From: Candidatus Rifleibacteriota bacterium
GTDB taxonomy: Bacteria > Muiribacteriota > Ozemobacteria > Ozemobacterales > Ozemobacteraceae
Direction: 5' to 3'
Length of the DNA: 47,565 nt
NCBI GenBank assembly: GCA_012517355.1
Contig: JAAYVD010000043.1
Coordinates: 1 to 47,565, forward strand
In this document: positions 1 to 47,565 of the stretch, piece after piece
Layout: each line of letters starts with the position of its first letter
Numbering within the stretch: position 1 is the stretch's first letter
Notes under the pieces: generated by a model
Seen by the model: only the letters and a program-made list of their open reading frames with translations
The model's database searches: none
Told to the model about the DNA's origin: nothing
Made by a program: the position numbers and the translations under genes

Positions 1-111
1 CGCCGGTCAGTGTTGCGGGTTGCCCCCTGGCCGGCGTGAGCACGCCGGTCAGTGTTGCGGGTTGCCCCCTGGCCGGCGTGAGCACGCCGGTCAGTGTTGC
101 GGGTTGCCCCC
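1..111. repeat. 42-bp tandem repeat, about 2.6 copies, at window edge
   Basis: A 42-bp unit starting cgccggtcagtgttgcgg begins at 1, 43 and 85; the third copy stops near 111. The copies are essentially identical, and 42 is a multiple of three, so the repeat stays in frame with the downstream membrane protein and encodes a 14-residue repeat (TPVSVAGCPLAGVS). The array runs off the left end of the window, so the true copy number is unknown. Near-identity suggests recent expansion. Confidence 0.95.
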
Positions 112-1667
112 TTCCTGCCATGGGGGGCCCGGAACGTCTGCCGGGAAGGGTTGAGGCCCTGGCGGGGGCGGGGCTGTTCGCCCTCTGTTTCCTCAACGTG
201 ATGACGGTGACCTGGCTGTCGACGCGGGGGGAGCTGCTCTGCGTGGTGTTCATCCTGGGGGCCCTGCTGGTGTCGCTCCGGCTGCCGCTTGTACAAGATC
301 GCCCCTGGGTGCGGCGGGGGGCGTGGGCCCTGGCGCTGGGCAGCATGGCCCTGGGCCTGCTGGCGAAGGAGCTGGCGGCGGTCGTGCCGTTCCTGGTGGG
401 GGCGGGGGCGTGGTGGCAGGCCCGCGAGGCGGGGGCCACCTCGCGTCGGGCGGCCCGAAAGGCGTTGCGACGTGCCTGGCCGTTCTTCCTGCTGCTGGTG
501 CCGTATTTCCTGCTGCGGGCGTCGGTGGTCGGCCCGCTGACCCTGCCGGCCGCCCCCTTCTATTTCTTTCCCGTCACTTCCTGGCTGTTCCCGTATTTCG
601 TCTTTCAGAAGCTCGTCTACGCCCTGTTGTGGCTGGGCGCTTTCGTGCCTGCCCCACCGGCGCGACTGTTGATGGGGTTCCCGCTCTACCACGTGGTGTT
701 CATTCCCGCCGCCCTGGCCTTCCTCTACGGAGTGGTGCGCCTGATCGCCCCGGCGGTGCGGGATGAGCCGGGGGTGCGGCTGCTGGTGCCGTGCTTCCTC
801 CTCGCGTTCCTGCCCACCCTGCCGATCACCTTGTTCCCTCACTACCTCTACCTGCCGAGCGTGTTCTACTGCCTGGTTCTGGCGCGCGTGCTGCTGGGAG
901 GACCAGGGCAGGCCGGGGCGGCGGAAGCCGGGGCCGATCCGGGCGCGGGATGGGCGGAAGGCCCCCTCATGATGCGGGGAACGGATGCTTCGGGTCGCCA
1001 TCCCTGGCGGCAGGCGGGTATGGCCGACATCGTGCCGGTCGCTGCGGGCGGTCGGGCAGACCTGGCCGCCGGCGCCTATCTCGTCCTGTACCTGGTCGCC
1101 TTGATCGTCTCGCTGGTCCTGATCACCGGCCTGTTCGGCCTGGCCAGCCGGTCGACCGGACGGATGTGCGGCCGGCTGGCGGCGGCCTACGATCGGTTCC
1201 TGGCCAGGCCCGGCGCCCGCGATCCGCGCGCCGAGGCGGAATTCTACCTGTTCGACGTGCCGGTCGAGAAGGTCCACCTGTTCCCCGAGTTCCGGCTGCG
1301 GTACCCTGACCGGACGCGGTTCAAAGGCTTTTTCGTCAACCTCGCCGATCCTCTCATGCCCCCTTCGCGAATCACCGCGGACGCCGGGCAGGTCGTGGTG
1401 CAGGCAGCCGGGCACCCGTTCTATGCCAGCCCGTTCATCTTCTTCCTGGTCGGGCAGCTCGACCCGCGCCTGTTCGACGGGACCTACTCCTGCCCGTCAT
1501 TCCGGATCACGCTGGCCGGCAAGGAACCCCACCCCCAGACGGGCTTCACCGGCGCCAGGGAGATTCGCCTGCAGTTCGACCCGCGGCGCTCCCCGCCCGA
1601 CCGGCGGTTCGGTTTCCGCGGGATCCCCGACGCGTCAGGAACCTACGAGGTTGCCATGACGCCGTGA
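3..1667 (+). CDS. multi-spanning membrane protein, 5' truncated by the window
   Basis: The frame is open from the left edge, so the gene starts upstream; the GTG at 36 lies inside the tandem repeat and is probably not the start. The visible part has about eight hydrophobic segments and a soluble C-terminal tail of about 170 residues. The motifs STRGELLCVVFILGALL and LLAKELAAVVPFL resemble the membrane half of GT-C/PMT-type or TMTC-like glycosyltransferase-related proteins, but I cannot name the family. Between the last two membrane segments lies a roughly 55-residue Gly/Ala-rich insert. Part of its DNA (about 970-1042) is a copy of the dispersed 83-bp repeat found elsewhere in the window. The gene stops at 1665-1667. 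Function is unknown; a cell-envelope sugar or lipid transfer role is only a guess. Confidence 0.8.
   Translation, partial: PVSVAGCPLAGVSTPVSVAGCPLAGVSTPVSVAGCPLPAMGGPERLPGRVEALAGAGLFALCFLNVMTVTWLSTRGELLCVVFILGALLVSLRLPLVQDRPWVRRGAWALALGSMALGLLAKELAAVVPFLVGAGAWWQAREAGATSRRAARKALRRAWPFFLLLVPYFLLRASVVGPLTLPAAPFYFFPVTSWLFPYFVFQKLVYALLWLGAFVPAPPARLLMGFPLYHVVFIPAALAFLYGVVRLIAPAVRDEPGVRLLVPCFLLAFLPTLPITLFPHYLYLPSVFYCLVLARVLLGGPGQAGAAEAGADPGAGWAEGPLMMRGTDASGRHPWRQAGMADIVPVAAGGRADLAAGAYLVLYLVALIVSLVLITGLFGLASRSTGRMCGRLAAAYDRFLARPGARDPRAEAEFYLFDVPVEKVHLFPEFRLRYPDRTRFKGFFVNLADPLMPPSRITADAGQVVVQAAGHPFYASPFIFFLVGQLDPRLFDGTYSCPSFRITLAGKEPHPQTGFTGAREIRLQFDPRRSPPDRRFGFRGIPDASGTYEVAMTP
970..1042 (+). repeat. 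83-bp family repeat copy, in frame inside the membrane protein gene
   Basis: The DNA from about 970 (gatgcggggaacggatg) through the catccctggcgg hairpin at 1000-1010 to gccgacatcgtgccggtcg at 1023-1041 aligns along its whole length with the intergenic copy at 17715-17800. It follows the same order: GAA..TTC hairpin, CC..GGCGG hairpin, CCGAC..CGGTC hairpin. It is translated as part of the loop between two membrane segments and keeps the frame open. Confidence 0.7.
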
Positions 1668-1894
1668 GGCGCCGCCTTCCCGAAGCCGGAAATCCTCTCC
1701 ATCCGGGGATTCCAGGCCCAATGCTCGCCCCGCGAAGCGAGGAGGTGACCGGAATGGCTGGGAGGGGGGAACATCCTTCGTTCCGGATCCTTTTTCGGGA
1801 TGGTGCAAACGCTCCGGGTTTCCGTTACCATGTCTTGAGGAAGTCCGGTGACGCCGGTCTTCCCAAGAGACAGACCGCGAATGCAGGAGGACCC

Positions 1895-2341
1895 ATGGGA
1901 TTCTTCGATACCTTGAAGTCGGTTGCCAACATGGTCACCGGTGGTTCCGCCACCGTCGCCCTCGAAGTGGTGCCGGAAACCGGCCGCACCTTCAAAGTCC
2001 AGATCAAGGCCACGGCCGCGGCCGACCTGAAGATCGAGAAGGTCTACCTGAAGGTCGAGGGGCATGAGACCGTCAAGGTCAAGATGAAAAAGGAACCGAC
2101 CGCCCAGGAGCGCGAAGAGAATTTTTCGGAAACCACCTACTCGCAGGAGACCGATGTTGCGCCCGGCCTGGAAATGAAGAAGGACGAGAGCAGGACCTGG
2201 GAGAGTTCGTTTTCCATTCCGAACGACGCGCCCCCCACCTACCAGGGCAAGCTTGCCCGGCACGAATGGCGGGTCTACGCCGCCCTGTCGGTGACCGGCA
2301 CCGATCCTGCCTCCGAGTGGAAGGTGGTCACCATCAAGTAG
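1895..2341 (+). CDS. small arrestin-like (SpoOM-like) protein
   Basis: 148 residues starting MGFFDTLKSVANMVTGG, with a strong ribosome binding site (AGGAGG at 1885-1890) five bases before the ATG. A longer frame upstream has no such signal. After a short amphipathic N-terminus, the sequence alternates beta-strand-like segments (SATVALEVVPETG, VYLKVEGHETVKVKM, ESSFSIPNDAPPTYQGKLARHEW). This pattern is typical of the arrestin-fold proteins represented in bacteria by SpoOM, which act as cytoplasmic scaffold or regulatory proteins. No signal peptide is visible. The assignment rests on the overall pattern and not on catalytic residues, so it is moderate. The gene stands alone between a membrane protein and a secreted lipase. 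Confidence 0.7.
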   Translation: MGFFDTLKSVANMVTGGSATVALEVVPETGRTFKVQIKATAAADLKIEKVYLKVEGHETVKVKMKKEPTAQEREENFSETTYSQETDVAPGLEMKKDESRTWESSFSIPNDAPPTYQGKLARHEWRVYAALSVTGTDPASEWKVVTIK

Positions 2342-2391
2342 CCCCGGGCCATTCCTTGCTCCGCTCCGCCTGTTGGAGGCCCCGGACGGGG

Positions 2392-2470
2392 AACGGGTAA
2401 CCGCGGATGGCCGCGGATGTTCCCGGTTGGGCGCGGATGAGGGCGGATCGCGCGCGGCGGATGACGGCGT
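2392..2470. repeat. short GCGGATG-type iterated motif in the intergenic region
   Basis: The 329-bp gap before the lipase contains closely spaced copies of gcggatg or gcggatc (about 2403, 2412, 2432, 2444). This is the ladder of CGCGGATG-like words that recurs in intergenic DNA of many bacteria. A related word (gaacaccgatgggc, minus strand) occurs near 21600-21615. The rest of the gap is GC-rich and shows no gene. Confidence 0.5.
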
Positions 2471-2670
2471 TTGTCTGCGGCCTGGGCATCCGGTCCAGTT
2501 TCCGCGGGGAAGCGGTCAGCCCCACCCCACCGGGGAGCCCCGTTCGTGACGGAGGGCCCGGGCCCCCCGGCCGGCTCCCCCGCCGGGGTCCGGCCGGTTC
2601 ACCCTTCTTCACAGGGCTCTGGTTGGCTTTTTCGGAGGAATCTGGTAGGCTGGTACCTGGAGGTTCCGGT

Positions 2671-3732
2671 ATGCCGATGTCTCCCCGTTGCCGTTTTCCG
2701 GTCTTCCTGCTGGCGATCTTCCTGTTGATCGCCGGTGTTGCCGCGGTCCGGGCGCAGGAGCAGGGCGCCGACTGCTATCGCACCCTGTTCCAGGCGCAGG
2801 CCGTCGGGCACGAACCGGTCAACGCCTACCTGTTGATGCTGGCCAACTACTACTCGTACGAGAACCGCATCAACGCGGCGGGTTCCGCCGATTTCCAGAA
2901 GCGGTTCCGGGAGAAGTTCGCTCCCTGGGGGTTCGACGAGTTCGATTTCCTCGACGTGCGGATGAAGACCGCCGACACCCAGGTGATGATCATGTCGAAC
3001 GATCAGGCCACCATCGTGGTCTTCCGGGGATCAGAGACCGGGAGCACCGGTGGCAACGGGTTGCGTCCGGCCAAGGCGATCTATGACTGGATCCTGACCG
3101 ATTTCAACTTTTTCCCCCGCAAGGTCAAAGAGTGGGGAAGCGGGGTCAAGGTTCACCGGGGCTTCTTCAATGCGTGGGCGGTGGTCAGCCGGTCTTTGTG
3201 CGAGCTTTGTACCAGGCACCTGGCCAAGCCGGGTCGGAAACTCTGGATCACCGGTCACAGCCTGGGTGCCGGGGTGGCGCCGATGGCCGCGATGGGTCTG
3301 GCCGCCGCGGGGCTTCCGGTGCAGGGCGTCTACACCTACGCCGGACCCCGGATCGGCAACCAGGCGTTCGTCGATGCCACTCTCGGGCGGCTGCCGTTCC
3401 TGCAGCGGTGGGTCAACGACCACGACCTGGTGACGATGGTTCCCTTCACCTGGATGGGCTTCCGGCACCTGGGCATGCCGAACAACCTGTATGAGAACGG
3501 CACCGTCGCCCTGCAGGACCAGCCCTTCACCGGTCTGGGAAAGGTCGCCCCGCACTCCCCAGGGTTGTACTTGCAGCGGCTGTTCGACAGCCTTCCCCTC
3601 GAAGTGCGCGACCAGCTGCCCGCCCCGCCATCCTTCCGCGGCGCCGACCCGGGGGATGCCGAACTGGAGCAGGCCTTCGCCCGGAAGCTGGCTGCCCGCC
3701 GGAACCGCCAGGAGACCCTCGAGGAGGACTGA
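2671..3732 (+). CDS. secreted class 3 lipase (alpha/beta hydrolase)
   Basis: 353 residues. The ATG at 2671 follows a ctggagg site at 2657-2663 and opens a classic signal peptide (about residues 1-28, ending VRAQ), so the enzyme is exported. The lipase class 3 nucleophile elbow GHSLGA is at 196-201 (Ser197). YTYAGPRIGNQAF (221-233) is the characteristic motif that follows it in this family. Asp252 (NDHDLVTMVP) and His295 (APHSPGLY) fit the rest of the triad. The FRGSE strand near 118-122 is the usual oxyanion-side strand. The family hydrolyses acylglycerols or other esters; the substrate is not deducible. It is a single gene followed by an intergenic repeat array. Confidence 0.9.
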   Translation: MPMSPRCRFPVFLLAIFLLIAGVAAVRAQEQGADCYRTLFQAQAVGHEPVNAYLLMLANYYSYENRINAAGSADFQKRFREKFAPWGFDEFDFLDVRMKTADTQVMIMSNDQATIVVFRGSETGSTGGNGLRPAKAIYDWILTDFNFFPRKVKEWGSGVKVHRGFFNAWAVVSRSLCELCTRHLAKPGRKLWITGHSLGAGVAPMAAMGLAAAGLPVQGVYTYAGPRIGNQAFVDATLGRLPFLQRWVNDHDLVTMVPFTWMGFRHLGMPNNLYENGTVALQDQPFTGLGKVAPHSPGLYLQRLFDSLPLEVRDQLPAPPSFRGADPGDAELEQAFARKLAARRNRQETLEED

Positions 3733-3878
3733 CCTTCCTGCCGGAACGGGGGGCCATCGCCCCGCTCGTTCCCCTCCAATGACCGGCCCTTTCCCACGAC
3801 AGGGTCGACCAGCCTGTATTCATGCGGGGTTCCATGGACGGCTGAGGAAAACCACCCCCCGTCGGGGAGGGTCCCCTG

Positions 3879-4119
3879 GCGATGCGCGAACCCGAGGTTC
3901 CGCGCCGCCATCCGTGGCGGTACAGGGGGAGCCCTTTTGCTGTCGTGCCGGTCGGCCATTTGGCGGTACGCGAAAATGGCGCTTCGCCCCGCCGTCCGGC
4001 GGCACAGGGGAGCCTTTCGGATGCCGTGTCGGTCGGCCCCTTTGCGGTGCGCGAAACCCGGGTTTCTCGCCACCATTCATGGCGGCACGGGGGAAGCCCT
4101 TCCGACCTCGTGCCGGTGG
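3879..4119 (+). repeat. three tandem copies of the 83-bp palindrome-rich repeat
   Basis: Three head-to-tail units at about 3879-3961, 3962-4044 and 4045-4119, each about 83 bp. Every unit carries three potential hairpins: a GCGAA..TTCGC-type stem, a CCGCC..GGCGG-type stem, and a terminal region ending TCGTGCCGGTCGG. Units are diverged at loops but keep stem complementarity, for example gcgaaacccgggtttctcgc in unit 3. They lie in the gap between the lipase and the convergent FKBP gene. Related copies are at 970, 7738-7968, 15837, 17715, 18445 and 21671. Confidence 0.85.
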
Positions 4120-4180
4120 GATGCGGCCGGCCGGGCCCGGGTCGGGGGATGACCCGGGCCGGCGGGTCGGAGGGGTAGGT

Positions 4181-4621
4181 TCAGCGCTTGTGGACTTTGA
4201 TCAATTCCACCTGGAAGTACAAGGTCGCGTCGGGGGGGATCACCGGGGGCATGCCGCGCGGGCCGTAGCCGAGGGACGAGGGGATCGACAGGTGCCAGAC
4301 GGCCCCTTCCTTCATCAGTTGCAGGGCTTCGGTCCAGCCCTTGATGACCCCGTTGACCGGGAACCGGGCGGTCTTCCCGCGGGAATAGGAACTGTCGAAC
4401 TCGCGGCCGTCGGCGAACTGGCCGCGGTAGTGGACCTCGGCCTCGTCGGTGGCGGTCGGGGAGACGCCGGTGCCTTCCTTTTCGACGCGGTATTTCAGGC
4501 CGCTGGGCAGGGTGGTCATGCCCTCTTCGGTCGGTTTGGGGGCGGCGGGTGCGGTGGTGCCGCATCCGGCCATGGCCAGGCAGATCAGGGAGGACAGACC
4601 GACCGCGAGACAGGTGTTCAT
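4181..4621 (-). CDS. FKBP-type peptidyl-prolyl isomerase, lipoprotein
   Basis: 146 residues. The N-terminus MNTCLAVGLSSLICLAMAGC is a lipoprotein signal peptide with lipobox LAMAGC (lipidated Cys20), so the enzyme is expected at the envelope. The FKBP domain follows from about residue 38: LPSGLKYRVEKEGTG, the strand VHYRGQFADGREFDSSYSRG, VIKGWTEALQLMKEGAVWHLSIPS, the SLGYGPRG loop, and the final strand ATLYFQVELIKV. Active-site aromatic residues (Tyr, Phe-Asp, Trp, Tyr) are in the usual places. It would catalyse cis-trans prolyl isomerisation during folding of exported proteins. The site aaggag lies about eight bases before the ATG. Confidence 0.93.
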   Translation of the reverse strand: MNTCLAVGLSSLICLAMAGCGTTAPAAPKPTEEGMTTLPSGLKYRVEKEGTGVSPTATDEAEVHYRGQFADGREFDSSYSRGKTARFPVNGVIKGWTEALQLMKEGAVWHLSIPSSLGYGPRGMPPVIPPDATLYFQVELIKVHKR

Positions 4622-4730
4622 GTGGGCGCTCCTTGTGTTGGTCCGGGATGGGGGCCGGCGGTGCCGGGGGCCCGTCCCGTCCCGGGCAGTATGCCACGGG
4701 CGGGTGGGAAAAGAAACGGTGATCCGCCAA

Positions 4731-4820
4731 AAGGCCTGCCGAAGGGGCTTTGCCCCTGTACCCCACCAGGGTCGATGGCCCTGGGCCCTTCAGCCGGCGG
4801 GGTGAACCCTGACGCGTCAC
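4731..4820 (+). repeat. dispersed repeat with GGGGCTTTGCCCC and CCAGGG..CCCTGG hairpins, copy 1
   Basis: About 85 bp containing cgaaggggctttgcccct, then accccaccaggg..ggccctggg..ccctt. The same ordered blocks occur reverse-complemented at about 39665-39770. Each block is a small hairpin. The repeat fills most of the 305-bp gap between the FKBP lipoprotein and the next minus-strand gene. Confidence 0.85.
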
Positions 4821-4926
4821 CTTTCGGAAGCTGCGCCTCGCGGTCCGGCAGCCCTGGAACGGGCTGGAGAAAAGACAGCCGGCGGCCAGGGGGCCGCCGG
4901 CGGGAAGGGACAGAGAGGGTTTGCGG

Positions 4927-5508
4927 TCAGTCGAGCTGGCCGATGTAGTCCTTGGCGGATTCGATGCGGGCCGCGGCTTCTTCGAAGTCGAAGGCGACGA
5001 GGTAGAACTTGGCGTGGGAGATGCGCTTGGAGAGCTGCTTGAAGGCGGGCTTCAGGTGCTTGGGGGGCCGGACCTTGCCGAGGGCGGAGAGGGCGTGGTT
5101 GAGGTGGCCGACGGCGGGGATGACCTTCTTGTAGGACTTTTCCTTGCCGTCGAGGGTATTGAGGGCGAGTTCGAGGTCCTTGTCGGCGAGGACGAGGAGC
5201 TTCTTGAGGAGCTCGGCCTGCTTGGCTTCCTTGGCGGGATCCTTGGCGAACAGCTTCTTGATGAACTGCCACAGGCCGCAGCCCTTCTTCTGGCCGGGGA
5301 TCTGGTCAGCCTGGCCCGCCTGGTCGGACTGGCCGGCGTCGTCGCCCTGGCCGACCTGCCCGGCCTGGTCCCCCTGGCCGGCGTCATCGCCCTGGCCGAC
5401 TTCGGGGACGGGGGCGGGGGTCTGCTGGGACTGGCCGGCGAAGCCGGTCACGGGAGAGAGGAAGGAGACCATCAGGGCCACGAGAACCAGGAAACAAGCC
5501 TTTTTCAT
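4927..5508 (-). CDS. exported protein with Gly-Gln-Asp repeats
   Basis: 193 residues. The ATG at 5508 is preceded by ggagga and begins a signal peptide (MKKACFLVLVALMVSFLSPVTGFAG). Residues about 38-70 form a low-complexity repeat of the type GQGDDAGQGDQAGQ. The C-terminal 120 residues are charged and predicted helical (KDPAKEAKQAELLKKLLVLADKDLELAL.. and RISHAKFYLVAFDFEEAAARIESAKDYIG), like a small periplasmic helical bundle. A longer upstream frame exists, but the strong site and signal peptide favour this start. I do not recognise the family. It is isolated between a dispersed repeat and the insertion sequence. Confidence 0.75.
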   Translation of the reverse strand: MKKACFLVLVALMVSFLSPVTGFAGQSQQTPAPVPEVGQGDDAGQGDQAGQVGQGDDAGQSDQAGQADQIPGQKKGCGLWQFIKKLFAKDPAKEAKQAELLKKLLVLADKDLELALNTLDGKEKSYKKVIPAVGHLNHALSALGKVRPPKHLKPAFKQLSKRISHAKFYLVAFDFEEAAARIESAKDYIGQLD

Positions 5509-5649
5509 AATTCCTCCGGTGTGATGATTTGGGGTGATCGGGAGCGGATGATGCCCGGGAAAGCGCAAAGGACGTGCCAACCGGAGAAGCTGATCACCAG
5601 AGGATGGGCGAGGGGCGGGCGATCGGGGTGCGGGAATCCCGGCAGCCGG

Positions 5650-6612
5650 CTACCGGATTCCCGGCCGGGCTTTTCCACTTCCCTCATGTTTGGCCCAGAA
5701 CCGGTACGGGCGGCCCTGCACCATGGCTCCCTGCGAGATGAGGCGCTGGAACAGGAGACCGATCTGGGGCGACTTGCGGCGATTGAACCGGAAGACGAAC
5801 TCGTCGAGGTAGCCTTGCAGGTGCCGGCGGGCCACCCGTCCCTGGTGGGTGCCCAGCAGCCAACGGCGCACCAGGGTGACGATGCGCCGGACCAGGGGCA
5901 GGGGGTGGGCGGGGTCGTCGGTGTCGGTCAGCCGGACCCGGCGGTAGCCTTCGGGGGCGAGATGGTCGAAGCCTGGCCAGGAATCCGTCTGGATGAGGGC
6001 CCGCGGGAAGATCTCCTGCCGGACGAACCCGAGCATCAGCCGGTCGGGGGCGCGGGTGATGTCGAGCAGGCGGATGCGGCCCATCTCGCCGTCGCCGGGG
6101 TCGACCTCGACCGCCACGGCCACCCGGGCGGTGCGCCAACCCTCCCCCTTGCCGGGCCGGTCCCCCGCCAGCCAGGCCTCGTCGACCTCGACGCGGCCCT
6201 GCAGGGGTTCGCGCTCGAGCCGGACCATGGCCTGTCGCAGCTTCTGCAGCCAGGTCCAGGCCGTCTGCATGCTGCCCAGGCCGAGGATGCGCTTGAGGCC
6301 GGCGGCGCTCAGGCCGGTCTTCTGGGTGCAGACCCACCACATGGCCCGGAACCAGAGCTGCAGGGGCTGCCTGGTGCCGTGCATGACGGTGCCGGCGGTC
6401 AGGGAGACCTGGTGGCCGCAGGAACCGCATTCGACCGCCTGGCGGTGGTTGGTCCAGCCGCGGTCGTGCCCGCAGGCGGGGCAGCGGAATCCCTGAGGCC
6501 AGCGCTGGGCTCGCAGGTAGACGGCGCAGGCCGCCTCGTCCCCGAACCGGCGCTCGAACTCGGGCAGGTCGCGGGGGAAGTCGGGGAGCGGGAACAGCTC
6601 CTTGGCAGGCAT
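5650..6612 (-). CDS. IS1595-family (ISXO2-like) transposase
   Basis: 320 residues from MPAKELFPLPDFP. An N-terminal zinc ribbon (CPACGHDRGW.. ECGSCGHQ, about residues 47-72) is followed by the family block SLTAGTVMHGTRQPLQLWFRAMWW. The DDE-type catalytic domain starts with VEVDEAWLAG, then TDSWPGFDHL, and ends with the HLQGYLDEFVFRFNRR helix typical of IS1595/ISXO2. The frame looks intact, so the element may be active. No Shine-Dalgarno is visible, as is usual for transposases. The last codons and the stop at 5650 lie outside the left terminal inverted repeat, so the C-terminus KARPGIR is supplied by flanking DNA. A longer upstream frame runs through the 30-bp repeat array and is not likely to be translated. 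Confidence 0.92.
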   Translation of the reverse strand: MPAKELFPLPDFPRDLPEFERRFGDEAACAVYLRAQRWPQGFRCPACGHDRGWTNHRQAVECGSCGHQVSLTAGTVMHGTRQPLQLWFRAMWWVCTQKTGLSAAGLKRILGLGSMQTAWTWLQKLRQAMVRLEREPLQGRVEVDEAWLAGDRPGKGEGWRTARVAVAVEVDPGDGEMGRIRLLDITRAPDRLMLGFVRQEIFPRALIQTDSWPGFDHLAPEGYRRVRLTDTDDPAHPLPLVRRIVTLVRRWLLGTHQGRVARRHLQGYLDEFVFRFNRRKSPQIGLLFQRLISQGAMVQGRPYRFWAKHEGSGKARPGIR

Positions 6613-6645
6613 GCCGGAAAGGTAACATGAACGAAGTGGAAAAGC
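5669..6645 (-). mobile_element. IS1595-like insertion sequence with terminal inverted repeats
   Basis: The ends are inverted repeats. The left end (5669-5690) reads GCTTTTCCACTTC then ccTCATGTT. The right end (6645-6624, read inward) reads GCTTTTCCACTTC then gtTCATGTT. That is 20 of 22 positions matched. The element is 977 bp, normal for IS1595. The immediate 8-bp flanks (ccggccgg and aatacaaa) do not match, so no target duplication is visible. This suggests an old insertion, flanking decay, or ends slightly different from those I drew. A 28-32 bp tandem repeat array lies about 105 bp beyond the right end. Confidence 0.82.
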
Positions 6646-6750
6646 AATACAAAAGGGCGGGGCTGCCGGGTGGACGGGGAGCGGGCGGGGAGGGCCGGCC
6701 GGGGGGGGGGGAGGGTGAGGAGGGATCAGCCGGGCGGGCAGGAGGGGGGG

Positions 6751-6904
6751 ATTCCTCGACGTCACGGCCGGAGGGGGGATCCCTCGACGACACGGCCGGA
6801 GGGGAGGGTTCCCTCGACGACATGGCCGGAGGGGAGGGTTCCCTCGACGACACGGCGAGGTAGAGGAGGGTTCCCTCGACGACACAGGCGAGGTAGAGGA
6901 GGGT
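6751..6904. repeat. 28-32 bp tandem repeat, five copies
   Basis: The word cctcgac occurs at 6754, 6782, 6812, 6842 and 6874, each within a repeated unit of the form ttccctcgacgacacggc plus gaggggagg. Spacings are 28, 30, 30 and 32 bp. There are no unique spacers, so this is not CRISPR. The array occupies the gap between the insertion sequence and the stop codon of the Sel1-repeat gene. Confidence 0.88.
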
Positions 6905-8026
6905 TCAGTCAGCCGGGCGGGTGGAGGGGGCGGGGTGGGCGGCCTGCCACTTCTTGACCAGGTCGCGGGCCTCGGCGATCTGCTGGAAGGTCATCCGCGC
7001 CGCCAGTTCCTCGCGCTCCCCGGCCGCCTTGGGGTGACCCCGGGCCGCGGCCAGGTCGAGCCACATCCAGGCCTGGGTGGTGTCCTGGAGCACGCCCTCG
7101 CCCAGGGCGCAGGCCAGGCCGTAGGTGAACTGGGCATCTGGGTCCCCCTGGTCGGCGGCCATCTTCAGCCAGCGGGCCGCCTGGCGGGGGTCGCGACGGA
7201 CACCGGTGCCGCGTCCGTACAAATTACCAAGGTTGTACTGGGCCTGGGCGACGCCGGCCTCGGCCGCCTTCCGATACCATTCGGCGGCCGCCTTGGGGTC
7301 GCGGGGCACCCCGCGGCCCTGTTCGAGCATCGCGCCCAGGTTGAGTTGCGAGGCGGCGTCACCGCGCTCCGCCGCCATTTTGTACCAGTGGGCCGCCGCC
7401 TCCGGGTCGGCGGGGACGTCCGTCCCCTCCTCCAGCATCAACCCGAGATTGCGGGCCGCGAAGACGTCGCCGTTGGTCGCCGCGCGCCGGTACCAGTCGG
7501 CGGCCTGCTGCCCGTCGGCCGGCACGCCCAACCCCTTCCAGAACATCAGGCCGAGATTCCGCTGGGCGCCGGCGTGATCCTGTTCCGCCAGTTTCCGGAA
7601 GAGGCGGAGGGCCCGGGCGTGATCCCCCCGTTCCGCGGCCCGGACCCCCTCGTCGAACTCGTCGGCCTGCGCTCCGCCCAGGGTCGCCAGGACCAGCAGG
7701 GCGGCCAGCAAGAGGACCGCGCCCTGGCCGTGCTCGGAACGGGCGTTCGACCCCTCCCTCCGCGGCAGCAGCAGGGGGCTTCCGACCTCGAGCCGTCCGG
7801 TTCCCTGGCGGTGGGCGTAGCCCGACGGCGTCTCCCCCGCCCGCGAGGGCAAGCGAGCCTGGCCGCTCCCCGGACGGTCGGCAGCCAGGTGGTGGCCGAA
7901 GCGGGGCTTCGCTGCCCCCTTCCGCGTCGGCAAGGAAAGGTGACCGACGCCGGGTCGGTCGGCGGCATCGGTGGTGCCCGGGGTGGTCGTTCCCCGCCCG
8001 GCGGGTGATGAGGCGGTCGGTCGCAT
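6905..8026 (-). CDS. exported Sel1-repeat protein with repeat-expanded N-terminus
   Basis: 373 residues from ATG 8026, chosen because caggag precedes it by about nine bases. At least five Sel1/TPR-like units follow one another from about residue 145 (AGAQRNLGLMFWKGLGV..WYRRAA, FAARNLGLMLEEGTDV..WYKMAA, ASQLNLGAMLEQGRGV..WYRKAA, AQYNLGNLYGRGTGV..WLKMAA, AQFTYGLACALGEGV..WLDLAA). Sel1 arrays form solenoids that bind protein partners. The hydrophobic core of a signal peptide (AVLLLAALLVLATLGGAQA) begins only near residue 100. The roughly 95 residues in front are Arg/Pro/Gly-rich and are encoded by diverged tandem copies of the 83-bp repeat. Either the signal peptide has a hugely expanded n-region, or a later, weaker start is used. 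Confidence 0.85.
   Translation of the reverse strand: MRPTASSPAGRGTTTPGTTDAADRPGVGHLSLPTRKGAAKPRFGHHLAADRPGSGQARLPSRAGETPSGYAHRQGTGRLEVGSPLLLPRREGSNARSEHGQGAVLLLAALLVLATLGGAQADEFDEGVRAAERGDHARALRLFRKLAEQDHAGAQRNLGLMFWKGLGVPADGQQAADWYRRAATNGDVFAARNLGLMLEEGTDVPADPEAAAHWYKMAAERGDAASQLNLGAMLEQGRGVPRDPKAAAEWYRKAAEAGVAQAQYNLGNLYGRGTGVRRDPRQAARWLKMAADQGDPDAQFTYGLACALGEGVLQDTTQAWMWLDLAAARGHPKAAGEREELAARMTFQQIAEARDLVKKWQAAHPAPSTRPAD
7738..7968 (+). repeat. about three diverged tandem copies of the 83-bp repeat inside the Sel1-protein gene
   Basis: Read on the plus strand, three segments align with the repeat: about 7755-7800 (cagcagggggcttccgacctcg..ccgtccgg), about 7838-7882 (cgcgagggcaagcgagcctgg..cggacggtcgg), and about 7896-7962 (gaagcggggcttcgctgcc..cgtcggcaagg..ccgacgccgggtcggtcgg). 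They run antisense to the gene and encode its n-region ahead of the signal-peptide core. Divergence is greater than in the 3879-4119 array. Confidence 0.6.
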
Positions 8027-8206
8027 GGGGCGTGCTCCTGTCATGCGGGATGGCGGGACGGATCGGACGGCGCTCCAGGGTACCACGTTTCCCGCCTTGC
8101 ATGTCACGCTGACCTGGTCTATGGTTATCCCCTGGAACGTCATTCCCCGCCTGGCGTCAACCATGCTGGTTCCTTGCCGGAGCGGCATACCATGAGGAGG
8201 ATCATC

Positions 8207-9256
8207 ATGAAACAGCTCGCCATCGTCCTGTGTCTTCCGCTCGTCTTGCTGGCAGGGGGGGCGGCCATCGCCGGGACCCCTCTCGGGGGCCTGGCCGTCG
8301 CCCTTTCCCCGGCCGGGGACATCCTGACCGCCGGCGGCGACAACCGGACCCTCTACGTCCTCGATGCCCAGAAACTCGAGGTCACCAGCCGGACCTGGCT
8401 GGGTGTCTGCATCTGCGACCTGAAGTTCAGCGCGGACGGCGGCCGGCTGCTGGTCCAGGATACGGACGGGGCCATCCACCTCGTCGACACGAAGACCTGG
8501 AAGGTCGAGAAGACCGAACCCAAGGCCGACCTGATGAGCGTCGCGCACACCGCCGACCTCCTGGCCGGGCTGAACGCCGATTACAACGGGAACATCGTCC
8601 GGTTCCTCTCCCGCGCCGACCTGGCCGAGAAGGGGAAGGTCGCCTTTCCCAAGGGGGAACGGGTCATCGCCCTGGGACTGAACGCGGCGGGAACCCGGCT
8701 GGCCGTGCTGATGGAGGCCATGGCCGACGAGTCCGAACCCAAGGGGGCGAAGCCTCCCGCCGAGCTGAAGGGGTTGGCCGCGGAGGAGTTCAAGCTGAAG
8801 AACGACGGCAAGACCGCGAAGTTCGCCGTGTTCAGCGTTCCCGACGGGGCGAAGGTGGCCGAGCACAAGCTGTTCTTTTCGACCTCCAGCAGTGGCTGGA
8901 AGGTGTTCTTCCAGGGGGATGACGTGCTGCTCGTGAACTACAGCAACCTGAATGCGAAGGTCGGGGCCAAGGGCGAGGTGTCGCTCTTCCAGCTGGACAA
9001 CAGCTTCAACTATGGCATCGGCGCCTCCCCCGACCAGAAGGTCCTGCTGACCGGCGGGCTGTCAGACGGCACCTATACCACGGTCGAGGGGCTGCGGAAG
9101 GTGACTTTCAAGAACGACCGGATGCCGACCTGGCCGGAATACTACAAGGGTTTCACCGTCGCCGCCGACGGGACGGCCTTCGGATCGACCTCCGGCTACC
9201 GGCTCATCCGGATCAAGGCGGACGGCAGCTTCGACAAGAGCATCCCGGTGTTCTGA
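8207..9256 (+). CDS. exported beta-propeller-like protein
   Basis: 349 residues. The ATG at 8207 follows gaggagg (8194-8200) and opens a signal peptide (MKQLAIVLCLPLVLLAGGAAIAG). The mature part has repeated blade-like segments (LAVALSPAGDILTAGGDNRTLYVLDAQ, DLKFSADGGRLLVQDTDGAIHLVDTKTWKVE, VIALGLNAAGTRLAVL, YYKGFTVAADGTAFGSTSGYRLIRIKADGS). This is typical of YVTN/WD40-type propellers. There are no catalytic residues, so it may be a binding or scaffold protein outside the cytoplasm. It is divergently transcribed from the Sel1 gene. Specific function is unknown. Confidence 0.8.
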   Translation: MKQLAIVLCLPLVLLAGGAAIAGTPLGGLAVALSPAGDILTAGGDNRTLYVLDAQKLEVTSRTWLGVCICDLKFSADGGRLLVQDTDGAIHLVDTKTWKVEKTEPKADLMSVAHTADLLAGLNADYNGNIVRFLSRADLAEKGKVAFPKGERVIALGLNAAGTRLAVLMEAMADESEPKGAKPPAELKGLAAEEFKLKNDGKTAKFAVFSVPDGAKVAEHKLFFSTSSSGWKVFFQGDDVLLVNYSNLNAKVGAKGEVSLFQLDNSFNYGIGASPDQKVLLTGGLSDGTYTTVEGLRKVTFKNDRMPTWPEYYKGFTVAADGTAFGSTSGYRLIRIKADGSFDKSIPVF

Positions 9257-9270
9257 GCGGGGCACCCGGG

Positions 9271-9384
9271 CGCGGTCTCGGCGCCGGTCTCGGCGCCGGT
9301 CTCTGCGTCGGTCTCGGCGCCGGTCTCTGCGCCGGTCTCTGCGCCGGTCCTTGTGCCTGTCTCTGCGCCGGTCCCCGCGCCGGG
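9271..9384. repeat. 12-bp tandem repeat, about nine copies
   Basis: Units of the form cgccggtctcgg or cgccggtctctg follow each other without interruption between the propeller gene and the kinase operon. They are slightly diverged. A frame runs through part of it, but the kinase start at 9701 has its own binding site, so the array is probably non-coding. The remaining 300 bp before the kinase show no other gene. Confidence 0.9.
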
Positions 9385-9700
9385 CGCTCCCTGCCCGGCG
9401 TGGGCCGTCCGGAGCAGGCGGTGGGGCGTCCGCCGCCCACCCCTGCGGGCTGGCCGGCCGTCGTGGCCGTCCGGACGGGCGCCACCCCCGAGCGGATGTC
9501 CGTGTCGCCGCGGGGTCCCCCTCCCCGCCGATGACCAAGGCTGCCGCCGCGGGGTGGGGAAGACGCCGGTTCCAGCCGGGGTCGCGGCTCCCGGTTCCGG
9601 GCGGAGCAACTTCCCCCTGCCCGCCCGGCGGAATTCGGGTATACTCTCGGGGAGAGCGGCGCGGGCCGACCTGACGGCCCCCGCCGGGGAGTGGGAAGCC

Positions 9701-10615
9701 ATGTCACAACCGCCTTCCGTGCCCGTGCCTGCCGGCGCCGGTTCCGGCGACGCCGCCGTCCAGGCCAGGAAGTTCGAGGCGATCGGGCGGCTGGCCTCGG
9801 GGATCACCCACGAGATCAACACGCCCATGCATTACCTTGGCACCAATCTCGGCTTCCTCGAGACCGCCTTCCGCGACCTGCTCGCCCTGCAGCACCGCTA
9901 CCGCGACCTGCTCGGGCAGGTGCAGGCCGGCACCGGGGTGACCCCCGACGATCTCGCCACCCTGGCCAATCTCGAGCGGCAGCTCGATCCGGCCTACCTC
10001 GAGCGCGAGATCGGGGTCACCCTGAAACAGTCGCGGGAAGGGATCGACCAGGTGGCGAAGATGGTGCTCGCGCTGAAAGACGTGTCCCATCCCTCCCTGC
10101 ACGAGATCACGCTGACCGACCTGAACCGATGCCTGCAGAGCGTGGCCCTGATCACCCGCCACGAATGGAAGCGGGTGGCCGAGCTGCGGTTCGACCTGGC
10201 CGCCGACCTGCCGCTGGTGCCCTGTTCCCGCGACGAGATCACCCAGGTGGTGCTGAACCTCGTGGTGAATGCCGCCCACGCCGTGGCCGGCCGGGTCAAG
10301 GCGGCCGGGGGCGGGCTGGGGGCGATCACCCTGGCCACGCGCGCCGACGGGGCGGCCGTGCAGGTCGAGGTGACCGACGACGGCGGCGGCATCGCGCCCG
10401 AGCACCAGGCCTGCCTGTTCACCCCCGGGTTCACCACCAAGGCGGCCGGTCAGGGAACCGGGCAGGGACTGGCCATCGCCCGCGACATCGTGGTGCGGCG
10501 GCACGGCGGCGAGCTGACCTTCACCACCGAACCGGGCCTTGGCACCACCTTCCGGCTGCGGCTTCCCCTCGAGCGCCCGGCGGCCGGCGCCTCCCCGGCG
10601 GGAGACGCGCCATGA
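9701..10615 (+). CDS. sensor histidine kinase, soluble, first gene of the signalling operon
   Basis: 304 residues, with no membrane segments, so it acts in the cytoplasm. The H-box AIGRLASGITHEINTPMHYL holds phosphorylatable His37. A helical region (about 55-135) follows, then the ATP-binding domain with N-box QVVLNLVVNAAHAV (Asn186/Asn190), G1 VTDDGGGI and G2 GQGTGQGLAIARDIV. There is no sensor domain beyond the first 20 residues, so input probably comes from a partner protein. The start is the ATG after ggggagtgggaagcc. The TGA overlaps the next ATG (ATGA at 10612-10615), which implies translational coupling. The likely targets are the receiver domains of the next two genes. Confidence 0.92.
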   Translation: MSQPPSVPVPAGAGSGDAAVQARKFEAIGRLASGITHEINTPMHYLGTNLGFLETAFRDLLALQHRYRDLLGQVQAGTGVTPDDLATLANLERQLDPAYLEREIGVTLKQSREGIDQVAKMVLALKDVSHPSLHEITLTDLNRCLQSVALITRHEWKRVAELRFDLAADLPLVPCSRDEITQVVLNLVVNAAHAVAGRVKAAGGGLGAITLATRADGAAVQVEVTDDGGGIAPEHQACLFTPGFTTKAAGQGTGQGLAIARDIVVRRHGGELTFTTEPGLGTTFRLRLPLERPAAGASPAGDAP

Positions 10616-11922
10616 GCCTGCTGGACCGGGTCGCCGGGCTGTTCGCCGGGGTGCGGGGAAGCGCGGTTCCCGAGGCCATTCCCGCCCCGGCCCTGCTGTT
10701 CGTCGACCCCGACCAGAACCTGCTCGACGGGCATCGCCGCATGCTGCGCTCCCTGCGCCCCGATTGGACGGCCCGCTACGTGACGGACGGTCCCGCCGCC
10801 CTGACCGAGCTGGCGGCCTCCCCCGCCGACGTGCTGGTGACCGAGATCGACCTGCCCTGCCGGGACGGCACCGATCTGCTCGCCTCCGTCCAGAAGCTGT
10901 TTCCCGCGGTAATCCGGATCGTCCTGTCGAGCGAGACCGATGCCGGGGCCGACGCCATCCTCCGCGCGACCCAGTCGGCCCACCAGTTCCTGGCCAAGCC
11001 CTGCCCGGCCGAGGTGCTGGTCAGCCGCATCGAGCACGCGGTCAGCCTGCGGCTGCTGCTGCGCCGGCCCGAGCTGACCCGCATCGTCGGCGGGCTTCCC
11101 CATCTGCCCAGCCTCCCCCCGGTCTACCTCGAGCTGGTGCGGGCCCTGTCCAACGACCGCGCCTCGATGAACGAGATCGGCGACATCCTCGCCCGCGACG
11201 TCGCCATGACCAGCCGCGTCCTGCACCTGGTCAACTCCGCCTTCTTCGGGCTGCCGCGCAAGGTGACCAGCCCGCGGGAGGCGGCCGTGCTGCTCGGGGT
11301 CAACACCCTCAAGTCGCTGGTGCTCTACGTCCGGCTGTTCTTTTCCGCCCCCGATTCCAAGCTGCCCGGGTTCGGCCTCGACGAGCTGTGGACCCACTGC
11401 TCGCTGACCGGACGGCTGTCCCGCGAGATCGCGCGGGCCGAAGGGACCGACAGCCGGGCGCAGGAGCAGGCCTACCTGGCAGGGATCCTCCACGACATCG
11501 GCAAGCTGCTGGTGCTGGAGGCCCCCCGCTACCTGGGCCGGCTGGAGAGCTACCTGTGGGCGGGCGAAAGCCTGGCGGACATCGAATACCGCGAGTTCGG
11601 CACCTCGCACGCCGAGATCGGGGCCTACCTGCTGGGTTTGTGGGGGTTCCCCGACGCGGTGGTCGAGGCGGTCGCCCTGCACCACCGCCCGCAGCAGATC
11701 TTCCAGGACGCGTTCTCGGTGGTGACGGCGGTCACCGTCGCCAACGCCTTCCTCGAGGCCGGTCCGGGCAAACCCCCGGCCATCGATCCCGGCTACCTGT
11801 CGGGCATCGGCGCCTCCCATCGGCTGGCTGCCTGGAAGGAACTGGCCGCCCCCATCCTGGCCAAGGCCGAGGCCCGCACCCTGACCCCGGCCACCCCCCC
11901 GACGGAAGGACCACGGACATGA
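10612..11922 (+). CDS. receiver-like domain fused to HDOD domain, with Glu in place of the phospho-Asp
   Basis: 436 residues. Residues about 26-140 form a receiver fold (LLFVDPDQNLL, VLVTEIDLPCRDG, IRIVLSS, FLAKPCP with Lys129). The position that is Asp in canonical receivers is Glu78 (codon GAG), so phosphotransfer there is not expected and the domain may mimic the phosphorylated state. An HDOD domain follows (about 150-370: LPSLPPVYLELVRALS, DVAMTSRVLHLVNSAFFG, LGVNTLKSLVL, AGILHDIGKL, ALHHRPQQI). HDOD proteins are regulatory outputs in bacterial signalling. It overlaps both neighbours by four bases. Confidence 0.92.
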   Translation: MSLLDRVAGLFAGVRGSAVPEAIPAPALLFVDPDQNLLDGHRRMLRSLRPDWTARYVTDGPAALTELAASPADVLVTEIDLPCRDGTDLLASVQKLFPAVIRIVLSSETDAGADAILRATQSAHQFLAKPCPAEVLVSRIEHAVSLRLLLRRPELTRIVGGLPHLPSLPPVYLELVRALSNDRASMNEIGDILARDVAMTSRVLHLVNSAFFGLPRKVTSPREAAVLLGVNTLKSLVLYVRLFFSAPDSKLPGFGLDELWTHCSLTGRLSREIARAEGTDSRAQEQAYLAGILHDIGKLLVLEAPRYLGRLESYLWAGESLADIEYREFGTSHAEIGAYLLGLWGFPDAVVEAVALHHRPQQIFQDAFSVVTAVTVANAFLEAGPGKPPAIDPGYLSGIGASHRLAAWKELAAPILAKAEARTLTPATPPTEGPRT

Positions 11923-13106
11923 GCCCCGATTCCCCCCACCGCATCCTGCTCGTCGACGACGACGAGAACTTCCTGGCCGCCACCGCCCGCGCCTTCCACC
12001 GGCAGTATCCGATCACCACCGCCGCGAGCGGGGAAGCCGGGCTGCAGGCGATCGGGAGCGACGGGCCGTTCGCCGTGATCATTTCCGACTTCAGCATGCC
12101 GCGCCTGGACGGCATCCGGTTCCTCAGCCGGGTGCGCGAACTGGCCCCCGACTCGGTGCGCATGATCCTGACCGGGGTGGGCGACCTGACCATCGCCATG
12201 GATGCGGTCAACGAGGGCCACATCTTCCGGTTCCTGACCAAGCCCTGCCCCACCGCGACGCTGGCCCGGGCGATCGAGGCGGGGCTCCACCAGTACCGGC
12301 TGCTCGAAGCAGAGAAGGAGACCCGCCGACAGGAAGTCCGCATCGCCGCCGAGATCCAGCAGGCCCTGCTGCTCGAGCCGGCGCCGACGGGCATCCGGGG
12401 CGGGGAGGTGGCCGCCCTGACCATCCCGTCCGAAGGCGCCGACGGCGATTTCATCGACTTCTTCGACCATTCCACGACCTGTCTCGACGTCATCGTCGGC
12501 GACGTGATGGGGAAGGGGATTCCCGCCGCGCTGATCGGGGCGGGCACCAAGTCGCGGTTTTCCCGCATTTTGACCCGTTTGCTGACCGCTTCGGCGGGCG
12601 GCGGCGCCGGCAGCGGGCCGGCCGTCCTGCCCTCGCCCGAGGGCATCATGCGTCGGCTGCAGGGCGAGATGGGCGACCGGCTGTTCGACCTGCACCGGTT
12701 CGTCACGTTGTGCTACGCCCGGTTCGATTTCGCGGCGCGGCGGCTCACCTTCGTCGATGCCGGCCACATGCCCACCATGCACGTGTCGGGGGCGGACGGC
12801 CTCTGCCGGGAGGTGAAGGGAATGGGCTGCCCGCTGGGATTCCCCTTCCTGCCGCCCTACCAGGAGGTGACGATCGACATCGGACCGGGCGACGTCTTCC
12901 TGCTGTTCTCGGACGGCCTGCTGGAGGGCGCCAACGCCAGTCGCGAGGTGTTCGGACTGTCGCGCATCGCCAGCGCGCTGACGAGGCGGCGCGCCGCCCC
13001 GGCGACGGACATCCTCGACGGCCTGCTGGCCGAGTTCCGGGGCTTCGTTGCCCGCGAGTCCTTTCACGACGACGTCTCCTGCGTGGTGGTGAAGGTCGGG
13101 GGGTAG
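11919..13106 (+). CDS. response regulator with RsbU-type PP2C serine phosphatase output
   Basis: 395 residues. The receiver domain (about 7-125) is canonical: LLVDDDENFL, VIISDFSMPRLDG with phospho-acceptor Asp57, and FLTKPCP with Lys108. A linker helix (EKETRRQEVRIAAEIQQALLLEP) leads into a PPM/SpoIIE-like phosphatase domain (about 155-395). Metal-binding motifs there are GADGDFIDFF, IVGDVMGKGIPAAL, LLFSDGLLEG and ESFHDDVSCVVV. Such proteins dephosphorylate anti-anti-sigma factors in partner-switching pathways. No STAS or RsbW partner is in this window, so its target must lie elsewhere. The start ATG overlaps the upstream TGA (ATGA at 11919-11922). Confidence 0.94.
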   Translation: MSPDSPHRILLVDDDENFLAATARAFHRQYPITTAASGEAGLQAIGSDGPFAVIISDFSMPRLDGIRFLSRVRELAPDSVRMILTGVGDLTIAMDAVNEGHIFRFLTKPCPTATLARAIEAGLHQYRLLEAEKETRRQEVRIAAEIQQALLLEPAPTGIRGGEVAALTIPSEGADGDFIDFFDHSTTCLDVIVGDVMGKGIPAALIGAGTKSRFSRILTRLLTASAGGGAGSGPAVLPSPEGIMRRLQGEMGDRLFDLHRFVTLCYARFDFAARRLTFVDAGHMPTMHVSGADGLCREVKGMGCPLGFPFLPPYQEVTIDIGPGDVFLLFSDGLLEGANASREVFGLSRIASALTRRRAAPATDILDGLLAEFRGFVARESFHDDVSCVVVKVGG

Positions 13107-13265
13107 CCGCGAGGGCCGGCTGGCTGTGGCGGCCGCCCAGCCCGGGGCAGGGGGCGCTGGCGGCCGGGCTGGGAACGATCTTGACGGAGGGTCGGGGCAG
13201 GGCTACCCTGGCTTCGGGGATACATCGCTCGGCGGCGGTTTACGCCCCGACACTGGAGGACACCC

Positions 13266-13667
13266 ATGCGGAAGAAGACCCTGGCCGGTTCCCTGGGCAG
13301 CACCTATCTGCGCTGCCTGATCCTGATGGCGAAGGCCGACGGCAAGATCCTGCCCGAGGAGATCGATTTCATCAACCTGCACGCTGCCGCCATGGGAGTC
13401 GAGGAGCGGGTGCTGTGGTCCGAGGTGCCCGCCGACCTGTCCTTCGTCGATGCAGCCGCCGTCTCCCCCGAAATGGCGCTGCAGATCATCAAGGACTGCA
13501 TCTTCCTGGCCAACGCCGACGGCGAATACTCGCCCAACGAACGCGAACTGCTCGAGCTGATGGCCGGCCGCCTCGGCATCCGGCAGGAGGCGTTCGAGCG
13601 CCTGGAAGCCCGCCTGATCGGGCTGTGGCGCCTGGTCGACCGGATGCGCCAGCCCGACCGGCCGTAG
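13266..13667 (+). CDS. TerB-like small helical protein
   Basis: 133 residues. The ATG follows ctggagga. The pattern RCLILMAKADGKILPEEIDFINLHAAAMG, repeated as DCIFLANADGEYSPNERELLELMAGRLGI, is that of TerB/DjlA-N-type domains. In these, two helical hairpins each carry an acidic ADGx(I/Y)xxxE loop that can bind metal. It is probably cytoplasmic. It sits alone after the signalling operon on the same strand and ends just before a convergent gene. TerB relatives are linked to stress responses, but the exact role is unknown. Confidence 0.8.
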   Translation: MRKKTLAGSLGSTYLRCLILMAKADGKILPEEIDFINLHAAAMGVEERVLWSEVPADLSFVDAAAVSPEMALQIIKDCIFLANADGEYSPNERELLELMAGRLGIRQEAFERLEARLIGLWRLVDRMRQPDRP

Positions 13668-13712
13668 CGGCCGGCCGTCGCCCGACGTTCGCCCGACCGG
13701 CCCGAGCTTCTC

Positions 13713-14219
13713 CTACTTCTTCGTCCAATCGCTCCGCAGCAGGAGTTCCTCTTCGGTCACCCACCCTTTCTGGATCTTGCCGTTGGCATCGGGGATGGTC
13801 TGCACCAGGAGCGTGTCGCCGACGTATTCGAGGATCTTGAACCGGACGTCGCGCGAAATCTTGTACCGGCGGGGTTTGAAGAAGAGGTTTTTCTTGAGGA
13901 CGTTGTGCTCGTCGCCACGCCGCTCGTAGAGGTAGAGGTCGGTCTTCGTCCGGAACTCGCCGGCGACCGCCGTGGCGGGGGCGGCGGCGGGGGCGCCCGG
14001 TTCGGCCGGGGTGGGCGGTTTGGCGGGTTCGGCGGCCGGCCTGGCCGGTTGGGCGGCGGGGGTGGCCTTGCCGCTCGCGCCGGCCGCCACCTTGGTGCCG
14101 CAGGCGGGGCAGAATTTCGCCGTCGCGTTCAGCTTGGCGCCGCACGATTCGCAGAAGGCGGCCCAGGCAGGCAGGGTGAGGGCCAGACAGAAGACCAGGA
14201 GCAGTCCGAGGGTACGCAT
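13713..14219 (-). CDS. exported zinc-ribbon protein with Pro/Ala linker and SH3-like C-terminus
   Basis: 168 residues with signal peptide MRTLGLLLVFCLALTLPAWA and gggagg before the ATG. Directly after cleavage comes a four-cysteine zinc ribbon (CESCGAKLNATAKFCPACG). Next is a Pro/Ala-rich linker (about 48-86), then a beta-rich domain ending in VQTIPDANGKIQKGWVTEEELLL, typical of bacterial SH3-like folds. The gene at 39872-40621 has exactly the same architecture, so the two are paralogues. A zinc ribbon exposed outside the cytoplasm is unusual. It may act in metal or redox binding, or in protein contacts at the envelope. Confidence 0.82.
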   Translation of the reverse strand: MRTLGLLLVFCLALTLPAWAAFCESCGAKLNATAKFCPACGTKVAAGASGKATPAAQPARPAAEPAKPPTPAEPGAPAAAPATAVAGEFRTKTDLYLYERRGDEHNVLKKNLFFKPRRYKISRDVRFKILEYVGDTLLVQTIPDANGKIQKGWVTEEELLLRSDWTKK

Positions 14220-14450
14220 TTCATCAACCTCCCATAAGTGGGGCCGTCGCCGGCCCCGGATCTCCCGACATGTTACCCGGATTCCCCGCCCCTCTCAACC
14301 ATGTCCGCGGCCCGGCAGCAATCCGCACTCATCGATGCGAGGCCTTTCTGACGGACAAAAAGACCCTCCAGCCTTTCGACTGACTCATCAATCCACGTTC
14401 TTCATCCACCCATCGATGCTGATTGCGCAGGTCGTGTTGGCGATTCCCTT

Positions 14451-14522
14451 CGCCATTTTCCCTCCCCTCCCCCTTCCCCTGCCGCCCTCGAGGTTTCTGT
14501 CGAAATGCTGAAGTCTCAACAA
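14451..14522 (+). repeat. dispersed AT-richer repeat, copy 1
   Basis: About 70 bp starting cgccattttcccnccc, continuing through a C-rich run into gccgccctcgaggtttctg and cgaaatgctgaagtctc, then an A-run. The same order of blocks is present at 39561-39627 in the same orientation. It lies in the 499-bp divergent gap between the zinc-ribbon gene and the next exported protein. No other gene or convincing promoter was seen in that gap. Confidence 0.85.
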
Positions 14523-14718
14523 AAATGTCCGCAGGCATCTGCCCCATTCACAAGTCATGCCCAAGTTGTCCGGAAAACCGCACCAGAGGGCATCGTGAGA
14601 TTGGCTGGTGGACCCGATGGGATGATTCGGGGATGCTCGACCCCAATCGAGGGCGGTGCGGAGTGGTATGATAAGACGCATGAAAATGCCGGGAATGTCA
14701 GATCGGGAGGGTGCGGGA

Positions 14719-15624
14719 ATGGGGATCGGCAGGGGTGGGTGGAGGTGGTTGCTGGTGTTGTTGGTGGCCCAGGCCTGGTCGTTTACCGGCCCGATTGCCG
14801 GTGAGCCGGTGGCGGTCGTCACGACGGAACCCGCGTTGCCGGCGGCCGCTTCCGCGGCGGTACCGGGCCCGGCGGCCGCGGGGGACGCGGCCAGTCCGGG
14901 GACCGGTGCCGCCGGATGGCCCGGCGGCCTCGACCTGGCGGCGATGGAAAAGATCCTGGCAGCGGCGGAAAAGGTCCGCCAGGAGAAGATCCCCGAGGCG
15001 CTGACGAAGAAGAGGGGCCCCTTCGACAAGGGAAACTACGATCCGAACCGGCACCTGGCGGCCTTTCCCGCCCTTCGCCTGGAGCCCGGCAAGACCCTCG
15101 ATTTCGTGTATGACCTGCAGGAACTGGGCGGCCACCCGGTGGTGTACGCCCGCCCGGCGACGGCGACGCCCTTCGCTTCCCTGGCCGAATTCAAGAAGGA
15201 AAACCCGCGGCGGTATTTTCTGGGCGATCCGGTGCGCTTTCAGCCCCAATACCTTCCGGCGATCCAGGCCGACGGAACCCCAGACGGGTTCCTGCAGCTG
15301 GCCATGCTGGTGCTCACCTCGGAACAGTTCTACATCTTCTGGCATGCCTCCTACTATGTGCTGTGGCCGGTGATCGACCGCCCAACCCTCGACGACATCG
15401 TCAAGACGACCATTCCCCCGGATCTGCAGGCCTCGGCCACCGCCCTCGACGTCACACCCCACGTGGCCATGGCCACCGACTCGGTGGCCGTCGACTACGT
15501 CGTCTTTACGCCTTGGGGCGGATTCAAGCGGATCTTCTGGACCGTCAGCCGGGTCTTCCCGCACCGCTTTCTCGGGGTCCGGGAGGAGGTCATCCTGAAA
15601 TACGAGAGCCGCATCCGCTTCTGA
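14719..15624 (+). CDS. exported protein of unknown function
   Basis: 301 residues from ATG 14719, chosen because gggagg (14705-14710) lies eight bases upstream. It opens a signal peptide (GWRWLLVLLVAQAWSFTGPIAG). An Ala/Pro-rich stretch (about 40-75) separates it from a globular part with many aromatic residues (FYIFWHASYYVLWPVID, VAVDYVVFTPWGGFKRIFWTVSRVFPHRF). I recognise no family or catalytic motif. It stands alone and is followed by repeat-bearing intergenic DNA. Confidence 0.7.
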   Translation: MGIGRGGWRWLLVLLVAQAWSFTGPIAGEPVAVVTTEPALPAAASAAVPGPAAAGDAASPGTGAAGWPGGLDLAAMEKILAAAEKVRQEKIPEALTKKRGPFDKGNYDPNRHLAAFPALRLEPGKTLDFVYDLQELGGHPVVYARPATATPFASLAEFKKENPRRYFLGDPVRFQPQYLPAIQADGTPDGFLQLAMLVLTSEQFYIFWHASYYVLWPVIDRPTLDDIVKTTIPPDLQASATALDVTPHVAMATDSVAVDYVVFTPWGGFKRIFWTVSRVFPHRFLGVREEVILKYESRIRF

Positions 15625-15836
15625 TCACCGTTGGCGCGGATCAACCCCCGCGAGCCGCCCGAACAGGGGAACCGCACCCCCTTCCGTGGAGGCGGGGGGA
15701 TGTTCAGACCGGGTGCCGGTCTGATCTTTGGACTCGAGGGCCCGGCAGACCGGGATTCGGGGTACGAGGGCTTGGGGGGCCGGGGTGACCGGGTGGGCGG
15801 TCCTGGAAAGGAACCTGCCGCCGGCCGCAGGTTCCG

Positions 15837-15925
15837 ACCGACACGATGTCGGAAGTGCCCCTGTGCCGCCACGGATGGCGGCGCGAAACGCGAGTTTCGC
15901 GCATCGCACAGGGGCCCTCAGCGGA
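15837..15925 (-). repeat. 83-bp family repeat, well-preserved intergenic copy
   Basis: On the plus strand it reads ccgaccgacacgatgtcgg, then ccgccacggatggcggc, then gcgaaacgcgagtttcgc with gcatcgcacagggg. This is the reverse complement of the unit at 4045-4119, with all three hairpins intact. It fills the end of the 293-bp gap after the exported protein gene and reaches the stop codon of the next gene. Confidence 0.85.
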
Positions 15926-17243
15926 CGGCCTGGATGGCGGCGGCGGGGATGGCGACGGGGATCTTGAACTCGAAATACAGGTCGAGGCCGAACACCTCGC
16001 GCAGCGCGTCGTAGAGGAGGTTTCCCGCCTCGCCCCGGCCGAGCCGGGCTTCGAGCGAGGCCCAGTTCTCCCGGTCGGTGCGCCAGAGGACGGTCAGGTG
16101 TCGGCGCAGGGCTTCCCGCGACAGGGCCTCGAAATCGGACACGGTGAAATCGAGGCTGGCCAGCGCCCCCCGCACCCTCAACCAATCGGGCAGGCGGCGT
16201 TGCAGCACGCGCAGCCAGCGGGATTCCTGCCGCTTGCTGGGGCCCAGGCGGGCGGTGATGGCCTCCCAGCCGGCCGAGGCGATCCCGGCGAGTTCCCGCG
16301 GAAACTCGCGTTGGAAGTCGGCCAGGAAGGCCGCCGACAGGGCGGGGTCGAGAGAATCGCCGAACCGTGCCAGGTCGTAGGGATACATGACGTAGGCGGA
16401 GACCCAGCCCCGGTCGCGGGCGAAGTCGGGGGCGGGGGAGAACTTGTACTTCCCGTACAGCGATTCGCGGTGGGAGCCGAGAGACCCGTCGACCTGCAGG
16501 CCGACGAAGAAGAACAGGTTGTCGTCGGATCGCAGCAGGAACCGGTTGAAGGCGTAGGTATTCAGGCCGCCCAGGCCGGTCACCTCGCGGATGATCCGGG
16601 AACTCACCAGCGGCAGGTCGGGAACGTCGCGGACGACATGGGTGTTGTGGACGAACACCAGCGACAGCCGGTCGAGCCACTTCTGCACGTCGGCCGGAAC
16701 GGCGTCCGTCATGGGCGGCAACCGCTGTTCGAGCCGTTGCCGGTTGGCGGCGCTGAGTCGGGCCAGGGCGGCGTAGCCGTCCCCGTCCAGCGCAAGGCCG
16801 CCGCCGTGGCGGACCCACAGCGACCGCCAGAGGGAGGCCGATTGCCGCGGGCGCAGGCGGACCGGGTCATCGAAGGCGCGGAACTGCCGTTCCAGAAACT
16901 CCTGGACGAGGGTCCGACGGTGGTCGGGGGCCAGCCCCAGCGGGTCGTGGATGCCGCGCCCGGCCAGGAACTCCTGGAACGGCAACTGGCAGAGCATCTC
17001 GACCCACAGGGCGCGCAGCGGCTCCCGCGGCCCCTTCCCGGTGTTCGTGAGCAGGTATTCCAGAAGCAGTTCGACGGAGGAGGAGAACCGGGGCTCGTCC
17101 TCCTCGACGGCCAGGGGCGCGGCCGACGCGCCGGTTCCGATCAGGAGCCAGGCGGCCATCGCCACCCACACGACCGTGGAAGCCGGACCAGGGAAGGGAT
17201 GCGGCCGGGGCCGGGAGCTTCCGGATGTTGCTGAGGGGATCAT
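15918..17243 (-). CDS. exported protein of unknown function, 441 residues
   Basis: The ATG at 17243 follows ggag with nine bases spacing. The N-terminus has a Pro/Arg-rich n-region of about 24 residues and then a signal core (STVVWVAMAAWLLIGTGASA). The mature protein has no membrane segments. Conserved-looking blocks include LVFVHNTHVVRDVPDLP, GGLNTYAFNRFLLRSDDNLFFFVGLQVDG and GWVSAYVMYPYDLARFGDSLDP. These suggest a compact globular fold, but I cannot match it to a family. It ends within or next to the 83-bp repeat copy and is not obviously in an operon. Confidence 0.75.
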   Translation of the reverse strand: MIPSATSGSSRPRPHPFPGPASTVVWVAMAAWLLIGTGASAAPLAVEEDEPRFSSSVELLLEYLLTNTGKGPREPLRALWVEMLCQLPFQEFLAGRGIHDPLGLAPDHRRTLVQEFLERQFRAFDDPVRLRPRQSASLWRSLWVRHGGGLALDGDGYAALARLSAANRQRLEQRLPPMTDAVPADVQKWLDRLSLVFVHNTHVVRDVPDLPLVSSRIIREVTGLGGLNTYAFNRFLLRSDDNLFFFVGLQVDGSLGSHRESLYGKYKFSPAPDFARDRGWVSAYVMYPYDLARFGDSLDPALSAAFLADFQREFPRELAGIASAGWEAITARLGPSKRQESRWLRVLQRRLPDWLRVRGALASLDFTVSDFEALSREALRRHLTVLWRTDRENWASLEARLGRGEAGNLLYDALREVFGLDLYFEFKIPVAIPAAAIQAVR

Positions 17244-17621
17244 GGGGGGGACTCCTTTTGGACAAGGCGTTTTCAGGGCTGGGGGAGCGGGCACTGATGC
17301 CTGTTTCCGGAAACCAGCCTACAACACCAGCCTCCGACCGGCAAGCGGGGGGCCCCCCGGCGCGGGTGGTGACCCGCGAACCTTGGCGGACGGCCATGGG
17401 TTCGTTTTCCCCCCCCTTCCATTCAATCCCGAACATCCTTGTCCCGACAAAAAGTTCTGCCCCCCCTTCGCCCCATCCCCCGCTTCCCCAGCATTCTTGA
17501 GATCCCTGGCCAAAGACGGGAGCTTCCTGATGCCCGTGAATTTCCCCTTGACGCGGGCAGGTGCTGCGGATATCTTCGTCGTGCCGAAGCGGCAACACCC
17601 CACGAAAGGAGGCGTGCCTGT

Positions 17622-17672
17622 ATGTCGATCCGCAATGAGCAGTGGCAATCACGCCTCGGGGGGCTTTCCTAG
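17622..17672 (+). CDS. 16-codon small ORF or truncated gene start
   Basis: ATG at 17622 is preceded by a strong AAAGGAGG (17606-17612) with nine bases spacing. It encodes MSIRNEQWQSRLGGLS and a stop. It stops some 40 bp before the 83-bp repeat copy at 17715. It could be a leader peptide or the remaining 5' end of a gene cut by repeat insertion. The other parts of the 688-bp gap (17244-17931) are Pro-coding-like GC-rich DNA without a convincing gene. Confidence 0.3.
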   Translation: MSIRNEQWQSRLGGLS

Positions 17673-17714
17673 CCGCCTTTCCCATCATTTCCGACGAGGA
17701 AGCCGTCCCCAGGG

Positions 17715-17800
17715 ACGGTCCCCTTGCCGTGCGCGAAACGTCCGTTTCGCCCCGCCGTCCGTGGCGGCAAGGGGCATGGCCGACCCCGTGCCGGTCGGCT
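17715..17800 (+). repeat. 83-bp family repeat, intergenic copy upstream of rsgA
   Basis: Contains gcgcgaaacgtccgtttcgc, then cgccgtccgtggcggcaagg and gccgaccccgtgccggtcgg. It aligns end to end with the coding copy at 970-1042 and the array at 3879-4119. Confidence 0.85.
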
Positions 17801-17931
17801 TGCCTGTTCCCTTCCAGGCGTGATCCGGACGTTCTGACGCGGATCCGCGCGCCAGGGCCGGCGCCGGGAGCGGGAGCGATCCCCTTCCCTGCCGTCCCCG
17901 GCTGTTCGGGACACACGAAGGGAACCAAACC

Positions 17932-19482
17932 TTGCACGCGCATGACCGCCGGAGACTGGCCGAACTGCTCGACCGCCTCCCGCCCAAGCAACGAAGAACC
18001 TTGTACAAACGCGCCGCCGATGTCAGGCGGCAATGGACCTCGGCGTTCCGACCGGCCTCCCGCCTGTCGGGACGGCTGTCCCGTGACGACGATGACGACG
18101 GCCCTGCCGTCCTTCCTGCCGGTCGGGGGGGCCGTGATCCCCTGCCCGGGGGAACCGTGCCGCTCCGTCCACGGGGCGGGCCCAGCCTCGACGAGATCGT
18201 CCTGAAGCTGCTGCGGGAATCCTGCGACAACGCGGATGTCCTGGTCCCCGCCCCGGAAGGGCAGGCTTCCCCGGGGCCCGGCTCGTTGCCCGATGACCCG
18301 GAATCGCAGGGCGGGTGCCGGTCTCCGGTCGCCGGGGTCGAGGGGGTGCTCATTCCGCCAGAAGACCGGTGGCTCCCCAAGGGTGACGGAGCCGATCCTT
18401 CTGTCTCCACTCCTATCCCGGCATCGTCCCATCCCGGGCCCGACCCGACCGACACGACGTCGGTTGGGCTCCCTGGCGGGGCGGGCGAGGGGCCCAGACC
18501 GTTCGCGGCTCCCCCCGCCAGGGGGGCGGCGGTGGGGCTGGTGACGGGCATCGGGCCGGGGGTCTGCCATGTCCTGCGGGACGGCCGGGCGGTGACCTGC
18601 GCCCTGCATCCCGACCTGATCCGGCGCCAGCAGACCGACCTGGCGGTCGGAGACCGGGTCTGGTGCGAGGACGGGGCTGGGCCTTGGACGGGGCCCGGAG
18701 CCGCCTCCGTCGTGCGCCAGGTCCTGCCCCGGACCAGCCGGCTGTCCCGTCGCGACCCGGGTAACCCGCACCGGGAGAGGGTCATCGCTGCCAACGTCGA
18801 TCTGGCCGTCATCGTCGGGGCGGCGGGGGACCCGCCGCTGCATCCCACCCTGATCGACCGGTATCTCGTGGCCCTTGGCCAAGGCGGGGTGAAACCGGTG
18901 ATCTGCCTCAACAAGGGCGATCTCGCGCCGGCCGGACCCGGCCGGGACCGGCTGCTGGAGCGCCTGTCGCCCTATCGCGGCCTGGGGATTCCGGTCGTGG
19001 TGGTCAGCGCTGTCACCGGCGAGGGCCTGGCCGGGTTGCGCGGCGAACTGGCCGGCCGGATGGCGGTCTTCGTCGGTCACAGCGGGGTGGGCAAGTCCTC
19101 GCTCCTGAACGCGCTGGAACCGGGGCTCGACCTCGCGGTCAACGGTCTGCGCCGCGGCGATGGGAAGGGCCGGCACACGACCACCGGGTCCACGCTCTAC
19201 CGCCTGTCGGGCGGCATCACGGTGATCGACACGCCCGGTATCCGCGAGTTCGGGCTGTGGCGCATGACCCCCGCCGATCTGCGGCACCACTTCGCGGAGT
19301 TCGCCGCCGCGGCTCACGGCTGCCGGTTCGGCGACTGCACCCACCTGCACGAGCCGGGTTGCGCGGTCCGCGCCGGCGTCGCCCAGGGCCGGCTGCCACG
19401 GGAGCGCTACCAGAGTTACCGGAAGTTGCTCGGGGCACCCGAGGGGGATGACCCCTTCCCCTCGTCGGAACCCACCGCCTGA
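17932..19482 (+). CDS. rsgA: ribosome small subunit-dependent GTPase A with an expanded N-terminus
   Basis: 516 residues; the family is usually 290-350. The GTPase is circularly permuted as in RsgA: OB-fold (about 198-270), G4 NKGD (327-330), SAVTGEG (359-365), P-loop GHSGVGKSSL (382-391), and DTPG (433-436). The C-terminal zinc site is C464-x4-C469-x-H471-x5-C477. RsgA helps late maturation of the 30S subunit. Residues 1-35 (RRLAELLDRLPPKQRRTLYKRAADVRRQW) and about 84-97 look like ordered helices. The stretches between and after them (about 36-83 and 105-197) are low-complexity, and one includes a partial 83-bp repeat. The frame opens with TTG at 17932; no better start with a binding site is apparent. 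Confidence 0.93.
   Translation: MHAHDRRRLAELLDRLPPKQRRTLYKRAADVRRQWTSAFRPASRLSGRLSRDDDDDGPAVLPAGRGGRDPLPGGTVPLRPRGGPSLDEIVLKLLRESCDNADVLVPAPEGQASPGPGSLPDDPESQGGCRSPVAGVEGVLIPPEDRWLPKGDGADPSVSTPIPASSHPGPDPTDTTSVGLPGGAGEGPRPFAAPPARGAAVGLVTGIGPGVCHVLRDGRAVTCALHPDLIRRQQTDLAVGDRVWCEDGAGPWTGPGAASVVRQVLPRTSRLSRRDPGNPHRERVIAANVDLAVIVGAAGDPPLHPTLIDRYLVALGQGGVKPVICLNKGDLAPAGPGRDRLLERLSPYRGLGIPVVVVSAVTGEGLAGLRGELAGRMAVFVGHSGVGKSSLLNALEPGLDLAVNGLRRGDGKGRHTTTGSTLYRLSGGITVIDTPGIREFGLWRMTPADLRHHFAEFAAAAHGCRFGDCTHLHEPGCAVRAGVAQGRLPRERYQSYRKLLGAPEGDDPFPSSEPTA
18445..18482 (-). repeat. partial 83-bp family repeat inside rsgA
   Basis: The plus strand reads ccgaccgacacgacgtcgg followed by ttgggctccctggcgggg. 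This matches the start of the copy at 15837 (reverse orientation) with few changes. It encodes DPTDTTSVGLPGG in the low-complexity region just before the RsgA OB-fold. Confidence 0.6.
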
Positions 19483-19568
19483 ACGGTCTTCCTCACCGGT
19501 TTTGGGCCCGGGCCGGCCAGCGGCGGCGGGTCGCGGTGCCGGCCGCCTGAGCTTTACCGGAAGACGGA

Positions 19569-19600
19569 GAGGGCCGGCCGGGAAGCCCCGGTCGGCCCTC
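19569..19600 (+). terminator. terminator-like hairpin after rsgA
   Basis: A 14-bp stem (gagggccggccggg paired with cccggtcggccctc, one G-T pair) with loop aagc. There is no T-run after it, so Rho-independent activity is uncertain. It could also serve as a stabilising structure. The rest of the 336-bp gap is GC-rich with no gene. Confidence 0.5.
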
Positions 19601-19818
19601 AGCGCGCCCGAGGGATCAGGCCCGACGGAAACCGCCTTCGGTGATCCGGACGGCCCGGCCTTGGGCATCGGGCCGGCCGCTGAGATGCCCTGCGGTCCGG
19701 CGGCCGGTCCTTCCCTCGAAAGTCGAGCGGCTTTTCCAAACCCCCTGGCTGGATGGCCGTTCGAAGTCGGCGGCGGTGACGGTCACGGTGAAGGTCACGG
19801 CCAGTCCGTGGGGGGCTT

Positions 19819-20439
19819 TCAGAACGTCAGACGCTTCGCCGCCTCGATGGCTTGTGCCAGCTTCTGCTGCGCTACTTCCGGGCCCGCGCCGAGCATGGGC
19901 TGGGCCTTGATGAAGGTGGGCTCAGGGATGCCGATGAACCCGAGCATGGTGCGCAGAGGGGGTTCCAGCAGGTCCATGGCCTTGGCGGGGCCTTCGCTGT
20001 AGTCGCCGCCGTGGGAGGTGACGACGATGACCCGCTTGCCCTTCGCCAGGCCCTCGGGGCCGTTCTCGGTGTACCGGAACAGGTGGCGCGGCTGCAGGAT
20101 GACGTCGAAGTAATGCTTCAGCACGTAGGGCATCCCGAAGTTCCACATGGGGGAGCTGATCACCACGATGTCGGCGGCCTTGAACCGCTCGATGTGGGCG
20201 AGGATCGGCTGCCAGGCGGGCATGGTCTCGGCATCGAGTTCCTTGCCGCTGAGCAGGCGGTATTTGCCGTCGGTGGCCGTCAAGGACATGGGTGGCAGGG
20301 ACTCGGCGAACAGGTCGAGGGTATCGACCTTGCCGTCGGGATGCTGGGACTGGAACCGGGCGATCACCTCGCGGGCGATCTTCAGGGTGTTGGACAACTC
20401 GCCGCGTGGCGAGGCGACCAGGTGCAACAGGGTTTTCAT
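19819..20439 (-). CDS. azoR: FMN-dependent NAD(P)H azoreductase / quinone reductase
   Basis: 206 residues, typical family length. The flavodoxin-like fold begins MKTLLHLVASPRGELSNTLKIA, whose SPRG..S loop binds the FMN phosphate. SSPMWNFGMPYVLKHYFD is the diagnostic AzoR/NQO FMN-binding motif, and VVTSHGGDYSEG is the second cofactor loop. Members reduce quinones and azo compounds by two-electron transfer and protect against electrophile stress. taggagg precedes the ATG. It begins 10 bases after the marR stop and so is the second gene of a MarR-controlled operon. Confidence 0.94.
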   Translation of the reverse strand: MKTLLHLVASPRGELSNTLKIAREVIARFQSQHPDGKVDTLDLFAESLPPMSLTATDGKYRLLSGKELDAETMPAWQPILAHIERFKAADIVVISSPMWNFGMPYVLKHYFDVILQPRHLFRYTENGPEGLAKGKRVIVVTSHGGDYSEGPAKAMDLLEPPLRTMLGFIGIPEPTFIKAQPMLGAGPEVAQQKLAQAIEAAKRLTF

Positions 20440-20449
20440 GGCAATCCTC

Positions 20450-20959
20450 CTAAGCTGTTGTTCGTCCGGATGGAACCCGGCGTAGACGAGGGGAAGGGGG
20501 GGGCTCGGGCGGCCCTTCGAGGGCCCGGCCGAGCTTGCGGCAGAGGGCGGCCAGGGTGTCCTGCTCGGCGGCGGTGAGGGGGCGGAAGGCTTCGGTGATG
20601 CCGCGCACGTGGTCGGGCAGGAGCCGTCGGACCAGTTCGCGGCCACGGGGGGTCAGGGCCACCGGGCGGCGACGGCGGTCGGTGGCGTGCCGGCGCCCGA
20701 CGAGTCCGTCGCGCTCGAGGTTGTCGATGACGAGGGTCAGGTTTCCCGCCGACTTGAGGATCTTACGCCCGAGCTCGCCCGGGGTCAGGGGACCCAGGTG
20801 ATACAGGGCCTCGAGCACGCCGAACCGGCTGTCGGTCAAACCGGCCGCGGCGATGACCCCGCCGGTGGCGCGGGTTACCCGGTCGGCCGCCCGCAGCAGC
20901 TTGATGAAGGCGCCGAGGGCCCGGACCTGGGCAGGGGTTCCGGCATAATGCGTGTCCAT
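20450..20959 (-). CDS. MarR-family transcriptional regulator of azoR
   Basis: 169 residues. The winged helix-turn-helix spans about 40-125: LTDSRFGVLEALYHLGPLTPGELGRKILKSAGNLTLVIDNLERDGLVGRRHATDRRRRPVALTPRG. This includes the recognition helix and the DRR wing typical of MarR. A Pro/Arg tail follows. MarR proteins bind palindromic operators and release DNA on ligand or oxidant binding. The promoter just upstream carries two matching palindromes, so autorepression together with azoR is expected. aaagg-agtcg precedes the ATG. Confidence 0.93.
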   Translation of the reverse strand: MDTHYAGTPAQVRALGAFIKLLRAADRVTRATGGVIAAAGLTDSRFGVLEALYHLGPLTPGELGRKILKSAGNLTLVIDNLERDGLVGRRHATDRRRRPVALTPRGRELVRRLLPDHVRGITEAFRPLTAAEQDTLAALCRKLGRALEGPPEPPPSPRLRRVPSGRTTA

Positions 20960-20974
20960 CGTTTCCGCGACTCC

Positions 20975-21012
20975 TTTGATATCAAAATAATTGACATCAA
21001 ATGAAGTGTCAA
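20975..21012 (-). promoter_or_regulatory. marR-azoR promoter with two overlapping MarR operators
   Basis: On the minus strand: -35 TTGACA (21012-21007), 17-base spacer, -10 TATTTT (20989-20984). A near-perfect palindrome TTGATGTCAA (21000-20991) sits between the two boxes. A perfect 12-bp palindrome TTTGATATCAAA (20986-20975) overlaps the -10 and the start region. Both share TTGA..TCAA half sites. Occupancy would block RNA polymerase directly. The region is conspicuously AT-rich for this genome. Confidence 0.85.
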
Positions 21013-21069
21013 GGAAAAAAGATAGAACGATCTAAGTCTGGCCCGTCGGCCCGCGCCCCGGGCCGGGTT

Positions 21070-21261
21070 TCAGCGCAGGACCTTCTTCACCTCGGCGACC
21101 AGCTTTTCCGGCTTGATCGGCTTTTCCTGATAGGCCGCCGCGGTCCAGGTGCGGCCGAGGATGCGCTGGAAATTCTCGGGAAAGTGGGGGGTGGCCTCCG
21201 TGGCTTCCTTGCCGTTGTACGCGACGCTCACGGCATGCCCGGCCTTCCCCCTGGCGGCCAT
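21070..21261 (-). pseudogene. fragment resembling the C-terminus of a receiver domain
   Basis: 63 codons ending TAAAYQEKPIKPEKLVAEVKKVLR. The AYxEKPIKPEKLxxEVKKVL block is what follows the conserved Lys in response-regulator receivers, but the N-terminal two-thirds of such a domain, with the acidic pocket and phospho-Asp, is absent. It shares a frame with the FdhD-like fragment upstream, so an artificial fusion of 151 codons is open. I read this as a remnant. A short real gene is possible. Confidence 0.45.
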
Positions 21262-21309
21262 GTGAGGCGTGGGGTGACGTCTGGGCTGTCCATCGCCCGA
21301 AGCCGCCGA

Positions 21310-21539
21310 CCGGGTCAAGGCAGCCGGGACGGGCAGCCGGGTGCGGGCCGGCAGATTCAGGCCCTCGGACAGCAGGAACCCGAGGGCGCGGTCCTCGCGC
21401 CCGTCGGCCAGGGCCAGCAACCGGACCAACTCGGTCCCGTCGACGATCAGGGGGATGCTGGCCCGCGCACCACCGTCCCGGTGACGGCCAGCCACCCTCC
21501 GTCGGCGAACCGGGCGGCGCTCCACCCGTCGGTGGTCAT
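21310..21539 (-). pseudogene. fdhD: decayed fdhD 5' fragment (formate dehydrogenase accessory sulfurtransferase)
   Basis: From ATG 21539 one frame reads MTTDGWSAARFADGGWLAVTGTVV. About 80 bases on, the next frame continues RASIPLIVDGTELVRLL followed by ALADGREDRALGFLLSEGL. Joined, these match the N-terminal part of FdhD: a variable start, then the IPLxIxVNGxE strand, then the ALGFLLSEG helix. The rest of FdhD, including its Cys loop, is missing. A frameshift near 21460 and a 3' deletion are therefore needed, so this is a pseudogene. FdhD matures molybdenum formate dehydrogenases, many of which are selenoproteins, which fits its position after selB. Confidence 0.6.
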
Positions 21540-21670
21540 GCGCGCCTTCCCCGGGGTGTCCGCCCGGCCGTAGGGATCCCGCTTCTGAAGCGTCTCATGC
21601 CGTGCCCATCGGTGTTCATCTATGGTGTCTTCCGCCACTGCCGATCGGCGGGCGGGCGTTCCTGGACCCT

Positions 21671-21715
21671 CCCGGCACGATGTCGGAAGGCTTTCCCCGT
21701 GCCGAGACGGCGCCG
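21671..21715 (-). repeat. partial 83-bp family repeat between selB and the fdhD remnant
   Basis: The plus strand reads cggcacgatgtcggaagg then ctttccccgtgccg. This is the reverse complement of the 3' half of the unit at 4045-4119. It lies a few bases after the selB stop. Confidence 0.65.
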
Positions 21716-21718
21716 GTC

Positions 21719-23659
21719 TCAGGAACCATGGCGGTCCTCCTTCAGGAAGCGGAAGTCGCCATCGCGCCGGGTGACCCCCTCCTCGTCGAACCGGGCCAGC
21801 AGGAGCAGGCAGATCTTGCGGTTGCCCTGGATCAGGTCGCGGAAGTCGCTGACCTTGATCCCCTCGGCCGGCCGTTCCCGCAACCGCGCCACCAGTTTTT
21901 GCCGGCAGTCGTCGACCACGGTGTGGTGGAGGTGGTTGTCCTCGATCCTGACGACCTTCCCGGTCTGGACCAGGTGGTGGAGGATCCCGCCGAGTTCCTT
22001 GTCGCCGAGCCCCTGCCGGCCGGCCAGGGCCTTGATCTCGCTCATCAACGGGGTCTGCATGCCGCAGCCACGCAGGAATTCCTCGATGACGGCGACGTTC
22101 CGGGCCAGCCGCGGATCGACCGCCCCGTCGTCGTCGAACAGGAACCAGGTGCCCGCGCTCTCGCGCAGCTTCTGCCGCTCGAGCAGGCCGCGCACCAGCG
22201 ACAGGATGACCTCGTCGTGGCCGGCGCGGCGCTCCAGGCGAAGGTGGGAACGCAGCTCGTCGAGGTCGATGCCGCGGGCCGACAGCGGGTTGCGCTTGCG
22301 GTGGTCGCCGGTCGCCGCCAGGATGGCGGCGCGCAGGGCGTCGAGGCAGGTGGCCGATGCCAGCACGGGGCCTTCCTTCGTCGGCACCTGGGTCACCCCC
22401 CGCAGGGGGCCGGCGGCGATGGCCCGGGCGACGCTGTCGGGGGCGACGTTGAGTTTGCCTGCCACCTCGGCGAGGGTCAGGGGAATGGGGGCCTTGCGCA
22501 CCTCGGCGGCGACCAGTTCGTCGAGCCGGTTCCTGGCGATCAGCGACAGTTCGCTGACCAGGCGTTCCGGCCGGCGCCGGTGGTGGAGGGGGGCGGCATC
22601 GATGATCTCGCCGCCCCCGATGGTCAGGTCGCACGACGAGTTGCGGACCACGAACCGGTCGCCGTGCTGCAGGAAGGCTGGCTCCTGCAGGTGGATTTGT
22701 ACAAGTGCCGTTTCCTTGCTACCGACCCGGTCGCGGTCGATCAGGTGGATGCGGGCCTGGAGCTCGGCCGTTCCCGCGTGCAGGACGACCTGCGACCAGA
22801 GGCCGAGCGCCGCGTCGGGGGCATACACGGCCAGGGTGGCGTCGACGAGCGTGGTCGCCGGCAGGGGCCGGTCGGCCAGCAGCATGCCGCGCCGGAACTC
22901 CGACCGTTCCAGGCCCACCAGGTTCAGCGAGGCCCGGTCGCCGGCCTGCACTTCGGGCACCTCCTCGCCGTGGCGTTCCAGGCGCCGCACCCGCAGTTCG
23001 CGGGCGTCGCGGCCGAGCAGGAAGACCGGGTCCTCCTTGCGGAGGCGGCCGCCGATGACGGTGCCGGTCACCACGGTGCCGAACCCGCTGACGCTGAAGA
23101 GGCGGTCGATGTAGAGACGGAACAGCCCTTCGGCGGGCCGGTTCCGGACCTGGTCGGCCATCCGGTCGATGGCCCGGCGCAGGTCGTCGAGGCCCGCCCC
23201 GGTCCTGGCCGAGACCCGCATGACGGGGGCCTTCGCCAGGAAGGTGCCGGCCAGAAACTCCCGGACGTCGGCTTCGCACAGGTCGAGGAACTCGGCGTCG
23301 ACCAGGTCGGTCTTGGTGAGGACGACGATCCCCTGCCGGATGCCGAGGATCTCCATGATCTGCAGGTGCTCGCGGGTCTGCGGCATCACGCCGTTGTCGG
23401 CGGCGATCACCAGCAGCACCATGTCGATGCCGCTGGCCCCGCCGACCATGGTGTGGATGAAATCGCGGTGGCCGGGCACGTCGATGACCGCCAACCGGCC
23501 GCCGTTCGACAGGGGGAGGTGGGCGAACCCGAGGTGGATGGTGATGCCCCGGTCGCGCTCCTCCCGGTGGGTGTCGCATTCGATGCCGGTGAGGGCGCGC
23601 ACCAGGGCGGTCTTGCCGTGATCGACGTGGCCGGCCGTGCCCAGGATGAGGTGCTTCAT
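21719..23659 (-). CDS. selB: selenocysteine-specific translation elongation factor SelB
   Basis: 646 residues, normal length. The GTPase domain has G1 GTAGHVDHGKT (8-18), the G2-region DRGITI, G3 DVPGH and G4 TKTD. EF-Tu-like domains II and III follow (SGFGTVVTGTV, RFVVRNSS..TIGGGEIID). The C-terminal winged helices that bind SECIS RNA are present (GQGLGDKELGGILHHLVQTGKVVRI, GIKVSDFRDLIQGNRKICLLLLARFDEEGVTRRDGDFRFL). It delivers Sec-tRNA to UGA codons. The ATG overlaps the selA stop (ATGA at 23656-23659). One TTGTACAA octamer lies inside the gene at 22697 and uses codons rare in this gene (CTT GTA CAA). Confidence 0.97.
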   Translation of the reverse strand: MKHLILGTAGHVDHGKTALVRALTGIECDTHREERDRGITIHLGFAHLPLSNGGRLAVIDVPGHRDFIHTMVGGASGIDMVLLVIAADNGVMPQTREHLQIMEILGIRQGIVVLTKTDLVDAEFLDLCEADVREFLAGTFLAKAPVMRVSARTGAGLDDLRRAIDRMADQVRNRPAEGLFRLYIDRLFSVSGFGTVVTGTVIGGRLRKEDPVFLLGRDARELRVRRLERHGEEVPEVQAGDRASLNLVGLERSEFRRGMLLADRPLPATTLVDATLAVYAPDAALGLWSQVVLHAGTAELQARIHLIDRDRVGSKETALVQIHLQEPAFLQHGDRFVVRNSSCDLTIGGGEIIDAAPLHHRRRPERLVSELSLIARNRLDELVAAEVRKAPIPLTLAEVAGKLNVAPDSVARAIAAGPLRGVTQVPTKEGPVLASATCLDALRAAILAATGDHRKRNPLSARGIDLDELRSHLRLERRAGHDEVILSLVRGLLERQKLRESAGTWFLFDDDGAVDPRLARNVAVIEEFLRGCGMQTPLMSEIKALAGRQGLGDKELGGILHHLVQTGKVVRIEDNHLHHTVVDDCRQKLVARLRERPAEGIKVSDFRDLIQGNRKICLLLLARFDEEGVTRRDGDFRFLKEDRHGS

Positions 23660-25248
23660 GCGTCGCGGCGGCCGGGAACCCGCTTCCGGCCTGTCGGGGC
23701 CCGGCGGCGCCGTACCTGGTCCGGGGTGGGCGGCTCCTTCGGAGCGGTGGCCGGGTCGGCCTGGTCGAGGGTGGCCGGGTCGGCCTGATCGAGGGTGGCC
23801 GGGTCGGCCTGATCGAGGGTGGCCGGGTCGGCCTGGTCGAGAGTGGCGGCGGCGGCGGCCACGGCGGTGGCGACGGGGTCGAGATCGGCCTCGGCGAGGG
23901 TCAGCGCGTCGAACAGCAGTTCCCCCCCGCGCAGGACGGCGAGGACGGGCCGGTCGAGGGCGAGCAGGGCATGGAACAGGGCGGAGGCCCAGGCCGACCG
24001 CTTCTGCTGCGAGGAGGCGGCCGCCGTGAGGGCGACGGCGGCGCTGGCGATCTCGAGATCGGGCAGGGTGCCGCCCCCGCAGCGGCCGATGCTGTCGACG
24101 ACGCGGGAGGCGATTCCGCGGCGGGCGAGGCGGTCGCGCAGGGCTTCGGCCTTCCCGCGCACCGACTCCGGGGAGGCGTCGAGCATGGCGAAGAGGGGAA
24201 GGGTCTCGACGAGCCGTTCGTCGCTGAGGTAGGCGCGGGCGGCGGCGGCCAGGGCGGCGATGGTCAGTTTCCCGACCCGGAAGGCCCGCATCAGGGGGGC
24301 CCGCTCGAGGCGCCCCAGCAGGTCGCGCCGGCCGGCGAGGATGCCCGCCTGGGGCCCGCCCAGGAGCTTGTCCCCGCTGAAGGTCAGCAGGTCGACGCCC
24401 TGCGCCAGGGCCCCGCGCACGTCGGGTTCGTCGGGCAGCGGGATGCGGGCTGGCTTGCGCAGCAGCCCCGACCCGATGTCGTAGAGCACGGGCAGGGCGC
24501 GGTCCCGGCCCAGTTGCCCGAGGGCCGGCAGGGAGACCTCTTCGGTGAAGCCGGTGATGGCGTAGTTCGACTTGTGCGCCTTGAAGAGCATCGCGGTCTG
24601 CGGGGTGATGGCCCGCTCGTAGTCCTGGAGGCGGGTGCGGTTGGTGGTGCCGACCTCGACCATCCGGGCCCCCGAGGCGGCCAGGATGTCGGGGATCCGG
24701 AACGAGCCGCCGATCTCGATCAACTCACCGCGCGAGACGATGACCTCGCGACCGGCCGCCAGAGTGCTCAGGGCCAGCACCAGCGCGGCGGCGTTGTTGT
24801 TCACCACGAGGGCGGCCTCGGCCCCGGTCAGATGGCAGAGGAGCGCCTCGAGGTGGACCTTGCGGTGGCCCCGGCTGCCGGTGGCGAGGTCGAACTCGAG
24901 GTTGCAGTAGCCGGTCACCGCCTCGCGCATCTCGGCGAAGATGCGCTCCCCGAGCGGTACCCGACCCAGGTTCGTGTGGATCATGATCCCCGTGGCGTTG
25001 ATCACCGGCCGCAGGGACGGGCCGGCGATGCGGCGGCAGATCGCCTCCGTCTCGCGGGCGAGGGCTTCCGGCGTGGGTGCCTCCCCGCCGGCCAGGACCC
25101 CGGCCCGCGCCCGCGCGATGGCCTGTTGCAGCGCCGGTTTCACCAGGTCGGTCCCGAACCGGCGGCAGGCCTCGCGGAGGGGCCCGGTCTGGAGCATCCG
25201 GTCCACGCCGGGCAGGGCGCGCAACCGGGAATGGGCGTTCTCGTTCAT
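23656..25248 (-). CDS. selA: L-seryl-tRNA(Sec) selenium transferase with repetitive tail
   Basis: 530 residues; the family is about 460. The PLP-dependent fold is clear: INATGIMIHTNLGR (83-96), GYCNLEFDLATGSRGHR (113-129), VVNNNAAALVLAL, KSNYAITGF, YDIGSGLL, and the PLP-lysine motif TFSGDKLLGGPQAG (Lys294). It converts Ser-tRNA(Sec) to Sec-tRNA(Sec) with selenophosphate. The C-terminal 60 residues are additional: four to five copies of ATLDQADP from a 24-bp tandem repeat, then a basic Arg/Lys tail. It begins 35 bases after tRNA-Sec, so the RNA, selA and selB are probably one transcript. No selD is in the window. Confidence 0.97.
   Translation of the reverse strand: MNENAHSRLRALPGVDRMLQTGPLREACRRFGTDLVKPALQQAIARARAGVLAGGEAPTPEALARETEAICRRIAGPSLRPVINATGIMIHTNLGRVPLGERIFAEMREAVTGYCNLEFDLATGSRGHRKVHLEALLCHLTGAEAALVVNNNAAALVLALSTLAAGREVIVSRGELIEIGGSFRIPDILAASGARMVEVGTTNRTRLQDYERAITPQTAMLFKAHKSNYAITGFTEEVSLPALGQLGRDRALPVLYDIGSGLLRKPARIPLPDEPDVRGALAQGVDLLTFSGDKLLGGPQAGILAGRRDLLGRLERAPLMRAFRVGKLTIAALAAAARAYLSDERLVETLPLFAMLDASPESVRGKAEALRDRLARRGIASRVVDSIGRCGGGTLPDLEIASAAVALTAAASSQQKRSAWASALFHALLALDRPVLAVLRGGELLFDALTLAEADLDPVATAVAAAAATLDQADPATLDQADPATLDQADPATLDQADPATAPKEPPTPDQVRRRRAPTGRKRVPGRRDA
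23747..23842. repeat. 24-bp tandem repeat in the 3' end of selA
   Basis: Four units of gtggccgggtcggcctg(g/a)tcgag(g/a), nearly identical, encoding ATLDQADP on the minus strand. The near-identity suggests recent copy-number change. It adds a tail outside the conserved enzyme. Confidence 0.93.
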
Positions 25249-25282
25249 CGCTGGAACCTTCCCCCGACGACGGGGTGATCAT

Positions 25283-25374
25283 CAGAGGGGGCAGGAATCG
25301 GACCTGCCACGGACGGTGTTATCCGCCCGCTACTGGTTTTGAAGACCAGCTGGGACACCAGTCCCGTCCCCTCC
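25283..25374 (-). tRNA. selC: tRNA-Sec (anticodon TCA)
   Basis: 92 nt on the minus strand. The anticodon arm ctggtct-TCA-aaaccag gives anticodon TCA. The D arm is gggac-tggt-gtccc. The long variable arm gcgggcgg..ccgtccgt has eight base pairs including two G-T. The T arm is gcagg-tccgatt-cctgc. The discriminator is G, as is universal in tRNA-Sec. The acceptor GGAGGGG pairs with CCCCTCT (first pair G-T). That gives seven pairs and not the usual eight, unless TGGAGGGG/CCCCTCTG with two wobble pairs is counted. CCA is not encoded. It lies 34 bases ahead of selA. Confidence 0.95.
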
Positions 25375-25751
25375 AGGCAGCGGCCGACCGGCCGTGCACG
25401 CTGAGTCTACCCGGCCCGGCGGTGCAAGTCAACGGAACCATGCCTCCCCCAGGAATTCCCACTCAGCGCTCCCAGGCTCTTCTGATGGACAGAGATTTCC
25501 GCAAGTCTTGACCCACTCGGCAAGTCAGACCGGAACAGCCCGGAGAACCGCTTCAGCAGACATGGTGAGGATTGCTGCGCCTCCCCAGCCCCCCGAAGAA
25601 GCCAGACGGATGTGGCTGGGGAAGGCTTTCCGCCCCCGGCGCGGGAGGTCGGGACGGACCCCCGGGTCCGCCTGTCAGGGGAACCGCGGCCCCGCGGCGA
25701 GGCCACCCTCGCGCCGGTCGGTCGCCGGAGATCCCGGGAAGAGGCGGGTTC

Positions 25752-27011
25752 TCAGGGAAACAGCGCTTCGGGGGCGAGACCCGCCTCGCGCAGGACGTCG
25801 TCGTAGGCCGTGAGAGACGTCTCACGGCCGGTCTCCACGCCGGCCTCCGGGCGCGCACCGGTCCCGTGGCCGGCGGGCGCTTCCTCCATCAGGGCCAGGA
25901 TCCGGGCGGGGCCGGAGGCGGCCGGCGGCGGGGCTGGGGCGGGAGTGGGCGGGGGCTCCGGGACGGGGCCGCCGACGATGGCCCGCACCATGGCGGGGTC
26001 GACCGCGGGGTTCTGCCAGCCGGCCGGCGGGGCGTCGGCGGTGGGCACCCAGACGAAGTCGGGATGCTTCTTTCCCCCGAACCCTTTGTCCCAGGTGCCG
26101 CCGGTCACCTCGCCGGCGGCGTTCAGTTCGAGGGTGTAGCCGTAGGTCTTGACGAAGCCGGCGGTGCCGACGAAGTCGGCCTTCACGTCGTCGTTGGCCA
26201 GGTAGACCTTGGTGGTGACCGCGGCCCGGCCCCGGCGCGCGTCGGTGGTCCAGGTGGTCTCGAACGCGTAGACCGGGAAGTTCCAGACGGGGGAGCCGCC
26301 GTCGGTGTCGATCACGATCGGCACCTGGCGTTCCTTCACGTATTCGAGCAGCAGCCGGTGGAAATGGTGCGGCAGGATGTCGGGGTCGGCTTTCGCGCCG
26401 TACGAGCGGGTGCCGTAGAAGGTGTGGTAGCAGTCCATGTACTGCTCGGTCAGCAACCCCTTCTGGTCGGCCACCGTGAACTCCATGCCGTCGACGGTGC
26501 GGGGCGCGCGCGGTTCCGGTTCGAGCGCGGCGGCGGCCGACCAGCCGTTGCAGTGGCCGGCCCAGTCCTCTCCGCCGCGGTGGTGCTTCCGCTCCCAGGC
26601 GGCAGCGCCGGGGTTGCGGCCGGTGCGCTTCTCGACGAAGGTGTCATACTTGACCAGTACCTTGGCCAGCGGCGAGGCCCGCCAGGGCCACCACCAGCCC
26701 GACCAGGGTTGCGGCTTGATGATGCCGACCTCCCGGCCGGTCGCCGGCAGCGGGAACGACCACGAGGCCTGGGCGTGGGCCGCGGCCGGCACGACCAGCA
26801 GGAGCAAACCCAACAGCCACGGCCGGAGGGTTTGCCGGAGGCCGTCGTGGCCAGGGCCCCCGGCCGCGCCAGCCGCCGGGGGAATGGGGAAGGCGTCGGC
26901 GCGCAAGGGGAAGTCTTCCCGCCCGGTCGATGGCTGTTCCTGACGGGCGACGTCGGGAGTCGGATCCTGGTTGGCCGCCAGAGGCTGACCGGTGTAGTGG
27001 CGGCGGGTCAT
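25752..27011 (-). CDS. exported transglutaminase-elicitor-like protein
   Basis: 419 residues from ATG 27011 (ggaggt nearby). The signal core WLLGLLLLVVPAAAHAQ sits at about 65-81 behind an unusually long, Pro/Asp-rich n-region of about 60 residues. The mature domain has GEDWAGHCNGWSAAAALEPEP with probable catalytic Cys154. It continues with QKGLLTEQYMDCYHTFYGTRS, PHHFHRLLLEYVKERQVPIVIDTDGGSPVWNFPVYAF, and TWDKGFGGKKHPDFVW. This order (Cys in GHC-GW, then the DxxxGxxVWNxPxY block) is that of the TGase-elicitor family. A Pro/Ala linker and a short tail follow. Its ATG overlaps the stop of the upstream gene (27008-27011). Isopeptide-forming or thiol-protease activity outside the cell is plausible. 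Confidence 0.8.
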   Translation of the reverse strand: MTRRHYTGQPLAANQDPTPDVARQEQPSTGREDFPLRADAFPIPPAAGAAGGPGHDGLRQTLRPWLLGLLLLVVPAAAHAQASWSFPLPATGREVGIIKPQPWSGWWWPWRASPLAKVLVKYDTFVEKRTGRNPGAAAWERKHHRGGEDWAGHCNGWSAAAALEPEPRAPRTVDGMEFTVADQKGLLTEQYMDCYHTFYGTRSYGAKADPDILPHHFHRLLLEYVKERQVPIVIDTDGGSPVWNFPVYAFETTWTTDARRGRAAVTTKVYLANDDVKADFVGTAGFVKTYGYTLELNAAGEVTGGTWDKGFGGKKHPDFVWVPTADAPPAGWQNPAVDPAMVRAIVGGPVPEPPPTPAPAPPPAASGPARILALMEEAPAGHGTGARPEAGVETGRETSLTAYDDVLREAGLAPEALFP

Positions 27012-27781
27012 GGGCGACCTCCGCTGGGGGCCGGCTCGACCAGCCGGATTTCGGCCGTCCGGCCGGTCTGGATGACCGCCCAGGGCAGGCCGGGACGCCA
27101 CTCCTGCCGGATGGGTCCGTTGGGGCCGCCGTCGTCGAGATCGACGAGGAAGCCGTCGGCGGTGCGGCTCCAGGTCTGGGAGACGCGGTCGACGAAGGTG
27201 GTGGCCCCGGCCTGGCTGGCCTTCTCGCCGACCACGACGGTGGGCGCGGTTCCCCGCCTGGCGGCCCCGGGGCCCGGGGTTTCACAGAAGGGGAACAGGG
27301 GCAGTGCGTAGGGAATCATCGATTCCTCCGGGAACAGGGGCGTCAGCCGGCGCTGGTCGAACTCCCGGCGCTTGGCCGTCGCCTTCCCCCGCAGCGGGTA
27401 GACATCGACCACCCGCACCGGCCGCAGGTCGCGCCGGGCCAGCCACAGCACCGCCTGCACTTTCAGATCGGGTCGGCCCAGCGGCACGACGTGGAGCAGC
27501 AGGCAGTCCTCGCCCGCGACCTCCCCCGTCGATCGCACGTGGAACTGCCACCGGACCGGCGGCAGCCAGGCATCCTCGCCTTCGGCCAGGTTGCGGTAGC
27601 GGGCTTCGACGATCCAGCGGTCGCCCACCTGCCAGATGGGCTGGAAGCCCTCCCCCTCGGATGCGGTCGGGGTGGCCCCCCAAATGGTCGGGCAGGCCAG
27701 GACGAGGGCCAGGACGGGCAGCAGAAGCACCGTCGTGAACGACGACCAGGGGCCTTGGCCAGGGCGATGGAAGGTGGGCAA
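27008..27781 (-). CDS. exported partner protein of the transglutaminase-like gene
   Basis: 257 residues from a TTG at 27781, with gggag eight bases upstream; an in-frame GTG about 36 bases earlier is possible. The signal core is FTTVLLLPVLALVLACPTIWG. The Cys occurs without an ideal lipobox. The mature part is beta-rich (QVGDRWIVEARYRN, PVRWQFHVRSTGEVAGEDCLLLHVV, AVLWLARRDLRPVRVVDVYPLRG). No family is recognised. It overlaps the transglutaminase-like gene by four bases and is first in the pair, so the two proteins are probably made together. It may be a substrate-binding or inhibitory partner, but that is conjecture. Confidence 0.72.
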   Translation of the reverse strand: MPTFHRPGQGPWSSFTTVLLLPVLALVLACPTIWGATPTASEGEGFQPIWQVGDRWIVEARYRNLAEGEDAWLPPVRWQFHVRSTGEVAGEDCLLLHVVPLGRPDLKVQAVLWLARRDLRPVRVVDVYPLRGKATAKRREFDQRRLTPLFPEESMIPYALPLFPFCETPGPGAARRGTAPTVVVGEKASQAGATTFVDRVSQTWSRTADGFLVDLDDGGPNGPIRQEWRPGLPWAVIQTGRTAEIRLVEPAPSGGRP

Positions 27782-27921
27782 GCTCTTTTCTCCCGGGGAG
27801 GATTTTCCCCATGGTATCACATCCCCCCAGTTCTGCGCTGGTGGCTGACGGAGCCCGGGAACCACGATGAAGACCGGCGGTTTTGCCTCGAAATGGCGGC
27901 CAGCCATCCTGCGTCCACCGT

Positions 27922-27947
27922 AGGGGCGGACCCCCGTGTCCGCCCCT
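27922..27947. repeat. palindromic intergenic repeat
   Basis: aggggcggac and gtccgcccct form a perfect 10-bp stem with loop ccccgt. A related, less perfect copy (ggacggacccccgggtccgcc) is near 25655. Such GGGGCGGACCCC..GTCCGCCCC elements are common between genes in many bacteria. The surrounding 411-bp gap before the riboswitch shows no gene. Confidence 0.75.
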
Positions 27948-28192
27948 GCCGGGCTGTGCTGACAGGCTTTTCCGGAGCCATCGCGGATCTTGGGACCGGA
28001 CGGCGCAGGCACGACCGCCGCCCGGACCCCTTCCCAGGGGTGGCCTGCCGAACACTCCGCGTCCGGCAGGCGCACTGCACGCCGCGCTGGCCGCCCAGGT
28101 CGTGTGTCTCTGCTGACCGTGCGGGTTCCAACCTTGCGGTTGCCCGGTTTCAACGGTGGTTGATCCGGGAAGTTTCTGGTATCAAGAATGGC

Positions 28193-28246
28193 AAGAGGGG
28201 GATGGAGTCCCCCGATAATCGCTTCCATAGCTGATGACTCCTACCG
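28193..28246 (+). ncRNA. fluoride riboswitch (crcB motif), plus strand
   Basis: The conserved core is present in order: stem ggggg (28197-28201), loop ATGGAGT, stem ccccc (28209-28213), GATAATCGC, a short loop, then GCTGATGACTCCTAC (28230-28244). GGAGT in the first loop can pair with ACTCC in the 3' segment, forming the pseudoknot that closes around fluoride. A weak promoter (ttgatc, 18 bases, aagaat at 28184-28189) would start transcription just before it. The 3' conserved segment is also the 5' arm of the adjoining terminator, so fluoride binding should allow read-through. Confidence 0.93.
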
Positions 28247-28282
28247 GTCGGTTGTCCGGAACCGACCGGTAGGAGTTTTTTT
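28237..28282 (+). terminator. intrinsic terminator forming the expression platform of the plus-strand fluoride riboswitch
   Basis: actcctaccggtcggtt pairs perfectly with aaccgaccggtaggagt (17 bp) around loop gtccgg, followed by seven T (28276-28282). The first arm reuses the ACTCCTAC of the aptamer, so hairpin and pseudoknot are mutually exclusive. No fluoride gives termination; fluoride gives expression of the downstream gene. Confidence 0.93.
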
Positions 28283-28402
28283 GCGGCTCGGAGCGGGGGG
28301 GCGGTGAGCCTCGCCAGGGCCCACCGCCCGGCCCCGCCCGTCGCAGGGCTCGATCGGACGGATGGCCATGAATGTGCGGTAGGAGCTTCGCAGGTGGAGA
28401 CG

Positions 28403-28630
28403 ATGACGCGGGAGGGATGGTGGGCTGTCGTTGGAATCTCGCTGGTGTTCGGAGCCCTGGCCGGGGGGTGTGCCTTCCTCATTTCCTACCAGGAATACGA
28501 ACACCCCTTCCCCGACCCGCGAAGGGTCTGGTGGGCGTCGATGGAAACGGGAATCGTGGCTTTTCTCTTTTTCGGGATACTGTCGACCCTGATTTTCCTG
28601 TGGTTCCCTGTATGGCTCAAACCGCTTTGA
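28403..28630 (+). CDS. 75-residue two-helix membrane protein under fluoride control
   Basis: ATG at 28403 follows aggtggag by about five bases. Two strong membrane segments are VVGISLVFGALAGGCAFLIS (about 8-28) and GIVAFLFFGILSTLIFLWFP (about 48-68). They are joined by a charged loop (YQEYEHPFPDPRRVWWASMET). It is not CrcB/Fluc (which has four segments and the GxLTTFSTF block) and not CLC-F. It is the first gene after the plus-strand fluoride riboswitch and terminator, so fluoride induction is expected. I know of no named family. A fluoride-tolerance role is inferred from the riboswitch alone. A longer frame upstream lacks a binding site. Confidence 0.72.
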   Translation: MTREGWWAVVGISLVFGALAGGCAFLISYQEYEHPFPDPRRVWWASMETGIVAFLFFGILSTLIFLWFPVWLKPL

Positions 28631-28701
28631 GGCGGGCCTCACCGCTTCTTGAACCGGCGGGGAACGGGTGACCGCCCGGGAACCCCGCAAGGAGGCTGAA
28701 C

Positions 28702-28857
28702 ATGAACCGGAAGTCAGAACATTCAGAGACGCCGATGCCGGGGAGCGATGAACCGGCCGGCACCGGCGGTGAAGATGATGTCGGACTGGAATTTCCCTCC
28801 CAGGTCCAGCGCAAAATGGAAGACCCGCAACGCCGGTTCGGAGCTGTCAGGGGCTAG
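28702..28857 (+). CDS. 51-codon ORF antisense to the truncated usp gene, doubtful
   Basis: ATG at 28702 has an excellent site (aaggagg, about six bases upstream) and encodes a hydrophilic peptide (MNRKSEHSETPMPGSDEP..EFPSQVQRKMEDPQRRF). It lies 71 bases after the 75-residue membrane protein and could be the second fluoride-induced gene. However, it overlaps almost exactly, antisense, the universal stress protein fragment at 28723-28878, whose sequence is clearly homologous to a known family. The ORF may be a by-product. Confidence 0.3.
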   Translation: MNRKSEHSETPMPGSDEPAGTGGEDDVGLEFPSQVQRKMEDPQRRFGAVRG

Positions 28858-28878
28858 CAGGATTTTTTGCAGGGACAT
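28723..28878 (-). pseudogene. truncated universal stress protein (UspA N-terminus)
   Basis: 51 codons from ATG 28878, which has gaggagg upstream. It reads MSLQKILLAPDSSEPALRVF, then HFALDLGGKFQSDIIFTAGA, and stops ten codons later. This is the first beta strand, the DxSE loop and first helix, and the second strand of a Usp domain, which normally runs about 140 residues with a GxxGxxxxx-GS ATP loop near the end. That loop is absent. It is the last gene of the minus-strand fluoride operon, 46 bases after the CBS gene. Universal stress proteins are frequent in fluoride-riboswitch operons. Most likely it is a 3'-deleted copy. Confidence 0.7.
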
Positions 28879-28924
28879 GGTGTCCTCCTCTTCCCGACAT
28901 CAGGAATGTGCCCCAAGGGGCCGA

Positions 28925-30208
28925 TCAGGCGTCTTGGCGCACGGCGACCCGCAACAGCGAATCGCGACTGATCAGGCCTTTGAATTTTCCCGCCGCATCG
29001 ACCACCGGGAGTCTTTTCAGAAAGTGCTTCCTCATGAGCCGGATGGCCTCGTTGATTTCCAGATCCTCTCCAATCGTGATCAAGTCAGACTTCATCAGGT
29101 CGGCGGCCGTCTTCTTTCCGGATCGTTCCAGGATTTCGCGATACTCGCGGCCGACCTGGAGAAAGGACAGCCGGCTGGCCAGAAAGGCCCAGAGGCCCGG
29201 TTTCTGGTCGGAAAAGGCTCCCAGGAGATCCTTGTCCGAAACGAGGCCGAGGAACCGGCCATCCTTGTCGGTCACGGGAATCCGTTGCAGGTTCTCGTTC
29301 ACCATGAGTCGCAGGACCTCCCCCAACGGACAATCGGGAAGGACCGTGGCCTGATCGCGGGTCATGATGTCCTTGACCTGGCACAGCCCCGTCACTTTGA
29401 CATTCCGTTCGGCAAGATGCCTCCAATTGGGCGATTCCCGGGCAATCGTCCGGAAGATGTCGGACCGGGCCAGGATGCCGGACAGGCGGCCGTCGTCATC
29501 CAGGATGGGAATCCTCTTCAGATTCCTGGCCAGCATGAGGTCGACCGCGGTCAGCAGGTTCTCGTCCGCTTTCAGGCAGGTCACGGGCTGCGTCATGACC
29601 TCCCGGACCTGGCGATTGGCCAGGGTCTGGTAGTATTCTTCCAACTCCCTGGCTTGGAATTCCGCCAGCAGGCCAAGGCGCAATGGCAGATCCGCCTTCT
29701 TTTTCAAATCACCCTGGGTGATGATGCCCACCGGTTTTTTTGCATGGTCCACCACCGGCAGCCCATTGAATTTCTCCGACAGGAGGAGCTTCACCGCCTC
29801 GGCCAGGGGGTCGGTGGAATGGATGAACCGCGGATTCGGGGTCATGGCATCGCGGATGCGGAGATGCTTCGGGAGAATGGCCTTCTTCGTCCGGTGGGCG
29901 ACCACCGGCAGGTTATCCACGGCCACCACCCCTTCTTCCACCATGGCCTCGATTTCGGGCAGGACGAAGGGCATCTCCGCCGCCGGCAGGACGATGTCGA
30001 TTTGCAGGGGGCGGTTGAAGCTCAAGACCTCGATGGTCGGAAGGCAAAGATCGCCGTTTTCAAAGGAACCCGCCATGCCGGAAAAAACCGAGCAGCGGGC
30101 CGCGATCTTCAGCTCACCCACGAATTGGACGATCGCTTTCCACAGCGAAAGGCCGCCGAACCTGGCATCTTCAGTCGTGTAGATCCGAATCAACCGGTAT
30201 TTCAACAC
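28925..30208 (-). CDS. DUF190-CBS domain protein of the fluoride operon
   Basis: 427 residues from GTG 30208, with aaggggag upstream. Residues 1-105 are a DUF190 domain (KYRLIRIYTTEDARFGGLSLWKAIV..LPTIEVLSFNRPLQIDIV). The rest holds four CBS motifs starting near 116 (RDAMTPNPRFIHSTDPL), 197 (REVMTQPVTCLKADENL), 277 (KDIMTRDQATVLPDCPL) and 367 (ADLMKSDLITIGEDLEI). CBS pairs bind adenosine nucleotides and gate partner proteins. DUF190 genes are regular neighbours of crcB. It starts 13 bases after the crcB stop and is probably a regulatory partner of the channel or antiporter. Confidence 0.92.
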   Translation of the reverse strand: MLKYRLIRIYTTEDARFGGLSLWKAIVQFVGELKIAARCSVFSGMAGSFENGDLCLPTIEVLSFNRPLQIDIVLPAAEMPFVLPEIEAMVEEGVVAVDNLPVVAHRTKKAILPKHLRIRDAMTPNPRFIHSTDPLAEAVKLLLSEKFNGLPVVDHAKKPVGIITQGDLKKKADLPLRLGLLAEFQARELEEYYQTLANRQVREVMTQPVTCLKADENLLTAVDLMLARNLKRIPILDDDGRLSGILARSDIFRTIARESPNWRHLAERNVKVTGLCQVKDIMTRDQATVLPDCPLGEVLRLMVNENLQRIPVTDKDGRFLGLVSDKDLLGAFSDQKPGLWAFLASRLSFLQVGREYREILERSGKKTAADLMKSDLITIGEDLEINEAIRLMRKHFLKRLPVVDAAGKFKGLISRDSLLRVAVRQDA

Positions 30209-30221
30209 CGCCCTCTCCCCT

Positions 30222-30596
30222 TCACCAGAACTTTCCTACCCTCCAACCCAGCAGGACCAGGAACAATCCAACCAGATTGTTCAATACCAGATTGGCGAAG
30301 GCCAGCCGGAATGCCCCGGTCCTGGCCGCGGCCACGGTTTCCAGCGCATACGTGGAGAACGTCGTCAGGGCCCCCAGGAACCCGGTGACGAAAAACAGGC
30401 GGGCGGCCGGGCCAACGACCAGATGGCGTTCGGCCAGAGAGAGGGCCAGACCGATCAGGAAGCTCCCGGAAAGGTTGACGATCAGGGTGCCCCAGGGAAA
30501 ATTGGTGCCGAACAGGCTGACCGCCAACAGGGAAATGCCGTACCGGCTCAAGGCGCCGAGACTTCCGCCGACCATGACGAGAATGGCCTGGGTCAT
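30222..30596 (-). CDS. crcB: fluoride channel CrcB/Fluc
   Basis: 124 residues with four membrane segments. Family landmarks are GGSLGALSRYGIS (10-22), GTLIVNLSGSFLIGL with the polar-track Asn, and GFLGALTTFSTYALET with the Phe-box/TTFST signature. Fluc proteins are dual-topology dimers that export fluoride. The ATG overlaps the antiporter stop (ATGA at 30593-30596), so the two are translated together. It is the second gene after the minus-strand fluoride riboswitch. Confidence 0.97.
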   Translation of the reverse strand: MTQAILVMVGGSLGALSRYGISLLAVSLFGTNFPWGTLIVNLSGSFLIGLALSLAERHLVVGPAARLFFVTGFLGALTTFSTYALETVAAARTGAFRLAFANLVLNNLVGLFLVLLGWRVGKFW

Positions 30597-31810
30597 TTGG
30601 CCGGATCGGGGTTCTGCGCGGGCGACTCGGGAGGAATGGGGAGCACCGGGGCTTCCGGATTCTCGCGCAGTAAATGGCCCGGCAGGAAGAAGGCGTTGGC
30701 GACCAGGGTCGGGAGGACGGCGCTGCCGACCACCGCCGCCACCAGGTAGGAATACTGCGGGGTGTTGATGATGCCATGGGTCAGGCCGAACAAGGCGGAG
30801 ATGCTGCCAAAGGTCAACCCCGTCGACATCAGCAGCGTGGTATACATGCCCTCGCCCCGGGAGTTGTCAAAACGCTGGGTGGCCGGGTACACCGCCAGGG
30901 TCTTGGATGCGATCTTGATGAGAAACAACCATACCAGGGGCGCAGGAGCTGCCACCAGCGCGGGAATGGAGACCAATGAGCCGGCCCGGATGAAGTAGAA
31001 CGGGGTCAGCAGGCCGAACGTCAAGGTTCGCAGGCGGCGGATGAGGACATGGTCCTTGCCGACCGTTCCGGCCAGCATCATGCCGATGAGATAGGCGGGC
31101 AGGACGGCTTCGCTGTCGGCCCAGACCGCCAGGCCGCCGAACCCGAACAGGATCAGCAGGAGGAACTTGGCCTCGAGTTCCGAGGGTCTTCCCCCGAAGC
31201 GGATGAAAAATCGTGGTGTCACCCAGGGGAGAACCAGGAAGCCCAGGAACACCACGCCCAGGAAGACGACCATCCGGTACGAGAAGGGGGCGAAAATGAA
31301 CCCCAGCGCGAGAACCGTCCCCAGGTCGGTGACGAAGCAGGCGGCCAGGAGGGTTTTCCCGAATTCGGTCTGGTTGAGGCCGAACTCGAGCATGACCGCA
31401 TAGACGACCGCGACCGAGGTGGTCGACAGGGCCACCCCGGCCAGCCAGCTGGCTTCGCTCGACCACTGGAGCCAATAGTACGCCCCGGCGGTGCACAGCA
31501 GGAACGGGCTCAGGAAGCTGACGAAGCCCACGACCGTGGCCTCTTTCCAGTTGGCCCGGAAGATCCGGGGATCCAGTTCCGCTCCGGCCAGGAAGGTCAG
31601 GAGGATGGCACCGGTTCCTGATAGGAATTTGATCCAGGAGATGTCGGCGGTCAGGAGAGCGCTGCCGAACAAAGCCCCCATGAACAATTGGGCCACGGTG
31701 CCGACGACGATTTCCGAAAGGGCCGTGGCGATGCCCAGGCCGATGGAAAGGAGCGTGGCCAGGAGGGCCAAGCCCAGCCAGAGGGTTGCGAGAAACCAGG
31801 TTTCGGCCAT
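30593..31810 (-). CDS. CPA2-type cation/proton antiporter of the fluoride operon
   Basis: 405 residues from ATG 31810 (gggaggt upstream), with about 11-12 membrane segments. Diagnostic stretches are LTFLAGAELDPRIF (the GxELD-type loop), AGVALSTTSVAVVYAVM, AACFVTDLGTVLALGF (the TDLG motif with the conserved Asp of the ion site), and PAYLIGMMLAGTV. There is no C-terminal NAD-binding domain, so it is a short KefB/NapA-like form. CPA antiporters are known members of fluoride-riboswitch operons, presumably restoring pH or cation balance when HF enters. It is the first gene after the minus-strand riboswitch and is coupled to crcB. Confidence 0.93.
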   Translation of the reverse strand: MAETWFLATLWLGLALLATLLSIGLGIATALSEIVVGTVAQLFMGALFGSALLTADISWIKFLSGTGAILLTFLAGAELDPRIFRANWKEATVVGFVSFLSPFLLCTAGAYYWLQWSSEASWLAGVALSTTSVAVVYAVMLEFGLNQTEFGKTLLAACFVTDLGTVLALGFIFAPFSYRMVVFLGVVFLGFLVLPWVTPRFFIRFGGRPSELEAKFLLLILFGFGGLAVWADSEAVLPAYLIGMMLAGTVGKDHVLIRRLRTLTFGLLTPFYFIRAGSLVSIPALVAAPAPLVWLFLIKIASKTLAVYPATQRFDNSRGEGMYTTLLMSTGLTFGSISALFGLTHGIINTPQYSYLVAAVVGSAVLPTLVANAFFLPGHLLRENPEAPVLPIPPESPAQNPDPAK

Positions 31811-31984
31811 GCGGGTTTCTACCTCCCGGGATGTCTGACAGAAGCCTGGTGGCATGGTGACGATCCGGAGGGGATCACCAGCCAGCGGGATACGACAAGC
31901 GGATTCACAGGCAAAGGCCCTTGGGGTGTGGGGTTCGGAATACAGGCAGGAAGGGGAGCCAGGACCAGGAGAACCTTCTCAGGG

Positions 31985-32015
31985 AAAAACCAACCCACCG
32001 GGCATGTCACCCGGT
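31985..32015 (-). terminator. possible attenuator between fluoride riboswitch 2 and the antiporter gene
   Basis: On the minus strand, accggg (32015-32010) and cccggt (32002-31997) make a 6-bp stem with a 7-base loop, followed by gggttgg and TTTTT (31989-31985). It lies about 50 bases after the aptamer and 175 before the ATG. It is weaker than the terminator of riboswitch 1 and does not share sequence with the aptamer, so its regulatory use is uncertain. Confidence 0.4.
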
Positions 32016-32066
32016 TGCCAACAGATTCCATCGGTTCCCCCCCTTGCATGACATGGCTGGCTACCA

Positions 32067-32118
32067 GTAGGAGTCATCAGCCAGGTCGGCGCTTCAAGGG
32101 GGGGACTCCATCCCCTAC
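32067..32118 (-). ncRNA. fluoride riboswitch (crcB motif), minus strand
   Basis: Reads on the minus strand GTAGGGG-ATGGAGT-CCCCC (32119-32100 region), a variable GCGCC arm, then GGCTGATGACTCCTAC ending at 32067. All conserved blocks of the crcB motif are present and GGAGT can pair with ACTCC. It starts within a few bases of the predicted transcription start of the adjacent promoter. It precedes the antiporter-crcB-DUF190/CBS-usp operon by about 260 bases of leader. Confidence 0.94.
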
Positions 32119-32126
32119 GTCGGAAA

Positions 32127-32155
32127 AACATAGCACAAACCTCCAGGTTTGCCAA
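32127..32155 (-). promoter_or_regulatory. promoter of the fluoride operon with an internal palindrome
   Basis: Minus strand: -35 TTGGCA (32155-32150), 17-base spacer, -10 TATGTT (32132-32127). The spacer is largely the inverted repeat AAACCT-gg-AGGTTT (32150-32137), a good operator candidate, so a protein may regulate initiation in addition to the riboswitch. Confidence 0.75.
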
Positions 32156-32241
32156 GATCGCACGGGACGCAGCGATGACAGGTATGGGCTCCTCGTGGCC
32201 GCCTGGCGGGCATCCGGGGTGGAGAAGGGGGGGGGGCGGGA

Positions 32242-33048
32242 ATGCGGTTCCCCTTGCGCCAGGGCGCCGAACCGGCTACTGTGGTTGCCATGTGGCCTGT
32301 CGTCCTTACCGAAGCCGTCCTGGCGGCGTTCAAGATCCTGGGCCTGCTGCTGGGCGGGCTGCTGGCTTCCTTTGCCGGCCGGATCGCCTGGCGCTCGTCG
32401 GGTGGCAAGCGGTGGCGGATGGTGGCCCTCTGCCTGGCCGCCACCGCCGTGACGATCGGTGGTCTCTACCTGTTCTCCTGCGAGATCGGGTGGCGCATCA
32501 ACCATGTCTACGGCGAGGAAGCCTTTGCCAACGACAACTTCGAGGGGGCGGTGAACCTGCTGGAGCAAGCCCTGGCCTGGCGGGACGACCTCGACACGCG
32601 GGCCCGGCTGGCGCGGGCCCTGATCGCGGTGGGGGACGCCGAGCGGGCCCGGGCCCTGCTCGAGGGGAACCGGTTGCGCCGCGGCGAGGTCACCCCGTTC
32701 GAAGCCTACTACCTGGGCTTGCTGTACCTGGCCCAACGGCGCGGCGAAGAGGGACTCAGGTGCCTGGAGCGCGCCGAGACCGATATCGAGGTCGGCTGGA
32801 ACGCCCGCCTGTTGCTCGGCATCCATGACGTGGACCGGGGACGGGCCGATCTGGCGCAGGTCCACCTCGCTCCCTTCGCCGGGATGCCTCCGGCCTCACC
32901 CGACCACGCCTATGTGGCCGCCGCCATTGCCATCGCCAACCGGCGGGTCGACGAGGCGGAGCGGCTCCTCGCCTCCTTCGCGGCCGGCCCGCTGCCGCCT
33001 CAGTGGCAGGCCCGGTTCCAGCAATTGCGGCAGCAGTTGCCCCGATGA
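32242..33048 (+). CDS. membrane-anchored TPR protein
   Basis: 268 residues from ATG 32242, after a purine-rich gggcggga; ATG 32290 is an alternative that would remove 16 residues. Two membrane segments are near the N-terminus (TEAVLAAFKILGLLLGGLLASFAG and MVALCLAATAVTIGGLYLFS). The rest is TPR-like helical repeats (AFANDNFEGAVNLLEQALAW, ARALIAVGDAERARALLEG, YYLGLLYLAQRRGEEGLRCLERAE). It is likely a scaffold. Its TGA overlaps the next ATG (ATGA at 33045-33048), starting a three-gene coupled operon with a PAP2-like enzyme and a MATE transporter. Confidence 0.82.
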   Translation: MRFPLRQGAEPATVVAMWPVVLTEAVLAAFKILGLLLGGLLASFAGRIAWRSSGGKRWRMVALCLAATAVTIGGLYLFSCEIGWRINHVYGEEAFANDNFEGAVNLLEQALAWRDDLDTRARLARALIAVGDAERARALLEGNRLRRGEVTPFEAYYLGLLYLAQRRGEEGLRCLERAETDIEVGWNARLLLGIHDVDRGRADLAQVHLAPFAGMPPASPDHAYVAAAIAIANRRVDEAERLLASFAAGPLPPQWQARFQQLRQQLPR

Positions 33049-34139
33049 GCGGCTGGCGGCGGAGCCTGGCGGGAGTCCTGCGCGCGGCGCGTCTCGAGGA
33101 CGTGCTGTGCCTGGCGGGCGGCCTCATCCTGCTCGGGCTGTTCCTGTTCACCAGCCTGGTCAGCCGGTTCCTTTTCGGCCTGCTCGATTTCTGCTTCATC
33201 CTGCTGCCCCTGCTGGTGCTGCTGGGCAAGGTGGTCGCCGTCGAGGTCATCTCCTCGCTGCGCGGCCGGGCGGCGCCGCCGCCGGCGGCCGGGCGGGGCG
33301 ACCTGGCTCCGGGCGGCGATCCCTCCGGCGCTGTGGCCGGGGCGACCAGCGCGGCTGGTGGGGGTGGGGAAGACGACCCCGAGGCGGCCTTCCGCGCCTT
33401 CGTGACGACGGTCGGGCACCTGCTGCGCGACTGGTTCCCCTTCCTCATCCTGAGCGCCACGTATTTCTCGCTCTACTCGAACTTCATCCTGCGGGTGAAC
33501 CCCCACACCGCCGATGCCTTCCTCGGGGCCCTCGACCAGGCACTCCTGGGCCACCAGGCGGCCGTGCTCCTGGAGCCCTGGATCCACCCCTCGCTGACCT
33601 GGTTCCTCGACGTGGTCTACGGTTCCTATTTATTGTACTTTCCAACAATAGCACTATTCTTTTATTTGTACAAACAACAGGGCGAGTTCCGCCGGCTCAT
33701 GCTCGGGTTCATGGTCATCACCTTTCTGGGCGTGATGAGCTACATCCTGGTGCCGGCGGTGGGGCCGCTCAAGCATTTCCACCACGTCTTCTCCCTCGAC
33801 CTGCAGGGGAACCGCATCGAGCCGGTGCTGGCGCAGATGCTCAACCGGTTCCGGGTCGTCCACGACTGTTTCCCCTCCCTGCACGTCGGGATCCCCTTGC
33901 TGGTCAGCCTCATCCTGCGGACCACGGTCGGCGGGTGGTGGTTCGCCGGGTCCCTGGTCTACGTCGCCCTCATGAGCCTGGCCACCGTCTACCTCCGCTA
34001 CCACTACCTGGTGGACGTGCTGGCCGCCTACGCCTACGCCCCCGCCGCGGTCTGGCTGGGCGATTTCCTGCTGGCCCGGTGGCCGGGCTGGCAGGCGCGT
34101 CTCGCCGACCGCGTCGCGCCGGAAGAACCTGCCCCGTGA
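33045..34139 (+). CDS. PAP2/inositolphosphotransferase (Aur1-Ipt1-like) membrane enzyme
   Basis: 364 residues and about seven membrane segments. A Gly/Ala/Pro-rich cytoplasmic insert lies at about 75-115. The phosphatase/transferase motifs are CFPSLHVGIPLLVSL (about 276-290, catalytic His) and YLRYHYLVDVLAAYAYA (about 315-331, second His and Asp). This is the arrangement of the PAP2_3/Aur1 family, which moves phospho-headgroups between lipids or dephosphorylates them outside the membrane. Codons 195-212 (33627-33680) are strikingly AT-rich: 14 of 54 bases are G or C. They contain a TTGTACAA octamer. The GTG of the next gene overlaps its stop. Confidence 0.85.
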   Translation: MSGWRRSLAGVLRAARLEDVLCLAGGLILLGLFLFTSLVSRFLFGLLDFCFILLPLLVLLGKVVAVEVISSLRGRAAPPPAAGRGDLAPGGDPSGAVAGATSAAGGGGEDDPEAAFRAFVTTVGHLLRDWFPFLILSATYFSLYSNFILRVNPHTADAFLGALDQALLGHQAAVLLEPWIHPSLTWFLDVVYGSYLLYFPTIALFFYLYKQQGEFRRLMLGFMVITFLGVMSYILVPAVGPLKHFHHVFSLDLQGNRIEPVLAQMLNRFRVVHDCFPSLHVGIPLLVSLILRTTVGGWWFAGSLVYVALMSLATVYLRYHYLVDVLAAYAYAPAAVWLGDFLLARWPGWQARLADRVAPEEPAP

Positions 34140-35551
34140 GCCAGTCCCCCGCCTCCGCCGCCCACGGTGCCCCTGCTGCCCCCGCCCCCGCCGCGGGCGG
34201 GGTGGAGTTCACCAGCGGCAGCATCCCCCGCCACCTCGTCCGGTTCGCCATCCCGATGCTGGTCGGCAACGCCCTGCAGACCGCCTACAACATCGTCAAC
34301 TCCATCTGGGTGGGGAACGGGCTCGGCACCGGGGCCCTGGCCGCGGTGACCGTCAGCTTCCCCATCTTCTTCCTGCTGATGGCCATTTCCGGCGGCATCT
34401 CGCAGGCCAGCTCGATCCTGGCCGCGCAGGCCTACGGGGCCCGCGATCACGCCACGGTGCGCCGCACCCTGCAGAACGCCACCCTGCTCAACCTGGCCGT
34501 GGCGGCCGGCTGCCTGGTGGCCGGCCACCTCGGTGCCGACTGGCTGCTGCGCCGGATGCAGACGCCGGCCGAGGTGTTCACCCTGGCCCACGGCTACCTG
34601 CAGGTCTTCCTCTGGACGACCCCCTTCATGTTCGGCCTGTTCCAGCTCGCCTCCGGCCTGCGTGCCGTCGGCGACTCCAAGACCCCCCTCCGGTTCCAGG
34701 GCTGGGCCCTGCTGGCCACCGCCGCCCTCGACCCCGTCCTCATGTTCGGCTGGTTCGGGGCCCCGCGCCTGGGGCTGAACGGCGCCGCCTGGGCGACCAT
34801 CCTGACCCAGGGCGTCGCCCTCGCCGCCCTGGCCCGCCACCTGCTGCGCTCGCGGTCGCTGGTGGCCCCCGACCTGCGGGGGTTCCGGTTCGACCCCGCC
34901 GTCTGCTGGTTGATTTTGAAGATCGGCGTGCCGACCATGGTCCAACAGGGGCTGGTCTCGGTGGGAATGGTGGTGATGATCAGCCTGGTCAACGGGTTCG
35001 GCACCATCCCGGCCGCCGCCTTCGGGGCGGCCATGCGCATCGACCAGTTCGCGCTGCTGCCCGCCATGACCTTCAGCATGGCGGTCTCGACCCTGTCCGG
35101 CCAGAACATCGGGGCCGGCCGGTTCGACCGCGTGCCTCCCGTCTTCTGGTGGGGCCTTGTGCTCAGCTGCAGCCTCACCTCGGTCGCCACCGGCCTGGCC
35201 GTGCTGGCCCCCACCTGGGTCCTGCGCCTGTTCACCCAGGACATGGCGGTGCTGGACGCGGGCATCGCCTACCTGCGCATCGTCGGCCCCGGCTACCTGC
35301 TGTTCACCGTGATGTTCATCGGCACCGGCGTCGTCAACGGCGCCGGCCACACCGTCGTCACCACCGGCATCTCCCTGATCGGCCTGTGGCTGGTGCGCCT
35401 GCCCCTGGCCGCCTGGCTGTCGGCCCGCCTCGGCCGCGTCGAGGGCGTCTGGTACGGCATGCTGGCCGGATTCGCCGTCGGCATGGTCCTCAGCCTGCTC
35501 TACTACTTCTCCGGCCGCTGGCGCCGCCCGGTGCTCGCCCAGAAACCGTGA
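34136..35551 (+). CDS. MATE-family transporter
   Basis: 471 residues from GTG 34136, overlapping the previous TGA (GTGA). It has twelve membrane segments with the MATE two-fold repeat. Segments include IPMLVGNALQTAYNIVNSIWVG (first helix of the N-lobe), AISGGISQASSILAAQAYGARD, ASGLRAVGDSKTPLRFQGW, IGVPTMVQQGLVSVGMVVMISLVNGFG (start of the C-lobe), AAMRIDQFALLPAMTFSMAVSTLSGQNIGAG and NGAGHTVVTTG. MATE proteins export cationic drugs or metabolites using Na+ or H+. Coupling to a lipid-modifying PAP2-like enzyme and a TPR protein suggests an envelope substrate. The 190-bp gap after it has no gene. Confidence 0.94.
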   Translation: MSQSPASAAHGAPAAPAPAAGGVEFTSGSIPRHLVRFAIPMLVGNALQTAYNIVNSIWVGNGLGTGALAAVTVSFPIFFLLMAISGGISQASSILAAQAYGARDHATVRRTLQNATLLNLAVAAGCLVAGHLGADWLLRRMQTPAEVFTLAHGYLQVFLWTTPFMFGLFQLASGLRAVGDSKTPLRFQGWALLATAALDPVLMFGWFGAPRLGLNGAAWATILTQGVALAALARHLLRSRSLVAPDLRGFRFDPAVCWLILKIGVPTMVQQGLVSVGMVVMISLVNGFGTIPAAAFGAAMRIDQFALLPAMTFSMAVSTLSGQNIGAGRFDRVPPVFWWGLVLSCSLTSVATGLAVLAPTWVLRLFTQDMAVLDAGIAYLRIVGPGYLLFTVMFIGTGVVNGAGHTVVTTGISLIGLWLVRLPLAAWLSARLGRVEGVWYGMLAGFAVGMVLSLLYYFSGRWRRPVLAQKP

Positions 35552-35741
35552 CCCCATTTGGGTCTTTTGACCGGCTCTGGATGCAGGTTTAACAGAGCCG
35601 GGGGTTCCGGTTCTGTCGGGGCCGGCGGTGGCTGGAAGACCGCCCGCCCCACAGGACGCCACCCCGCCATCCATCGGGCGGTAACGCCGATGGGGAGCGG
35701 GGTGGGAAGGAGTCGGGGCGGGAAGGGTCAGGTCGTGGGAA

Positions 35742-36251
35742 TCACCCGCAGCAGTGGTCTCCGTGCTTGCCGCAACAATCACCGTCGTGGCCGGTGCATT
35801 CATGCTCGTCCTGCCAGTCGGCGCCGTCGGCGATCGCGAGCAGTTCGATATCGAAGTGCAGGGTCTTGCCGGCCAGGGGGTGGTTGAGGTCGAGGGTCAC
35901 CTTGTCGCCCTCGATGGCCACGATGGTGGCGACGGCCAGACGGTTGTCGGACAGTTCGACCTGCATGTGCATGCCGACCTTGGGGTCGTGGCCCTCCAGG
36001 CGGCCCTTCTCGACGCGGAACAACCGCTTGGGTTCCCGCTCGCCGTAACCCTCGGCGGGAGGGATGACCACCTGCTTCGCCTGGCCGACCTGCATGCCGA
36101 TGATGCCGTTCTCGAAGCCCGGAATGACCGTGCCGCGGCCAATGACGAATTTGAGGGGCTCGCGATCCCGGCTGGTGTCGAAGACTTCGCCGGAATCGAG
36201 CCGGCCGGTGTAATGAACGGTGACGAGATGACCGTTGGCGACGGTTTCCAT
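35742..36251 (-). CDS. slyD: SlyD-like FKBP prolyl isomerase with metal-binding tail
   Basis: 169 residues. The ATG follows gcaggagg. The short FKBP core (VTVHYTGRLDSGEVFDTSRDREPLKFVIG..VIPGFENGIIGM) is interrupted by the IF/chaperone insert typical of SlyD (YGEREPKRLFRVEKGRLEG..TIVAIEGDKVTLDLNHPLAGKTLHFDIEL). The C-terminus (HECTGHDGDCCGKHGDHCCG) is rich in His, Cys and Asp, like the nickel-binding tail of SlyD. It is a cytoplasmic folding helper that can deliver nickel to hydrogenase or other metalloenzymes. It stands alone. Confidence 0.94.
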   Translation of the reverse strand: METVANGHLVTVHYTGRLDSGEVFDTSRDREPLKFVIGRGTVIPGFENGIIGMQVGQAKQVVIPPAEGYGEREPKRLFRVEKGRLEGHDPKVGMHMQVELSDNRLAVATIVAIEGDKVTLDLNHPLAGKTLHFDIELLAIADGADWQDEHECTGHDGDCCGKHGDHCCG

Positions 36252-36517
36252 GGAGGGCCTCCTGCGGTGAATGTCGCGATGATCCGGAACACAAGCGGTG
36301 ATGCAACCGTTGCGAGGGGGTCGGGGACGACCGGACGCGGCGGTCCTGGGGGCATACCCTTCGATCACCGGAGCAGGGCGATGAAACAGGGTAGCCCAAA
36401 ACGGGCCTCCGGTCAAGGCCGGGTCCCCGCGCTTGTGCGGAACCGGGCTCAGGCAGCGATGTCGGGTGCCGCGGCGGCGGTCGGCCACCACCCGCCAGCG
36501 GTGGAAGGGCCGGGGCT

Positions 36518-36907
36518 TCAGGGCAGGGGAAGGGGCCCGCGGTCGGCGGGGAAGATCTCGATCCAGTAGCCGTCGGGGTCTTCGATGAAGTAGATGCCCA
36601 TCGTCTCGTTCTCGAAGCAGACGCATCCCATCGCGCGGTGCCGGCGGCGGGCCGCCTCGAAATCGTCCACGGCGAAGGCCAGGTGGAACTCGTTGTCACC
36701 GAGGTTGTAAGGCTCGGTCCGTTCGCGCAGCCAGGTCAGTTCGAGCAGCGGAGAGGTGGCCCCGTCGCCGAGGTAGGCGAGCTGGAACGAGGCGTCGGGG
36801 GCGGTATACCGCCTCACTTCGGCCAGGCCGAGGGCCTCGCGGTAGAAGGCCAGGCTGCGCCCGAGGTCGGCGACGTTGAAGTTGAAGTGGTGGAAGGAGA
36901 AGGGCAT
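36518..36907 (-). CDS. glyoxalase/VOC-family metalloprotein (lactoylglutathione lyase type)
   Basis: 129 residues in two paired beta-alpha-beta-beta-beta modules. The metal ligands are in the usual places: His7 (HHFNFNVADLGRSLAFY), a Glu in LLELTW, a His in EFHLAFAVDDF, and a final Glu in DGYWIEIFP. The block YFIEDPDGYWIE is characteristic of glyoxalase I. Glyoxalase I isomerises the methylglyoxal-thiol adduct; other VOC activities are possible. aggaggcc lies upstream of the ATG. It stands alone. Confidence 0.88.
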   Translation of the reverse strand: MPFSFHHFNFNVADLGRSLAFYREALGLAEVRRYTAPDASFQLAYLGDGATSPLLELTWLRERTEPYNLGDNEFHLAFAVDDFEAARRRHRAMGCVCFENETMGIYFIEDPDGYWIEIFPADRGPLPLP

Positions 36908-37031
36908 GGGGGGCCTCCTGGAGGGGGAGTGGGAACGCAGGGATCACGAGGGAGGATGGCCGCCGGAAACCCGCATCCCTGGACGGTTGGAGAGACCGGT
37001 CGGTGGCACCACTTTCTCCATCTAAAGGAAA

Positions 37032-37063
37032 CGCCGGCCCTGAACGGGGGTTCAGGGCCGGCG
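37032..37063 (-). terminator. terminator of the C25 peptidase gene
   Basis: A perfect 14-bp stem (cgccggccctgaac with gttcagggccggcg) around loop gggg. On the minus strand it is followed by TTTCCTTTAG. It lies 20 bases beyond the stop codon at 37084. Confidence 0.85.
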
Positions 37064-37083
37064 TCGGTCAGTCGGTCAGACGG

Positions 37084-38901
37084 TCAGGGCTGGCCGAGGA
37101 AGGTCTTCAGGGAGGGGTCGCCCATCAGGTGGTAGACTTCCCAGTAATACTGCTTGCGGCTGGAGGTGGAGGCCTCGACGGCCAGGTTGCCGGCGAGCAT
37201 GAAGGCCGCGTTGGAGACGCCGGCGGTTTCGAACAGGGAGTCGATGGCGCCGCGGCCGGTGCTGGCCTGGGCGGGGGGAATGCCCTGGTCGTTGGGCTTG
37301 ACGATGGCGTGCAGGCCGATGCCCCACCAGATGTCTTCATCCCAGTAGGTGCTGTTGGTGCCGCCCACGTAGCCGATGGCGCCGCCGTCCTTCTGGCGCA
37401 GCCAGGCCTCGGCGAAGCAGGTGCTGACCTCGAACTTGCTGGTGAGGCAGCAGTTGCCGACCACGAACGGATACTTGCCCTTGTTGCCGAGCTTCTGGAT
37501 GTCGCTGATGCTGAAGCCGGGGTCGGCCCAGGAGGTCGAGGAGCCGTGGGCGGTGTAGTTCACGTAGGAGACGCCCTTCGCGACGTTGGCCACGATGGCC
37601 GCCACGTTCTGCTGGGAGCCGGCCGAGAGGTACTTGTAGACGTTCTTGAAGCCGTGCTCGGCGTTGAAGTAGTTGGCGGTGGCGTAGTTGATGTGGGGCC
37701 AGCCGTGGCTCTTGGCCCAGCTGCTGTCCCAGCCCGCGGTCAGGACGACGTCGTCGAGGTAGGAGGGGTCGGCGAACTGGGCGTTGCCGTATTCCATGGT
37801 CTTCTCGATCTGGGGCTGCAGCTGCGCCAGGTTCTGGGCGGAGAAGCGGCCGGTGAGCATCTCGGGCAGGAAGTCACCCTCGGTCACGGCGACGTAGTAG
37901 AGCTCGGTGATGTGCGAGCCGGTCTTGCCCTTGAAGGCGGGGATCTGCTCGTTGTCGCCGACGAACAGCACGTAGCTGGGGGCGGGCATGTCGGCGGTCG
38001 GATGATTGTACAGGTCGTGCAGGAAGTTCTTCAGCGGTTCGACCATGGCGGCGCCGGTGCCGAACTGCTCGGTGGTGACGACCATGACCTTGTAGCCCTT
38101 CTGGGTCTTCCAGGCGGCGAAGGGGGCGATGGCATCCTTGAAGGCGGGGTCGGTCACGATGACGTAGCCCTGGGGGGCGGTGGCTTTGCCGGCCTTCAGA
38201 GCCTGGGGAACGGTGACCAGTTTGTCCATCCAGGCGAAGGCGGGCGAGGCGTGGGTGGCGTGCATGGCCTTGGTGGCGCCCAGGTTGCCGCCCTTCATGG
38301 TGATCTCGAGCTTCACGTCGTTGTAGACCACGATCTTGTTGGCCGCCGCGTCGTACTTGATGGGGGCGACGGTCAGCAGGGCGAGCCGCATGTGGCGCAT
38401 GGTGCCGACGTCGGTGAGGGTGGCCAGGGGCAGGCCGTTGAACCCGCGGCTGATGTAGGCCGACTTCTCATACACGAACGGCTGCTCGGAGCCGTCCTTG
38501 GGGGCGGAGGGCTGCCGGGGGAAGACCGGGCGGTTGATGCCGAGGGCGGCCAGGTCGTATTCCTTCTCGTCGTAGCCCTTGACCTCGACCTTGCAGTCGG
38601 CGCCGAAGGGAACCTGGATCAGCCGGGTGATGACCGGCAGCTGGGGGGCGCCGTAGGCGCCGCCGAAATAGAACGCGGGGTTGTACAGGACGGTGAAGCC
38701 GCCCTTGGGGGTTTCCGCATCGTAGGTGTAGAGCTTGTCGATGGAGCAGCCCAGGCGCATGGTCAGGTCACCGGGCCCGGTCTTCTTCTCCGCCGTGACG
38801 GTCAGGCCGCACCCCTGCGCGCCCGAAAGATCGATCTGGTCGGCCATCGCCGATCCTGCCACCACCAGAACCAAGGCCAGTACCGCAAAAACCTTTTTCA
38901 C
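37084..38901 (-). CDS. secreted C25 (gingipain-type) cysteine peptidase
   Basis: 605 residues from GTG 38901 (gggagacagg upstream). The signal peptide is MKKVFAVLALVLVVAGSAMA. Residues about 21-235 are a propeptide-like beta region (VEVKGYDEKEYDLAALGINRPVFP). The catalytic domain begins YVIVTDPAFKDAIAPFAAWKTQKGYKVMVV (246-275), typical of gingipain-fold peptidases. Then come YVLFVGDNEQIP and the catalytic His452 in VNYTAHGSSTSW. The catalytic Cys is in VVGNCCLTSKF (Cys484 or 485), followed by GGAIGYVGGTNSTYWDED. The normal C-terminal secretion or Ig domain seen in many relatives is absent. An extracellular endopeptidase is likely. Confidence 0.93.
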   Translation of the reverse strand: MKKVFAVLALVLVVAGSAMADQIDLSGAQGCGLTVTAEKKTGPGDLTMRLGCSIDKLYTYDAETPKGGFTVLYNPAFYFGGAYGAPQLPVITRLIQVPFGADCKVEVKGYDEKEYDLAALGINRPVFPRQPSAPKDGSEQPFVYEKSAYISRGFNGLPLATLTDVGTMRHMRLALLTVAPIKYDAAANKIVVYNDVKLEITMKGGNLGATKAMHATHASPAFAWMDKLVTVPQALKAGKATAPQGYVIVTDPAFKDAIAPFAAWKTQKGYKVMVVTTEQFGTGAAMVEPLKNFLHDLYNHPTADMPAPSYVLFVGDNEQIPAFKGKTGSHITELYYVAVTEGDFLPEMLTGRFSAQNLAQLQPQIEKTMEYGNAQFADPSYLDDVVLTAGWDSSWAKSHGWPHINYATANYFNAEHGFKNVYKYLSAGSQQNVAAIVANVAKGVSYVNYTAHGSSTSWADPGFSISDIQKLGNKGKYPFVVGNCCLTSKFEVSTCFAEAWLRQKDGGAIGYVGGTNSTYWDEDIWWGIGLHAIVKPNDQGIPPAQASTGRGAIDSLFETAGVSNAAFMLAGNLAVEASTSSRKQYYWEVYHLMGDPSLKTFLGQP

Positions 38902-39000
38902 TACCTGTCTCCCATCCTTTCTACTTGTGTACTTATTTGGAGTCAGTTACACGCTACGGAAAAACCGGGAACCTGATACCTTTGAAACCTACTCGGAAAC

Positions 39001-39486
39001 CTAGATCCGTCGCCGGGAAGCCCGCTTCTTGGCCTCCTCGGCCAGCCGGATCTTTTCATCCTGGACCTTCTTGGCGAAATCCCTTTCCATCTGGGCCCGC
39101 TCCTGGTTCGACTGCAGGACGGCGGGGTTCTCCCGGATGGCCTTCAACTCACCCCCGTCCAGCCAGATGCCGCCGCAGGCGTAGCACTCGTCGACGAAGA
39201 TGCCCGAATTCTCGCGATACTCATGGGTCTTCATCGGGGTGCCGCACTTGATGCAGCTCAGCTTGCCACGCGTGGCCTGGGAGGCGGGTGAGGAGAGGGC
39301 CAGGAGCTTCTCCAGCATGGGGTCGGGCGCCCCATCGGTCGGCCGGTGGAGCCGGAACAACTCGGCGGCGTCGAACCAGATCCCGCCGCACCCGTTGGTG
39401 CAGGCCTCCAGTTCGGTGTCACAGATGGTCACGGTCTGCAACTGCTTGCGGCAGGCCGGACACGTGAAGCCCTCGTTCGTCGACAT
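39001..39486 (-). CDS. cytoplasmic protein with two TFIIB-type zinc ribbons
   Basis: 161 residues; caggagg precedes the ATG at 39486. Two zf-TFIIB modules have the pattern CPxC..ExCxxCxGIWxDxxEL: residues 9-45 (CPACRKQL..LEACTNGCGGIWFDAAEL) and about 77-115 (CIKCGTPM..VDECYACGGIWLDGGEL). A charged helical tail of about 45 residues follows (QSNQERAQMERDFAKKVQDEK). Such proteins bind zinc, but their cellular role is undefined. It is divergent from nothing obvious and 100 bp upstream of the C25 peptidase start. Confidence 0.88.
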   Translation of the reverse strand: MSTNEGFTCPACRKQLQTVTICDTELEACTNGCGGIWFDAAELFRLHRPTDGAPDPMLEKLLALSSPASQATRGKLSCIKCGTPMKTHEYRENSGIFVDECYACGGIWLDGGELKAIRENPAVLQSNQERAQMERDFAKKVQDEKIRLAEEAKKRASRRRI

Positions 39487-39560
39487 GCGTCCTCCTGGTA
39501 CTCTTTTCCCAGTATTCCAGAAAAACCTTCCGGAAGCAACAATTAGGAAAAAAAGACCCT

Positions 39561-39627
39561 CCGCCATTTCCCCCCTTTCCCCCGCCGCCCTCGAGGTTTC
39601 TGCCGAAATGCTGAAGTCTCGAAAAAC
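39561..39627 (+). repeat. dispersed AT-richer repeat, copy 2
   Basis: Same block order as 14451-14522: cgccattt, C-run, ccgccctcgaggtttctg, ccgaaatgctgaagtctc, A-run. It lies directly beside the copy of the hairpin repeat at 39665-39770 in a 385-bp gap that shows no gene. Confidence 0.85.
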
Positions 39628-39664
39628 CTCCAATTCCGTTCCAGGACGGCGAAGCGGTGCTTCC

Positions 39665-39770
39665 GCGAGATGAACGCCTCAGCGTTCACCTCGCCAGCAG
39701 TAAGGGTCCAGGGCCCTCGGCCCTGGTGGGGTGAAGGGGCAAAGCCCCTTCGGCAAGCCTTGCGCAGATC
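39665..39770 (-). repeat. dispersed repeat with GGGGCTTTGCCCC and CCAGGG..CCCTGG hairpins, copy 2
   Basis: On the minus strand: gccgaaggggctttgcccct, accccaccagggccgaggg and ccctggaccctt, then tgaacgctgaggcgttca. It aligns with 4731-4820 and has one additional hairpin (aacgcctcagcgtt). Confidence 0.88.
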
Positions 39771-39871
39771 ATGGAAGAAACAACGGTTCGTCCGAAGGTC
39801 GTCGACACCCCGTCGCGGGCTTCCCTCGGGCGAAACGGGGGGCCAGGGGCTTCTCTCTGGGCGGAACCCCT

Positions 39872-40621
39872 TCAGCGTCGACGGTCGTGCCGGTCGTCGT
39901 GTCTGTCGTCGTGTCTGTCGTCGTGCCGGGGGGGGAAGGGCGGGAACGGCCAGGGCGAATGGTGGTACCCCCGCCGGGGCCGCCGACCGAGCCGGATGTC
40001 GTCGTCGATGACGATGACGATGCCGGGCCCGGAGGTAGCCTTTTCGCAGATCGGGAAGATGCCCGTCAGCTTGAACGAGGTGCGCTGGTCCAGTTCCGAC
40101 AACGACAGCCAGCCCATGACCGGCGGATCGTTCGGATGGCGTCCATGAGCCTTGATGCGGGCGATGCCGTCGCGGGCCTCGAGGATGACGAAGGGGCGGC
40201 CGCGCGACAGGCGGGTGTTCTCGAGATACAGGTAGGGCGAGGTGACCACGAACTCCTGGCTGGTGGGAACCGTGATCACCGTCGTCGAGGTCACGGGAGT
40301 GGTGGTGACCGTCGTGTACGTCGTCGGGGTGGTCGTCACCGTCGTGGTGGTCGTGGTCTGGGTGGGCCCCGAGGTCACGATCGGAGCGGGCGTGGGCACA
40401 GGAACCGGGACCGGGACGGGAACCGGCGTCGGCGCGGGCGTGGCCACCGGGGCCGGAATGGATGTCGGGGCGGGCGCCAGGGTTCCGGCCGCCTGCGATC
40501 TGCCGCACTGGGGGCAGAACCGGCTGTCGTCGGGAATGGCCTTGCCGCAGTCGCGGCAGTACAGGGCCCACGCCGGCGAGACGGCCAGCAGCAGGGTCAG
40601 CACCAGGACGAGTCGTTTCAT
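39872..40621 (-). CDS. exported zinc-ribbon protein with Pro/Val/Thr linker and SH3-like domain
   Basis: 249 residues; aaaggag precedes the ATG at 40621. Signal peptide MKRLVLVLTLLLAVSPAWA; zinc ribbon CRDCGKAIPDDSRFCPQCG; a linker of PAPTSIPAPVATPAPTPVPV type passing into a long Thr run (about 75-130); then a beta-rich SH3-like part (YLYLENTRLSRGRPFVILEARDGIARIKAH..VMGWLSLSELD). The C-terminus is basic and His/Asp-repetitive (RHDDRHDDRHDDRHDRRR), a possible metal-binding tail. It is a paralogue of 13713-14219 with the same order of parts. The Thr/Pro linker suggests exposure on the cell surface. Confidence 0.83.
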   Translation of the reverse strand: MKRLVLVLTLLLAVSPAWALYCRDCGKAIPDDSRFCPQCGRSQAAGTLAPAPTSIPAPVATPAPTPVPVPVPVPVPTPAPIVTSGPTQTTTTTTVTTTPTTYTTVTTTPVTSTTVITVPTSQEFVVTSPYLYLENTRLSRGRPFVILEARDGIARIKAHGRHPNDPPVMGWLSLSELDQRTSFKLTGIFPICEKATSGPGIVIVIDDDIRLGRRPRRGYHHSPWPFPPFPPRHDDRHDDRHDDRHDRRR

Positions 40622-40768
40622 GGAAGGATCTCCTTTCGCCACGCGGGGCGAGAACTGGGCCGGGCGGGACACCCGCCCGGCGTTGAAGAACGATGGTCGG
40701 CCGGACCGGATTGGGGATGAATCATCACCCGCCCGGCACGGTGCCCGCCCCCGCCGCCATGGTTGGGA

Positions 40769-41644
40769 TCAGGGGGCGGTGGCGGGCGGCCGGCCGGTGT
40801 CGGGGGCGGTGGCGCGGGCGGGATCGGAGGCGCCGAGATGCAGCAACACCCAGGAAAGGGCCTCGTCGAGGACCTCGGGGGGGGCGGCGACGTGGCCGCC
40901 CGGGTATTCCAGCAGGTGCGTCCGCCAGCCCAGCCGGTCGAGGAACTTCCGGTCGTTGCGCATGGCTCGGTAGTCGTAGTCCTCGGGCCCGGTGAGGAAG
41001 ACGGCGACCTTGTCGCGCGGGTAGCGTTCCACCTTCCGGAGGCTGTTTTTGTGGATGAGCCCGATATTCGCGATGACCCCGGCGACCACCTCCGGGAAGA
41101 GGAAGGCCGCCAGGTGGGCCGTCATGCTGCCGCCCGAGACCCCCGTGGCGATGACGAACCGCAGATCGATGGGGAAGCGGCGGGACAGGCGGGGGATCTC
41201 CCCGAGCAGCCGGGACAGGACGGGCGGGACGTCCAGGCCGTTCTTGACCACCTTCGAGGCCAGGACCAGGCACTGGTGCCGGCGGGCCGCCCCCTGCCAG
41301 AGGGCCACCATTCCCGCGGCGTCGGCGTCGGGCGAGAAGGCGACGAGCAGGGGGCGCCGGAAATCCATGCCCAGTTCGGGGGGAAGGAACAGCACATACT
41401 CGTCGGTCTCGACCGTCTGCCCCGCCATGACCTGGGCGGCAACCCGCCGGCCCGGGCCGGCGAACACCAGCAGCAGTACCAGCGCCGCGAGGAGGCCCAA
41501 CCGGTCCCCCCGTGGTGGCCGACGGCAGGTGCGGCCCGGAGGGAGGGGAAGACGAGGCATCCCAGGCCGGGGGGCGGATCGGGAAGGGTTTCCCTCCTGG
41601 CATTGGAGGGCGGGGGGCGGGTGCCGGGGAATGCGTTCGGACAT
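40769..41644 (-). CDS. exported alpha/beta-hydrolase (PHB-depolymerase/esterase-like)
   Basis: 291 residues from ATG 41644. The signal core (LGLLAALVLLLVFAGPGRRVAAQ) lies at about 50-70 behind a Pro/Arg-rich n-region of nearly 50 residues. Motifs are the strand RPLLVAFSPDADAAG, the nucleophile elbow GVSGGS (Ser), the acid in TGPEDYDYRAM, and the His in YPGGHVAAPPE. This order fits the esterase family that includes polyhydroxybutyrate depolymerases and feruloyl esterases. Substrate is unknown. It is a single gene. The 338 bp beyond it (41645-41982) hold no convincing gene. Confidence 0.82.
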   Translation of the reverse strand: MSERIPRHPPPALQCQEGNPSRSAPRPGMPRLPLPPGRTCRRPPRGDRLGLLAALVLLLVFAGPGRRVAAQVMAGQTVETDEYVLFLPPELGMDFRRPLLVAFSPDADAAGMVALWQGAARRHQCLVLASKVVKNGLDVPPVLSRLLGEIPRLSRRFPIDLRFVIATGVSGGSMTAHLAAFLFPEVVAGVIANIGLIHKNSLRKVERYPRDKVAVFLTGPEDYDYRAMRNDRKFLDRLGWRTHLLEYPGGHVAAPPEVLDEALSWVLLHLGASDPARATAPDTGRPPATAP

Positions 41645-41982
41645 GGCAGTCCCTCTATTCTACCGCATTTCTGCCCGATCTGGCAGGCGGCGAAAGAGAC
41701 CATTCGAGCCGTTCATCGGTGAGCGGCTTCAGACACCCTTCGAGCCGTTCCCTGCGCTTCCCTCTACGGCATTTTGCACCATCTGCCCAGGTGGTGCCGC
41801 GGCGGCGGCAATCACGGGCGAGGCGTCGAAGGAAAGGCGATGAGGATGCCCCATGATCACCACGCCGGACTGGCCATCACTGTTCCCCACCATCCTCTCT
41901 GGCGTTCGGATGGAGCCTGGCTCTTTCATCGATGTGGTCATCCTGCGGAGACGCGGGCGGGTGGCGATCCTCACCGACGCGG

Positions 41983-42960
41983 TCAGCCGGGTGTCCGGGC
42001 CGGCGACGGCGGGGGGCCGTAGCGCGCCCACAGCCGCTCGAACGTCCCGGCGAACTCCCGCAACAGGGCGGGGTCGTTCGTCTCGACCAGGTTCTCGTCG
42101 TTGGTGAGGGCGGCCTGGCGCGTCCAGTTGTAGCTGCCGGTGATCAGCCAGAGGCCGTCGAACAGGGCGAACTTGTGGTGCATGTGCGCCTCGGGGTCGT
42201 CGATCACCACCGGGATGCCGGCCGCCTGCATCGCCCCGATGTCGCTGCCGCGGTCGCCCACCTTGGTGTCGTCGGTGATGACCCGCAGGGCCACTCCGCG
42301 CCGGTGCGCGGCGAGCACCGCCGCGCTGACCGGGTCGTCGGAGATGGTGAAAACGCAGATGTCGGCCGTCCGCCGGGCCTCGCCCAGCCGCCGGATGACC
42401 GCCTGCCGGCAGGCCTCCCCCGGGCTGAACCAGGCCGCCGACTGCACGGGTGGGTGGGCCGGCAGGCGGGCGTTGTCGAGGCAGCGCACGACCCCCTCCA
42501 GCCACTGGAACAGGCTGAAGGGATCGGCCGGCCCAGGACCGCCGAGGCCCCGGCCACTCGTGGGGATCGGTTCCCAACCACGCCCACCAACGTCGCCACC
42601 CCGGTCGGAAGAGGGGGCAGGCGGGCTTTCGGCCGGCCCCGAACCGCCGCAGGTCTGGTCCCCTCTGGGGATCGGCTTCCGACCAGGCCCACGGGGGGAC
42701 CCGGTACGGGTGGGGGAATGGCCGGGCGGGCTGCCGGCCGGCGGGGTCATTGCCCTTGCCGTCAAGCCGGATGAGGTCAGCCGGTTCCGTACCAGGTCGA
42801 AGGCGGCATTGCGCAGCCGGCGCAGGCCCTCCTCGGGCGGGGCGACCTCGCGCAGGAGGCGGGCAAGGGTCTGCCGTTCCTCGGGGCTCAGGCGATGGTC
42901 GGCGATGCTGTCCTCGAGCTGGCGGAGGATGTCCTCGAGGTGCGGTCCGGGGGTGGCCAT
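41983..42960 (-). CDS. phospholipase D-family protein (single HKD motif) with internal low-complexity insert
   Basis: 325 residues from ATG 42960 (ggaagg upstream). An N-terminal helical part (LEDILRQLEDSIADHRLSPEERQTLARLLREV..LRRLRNAAFDLVRNRL) is followed by an insert of about 75 Pro/Gly-rich residues (about 72-145). The helix then resumes (DPFSLFQWLEGVVRCLDNARLP). The PLD domain has ADICVFTISDDPVSAAVLAAHRRGVALRVITDD and the catalytic HHKFALFD..GSYNWT. One HKD per chain implies a dimeric enzyme of the Nuc/mitoPLD type, a nuclease or phosphodiesterase. No signal peptide is visible. Confidence 0.88.
   Translation of the reverse strand: MATPGPHLEDILRQLEDSIADHRLSPEERQTLARLLREVAPPEEGLRRLRNAAFDLVRNRLTSSGLTARAMTPPAGSPPGHSPTRTGSPRGPGRKPIPRGDQTCGGSGPAESPPAPSSDRGGDVGGRGWEPIPTSGRGLGGPGPADPFSLFQWLEGVVRCLDNARLPAHPPVQSAAWFSPGEACRQAVIRRLGEARRTADICVFTISDDPVSAAVLAAHRRGVALRVITDDTKVGDRGSDIGAMQAAGIPVVIDDPEAHMHHKFALFDGLWLITGSYNWTRQAALTNDENLVETNDPALLREFAGTFERLWARYGPPPSPARTPG
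42550..42700. repeat. direct repeat within the PLD-gene insert
   Basis: tggggatcggttcccaaccacgcccac near 42558 recurs as tggggatcggcttccgaccaggcccac near 42668, about 110 bp apart. It encodes the Pro/Gly-rich insert of the PLD protein. The cggtcggaagaggggg between them resembles part of the 83-bp family, but the match is weak. Confidence 0.6.
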
Positions 42961-43224
42961 CCGTTCCTTCCTTTGCTTCCGCTGTGGTTCGTGCCGGGCC
43001 GCTTCGGCCGGCACCGTCGCCAGTCTCCCCCGTACGGCCATCCCTCGTCAATCCCGCGCCGGTTCGCGCCGGAATCGTGGCCCCCATTTGTGGGCCAGGG
43101 GGTGTCGGCCTTCCATGGCCCGCTTCACCCTGGCCGGGTCGGCGGATCCCCATGGGATTCCGATCGTGACCAAGGACTGGGAATGTCCGGCCAGGCGCTG
43201 GCGGCCGCCCCGGGGGGGCGCGGC

Positions 43225-44328
43225 TCAGGGGATCTTCTTCCCCGGCTTCTGGCGCAGGAACTCGACGATGTCGGCGGCGGCGGGTGGGCAGCCGGGCAGG
43301 TGGCGGCCGAACCCGGCGGTGCAGGAGCCGATGCCAAGACCGCCCTGCGTCTGGCCGCGAAAGCCCTGACCGAGGCAGATCGGCTCGTCCGACAGACGGT
43401 CGGCGTGGTCTTCCTCTTCGAGCCGGCGGAGGGCGAAGCGCAGGCTCCCCAGGCAGGCGGAGCAGGCCTGGTCGGCCCGGACGCGGGCGGGCAGCCGGCA
43501 GGGAACGGGCTCGAGGCTGTGCGGGGCGACGGGCGGCTCGTTGATCTGCCGGATGCCGGCCCGGTCCAGGTCGCGGCAGCCCACGCCGAGTTCGGCGGCC
43601 ATCTCGATATACGGGATGTCGCCGGGGGCGAACCCCATCAGGGAGGCGACGTAGGCGTCGACCAGCACCGGGTCGCGGCCGACGATGATCCGGTCGAGGC
43701 GGGCCGGGGTGCCGCCCTCCTCGAAGGTGAGGTCGCCGACAATGCCGTCGACGATGACGAGGTCGGTGTGCAGGATGGTGTTGAGGACGGCGATGGGCCG
43801 GTGCAGGCCGAGGGTATGGAACCGCCGCTTCTCGGCGTCGGGGATGCACCCTTTCAGGTTTTTCAGGGCGCAGGTCATGCGGGTCTGGCAGTGGGCCTTG
43901 ATGACCGGCAGGTTGATCAGAAAGCCGATCTCGCGGGCCTGGCGGCAGACCTCGACGTGCAGGCCGTGCGCCTCGCAGGCGACGGTCTCGTCGTGCTTGA
44001 GATCGACGAGCGGGACGCCGGTGCGCTGGCTGATCTCCTCGTAGCCGCACTCGCGGAAGGCCCGGGCGGTCGAGTCGCCCAGCCAGGAACTCTCGAGGAT
44101 GACCAGGTCGCGGCAGCCGAGCGCGTGCAGGTAGGCGATCAGGGCCGACACCAGGCGCGGGTCGGTGGTGGCCCCCGACGACGAGGGTTTGGCCACGACG
44201 AGGTTGGGCTTGATGCCGATGCGCCGGTCGCGCGGCAGCCAGGCCGGCAGATCGGCGGCGGCGAACAGGCGGGGGAGCAGGCTGTCGGGGTCGTCCCCGT
44301 AGGCGACGAGCAGTTCATGTCGTTCCAT
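43225..44328 (-). CDS. DUF362-family protein
   Basis: 367 residues. The DUF362 pattern is clear: IGIKPNLVVAKPSSSGATTDPRLVSALIAYL (38-68), DLVILESSWLGDSTARAFRECGYEE, GFLINLPVIKAHCQTRMTCALKNLKGCIPDAEKRRFH, and LVIVDGIVGDLTFEEGG..RIIVGRDPVLVDAYVASLMGF. The C-terminal part has several Cys (QACSACLGSLRF, GIGSCTAGFGRHLPGCPP) that could bind an iron-sulfur cluster. Function of the family is not established. The ATG at 44328 lies inside the end of the ttcA-like gene (14-base overlap), so the two form an operon. Confidence 0.9.
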   Translation of the reverse strand: MERHELLVAYGDDPDSLLPRLFAAADLPAWLPRDRRIGIKPNLVVAKPSSSGATTDPRLVSALIAYLHALGCRDLVILESSWLGDSTARAFRECGYEEISQRTGVPLVDLKHDETVACEAHGLHVEVCRQAREIGFLINLPVIKAHCQTRMTCALKNLKGCIPDAEKRRFHTLGLHRPIAVLNTILHTDLVIVDGIVGDLTFEEGGTPARLDRIIVGRDPVLVDAYVASLMGFAPGDIPYIEMAAELGVGCRDLDRAGIRQINEPPVAPHSLEPVPCRLPARVRADQACSACLGSLRFALRRLEEEDHADRLSDEPICLGQGFRGQTQGGLGIGSCTAGFGRHLPGCPPAAADIVEFLRQKPGKKIP

Positions 44329-45826
44329 CGTCGTGCGTCGGGCCGGTGGCCCGTTCCTTTCGCAGGGCTTCCCAGAGGTTGCCGGGGTCGGCGTGGGCGA
44401 GGGCGTCGACGATCCGGCGCGGCAGGCCGGGCAGGCCGAGTCGCTGCTCGAGATCAGCCAGCACTGACTTGTACAAGGCGCGGCGGTTCAGCGGGGCGTA
44501 GGGGCAGCGGAACCCGGTGACCGGCAGCCCGAGGTGACGGTGGACGGCGGCCACCGTGCGCTCGTCGAGCAGCACCAGCGGCCGGATGATCTGCGGCGGC
44601 CGCGGGGCCGGGGTGGGGGAGGGGTCGGCGTCGGGTGTTGTGGCCGGGGTGCGGGTCGGGGCCGGGGAAGGGGTGGCGCGGGGTGAGGTGGGTGGGTTGT
44701 GGGAGGCCGCTGTCGCAGGGGCCGCTGCCGGTTCCTGGGGCGGGGCCGGGGTGGGGTTTGCGGCCGGGCCGCCGCCCGGTTCTGGGGAGCGGTGGGAGGC
44801 CGGTCCGTGGGCCGTGGCGGCCGCGGGTCGGCGGCTCGCCCGCCGCGGTCCGGCGGGAGAGACCCCGTCCGAGCTGCCCGCCACGGGCGTTTCGCGCGGT
44901 CCTTCCCGGCCGGCCGGGGTCCCTTCCGGCCTCCCCTCGCCGGGATCGATGCGTGGGCGGAAGCTTCCCAGTTTCTTCGTCTCGAACAGGTTCATCAGGA
45001 AGGTCTCGGCCACGTCGGTCCCGTGATGCCCGTAGGCGAGGCGGGTGATCCCGTGCTCGACGCACAGGCGGGCCATGGCCCCCCGCTTCAGCCGCGAACA
45101 GAGGGCGCAGATCGTCCGGCCGGCAGCCGCCGGAACCGCTTGCGCGTCAGGGCCTGCGGAAAAGTCCTCCCCCGCGTCGGTTGCCCGGCCGGGAGCTTCC
45201 TTCGCGCCGGGCGTGGCCGGTTGCCGGTCGGTGATCGGGGCTTCATCGAGACCTCCGGGGGTCTGCTGGCGGCCATTCTCGTTCATGCCTGCTTCTTCGG
45301 CCTTCTGTCCACGGCCGGTTGTCGTCCCGTCTCCCTCATCTGGGGCCTGTCGGCTGAGGGGGGTCTCCCTGTTGTCCTCCTCCCCCGTCGCGTCGCGGTC
45401 GGTCAGGCTGTCCGGGCCGGTGGCCCGGTGAGGCGTCGCCTCGCCCACGGTCGCGCATCCGCTCTGGACTGGGACGGTGTCCCTGGCGTCCCGTCCCGTC
45501 TCGGGGATGGTGGCTCCGCTGGCGCGGGCCGGTTCCCAGTCGAGGGTGGTTTCGTGATACTCGACCTGCAGGCGGCGGCAGAGGTCGCGCAAGGGGGCGG
45601 GGTCGTCGTCGGCGAAGGCCTTGACGTGGAGGGCCGACAGGTGGAACCGCAGGTGGGAGAACCGCTGCAGGTAGCGCAGGACGTAGAGCAGCAGCGTGCT
45701 GTCCTTGCCGCCCGACAGGGCGACGGCCACGCGGTCGCCGCGGCCGATCAGGCCGTAGCGCCGGATGGCGCGCAGGACGTCGTTGACGAACCACTTGCCG
45801 TGGTTCCGGTTGAAGCGTAGTTCCAT
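44315..45826 (-). CDS. ttcA: TtcA-type tRNA 2-thiolation enzyme with two large low-complexity inserts
   Basis: 503 residues; the family is about 250-310. The PP-loop SGGKDS is at 38-43. The pair Cys240-xx-Cys243 in ICALCSRLKRG and Cys441 in GFRCPYAPLNRR are the iron-sulfur ligands. AYGHHGTDVAETFLMNLF (264-281) and RPLVLLDERTVAAV (415-428) complete the TtcA/TtuA pattern. These enzymes thiolate a tRNA base (2-thiocytidine 32 in TtcA). Two segments, about 98-237 and 295-411, are Pro/Thr/Ala/Gly-rich and unlike the rest. They fall exactly between conserved blocks, at surface loops. Without them the protein would be about 250 residues. The frame remains open throughout, so the product is probably functional. 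Confidence 0.88.
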   Translation of the reverse strand: MELRFNRNHGKWFVNDVLRAIRRYGLIGRGDRVAVALSGGKDSTLLLYVLRYLQRFSHLRFHLSALHVKAFADDDPAPLRDLCRRLQVEYHETTLDWEPARASGATIPETGRDARDTVPVQSGCATVGEATPHRATGPDSLTDRDATGEEDNRETPLSRQAPDEGDGTTTGRGQKAEEAGMNENGRQQTPGGLDEAPITDRQPATPGAKEAPGRATDAGEDFSAGPDAQAVPAAAGRTICALCSRLKRGAMARLCVEHGITRLAYGHHGTDVAETFLMNLFETKKLGSFRPRIDPGEGRPEGTPAGREGPRETPVAGSSDGVSPAGPRRASRRPAAATAHGPASHRSPEPGGGPAANPTPAPPQEPAAAPATAASHNPPTSPRATPSPAPTRTPATTPDADPSPTPAPRPPQIIRPLVLLDERTVAAVHRHLGLPVTGFRCPYAPLNRRALYKSVLADLEQRLGLPGLPRRIVDALAHADPGNLWEALRKERATGPTHDDGTT

Positions 45827-46050
45827 GACGGGTGGGCGCGTGGGCGGGGTTCCTCTCGTTCGCGGTCTCTGGGTCTTGCGGGGTCAGAACGAAGGGAGAA
45901 CGAGGTCAGGACGAGGTCGGGACGGGCGCAGAACGGGGGCTGAGCGGGCGCAGAACGGGGCCGGTCGGACGGGTGCGGCCTGCACGGTGGCGGCCCGGGT
46001 GGGGTTGCCCTGGTTGCCTGGCATGGCCAGCCGATCCATGGCTGGCTCCC

Positions 46051-46992
46051 TCAACTTCCCTTTTTGCCTTTTCTGGGGCTGGCCGGGGGCTTGGGGGGCG
46101 GGGCGGGGGTCGGGGTGTCGAGCTTCTTTTCCCACCAGTCGATGCCCACCGAGGGGGCCCCTCCGTCGGGGCCCGAGGTGGGTGACGGTCCGGCCGGCGG
46201 GGATCCGGCCGGCTGGGCGGCCGTCGGATCCGTGGCGCCGGCCCGGGCCTCCCGGTTGACCACCTTGAGGCGGAGGCCGAACTTCTGGGCCTGGCGGGTG
46301 CGTTCCTCGTTTTTCTCGGTGAGGCCCTGGAGCTCCTCGCACAGCTGTTTGAGGGCGGGGCCGTGGCGCGGGTCGTCGGCGAGGGAGGGGGGCAGGCGGC
46401 CCTGGGCCGCTTCCAGCAGGCGTTTGACGGTCAGGTGGGGCTCGGCCGAGCGGGCGGCGGTGTGGCGGACCGACTCGAACAGGCCGCTTCCCTCGATCTC
46501 GAAGCTGGCGCGGTCGTCTGGCCGGATGACGGCGTTGATCTTCTCGAGCAGGTCGTAGATGGAGAACTTGAACTTGTGGGTCTCGAGGTGCATGAAGGCC
46601 TGGTCGAGGGCGCGGATGCAGGCGATCATGGCCTGGGTGGTGACGGTCAGGGCGGCGCGTTCGTCGAGCAGGGCCTCGGTCTTGCGGGCGGCGGCCTCGA
46701 CCTGCCGGCCGGCCTCGGCGAGGCGGCTTTCGAGCATCTGGCGGCTGTCGGCCAGCTGGCGTTCGAGGTCCTGCTGGCGGGCTTCGAGGGCGGCGATGCG
46801 TTGCTGCTGGCCGATCAGGTGTTTGACGAGCTCGGGCAGGGCGAGGATGGGCTGGAAGAAGGTGCCGAGGTGGTCGGCATCGGGAAAGGCGAGCACCTTC
46901 TTGCGCGTGCGCAGCAGGGTGTCGATCTGGGCCGAGGCCTCGCCGATCTTGGTGAAGTCCTCCAGGAGGGCTTGCAGGTCGGTGACATCCAT
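46051..46992 (-). CDS. coiled-coil protein of unknown function
   Basis: 313 residues from ATG 46992 (ggagga seven bases upstream); a slightly earlier ATG at 47007 is in frame. A long helical region (about 20-115: VKHLIGQQQRIAALEARQQDLERQLADSRQMLESRLAEAGRQVEAAARKTEALLDE in pieces) is typical coiled coil. The middle part (AMIACIRALDQAFMHLETHKFKFSIYDLLEKINAVI) looks globular and conserved. The C-terminal 70 residues are Pro/Gly/Ala-rich and end in a basic cluster. No signal peptide and no known domain. It may act as a structural or chromosome-associated protein, but nothing shows this. Confidence 0.78.
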   Translation of the reverse strand: MDVTDLQALLEDFTKIGEASAQIDTLLRTRKKVLAFPDADHLGTFFQPILALPELVKHLIGQQQRIAALEARQQDLERQLADSRQMLESRLAEAGRQVEAAARKTEALLDERAALTVTTQAMIACIRALDQAFMHLETHKFKFSIYDLLEKINAVIRPDDRASFEIEGSGLFESVRHTAARSAEPHLTVKRLLEAAQGRLPPSLADDPRHGPALKQLCEELQGLTEKNEERTRQAQKFGLRLKVVNREARAGATDPTAAQPAGSPPAGPSPTSGPDGGAPSVGIDWWEKKLDTPTPAPPPKPPASPRKGKKGS

Positions 46993-47164
46993 CGTTCGAT
47001 CCTCCATCCGATACCCATGATACCACGTCCACCTCCCGCGGAGTACCGGCCCGGAAACCCCTCCATCGGCCGGTAGGAGCGGTCTTCCGGCCGCGACCCG
47101 CCCGGGCCAGACCCGCCAATTCCCCGGCAGGAATCCGGTGGGTGGTTTCCGGCCACCCGGGTAC

Positions 47165-47193
47165 TTGCATTTTTCGCCGGAATGGGCTATCAT
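47165..47193 (+). promoter_or_regulatory. promoter of tRNA-Leu
   Basis: -35 TTGCAT (47165-47170), 17-base spacer, -10 TATCAT (47188-47193). The expected start is about 47200, a few bases before the mature 5' end. Confidence 0.8.
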
Positions 47194-47204
47194 AGCCCTT
47201 GCCC

Positions 47205-47288
47205 GCCCGGATGGTGGAATTTGGTAGACACATACGTTTGAGGGGCGTATGCACTTCGTGCGTGGGGGTTCAAGTCCCCCTCCGGGCA
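47205..47288 (+). tRNA. tRNA-Leu (anticodon GAG)
   Basis: 84 nt. Acceptor gcccgga pairs with tccgggc (47281-47287), discriminator A. Anticodon loop ttGAGgg on a tacgt/gcgta stem gives anticodon GAG (Leu CUC/CUU). The class II variable arm is gcacttcgtgc, and the T arm is gtggg-ggttcaagtcc-ccc-like. CCA is not encoded. Confidence 0.96.
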
Positions 47289-47323
47289 CTGATCAAAGCC
47301 CCCGGGTAATCCCGGGTTGTCCC

Positions 47324-47350
47324 AAAGGCCCGCTAACATAGCGGGTCTTT
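47324..47350 (+). terminator. hairpin after tRNA-Leu
   Basis: aaaggcccgct and agcgggtcttt form an 11-bp stem (one G-T) with loop aacat. The T residues are within the stem. A smaller cccggg-taat-cccggg hairpin sits just before it (47301-47316). A tRNA transcript would probably end here. Confidence 0.65.
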
Positions 47351-47408
47351 GTGCTTTCGGGTGCGTCGAATTCTCTCGGGTTGTTTCACGAAATCCCCTT
47401 CCTTTGGG

Positions 47409-47414
47409 TATAAT
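47409..47414 (+). promoter_or_regulatory. consensus -10 box near the right edge
   Basis: A perfect TATAAT with a T-rich follow-on. No good -35 at 17 bases (tcacga); ttgttt is 22 bases away. Thirty bases on, an ATG run at 47436 opens a frame to the window end with agaggg upstream, but the product is Pro-rich and unconvincing. It may drive a gene or RNA beyond the window. Confidence 0.4.
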
Positions 47415-47565
47415 TTTAGAGGGTGAGCCTGTTGCATGATGATGCCTGACGTCTACCCTGATACCGGACCGGGGCACCTTTCCCCTTTGGGAATCTCCCC
47501 CAGGCCCGCATCAGTGGATTGTCCGGCCTCCTTTCTTCCCTTTTGCCCCGTAATTCCACAGTTTC

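Follow-up and report, generated by a model that had tools for sequence, protein, structure and literature searches.

A palindrome-rich repeat that recurs between genes and, apparently in frame, inside them raises the question of whether it is a mobile element that proteins can tolerate and, if so, how it moves. The repeat lies on a contig of 47,565 nt, referred to here as the window, from the genome of a Candidatus Rifleibacteriota bacterium (G000), and it was followed across that genome, its two congeners (G001 and G002) and the rest of the phylum. An earlier note, made from the letters of the window, had described an 83-bp unit of three hairpins, had likened its behaviour to that of Rickettsia palindromic elements (RPEs) and had suggested that it may be undescribed and possess its own mobilisation.

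Copies in the window and shape of the unit

A profile seeded with the window copies and then iterated on 839 kb (0.84 Mb) of the 7.11-Mb G000 genome finds copies at most of the loci reported before. These include a head-to-tail triplet on the plus strand of an intergenic region (3872-3953, 3958-4034 and 4036-4117, the last with E 3e-15), spaced 84 nt from the first unit to the second and 81 nt from the second to the third; a near-consensus intergenic unit on the minus strand at 15834-15916 (profile hit 15836-15915, E 1e-20); an intergenic unit one base short at 17717-17798 (+; profile hit 17719-17796, E 2.5e-14); and an 81-nt unit at 961-1040 (+, E 4e-13) inside the open reading frame of a membrane protein (120-1667), where it is read as GPLMMRGTDASGRHPWRQAGMADIVPVA. 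The remaining loci shrink on inspection. A degenerate unit (+, 34 bits in the profile search) occupies 7722-7795 in the divergent spacer upstream of a Sel1 gene, and the same spacer holds a 3' tag alone, with two mismatches in the tag scan, at 7944-7962 (+). Upstream of rsgA, 18445-18463 (-) is an isolated but exact 3' tag, CCGACGTCGTGTCGGTCGG, and 21668-21686 (-) is a possible degenerate 3' tag with three mismatches, weak on its own. A different dispersed repeat of G000 (4706-4873) has all 11 of its 11 copies between genes.

Within the window, the idea that host genes carry the repeat in frame survives for one copy. The coding score is positive at both flanks of 961-1040 and dips across the repeat, the frame is credible, and this is the only window copy that is plausibly in frame within a gene; since the host protein has neither a Pfam match nor an orthologue in 19 family genomes, insertion cannot be proved at this site. 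The pieces previously assigned to Sel1 and RsgA lie in spacers that score as non-coding (the local coding score is -11.5 around 18445-18463), and the frames across them are merely open.

The unit measures not 83 bp but 81 nt in 40 of 66 full units and 84 nt in 18 (58 of 66 together), 81 nt being equivalent to 27 codons. It is palindromic, as had been noticed, but its shape differs from a row of three hairpins: an outer stem, CCCCTTTGC/GCAAAGGGG, encloses two hairpins in a three-way junction, and a 3' hairpin, CCGACA-TCG-TGTCGG, follows. The consensus folds stably as RNA or single-stranded DNA, on both strands (z -3.7 to -5.5), with modest covariation: in subfamilies, both partners are replaced at three base pairs of the outer stem, and the covariation score is 0.066 against 0.056 +/- 0.004 in shuffles. 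RNAalifold by itself recovered just part of this structure. No terminal inverted repeats appear in the end profiles. A related 60-nt unit with the same 3' hairpin occurs in tandem in G002 and singly in G000.

Stop codons are scarce. Over all six frames, the 66 units contain 19 stops against 82.7 +/- 7.8 in dinucleotide shuffles; when the own substitutions of each 81-nt copy are re-placed at random, as under neutrality, 12 stops are observed against 30.9 +/- 4.8, and 6 against 14.2 +/- 3.3 in the intergenic copies alone. Because copies share descent, neither these counts nor the length statistics represent independent events.

Dispersal across the genome and insertion into genes

The profile search returns 128 copies at E<=1e-3 in the G000 sample (127 with contigs joined), whereas the identical search of the reversed sequence returns none, which bears out the proposal of a dispersed palindromic family with its own sequence in a GC-rich lineage. 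In whole-genome pattern searches, the 3' tag with at most one mismatch occurs 317 times in G000 and 15 times in G002, and not at all in G001 or in a backwards control. Set against the 127 units and the 47 tags of this kind counted in the 0.84-Mb sample, the 317 tags genome-wide would correspond to an estimated 850 or so units in G000. No copy is present in 1.56 Mb of G001, and a covariance model applied to 40 genomes of the phylum matches only G000 (at least 114) and G002 (8), with no structural match in 37 other genomes. Dispersed single copies predominate over arrays. Some copies at unrelated loci or on different contigs are nearly identical (98-99%), among them the unit at 15834-15916, which matches, at 98% identity, a copy that lies on a different contig within a kinase gene (C71:6704); identities of up to 99% between unrelated loci show that dispersal has been recent.

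While 48 of the 127 copies lie within called genes, a loose count that hinges on a home-made dicodon gene caller, 88% of the sample is coding, so genes are avoided yet not forbidden. A strict rule, under which a single frame must stay open and coding-like for 300 nt on each flank, retains 24 copies, spread over 16 of the 90 loci, some of them probably in shadow frames; at least about 12 of the 90 loci are secure as intragenic, which is a lower bound. Units in genes point either way (18 in the same orientation as the host gene, 17 opposite), and hosts, ordinary enzymes among them, read them in several frames and on both strands. The host frames used agree, in small numbers, with the usual codon phase of GG[AT]CGG in genes.

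Three genes elsewhere in G000 carry the case for in-frame insertion tolerated by proteins. The clearest is a gene for an N-acylglucosamine-2-epimerase-like (AGE-like) protein (C127:123490-125844; Pfam PF07221), in which three units, amounting to 81 aa, stand where the orthologues of four other genomes (G003, G005, G007 and G012) stay contiguous; the protein has a further insert, some 57 residues long, which contains a degenerate copy. In the AlphaFold model of this protein, residues 255-333 have a pLDDT of about 25 and no secondary structure, and are looped out between two strands. In NadB (C71:92803-94665), units in antisense orientation separate the FAD-binding and C-terminal domains and are missing from G001 and G002. 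A protein-kinase/histidine-kinase-like gene (C71:1112-7852), its domain names read from the sequence and not from a domain scan, carries three separate units in linkers, and both of the units compared with G001 are missing there. Alignment with relatives shows well that the inserts in the AGE-like, NadB and kinase genes are in frame and lineage-specific. The earlier note had held that shared GC-rich composition would be the simpler explanation if a wider search gave no further copies or if repeat-free orthologues gave no clean insertion points; additional copies exist genome-wide and in G002, and orthologues lack the insert, so the repeat withstands both of these checks.

Probable insertion site, arrays and possible means of movement

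The edges of the unit are sharp: conservation begins at the junction of GGNCGG with CCCC and stops directly after GTGTCGGTCGG. The hexamer at this junction is common to neighbouring units, since leftmost copies prefer GGACGG and internal joins carry GGTCGG. The left GGNCGG, in which A is favoured, differs from the right GGTCGG; G001 is too diverged to supply a base-exact empty site. With the exact hexamer kept at only 25 of 54 leftmost copies and no relative close enough for empty sites to be read base by base, use of the target is inferred from the junctions, which suggest insertion directly 3' of GGNCGG without duplicating it. As a pattern of junctions this would fit IS200/IS605-type elements, which use, without duplicating it, the 3' side of a target that is short and fixed and have hairpins at their ends.

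Adjacent pairs number 27, against 0.35 expected by chance, and form head-to-tail arrays in which a new unit starts every 81-84 nt, joined mostly by GGTCGG-CCCC or near variants. Neighbours in tandem resemble each other to no greater degree than do score-matched random pairs (mean identity 67.4% versus 66.5%), so the arrays are built by serial independent insertions beside an existing GGTCGG end and not by duplication.

In our view the family is likely to be a palindromic mobile element, non-autonomous and site-directed, that behaves in the manner of RPEs. One 81-nt unit (CCCC...GTGTCGGTCGG) would insert just 3' of a GGNCGG-like hexamer, leaving the hexamer unduplicated and adding 27 codons, and its own 3' end, GGTCGG, would restore the target, allowing later independent copies to insert alongside and extend head-to-tail arrays. 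Within a gene, an insertion would usually give the protein an extra flexible loop of 27 residues without killing it, tolerated thanks to a length of 3n and an almost complete lack of stops in any of the six frames, and selection would then retain the insertions that fall in loops and linkers. The results above establish dispersal over the genome, restriction to a lineage, a fixed length, depletion of stops, in-frame inserts that orthologues lack and arrays that do not stem from duplication; target-site chemistry, a single-strand, hairpin-recognising movement like that of IS200/IS605 elements and a mobilising enzyme are the presumed parts of this scheme. A bolder extension, less likely than not, is that the family may represent a separate, 'protein-proofed' class of mobile DNA, its length of 27 codons and the freedom of all six frames from stops having been selected since most targets are coding, and that in-frame loops may grow unit by unit through the regenerated target site.

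The alternative that a resident Y1 (HUH) transposase moves the units in trans as a REP/TIR family, in the classic RAYT/TIRYT arrangement, is rather unlikely but carries some weight. Y1 genes are present in both repeat carriers (one in G000, one in G002) and absent from the repeat-free G001, and the hairpins at the unit ends fit single-strand transposition; co-occurrence over three genomes is, however, a weak correlation, both genes are flanked by a palindrome, TTCCGGGGACrTGATAC, that is unrelated to the unit, and the unit closest to the G000 gene lies at least 6.6 kb off. Because of those other flanking palindromes, no mobilising enzyme is assigned to the unit, and a RAYT-type mobiliser is set aside. 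The search for such a transposase that had been proposed does turn up one gene in G000, but no enzyme matching the unit was identified in that genome, nor an autonomous IS200/IS605-type partner with the ends of the unit, the sole Y1 gene having other ends; the suggestion that the repeat has its own mobilisation is therefore not supported. Reverse transcriptases are encoded on contigs C69, C39 and C108, with no link to the repeat.

Other accounts fare worse. A conserved regulatory RNA (terminator, attenuator or mRNA-stability hairpin) spread for its function would explain a fold that is stable on both strands and the small number of outer-stem pairs with compensatory changes, yet orientation in genes is unbiased, copies sit inside coding sequence, convergent, divergent and tandem spacers are used without clear preference, and covariance models give no Rfam match at E<=1 in window positions 1-24000, all of which leaves this origin improbable. 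Even less credence is due to a protein-level repeat domain spreading as coding sequence, like PARCELs: units of 27 residues in tandem and DNA with dyad symmetry speak for it, but both orientations (antisense, for example, in NadB), several host frames and ordinary enzyme hosts are found, and more than half of the copies lie outside called genes. Tandem duplication and gene conversion, to which the head-to-tail arrays and their regular period would lend themselves, are equally hard to credit as the source of copies and arrays when neighbours are as unlike as random pairs, singles dominate and near-identical pairs sit on different contigs. As for chance or mere shared GC-rich composition, the G000 sample is indeed GC-rich (66-69%), but the reversed controls and the empty result in G001, a member of the same genus, refute it, E-values descend to 1e-48 for other arrays in G000, and its probability is negligible.

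Known palindromic elements and the place of this family

To our knowledge, descriptions of protein-tolerated palindromes have treated them as peculiar to Rickettsia and to a small number of genomes rich in REPs, and have named no mechanism. The 81-nt family is an independent and abundant case (hundreds of copies); its geometry is regular, it offers a candidate target hexamer, and there are sister species with and without the repeat. It therefore makes testable how such repeats move and whether coding tolerance is selected in the element, as well as the extent to which selfish DNA supplies new protein loops.

The likeness to RPEs that had been proposed, with a different sequence, is right in kind. 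In-frame insertion into genes is documented for RPEs (PMC2229807, PMC10969869, PMC3767692), and RPEs and the Wolbachia WPEs, like the present unit, are dispersed palindromes found in spacers and in frame in conserved protein genes whose hosts stay open; as with RPEs, element-free orthologues are contiguous at the site, and in neither case is a mobilising enzyme known. In contrast, RPEs are 105-146 bp long (PMC2229807), a size to which 81 nt does not conform, are mostly single long stem-loops, and belong to AT-rich intracellular bacteria, whereas the present unit has a three-way junction plus hairpin, 68% GC and tandem arrays.

REPs with GTAG or CGTC tags occur within genes of O. terrae, R. conorii, Thauera and Thioalkalivibrio, where grouped copies encode up to 82 aa (PMC3733652). 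They share with the 81-nt unit short palindromes, sharp ends and some intragenic copies, but they are 20-40 nt long and often have a cognate RAYT; identity with them was rejected on the length of the unit (81-84 nt), its ends (GGNCGG-CCCC and GGTCGG, with neither a GTAG nor a CGTC tag) and the lack of a RAYT flanked by it. TIRYT repeats resemble it in that both unit-bearing genomes have a Y1 transposase, and differ in that the palindrome at that gene is unrelated. ERIC, YPAL and the 107-bp Correia/NEMIS MITEs are small, may lack stops and can form in-frame fusions with genes (PMC2229807), but in most of them terminal inverted repeats and duplicated targets are present; at the 81-nt unit no terminal inverted repeats were seen, and no target duplication was apparent. 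PARCELs are tandem coding units of about 25 residues, amphipathic and with dyad symmetry, in ORFs without assigned functions (PMC2996958); they keep one conserved amphipathic frame, whereas the 81-nt units are read on either strand and in more than one frame, and some of them occupy spacers.

No published description of the 81-nt family was found in the literature searched, most subscription literature lying outside the search, so the sequence family appears undescribed to that extent; the phenomenon does not, since intragenic in-frame REPs and RPEs have been published (PMC3733652, PMC2229807, PMC10969869). What is known from RPEs and intragenic REPs is thus the phenomenon, and what appears new in this family is its sequence, its shape and its proposed insertion rule.

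A shorter relative of the 81-nt unit

A 60-nt (20-codon) relative of the 81-nt hairpin-rich palindromic unit occurs in tandem in G002, a congener of the source genome (G000) that also carries the unit (stretch L074, positions 25-131). It has the 3′ hairpin in common with the 81-nt unit, while its 5′ hairpin is single; the two are members of a modular family.

Other dispersed and tandem repeats

A second dispersed repeat of ~168 nt (window 4706-4873) is present in 11 copies in 0.84 Mb of G000, all of them intergenic, and short relatives are contained in G002 and in a second congener, G001. A third, of ~155 nt (window 14341-14530, minus strand), occupies dozens of G000 sites at 84-92% identity; neither G001 nor G002 showed a copy. 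In some of the G000 copies a purine-rich stretch is followed by a possible 22-codon ORF (MAKGIANTTCAISIDGWMKNVD-like).

Tandem repeats include a 12-nt repeat, CGGTCTCGGCGC, with at least nine units between genes (window 9261-9392), and a 24-nt repeat that encodes TLDQADPA units in the C-terminal end of SelA (ORF; window 23746-23865). A 42-nt tandem repeat lies at the contig edge (window 1-112), where the assembly probably broke, since this segment is 100% identical to positions 1-112 of another G000 contig, C172.

Y1 transposase genes

Y1 (HUH) transposase genes are located in G000 (stretch L016 of contig C109, positions 1119-2082) and G002 (stretch L205), both flanked by TTCCGGGGACrTGATAC palindromes, an arrangement that resembles TIR-associated tyrosine transposases (TIRYT).

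What the first reader, a model, noticed from the sequence alone, without database searches (positions are those of the whole stretch)
28193..28630. Fluoride riboswitch controlling an unfamiliar 75-residue membrane protein
A textbook crcB-motif aptamer overlaps a 17-bp terminator with a T7 run, so regulation by fluoride is well supported. The first gene after it is not crcB, CLC-F or another usual member. It is a two-helix membrane protein (28403-28630). It is a candidate new fluoride-tolerance component, placed back to back with the main fluoride operon.
Basis: partly seen in the sequence, partly recalled or inferred. Interest (0 to 1): 0.8.

Follow-up and report, generated by a model that had tools for sequence, protein, structure and literature searches.

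The report
Fluoride switch before an orphan gene
A bacterium related to Candidatus Ozemobacter carries a normal, intact-looking fluoride sensor RNA in front of a small two-helix membrane protein gene that was found in no other genome searched, so the switch is ordinary and the gene is a probable but unproven orphan.

Summary
The RNA observation holds. Rfam finds a fluoride riboswitch at 28189-28250 (+) (53.1 bits, gathering score 34). It is followed by a perfect 17-bp terminator stem with a T7 run. Its first downstream gene is not a known fluoride gene. The frame at 28403-28630 is better read from GTG 28394 (78 aa), which has AGGAG 8 nt upstream. Codon usage and two hydrophobic helices suggest it is truly coding (1 and 0 of 2000 shuffles do as well). 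The new-component claim is not established. The protein has no relative in the 39 genomes searched from its phylum, about 340 other genomes, plasmids, phages or viral contigs, or beside about 100 other fluoride riboswitches. Every other small two-helix first gene there is CrcB. Unit B and the main operon are convergent, not back to back. B's aptamer and terminator resemble the leader of the enolase/HAD fluoride operon of Ozemobacter (81-84% over about 86 bp), so B looks like a copy of that leader. It lies in a spot that differs between sister genomes, between dispersed repeats and a truncated stress-protein gene. Best reading: a functional fluoride ON switch that captured a species-restricted membrane-protein gene. 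A role in fluoride tolerance is possible but undemonstrated.

The parts
28189..28250 (+). Fluoride riboswitch aptamer of unit B (RF01734)
   Evidence: cmscan 53.1 bits, gathering 34, E 5e-12; conserved GGGGATGGAGTCCCCC and GCTGATGACTCCTAC intact
28237..28283 (+). Intrinsic terminator sharing the ACTCC pseudoknot strand: perfect 17-bp stem, 6-nt loop, T7
28177..28185 (+). Possible extended -10 element TGG-TATCAA; no good -35; tentative
   Evidence: read from sequence; compared with TGGTAGAGT of the sister leader; not found by the sigma-70 scan
28381..28385 (+). AGGAG ribosome-binding site, 8 nt before GTG 28394
   Evidence: sequence
28394..28630 (+). Orphan two-helix membrane protein, 78 aa from GTG (75 aa from ATG 28403)
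   Evidence: codon score 0.215 per codon, above the 99th percentile of non-coding frames and near the 1st percentile of coding windows; 1/2000 shuffles; AlphaFold helical hairpin H3-33/H39-71, pLDDT 82.5, pTM 0.53; no family
32061..32124 (-). Fluoride riboswitch of unit A (main operon)
   Evidence: 51.4 bits
30593..31810 (-). CPA2-type cation/proton antiporter, first gene of unit A
   Evidence: PF00999 E 2e-35; TIGR00932 matched below its cut-off
30222..30596 (-). CrcB/Fluc fluoride exporter
   Evidence: PF02537, TIGR00494 above cut-off
28925..30208 (-). DUF190 plus four CBS domains protein, unit A
   Evidence: PF02641, PF00571
28723..28878 (-). Truncated universal stress protein (51 aa; sisters have 138 aa between the antiporter and crcB)
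   Evidence: 53-58% identity to residues 2-39 of sister Usp, then no homology
28043..28148 (+). Dispersed repeat (about 20 places in the genome) ending about 40 nt before the aptamer
27854..28001 (+). Second dispersed repeat (about 25 places in the genome)

Best explanation
Unit B is an intact fluoride ON switch of the transcription-termination type. Its leader is a copy of, or shares ancestry with, the enolase/HAD fluoride leader of the genus, and it now stands before a species-restricted gene for a small two-helix membrane protein. Without fluoride, the ACTCC strand joins the 17-bp terminator and transcription stops at the T run. With fluoride, the Mg-fluoride aptamer pairs GGAGT with ACTCC, the terminator is blocked, and RNA polymerase reads into the 78-codon gene, which is translated from GTG 28394. 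The product is probably an N-in/C-in helical hairpin with an acidic outer loop. Shown by sequence: aptamer, terminator, coding-like frame, helices. Inferred: fluoride response, translation, topology. Most likely role, weakly held: an accessory subunit or modulator in the inner membrane, of no known family, made during fluoride stress.
For: Aptamer 53.1 bits. Terminator exact over 17 bp, leader fold z -6.5. Compared with sister leaders, the terminator keeps pairing through a two-sided change (TGC/GCA to TAC/GTA), so it does not look decayed. B matches the enolase/HAD leader in its own genome (84% over 86 bp) and in both sister genomes (82% and 81%). Its terminator is closest to those three among about 100 riboswitches (alignment scores 25, 25, 22; next 20). 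Enolase, HAD-like, dynamin-like and MutS-domain proteins follow those leaders. The frame has coding-like codon use, two helices and a ribosome-binding site, and a fairly confident helical hairpin model from a single sequence.
Against: No homologue anywhere searched, so no evolutionary evidence of selection on the protein. Codon score is at the low edge of real genes. The promoter is weak or unrecognised. 120 nt of GC-rich leader separates terminator and gene. Sister genomes lack the whole unit.
Confidence: 0.6

Rival explanations
1. Orphan switch: the leader was copied into this variable spot and lost its cargo; the small frame is a bystander or remnant of another membrane gene, with no role in fluoride response even if transcribed with it.
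For: The unit is absent from the matching interval of both sister genomes, which carry unrelated genes there. Dispersed repeats lie upstream and a truncated Usp gene lies downstream. No homologues of the frame. No similar first gene at about 100 other riboswitches.
Against: Coding score and two-helix pattern exceed shuffles; a ribosome-binding site precedes the frame; aptamer and terminator are not decayed.
Confidence: 0.3
2. The frame is not a protein gene; read-through RNA itself matters, for example as antisense RNA against the convergent Usp/CBS end of unit A, since no terminator was found between the two units.
For: Units are convergent and no plus-strand terminator-like site lies in 28630-28925.
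Against: Coding-like codon use and helices of the frame. Damping the fluoride operon when fluoride is present would make little sense.
Confidence: 0.06
3. The protein is a diverged fragment or relative of CrcB/Fluc or another known fluoride membrane protein.
For: Small, hydrophobic, and the other small two-helix first genes after fluoride riboswitches are CrcB.
Against: No PF02537 or TIGR00494 match. Two helices rather than four. A full CrcB is already in unit A. Fold search gives only generic helical hairpins, best E 1.1.
Confidence: 0.04

Closest known systems
Fluoride (crcB) riboswitch, Rfam RF01734
   Same: Consensus nucleotides, pairing and terminator platform all present
   Different: Only the downstream gene is unusual
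Enolase/HAD fluoride operon of Ozemobacter (own genome C126; G001 and G002)
   Same: Leader 81-84% identical over about 86 bp, including terminator stem
   Different: Those leaders precede enolase or a HAD-like protein, followed by dynamin-like and MutS-domain proteins
CrcB/Fluc fluoride exporters
   Same: Small membrane protein as first gene after a fluoride riboswitch
   Different: Two helices and 75-78 aa; no family match
Fluoride operon of Enterobacter cloacae FRM (PMC5533749)
   Same: Fluoride-riboswitch-controlled set with crcB, eno, uspA and an uncharacterised orf5249
   Different: No evidence that orf5249 is related; it was not compared here

Membership tests
Fluoride riboswitch RF01734 | Covariance-model score above the curated cut-off | tested here: met
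   53.1 versus 34 bits
Fluoride riboswitch RF01734 | Expression platform sharing the pseudoknot strand | tested here: met
   Terminator 5' arm begins at ACTCCTAC of the aptamer
Fluoride riboswitch RF01734 | Binds fluoride and changes gene expression | not testable with these tools
   Needs in-line probing or a reporter
Fluoride riboswitch RF01734 | Controls a known fluoride-stress gene (usual, but not required for the class) | tested here: not met
   First gene is an orphan
CrcB/Fluc (PF02537, TIGR00494) | Profile match of the downstream protein | tested here: not met
   No match
Any Pfam, NCBIfam, PHROG or PDB family | Significant sequence match of the downstream protein | tested here: not met
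   Best DUF1129 E 0.12, below cut-off; none

The most novel reading that the evidence does not exclude
The 78-residue protein is a new fluoride-induced membrane component, for example a modulator of the CPA2 antiporter or CrcB, recently added to the fluoride regulon by copying the enolase-operon leader in front of it.
Probability: 0.2. Interest if true: 0.55.

Novelty: new member of a known kind. Interest (0 to 1): 0.3.

Why it matters
If the protein is used in fluoride stress, it would be a membrane component outside the usual set of exporters and antiporters, and an example of a riboswitch leader being copied to bring a new gene under fluoride control. As it stands, it is one well-formed riboswitch and one orphan gene in a single genome.

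Tried and rejected
Homology searches with the 75-residue protein found nothing convincing: own genome, 95 and 381 relatives, all 39 held genomes of the phylum, 84,980 species genomes by peptide patterns, close relatives only, viral contigs, plasmids and phages, PDB, PHROGs. The best weak hits (E 0.0017-0.008 per genome, inside 299-918-aa or stop-broken frames) look like chance. The loci carrying relatives of the antiporter in Betaproteobacteria, Bryobacteraceae and an Arcobacter-labelled bin also lack it. The idea that B is a copy of riboswitch A was dropped: only 79% over 53 bp of constrained aptamer. A possible second control, pairing of CTCCTACC in the aptamer with GGTAGGAG at the ribosome-binding site, was not pursued: the 8-mer occurs four times on that strand of the window. 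Fold search: no significant match.

Full report
The aptamer is real. Rfam finds two fluoride riboswitches in the window, 28189-28250 (+; unit B, the finding) and 32124-32061 (-; unit A), both well above the gathering score. A third lies on another contig of the same genome, C126:11409-11470 (unit C). In unit B the 3' strand of the aptamer, ACTCCTACC, is also the 5' arm of a perfect 17-bp terminator followed by T7; the leader folds at -56 kcal/mol against -31.8 for shuffles (z -6.5). This is the classic transcription-termination ON switch arrangement.

Surroundings. Unit A is a standard fluoride operon: CPA2-type cation/proton antiporter, CrcB, and a DUF190 plus four-CBS protein. It is transcribed towards unit B, so the two are convergent. 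The nearest named genomes are Candidatus Ozemobacter sibiricus and a Candidatus Ozemobacteraceae MAG. In both sister genomes the operon order is antiporter, Usp, CrcB, DUF190-CBS, with a full 138-aa Usp. In the window Usp is gone from that place, and a 51-aa Usp fragment lies at the operon's end, next to unit B; no further Usp sequence was found in the window. The sisters have no riboswitch beyond the one heading their operon in the stretches read. The matching interval holds a flavodoxin-fold reductase and a MarR-like gene in one and other genes in the other (MarR by eye only). Upstream of unit B are two dispersed repeats, 27854-28001 and 28043-28148, each with about 20-25 places in the genome. 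Unit B is therefore a species-specific feature of a variable spot.

Origin of leader B. Its aptamer plus terminator match the unit C leader of the same genome (84% over 86 bp) and the unit C leaders of both sisters (82% and 81%). The match to leader A is only 79% over 53 bp. Among about 100 fluoride riboswitches surveyed, the terminator of B scores best against those three (25, 25, 22; next 20). Unit C carries enolase first in this genome and a HAD-like protein first in the sisters, with dynamin-like and MutS-domain proteins further along; enolase, HAD proteins and Na+/H+ antiporters are known fluoride-riboswitch genes (PMC11139923). The likeliest history is that a unit C leader was copied here (inference). 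Within the terminator, B keeps pairing where the sequence changed on both sides, which argues against decay.

The gene. ATG 28403 gives 75 aa; GTG 28394, with AGGAG 8 nt upstream, gives 78 aa and is the better start. ORF length is no evidence: 94% of shuffles hold one as long. Codon score (1 of 2000 shuffles) and two strongly hydrophobic segments (0 of 2000) are evidence, although the codon score lies near the lowest 1% of trusted coding windows. AlphaFold from one sequence gives a helical hairpin, pLDDT 82.5; fold matches are generic hairpins such as ATP synthase subunit c at E 1 or worse. No family matches.

No relative of this protein was found in any genome, plasmid, phage or viral collection searched, nor within about 1-2 kb downstream of about 100 fluoride riboswitches from 381 genomes (a few loci were cut short by contig ends, and one, L074, could not be placed). 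All other small two-helix first genes in that survey were CrcB. The genome-contig scan finds close relatives only, and metagenomes could not be searched.

Verdict. The riboswitch is a sound new member of a known class. The gene is probably real and probably fluoride-induced, but it is an orphan whose part in fluoride tolerance rests on position alone. The bystander reading remains open at about 0.3.

Noticed in passing
window 31810-32061 (-): In unit A the gap from aptamer to antiporter start is about 250 nt; in both sister genomes it is about 20-26 nt with the ribosome-binding site close to the aptamer. The extra stretch is unique in the genome, so control of the main operon may work differently here.
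   Followed up: partly
window 28723-28878 (-): Truncated universal stress protein at the end of the fluoride operon; the full gene sits between antiporter and crcB in sister genomes.
   Followed up: yes
window 27854-28148: Two families of dispersed repeats, each with about 20-25 places in this genome, side by side upstream of riboswitch B; no inverted repeat was found within them.
   Followed up: partly
window 21719-25375 (-): Selenocysteine tRNA, selA and selB together; SelA has a tail of DQADPATL-type tandem repeats.
   Followed up: no
L151, L152: The fluoride-operon antiporter is 65-67% identical to proteins in Betaproteobacteria MAGs, which also have Usp next to it, suggesting horizontal spread of the operon.
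   Followed up: partly
G164:C1:3458275-3483855: One genome outside the phylum shows six fluoride-riboswitch matches within 26 kb, three of them below the cut-off.
   Followed up: no
L045:7124-8442: The MutS-domain gene downstream of enolase/HAD in unit C of this genome appears split into two frames, while it is one 453-aa gene in a sister genome.
   Followed up: no
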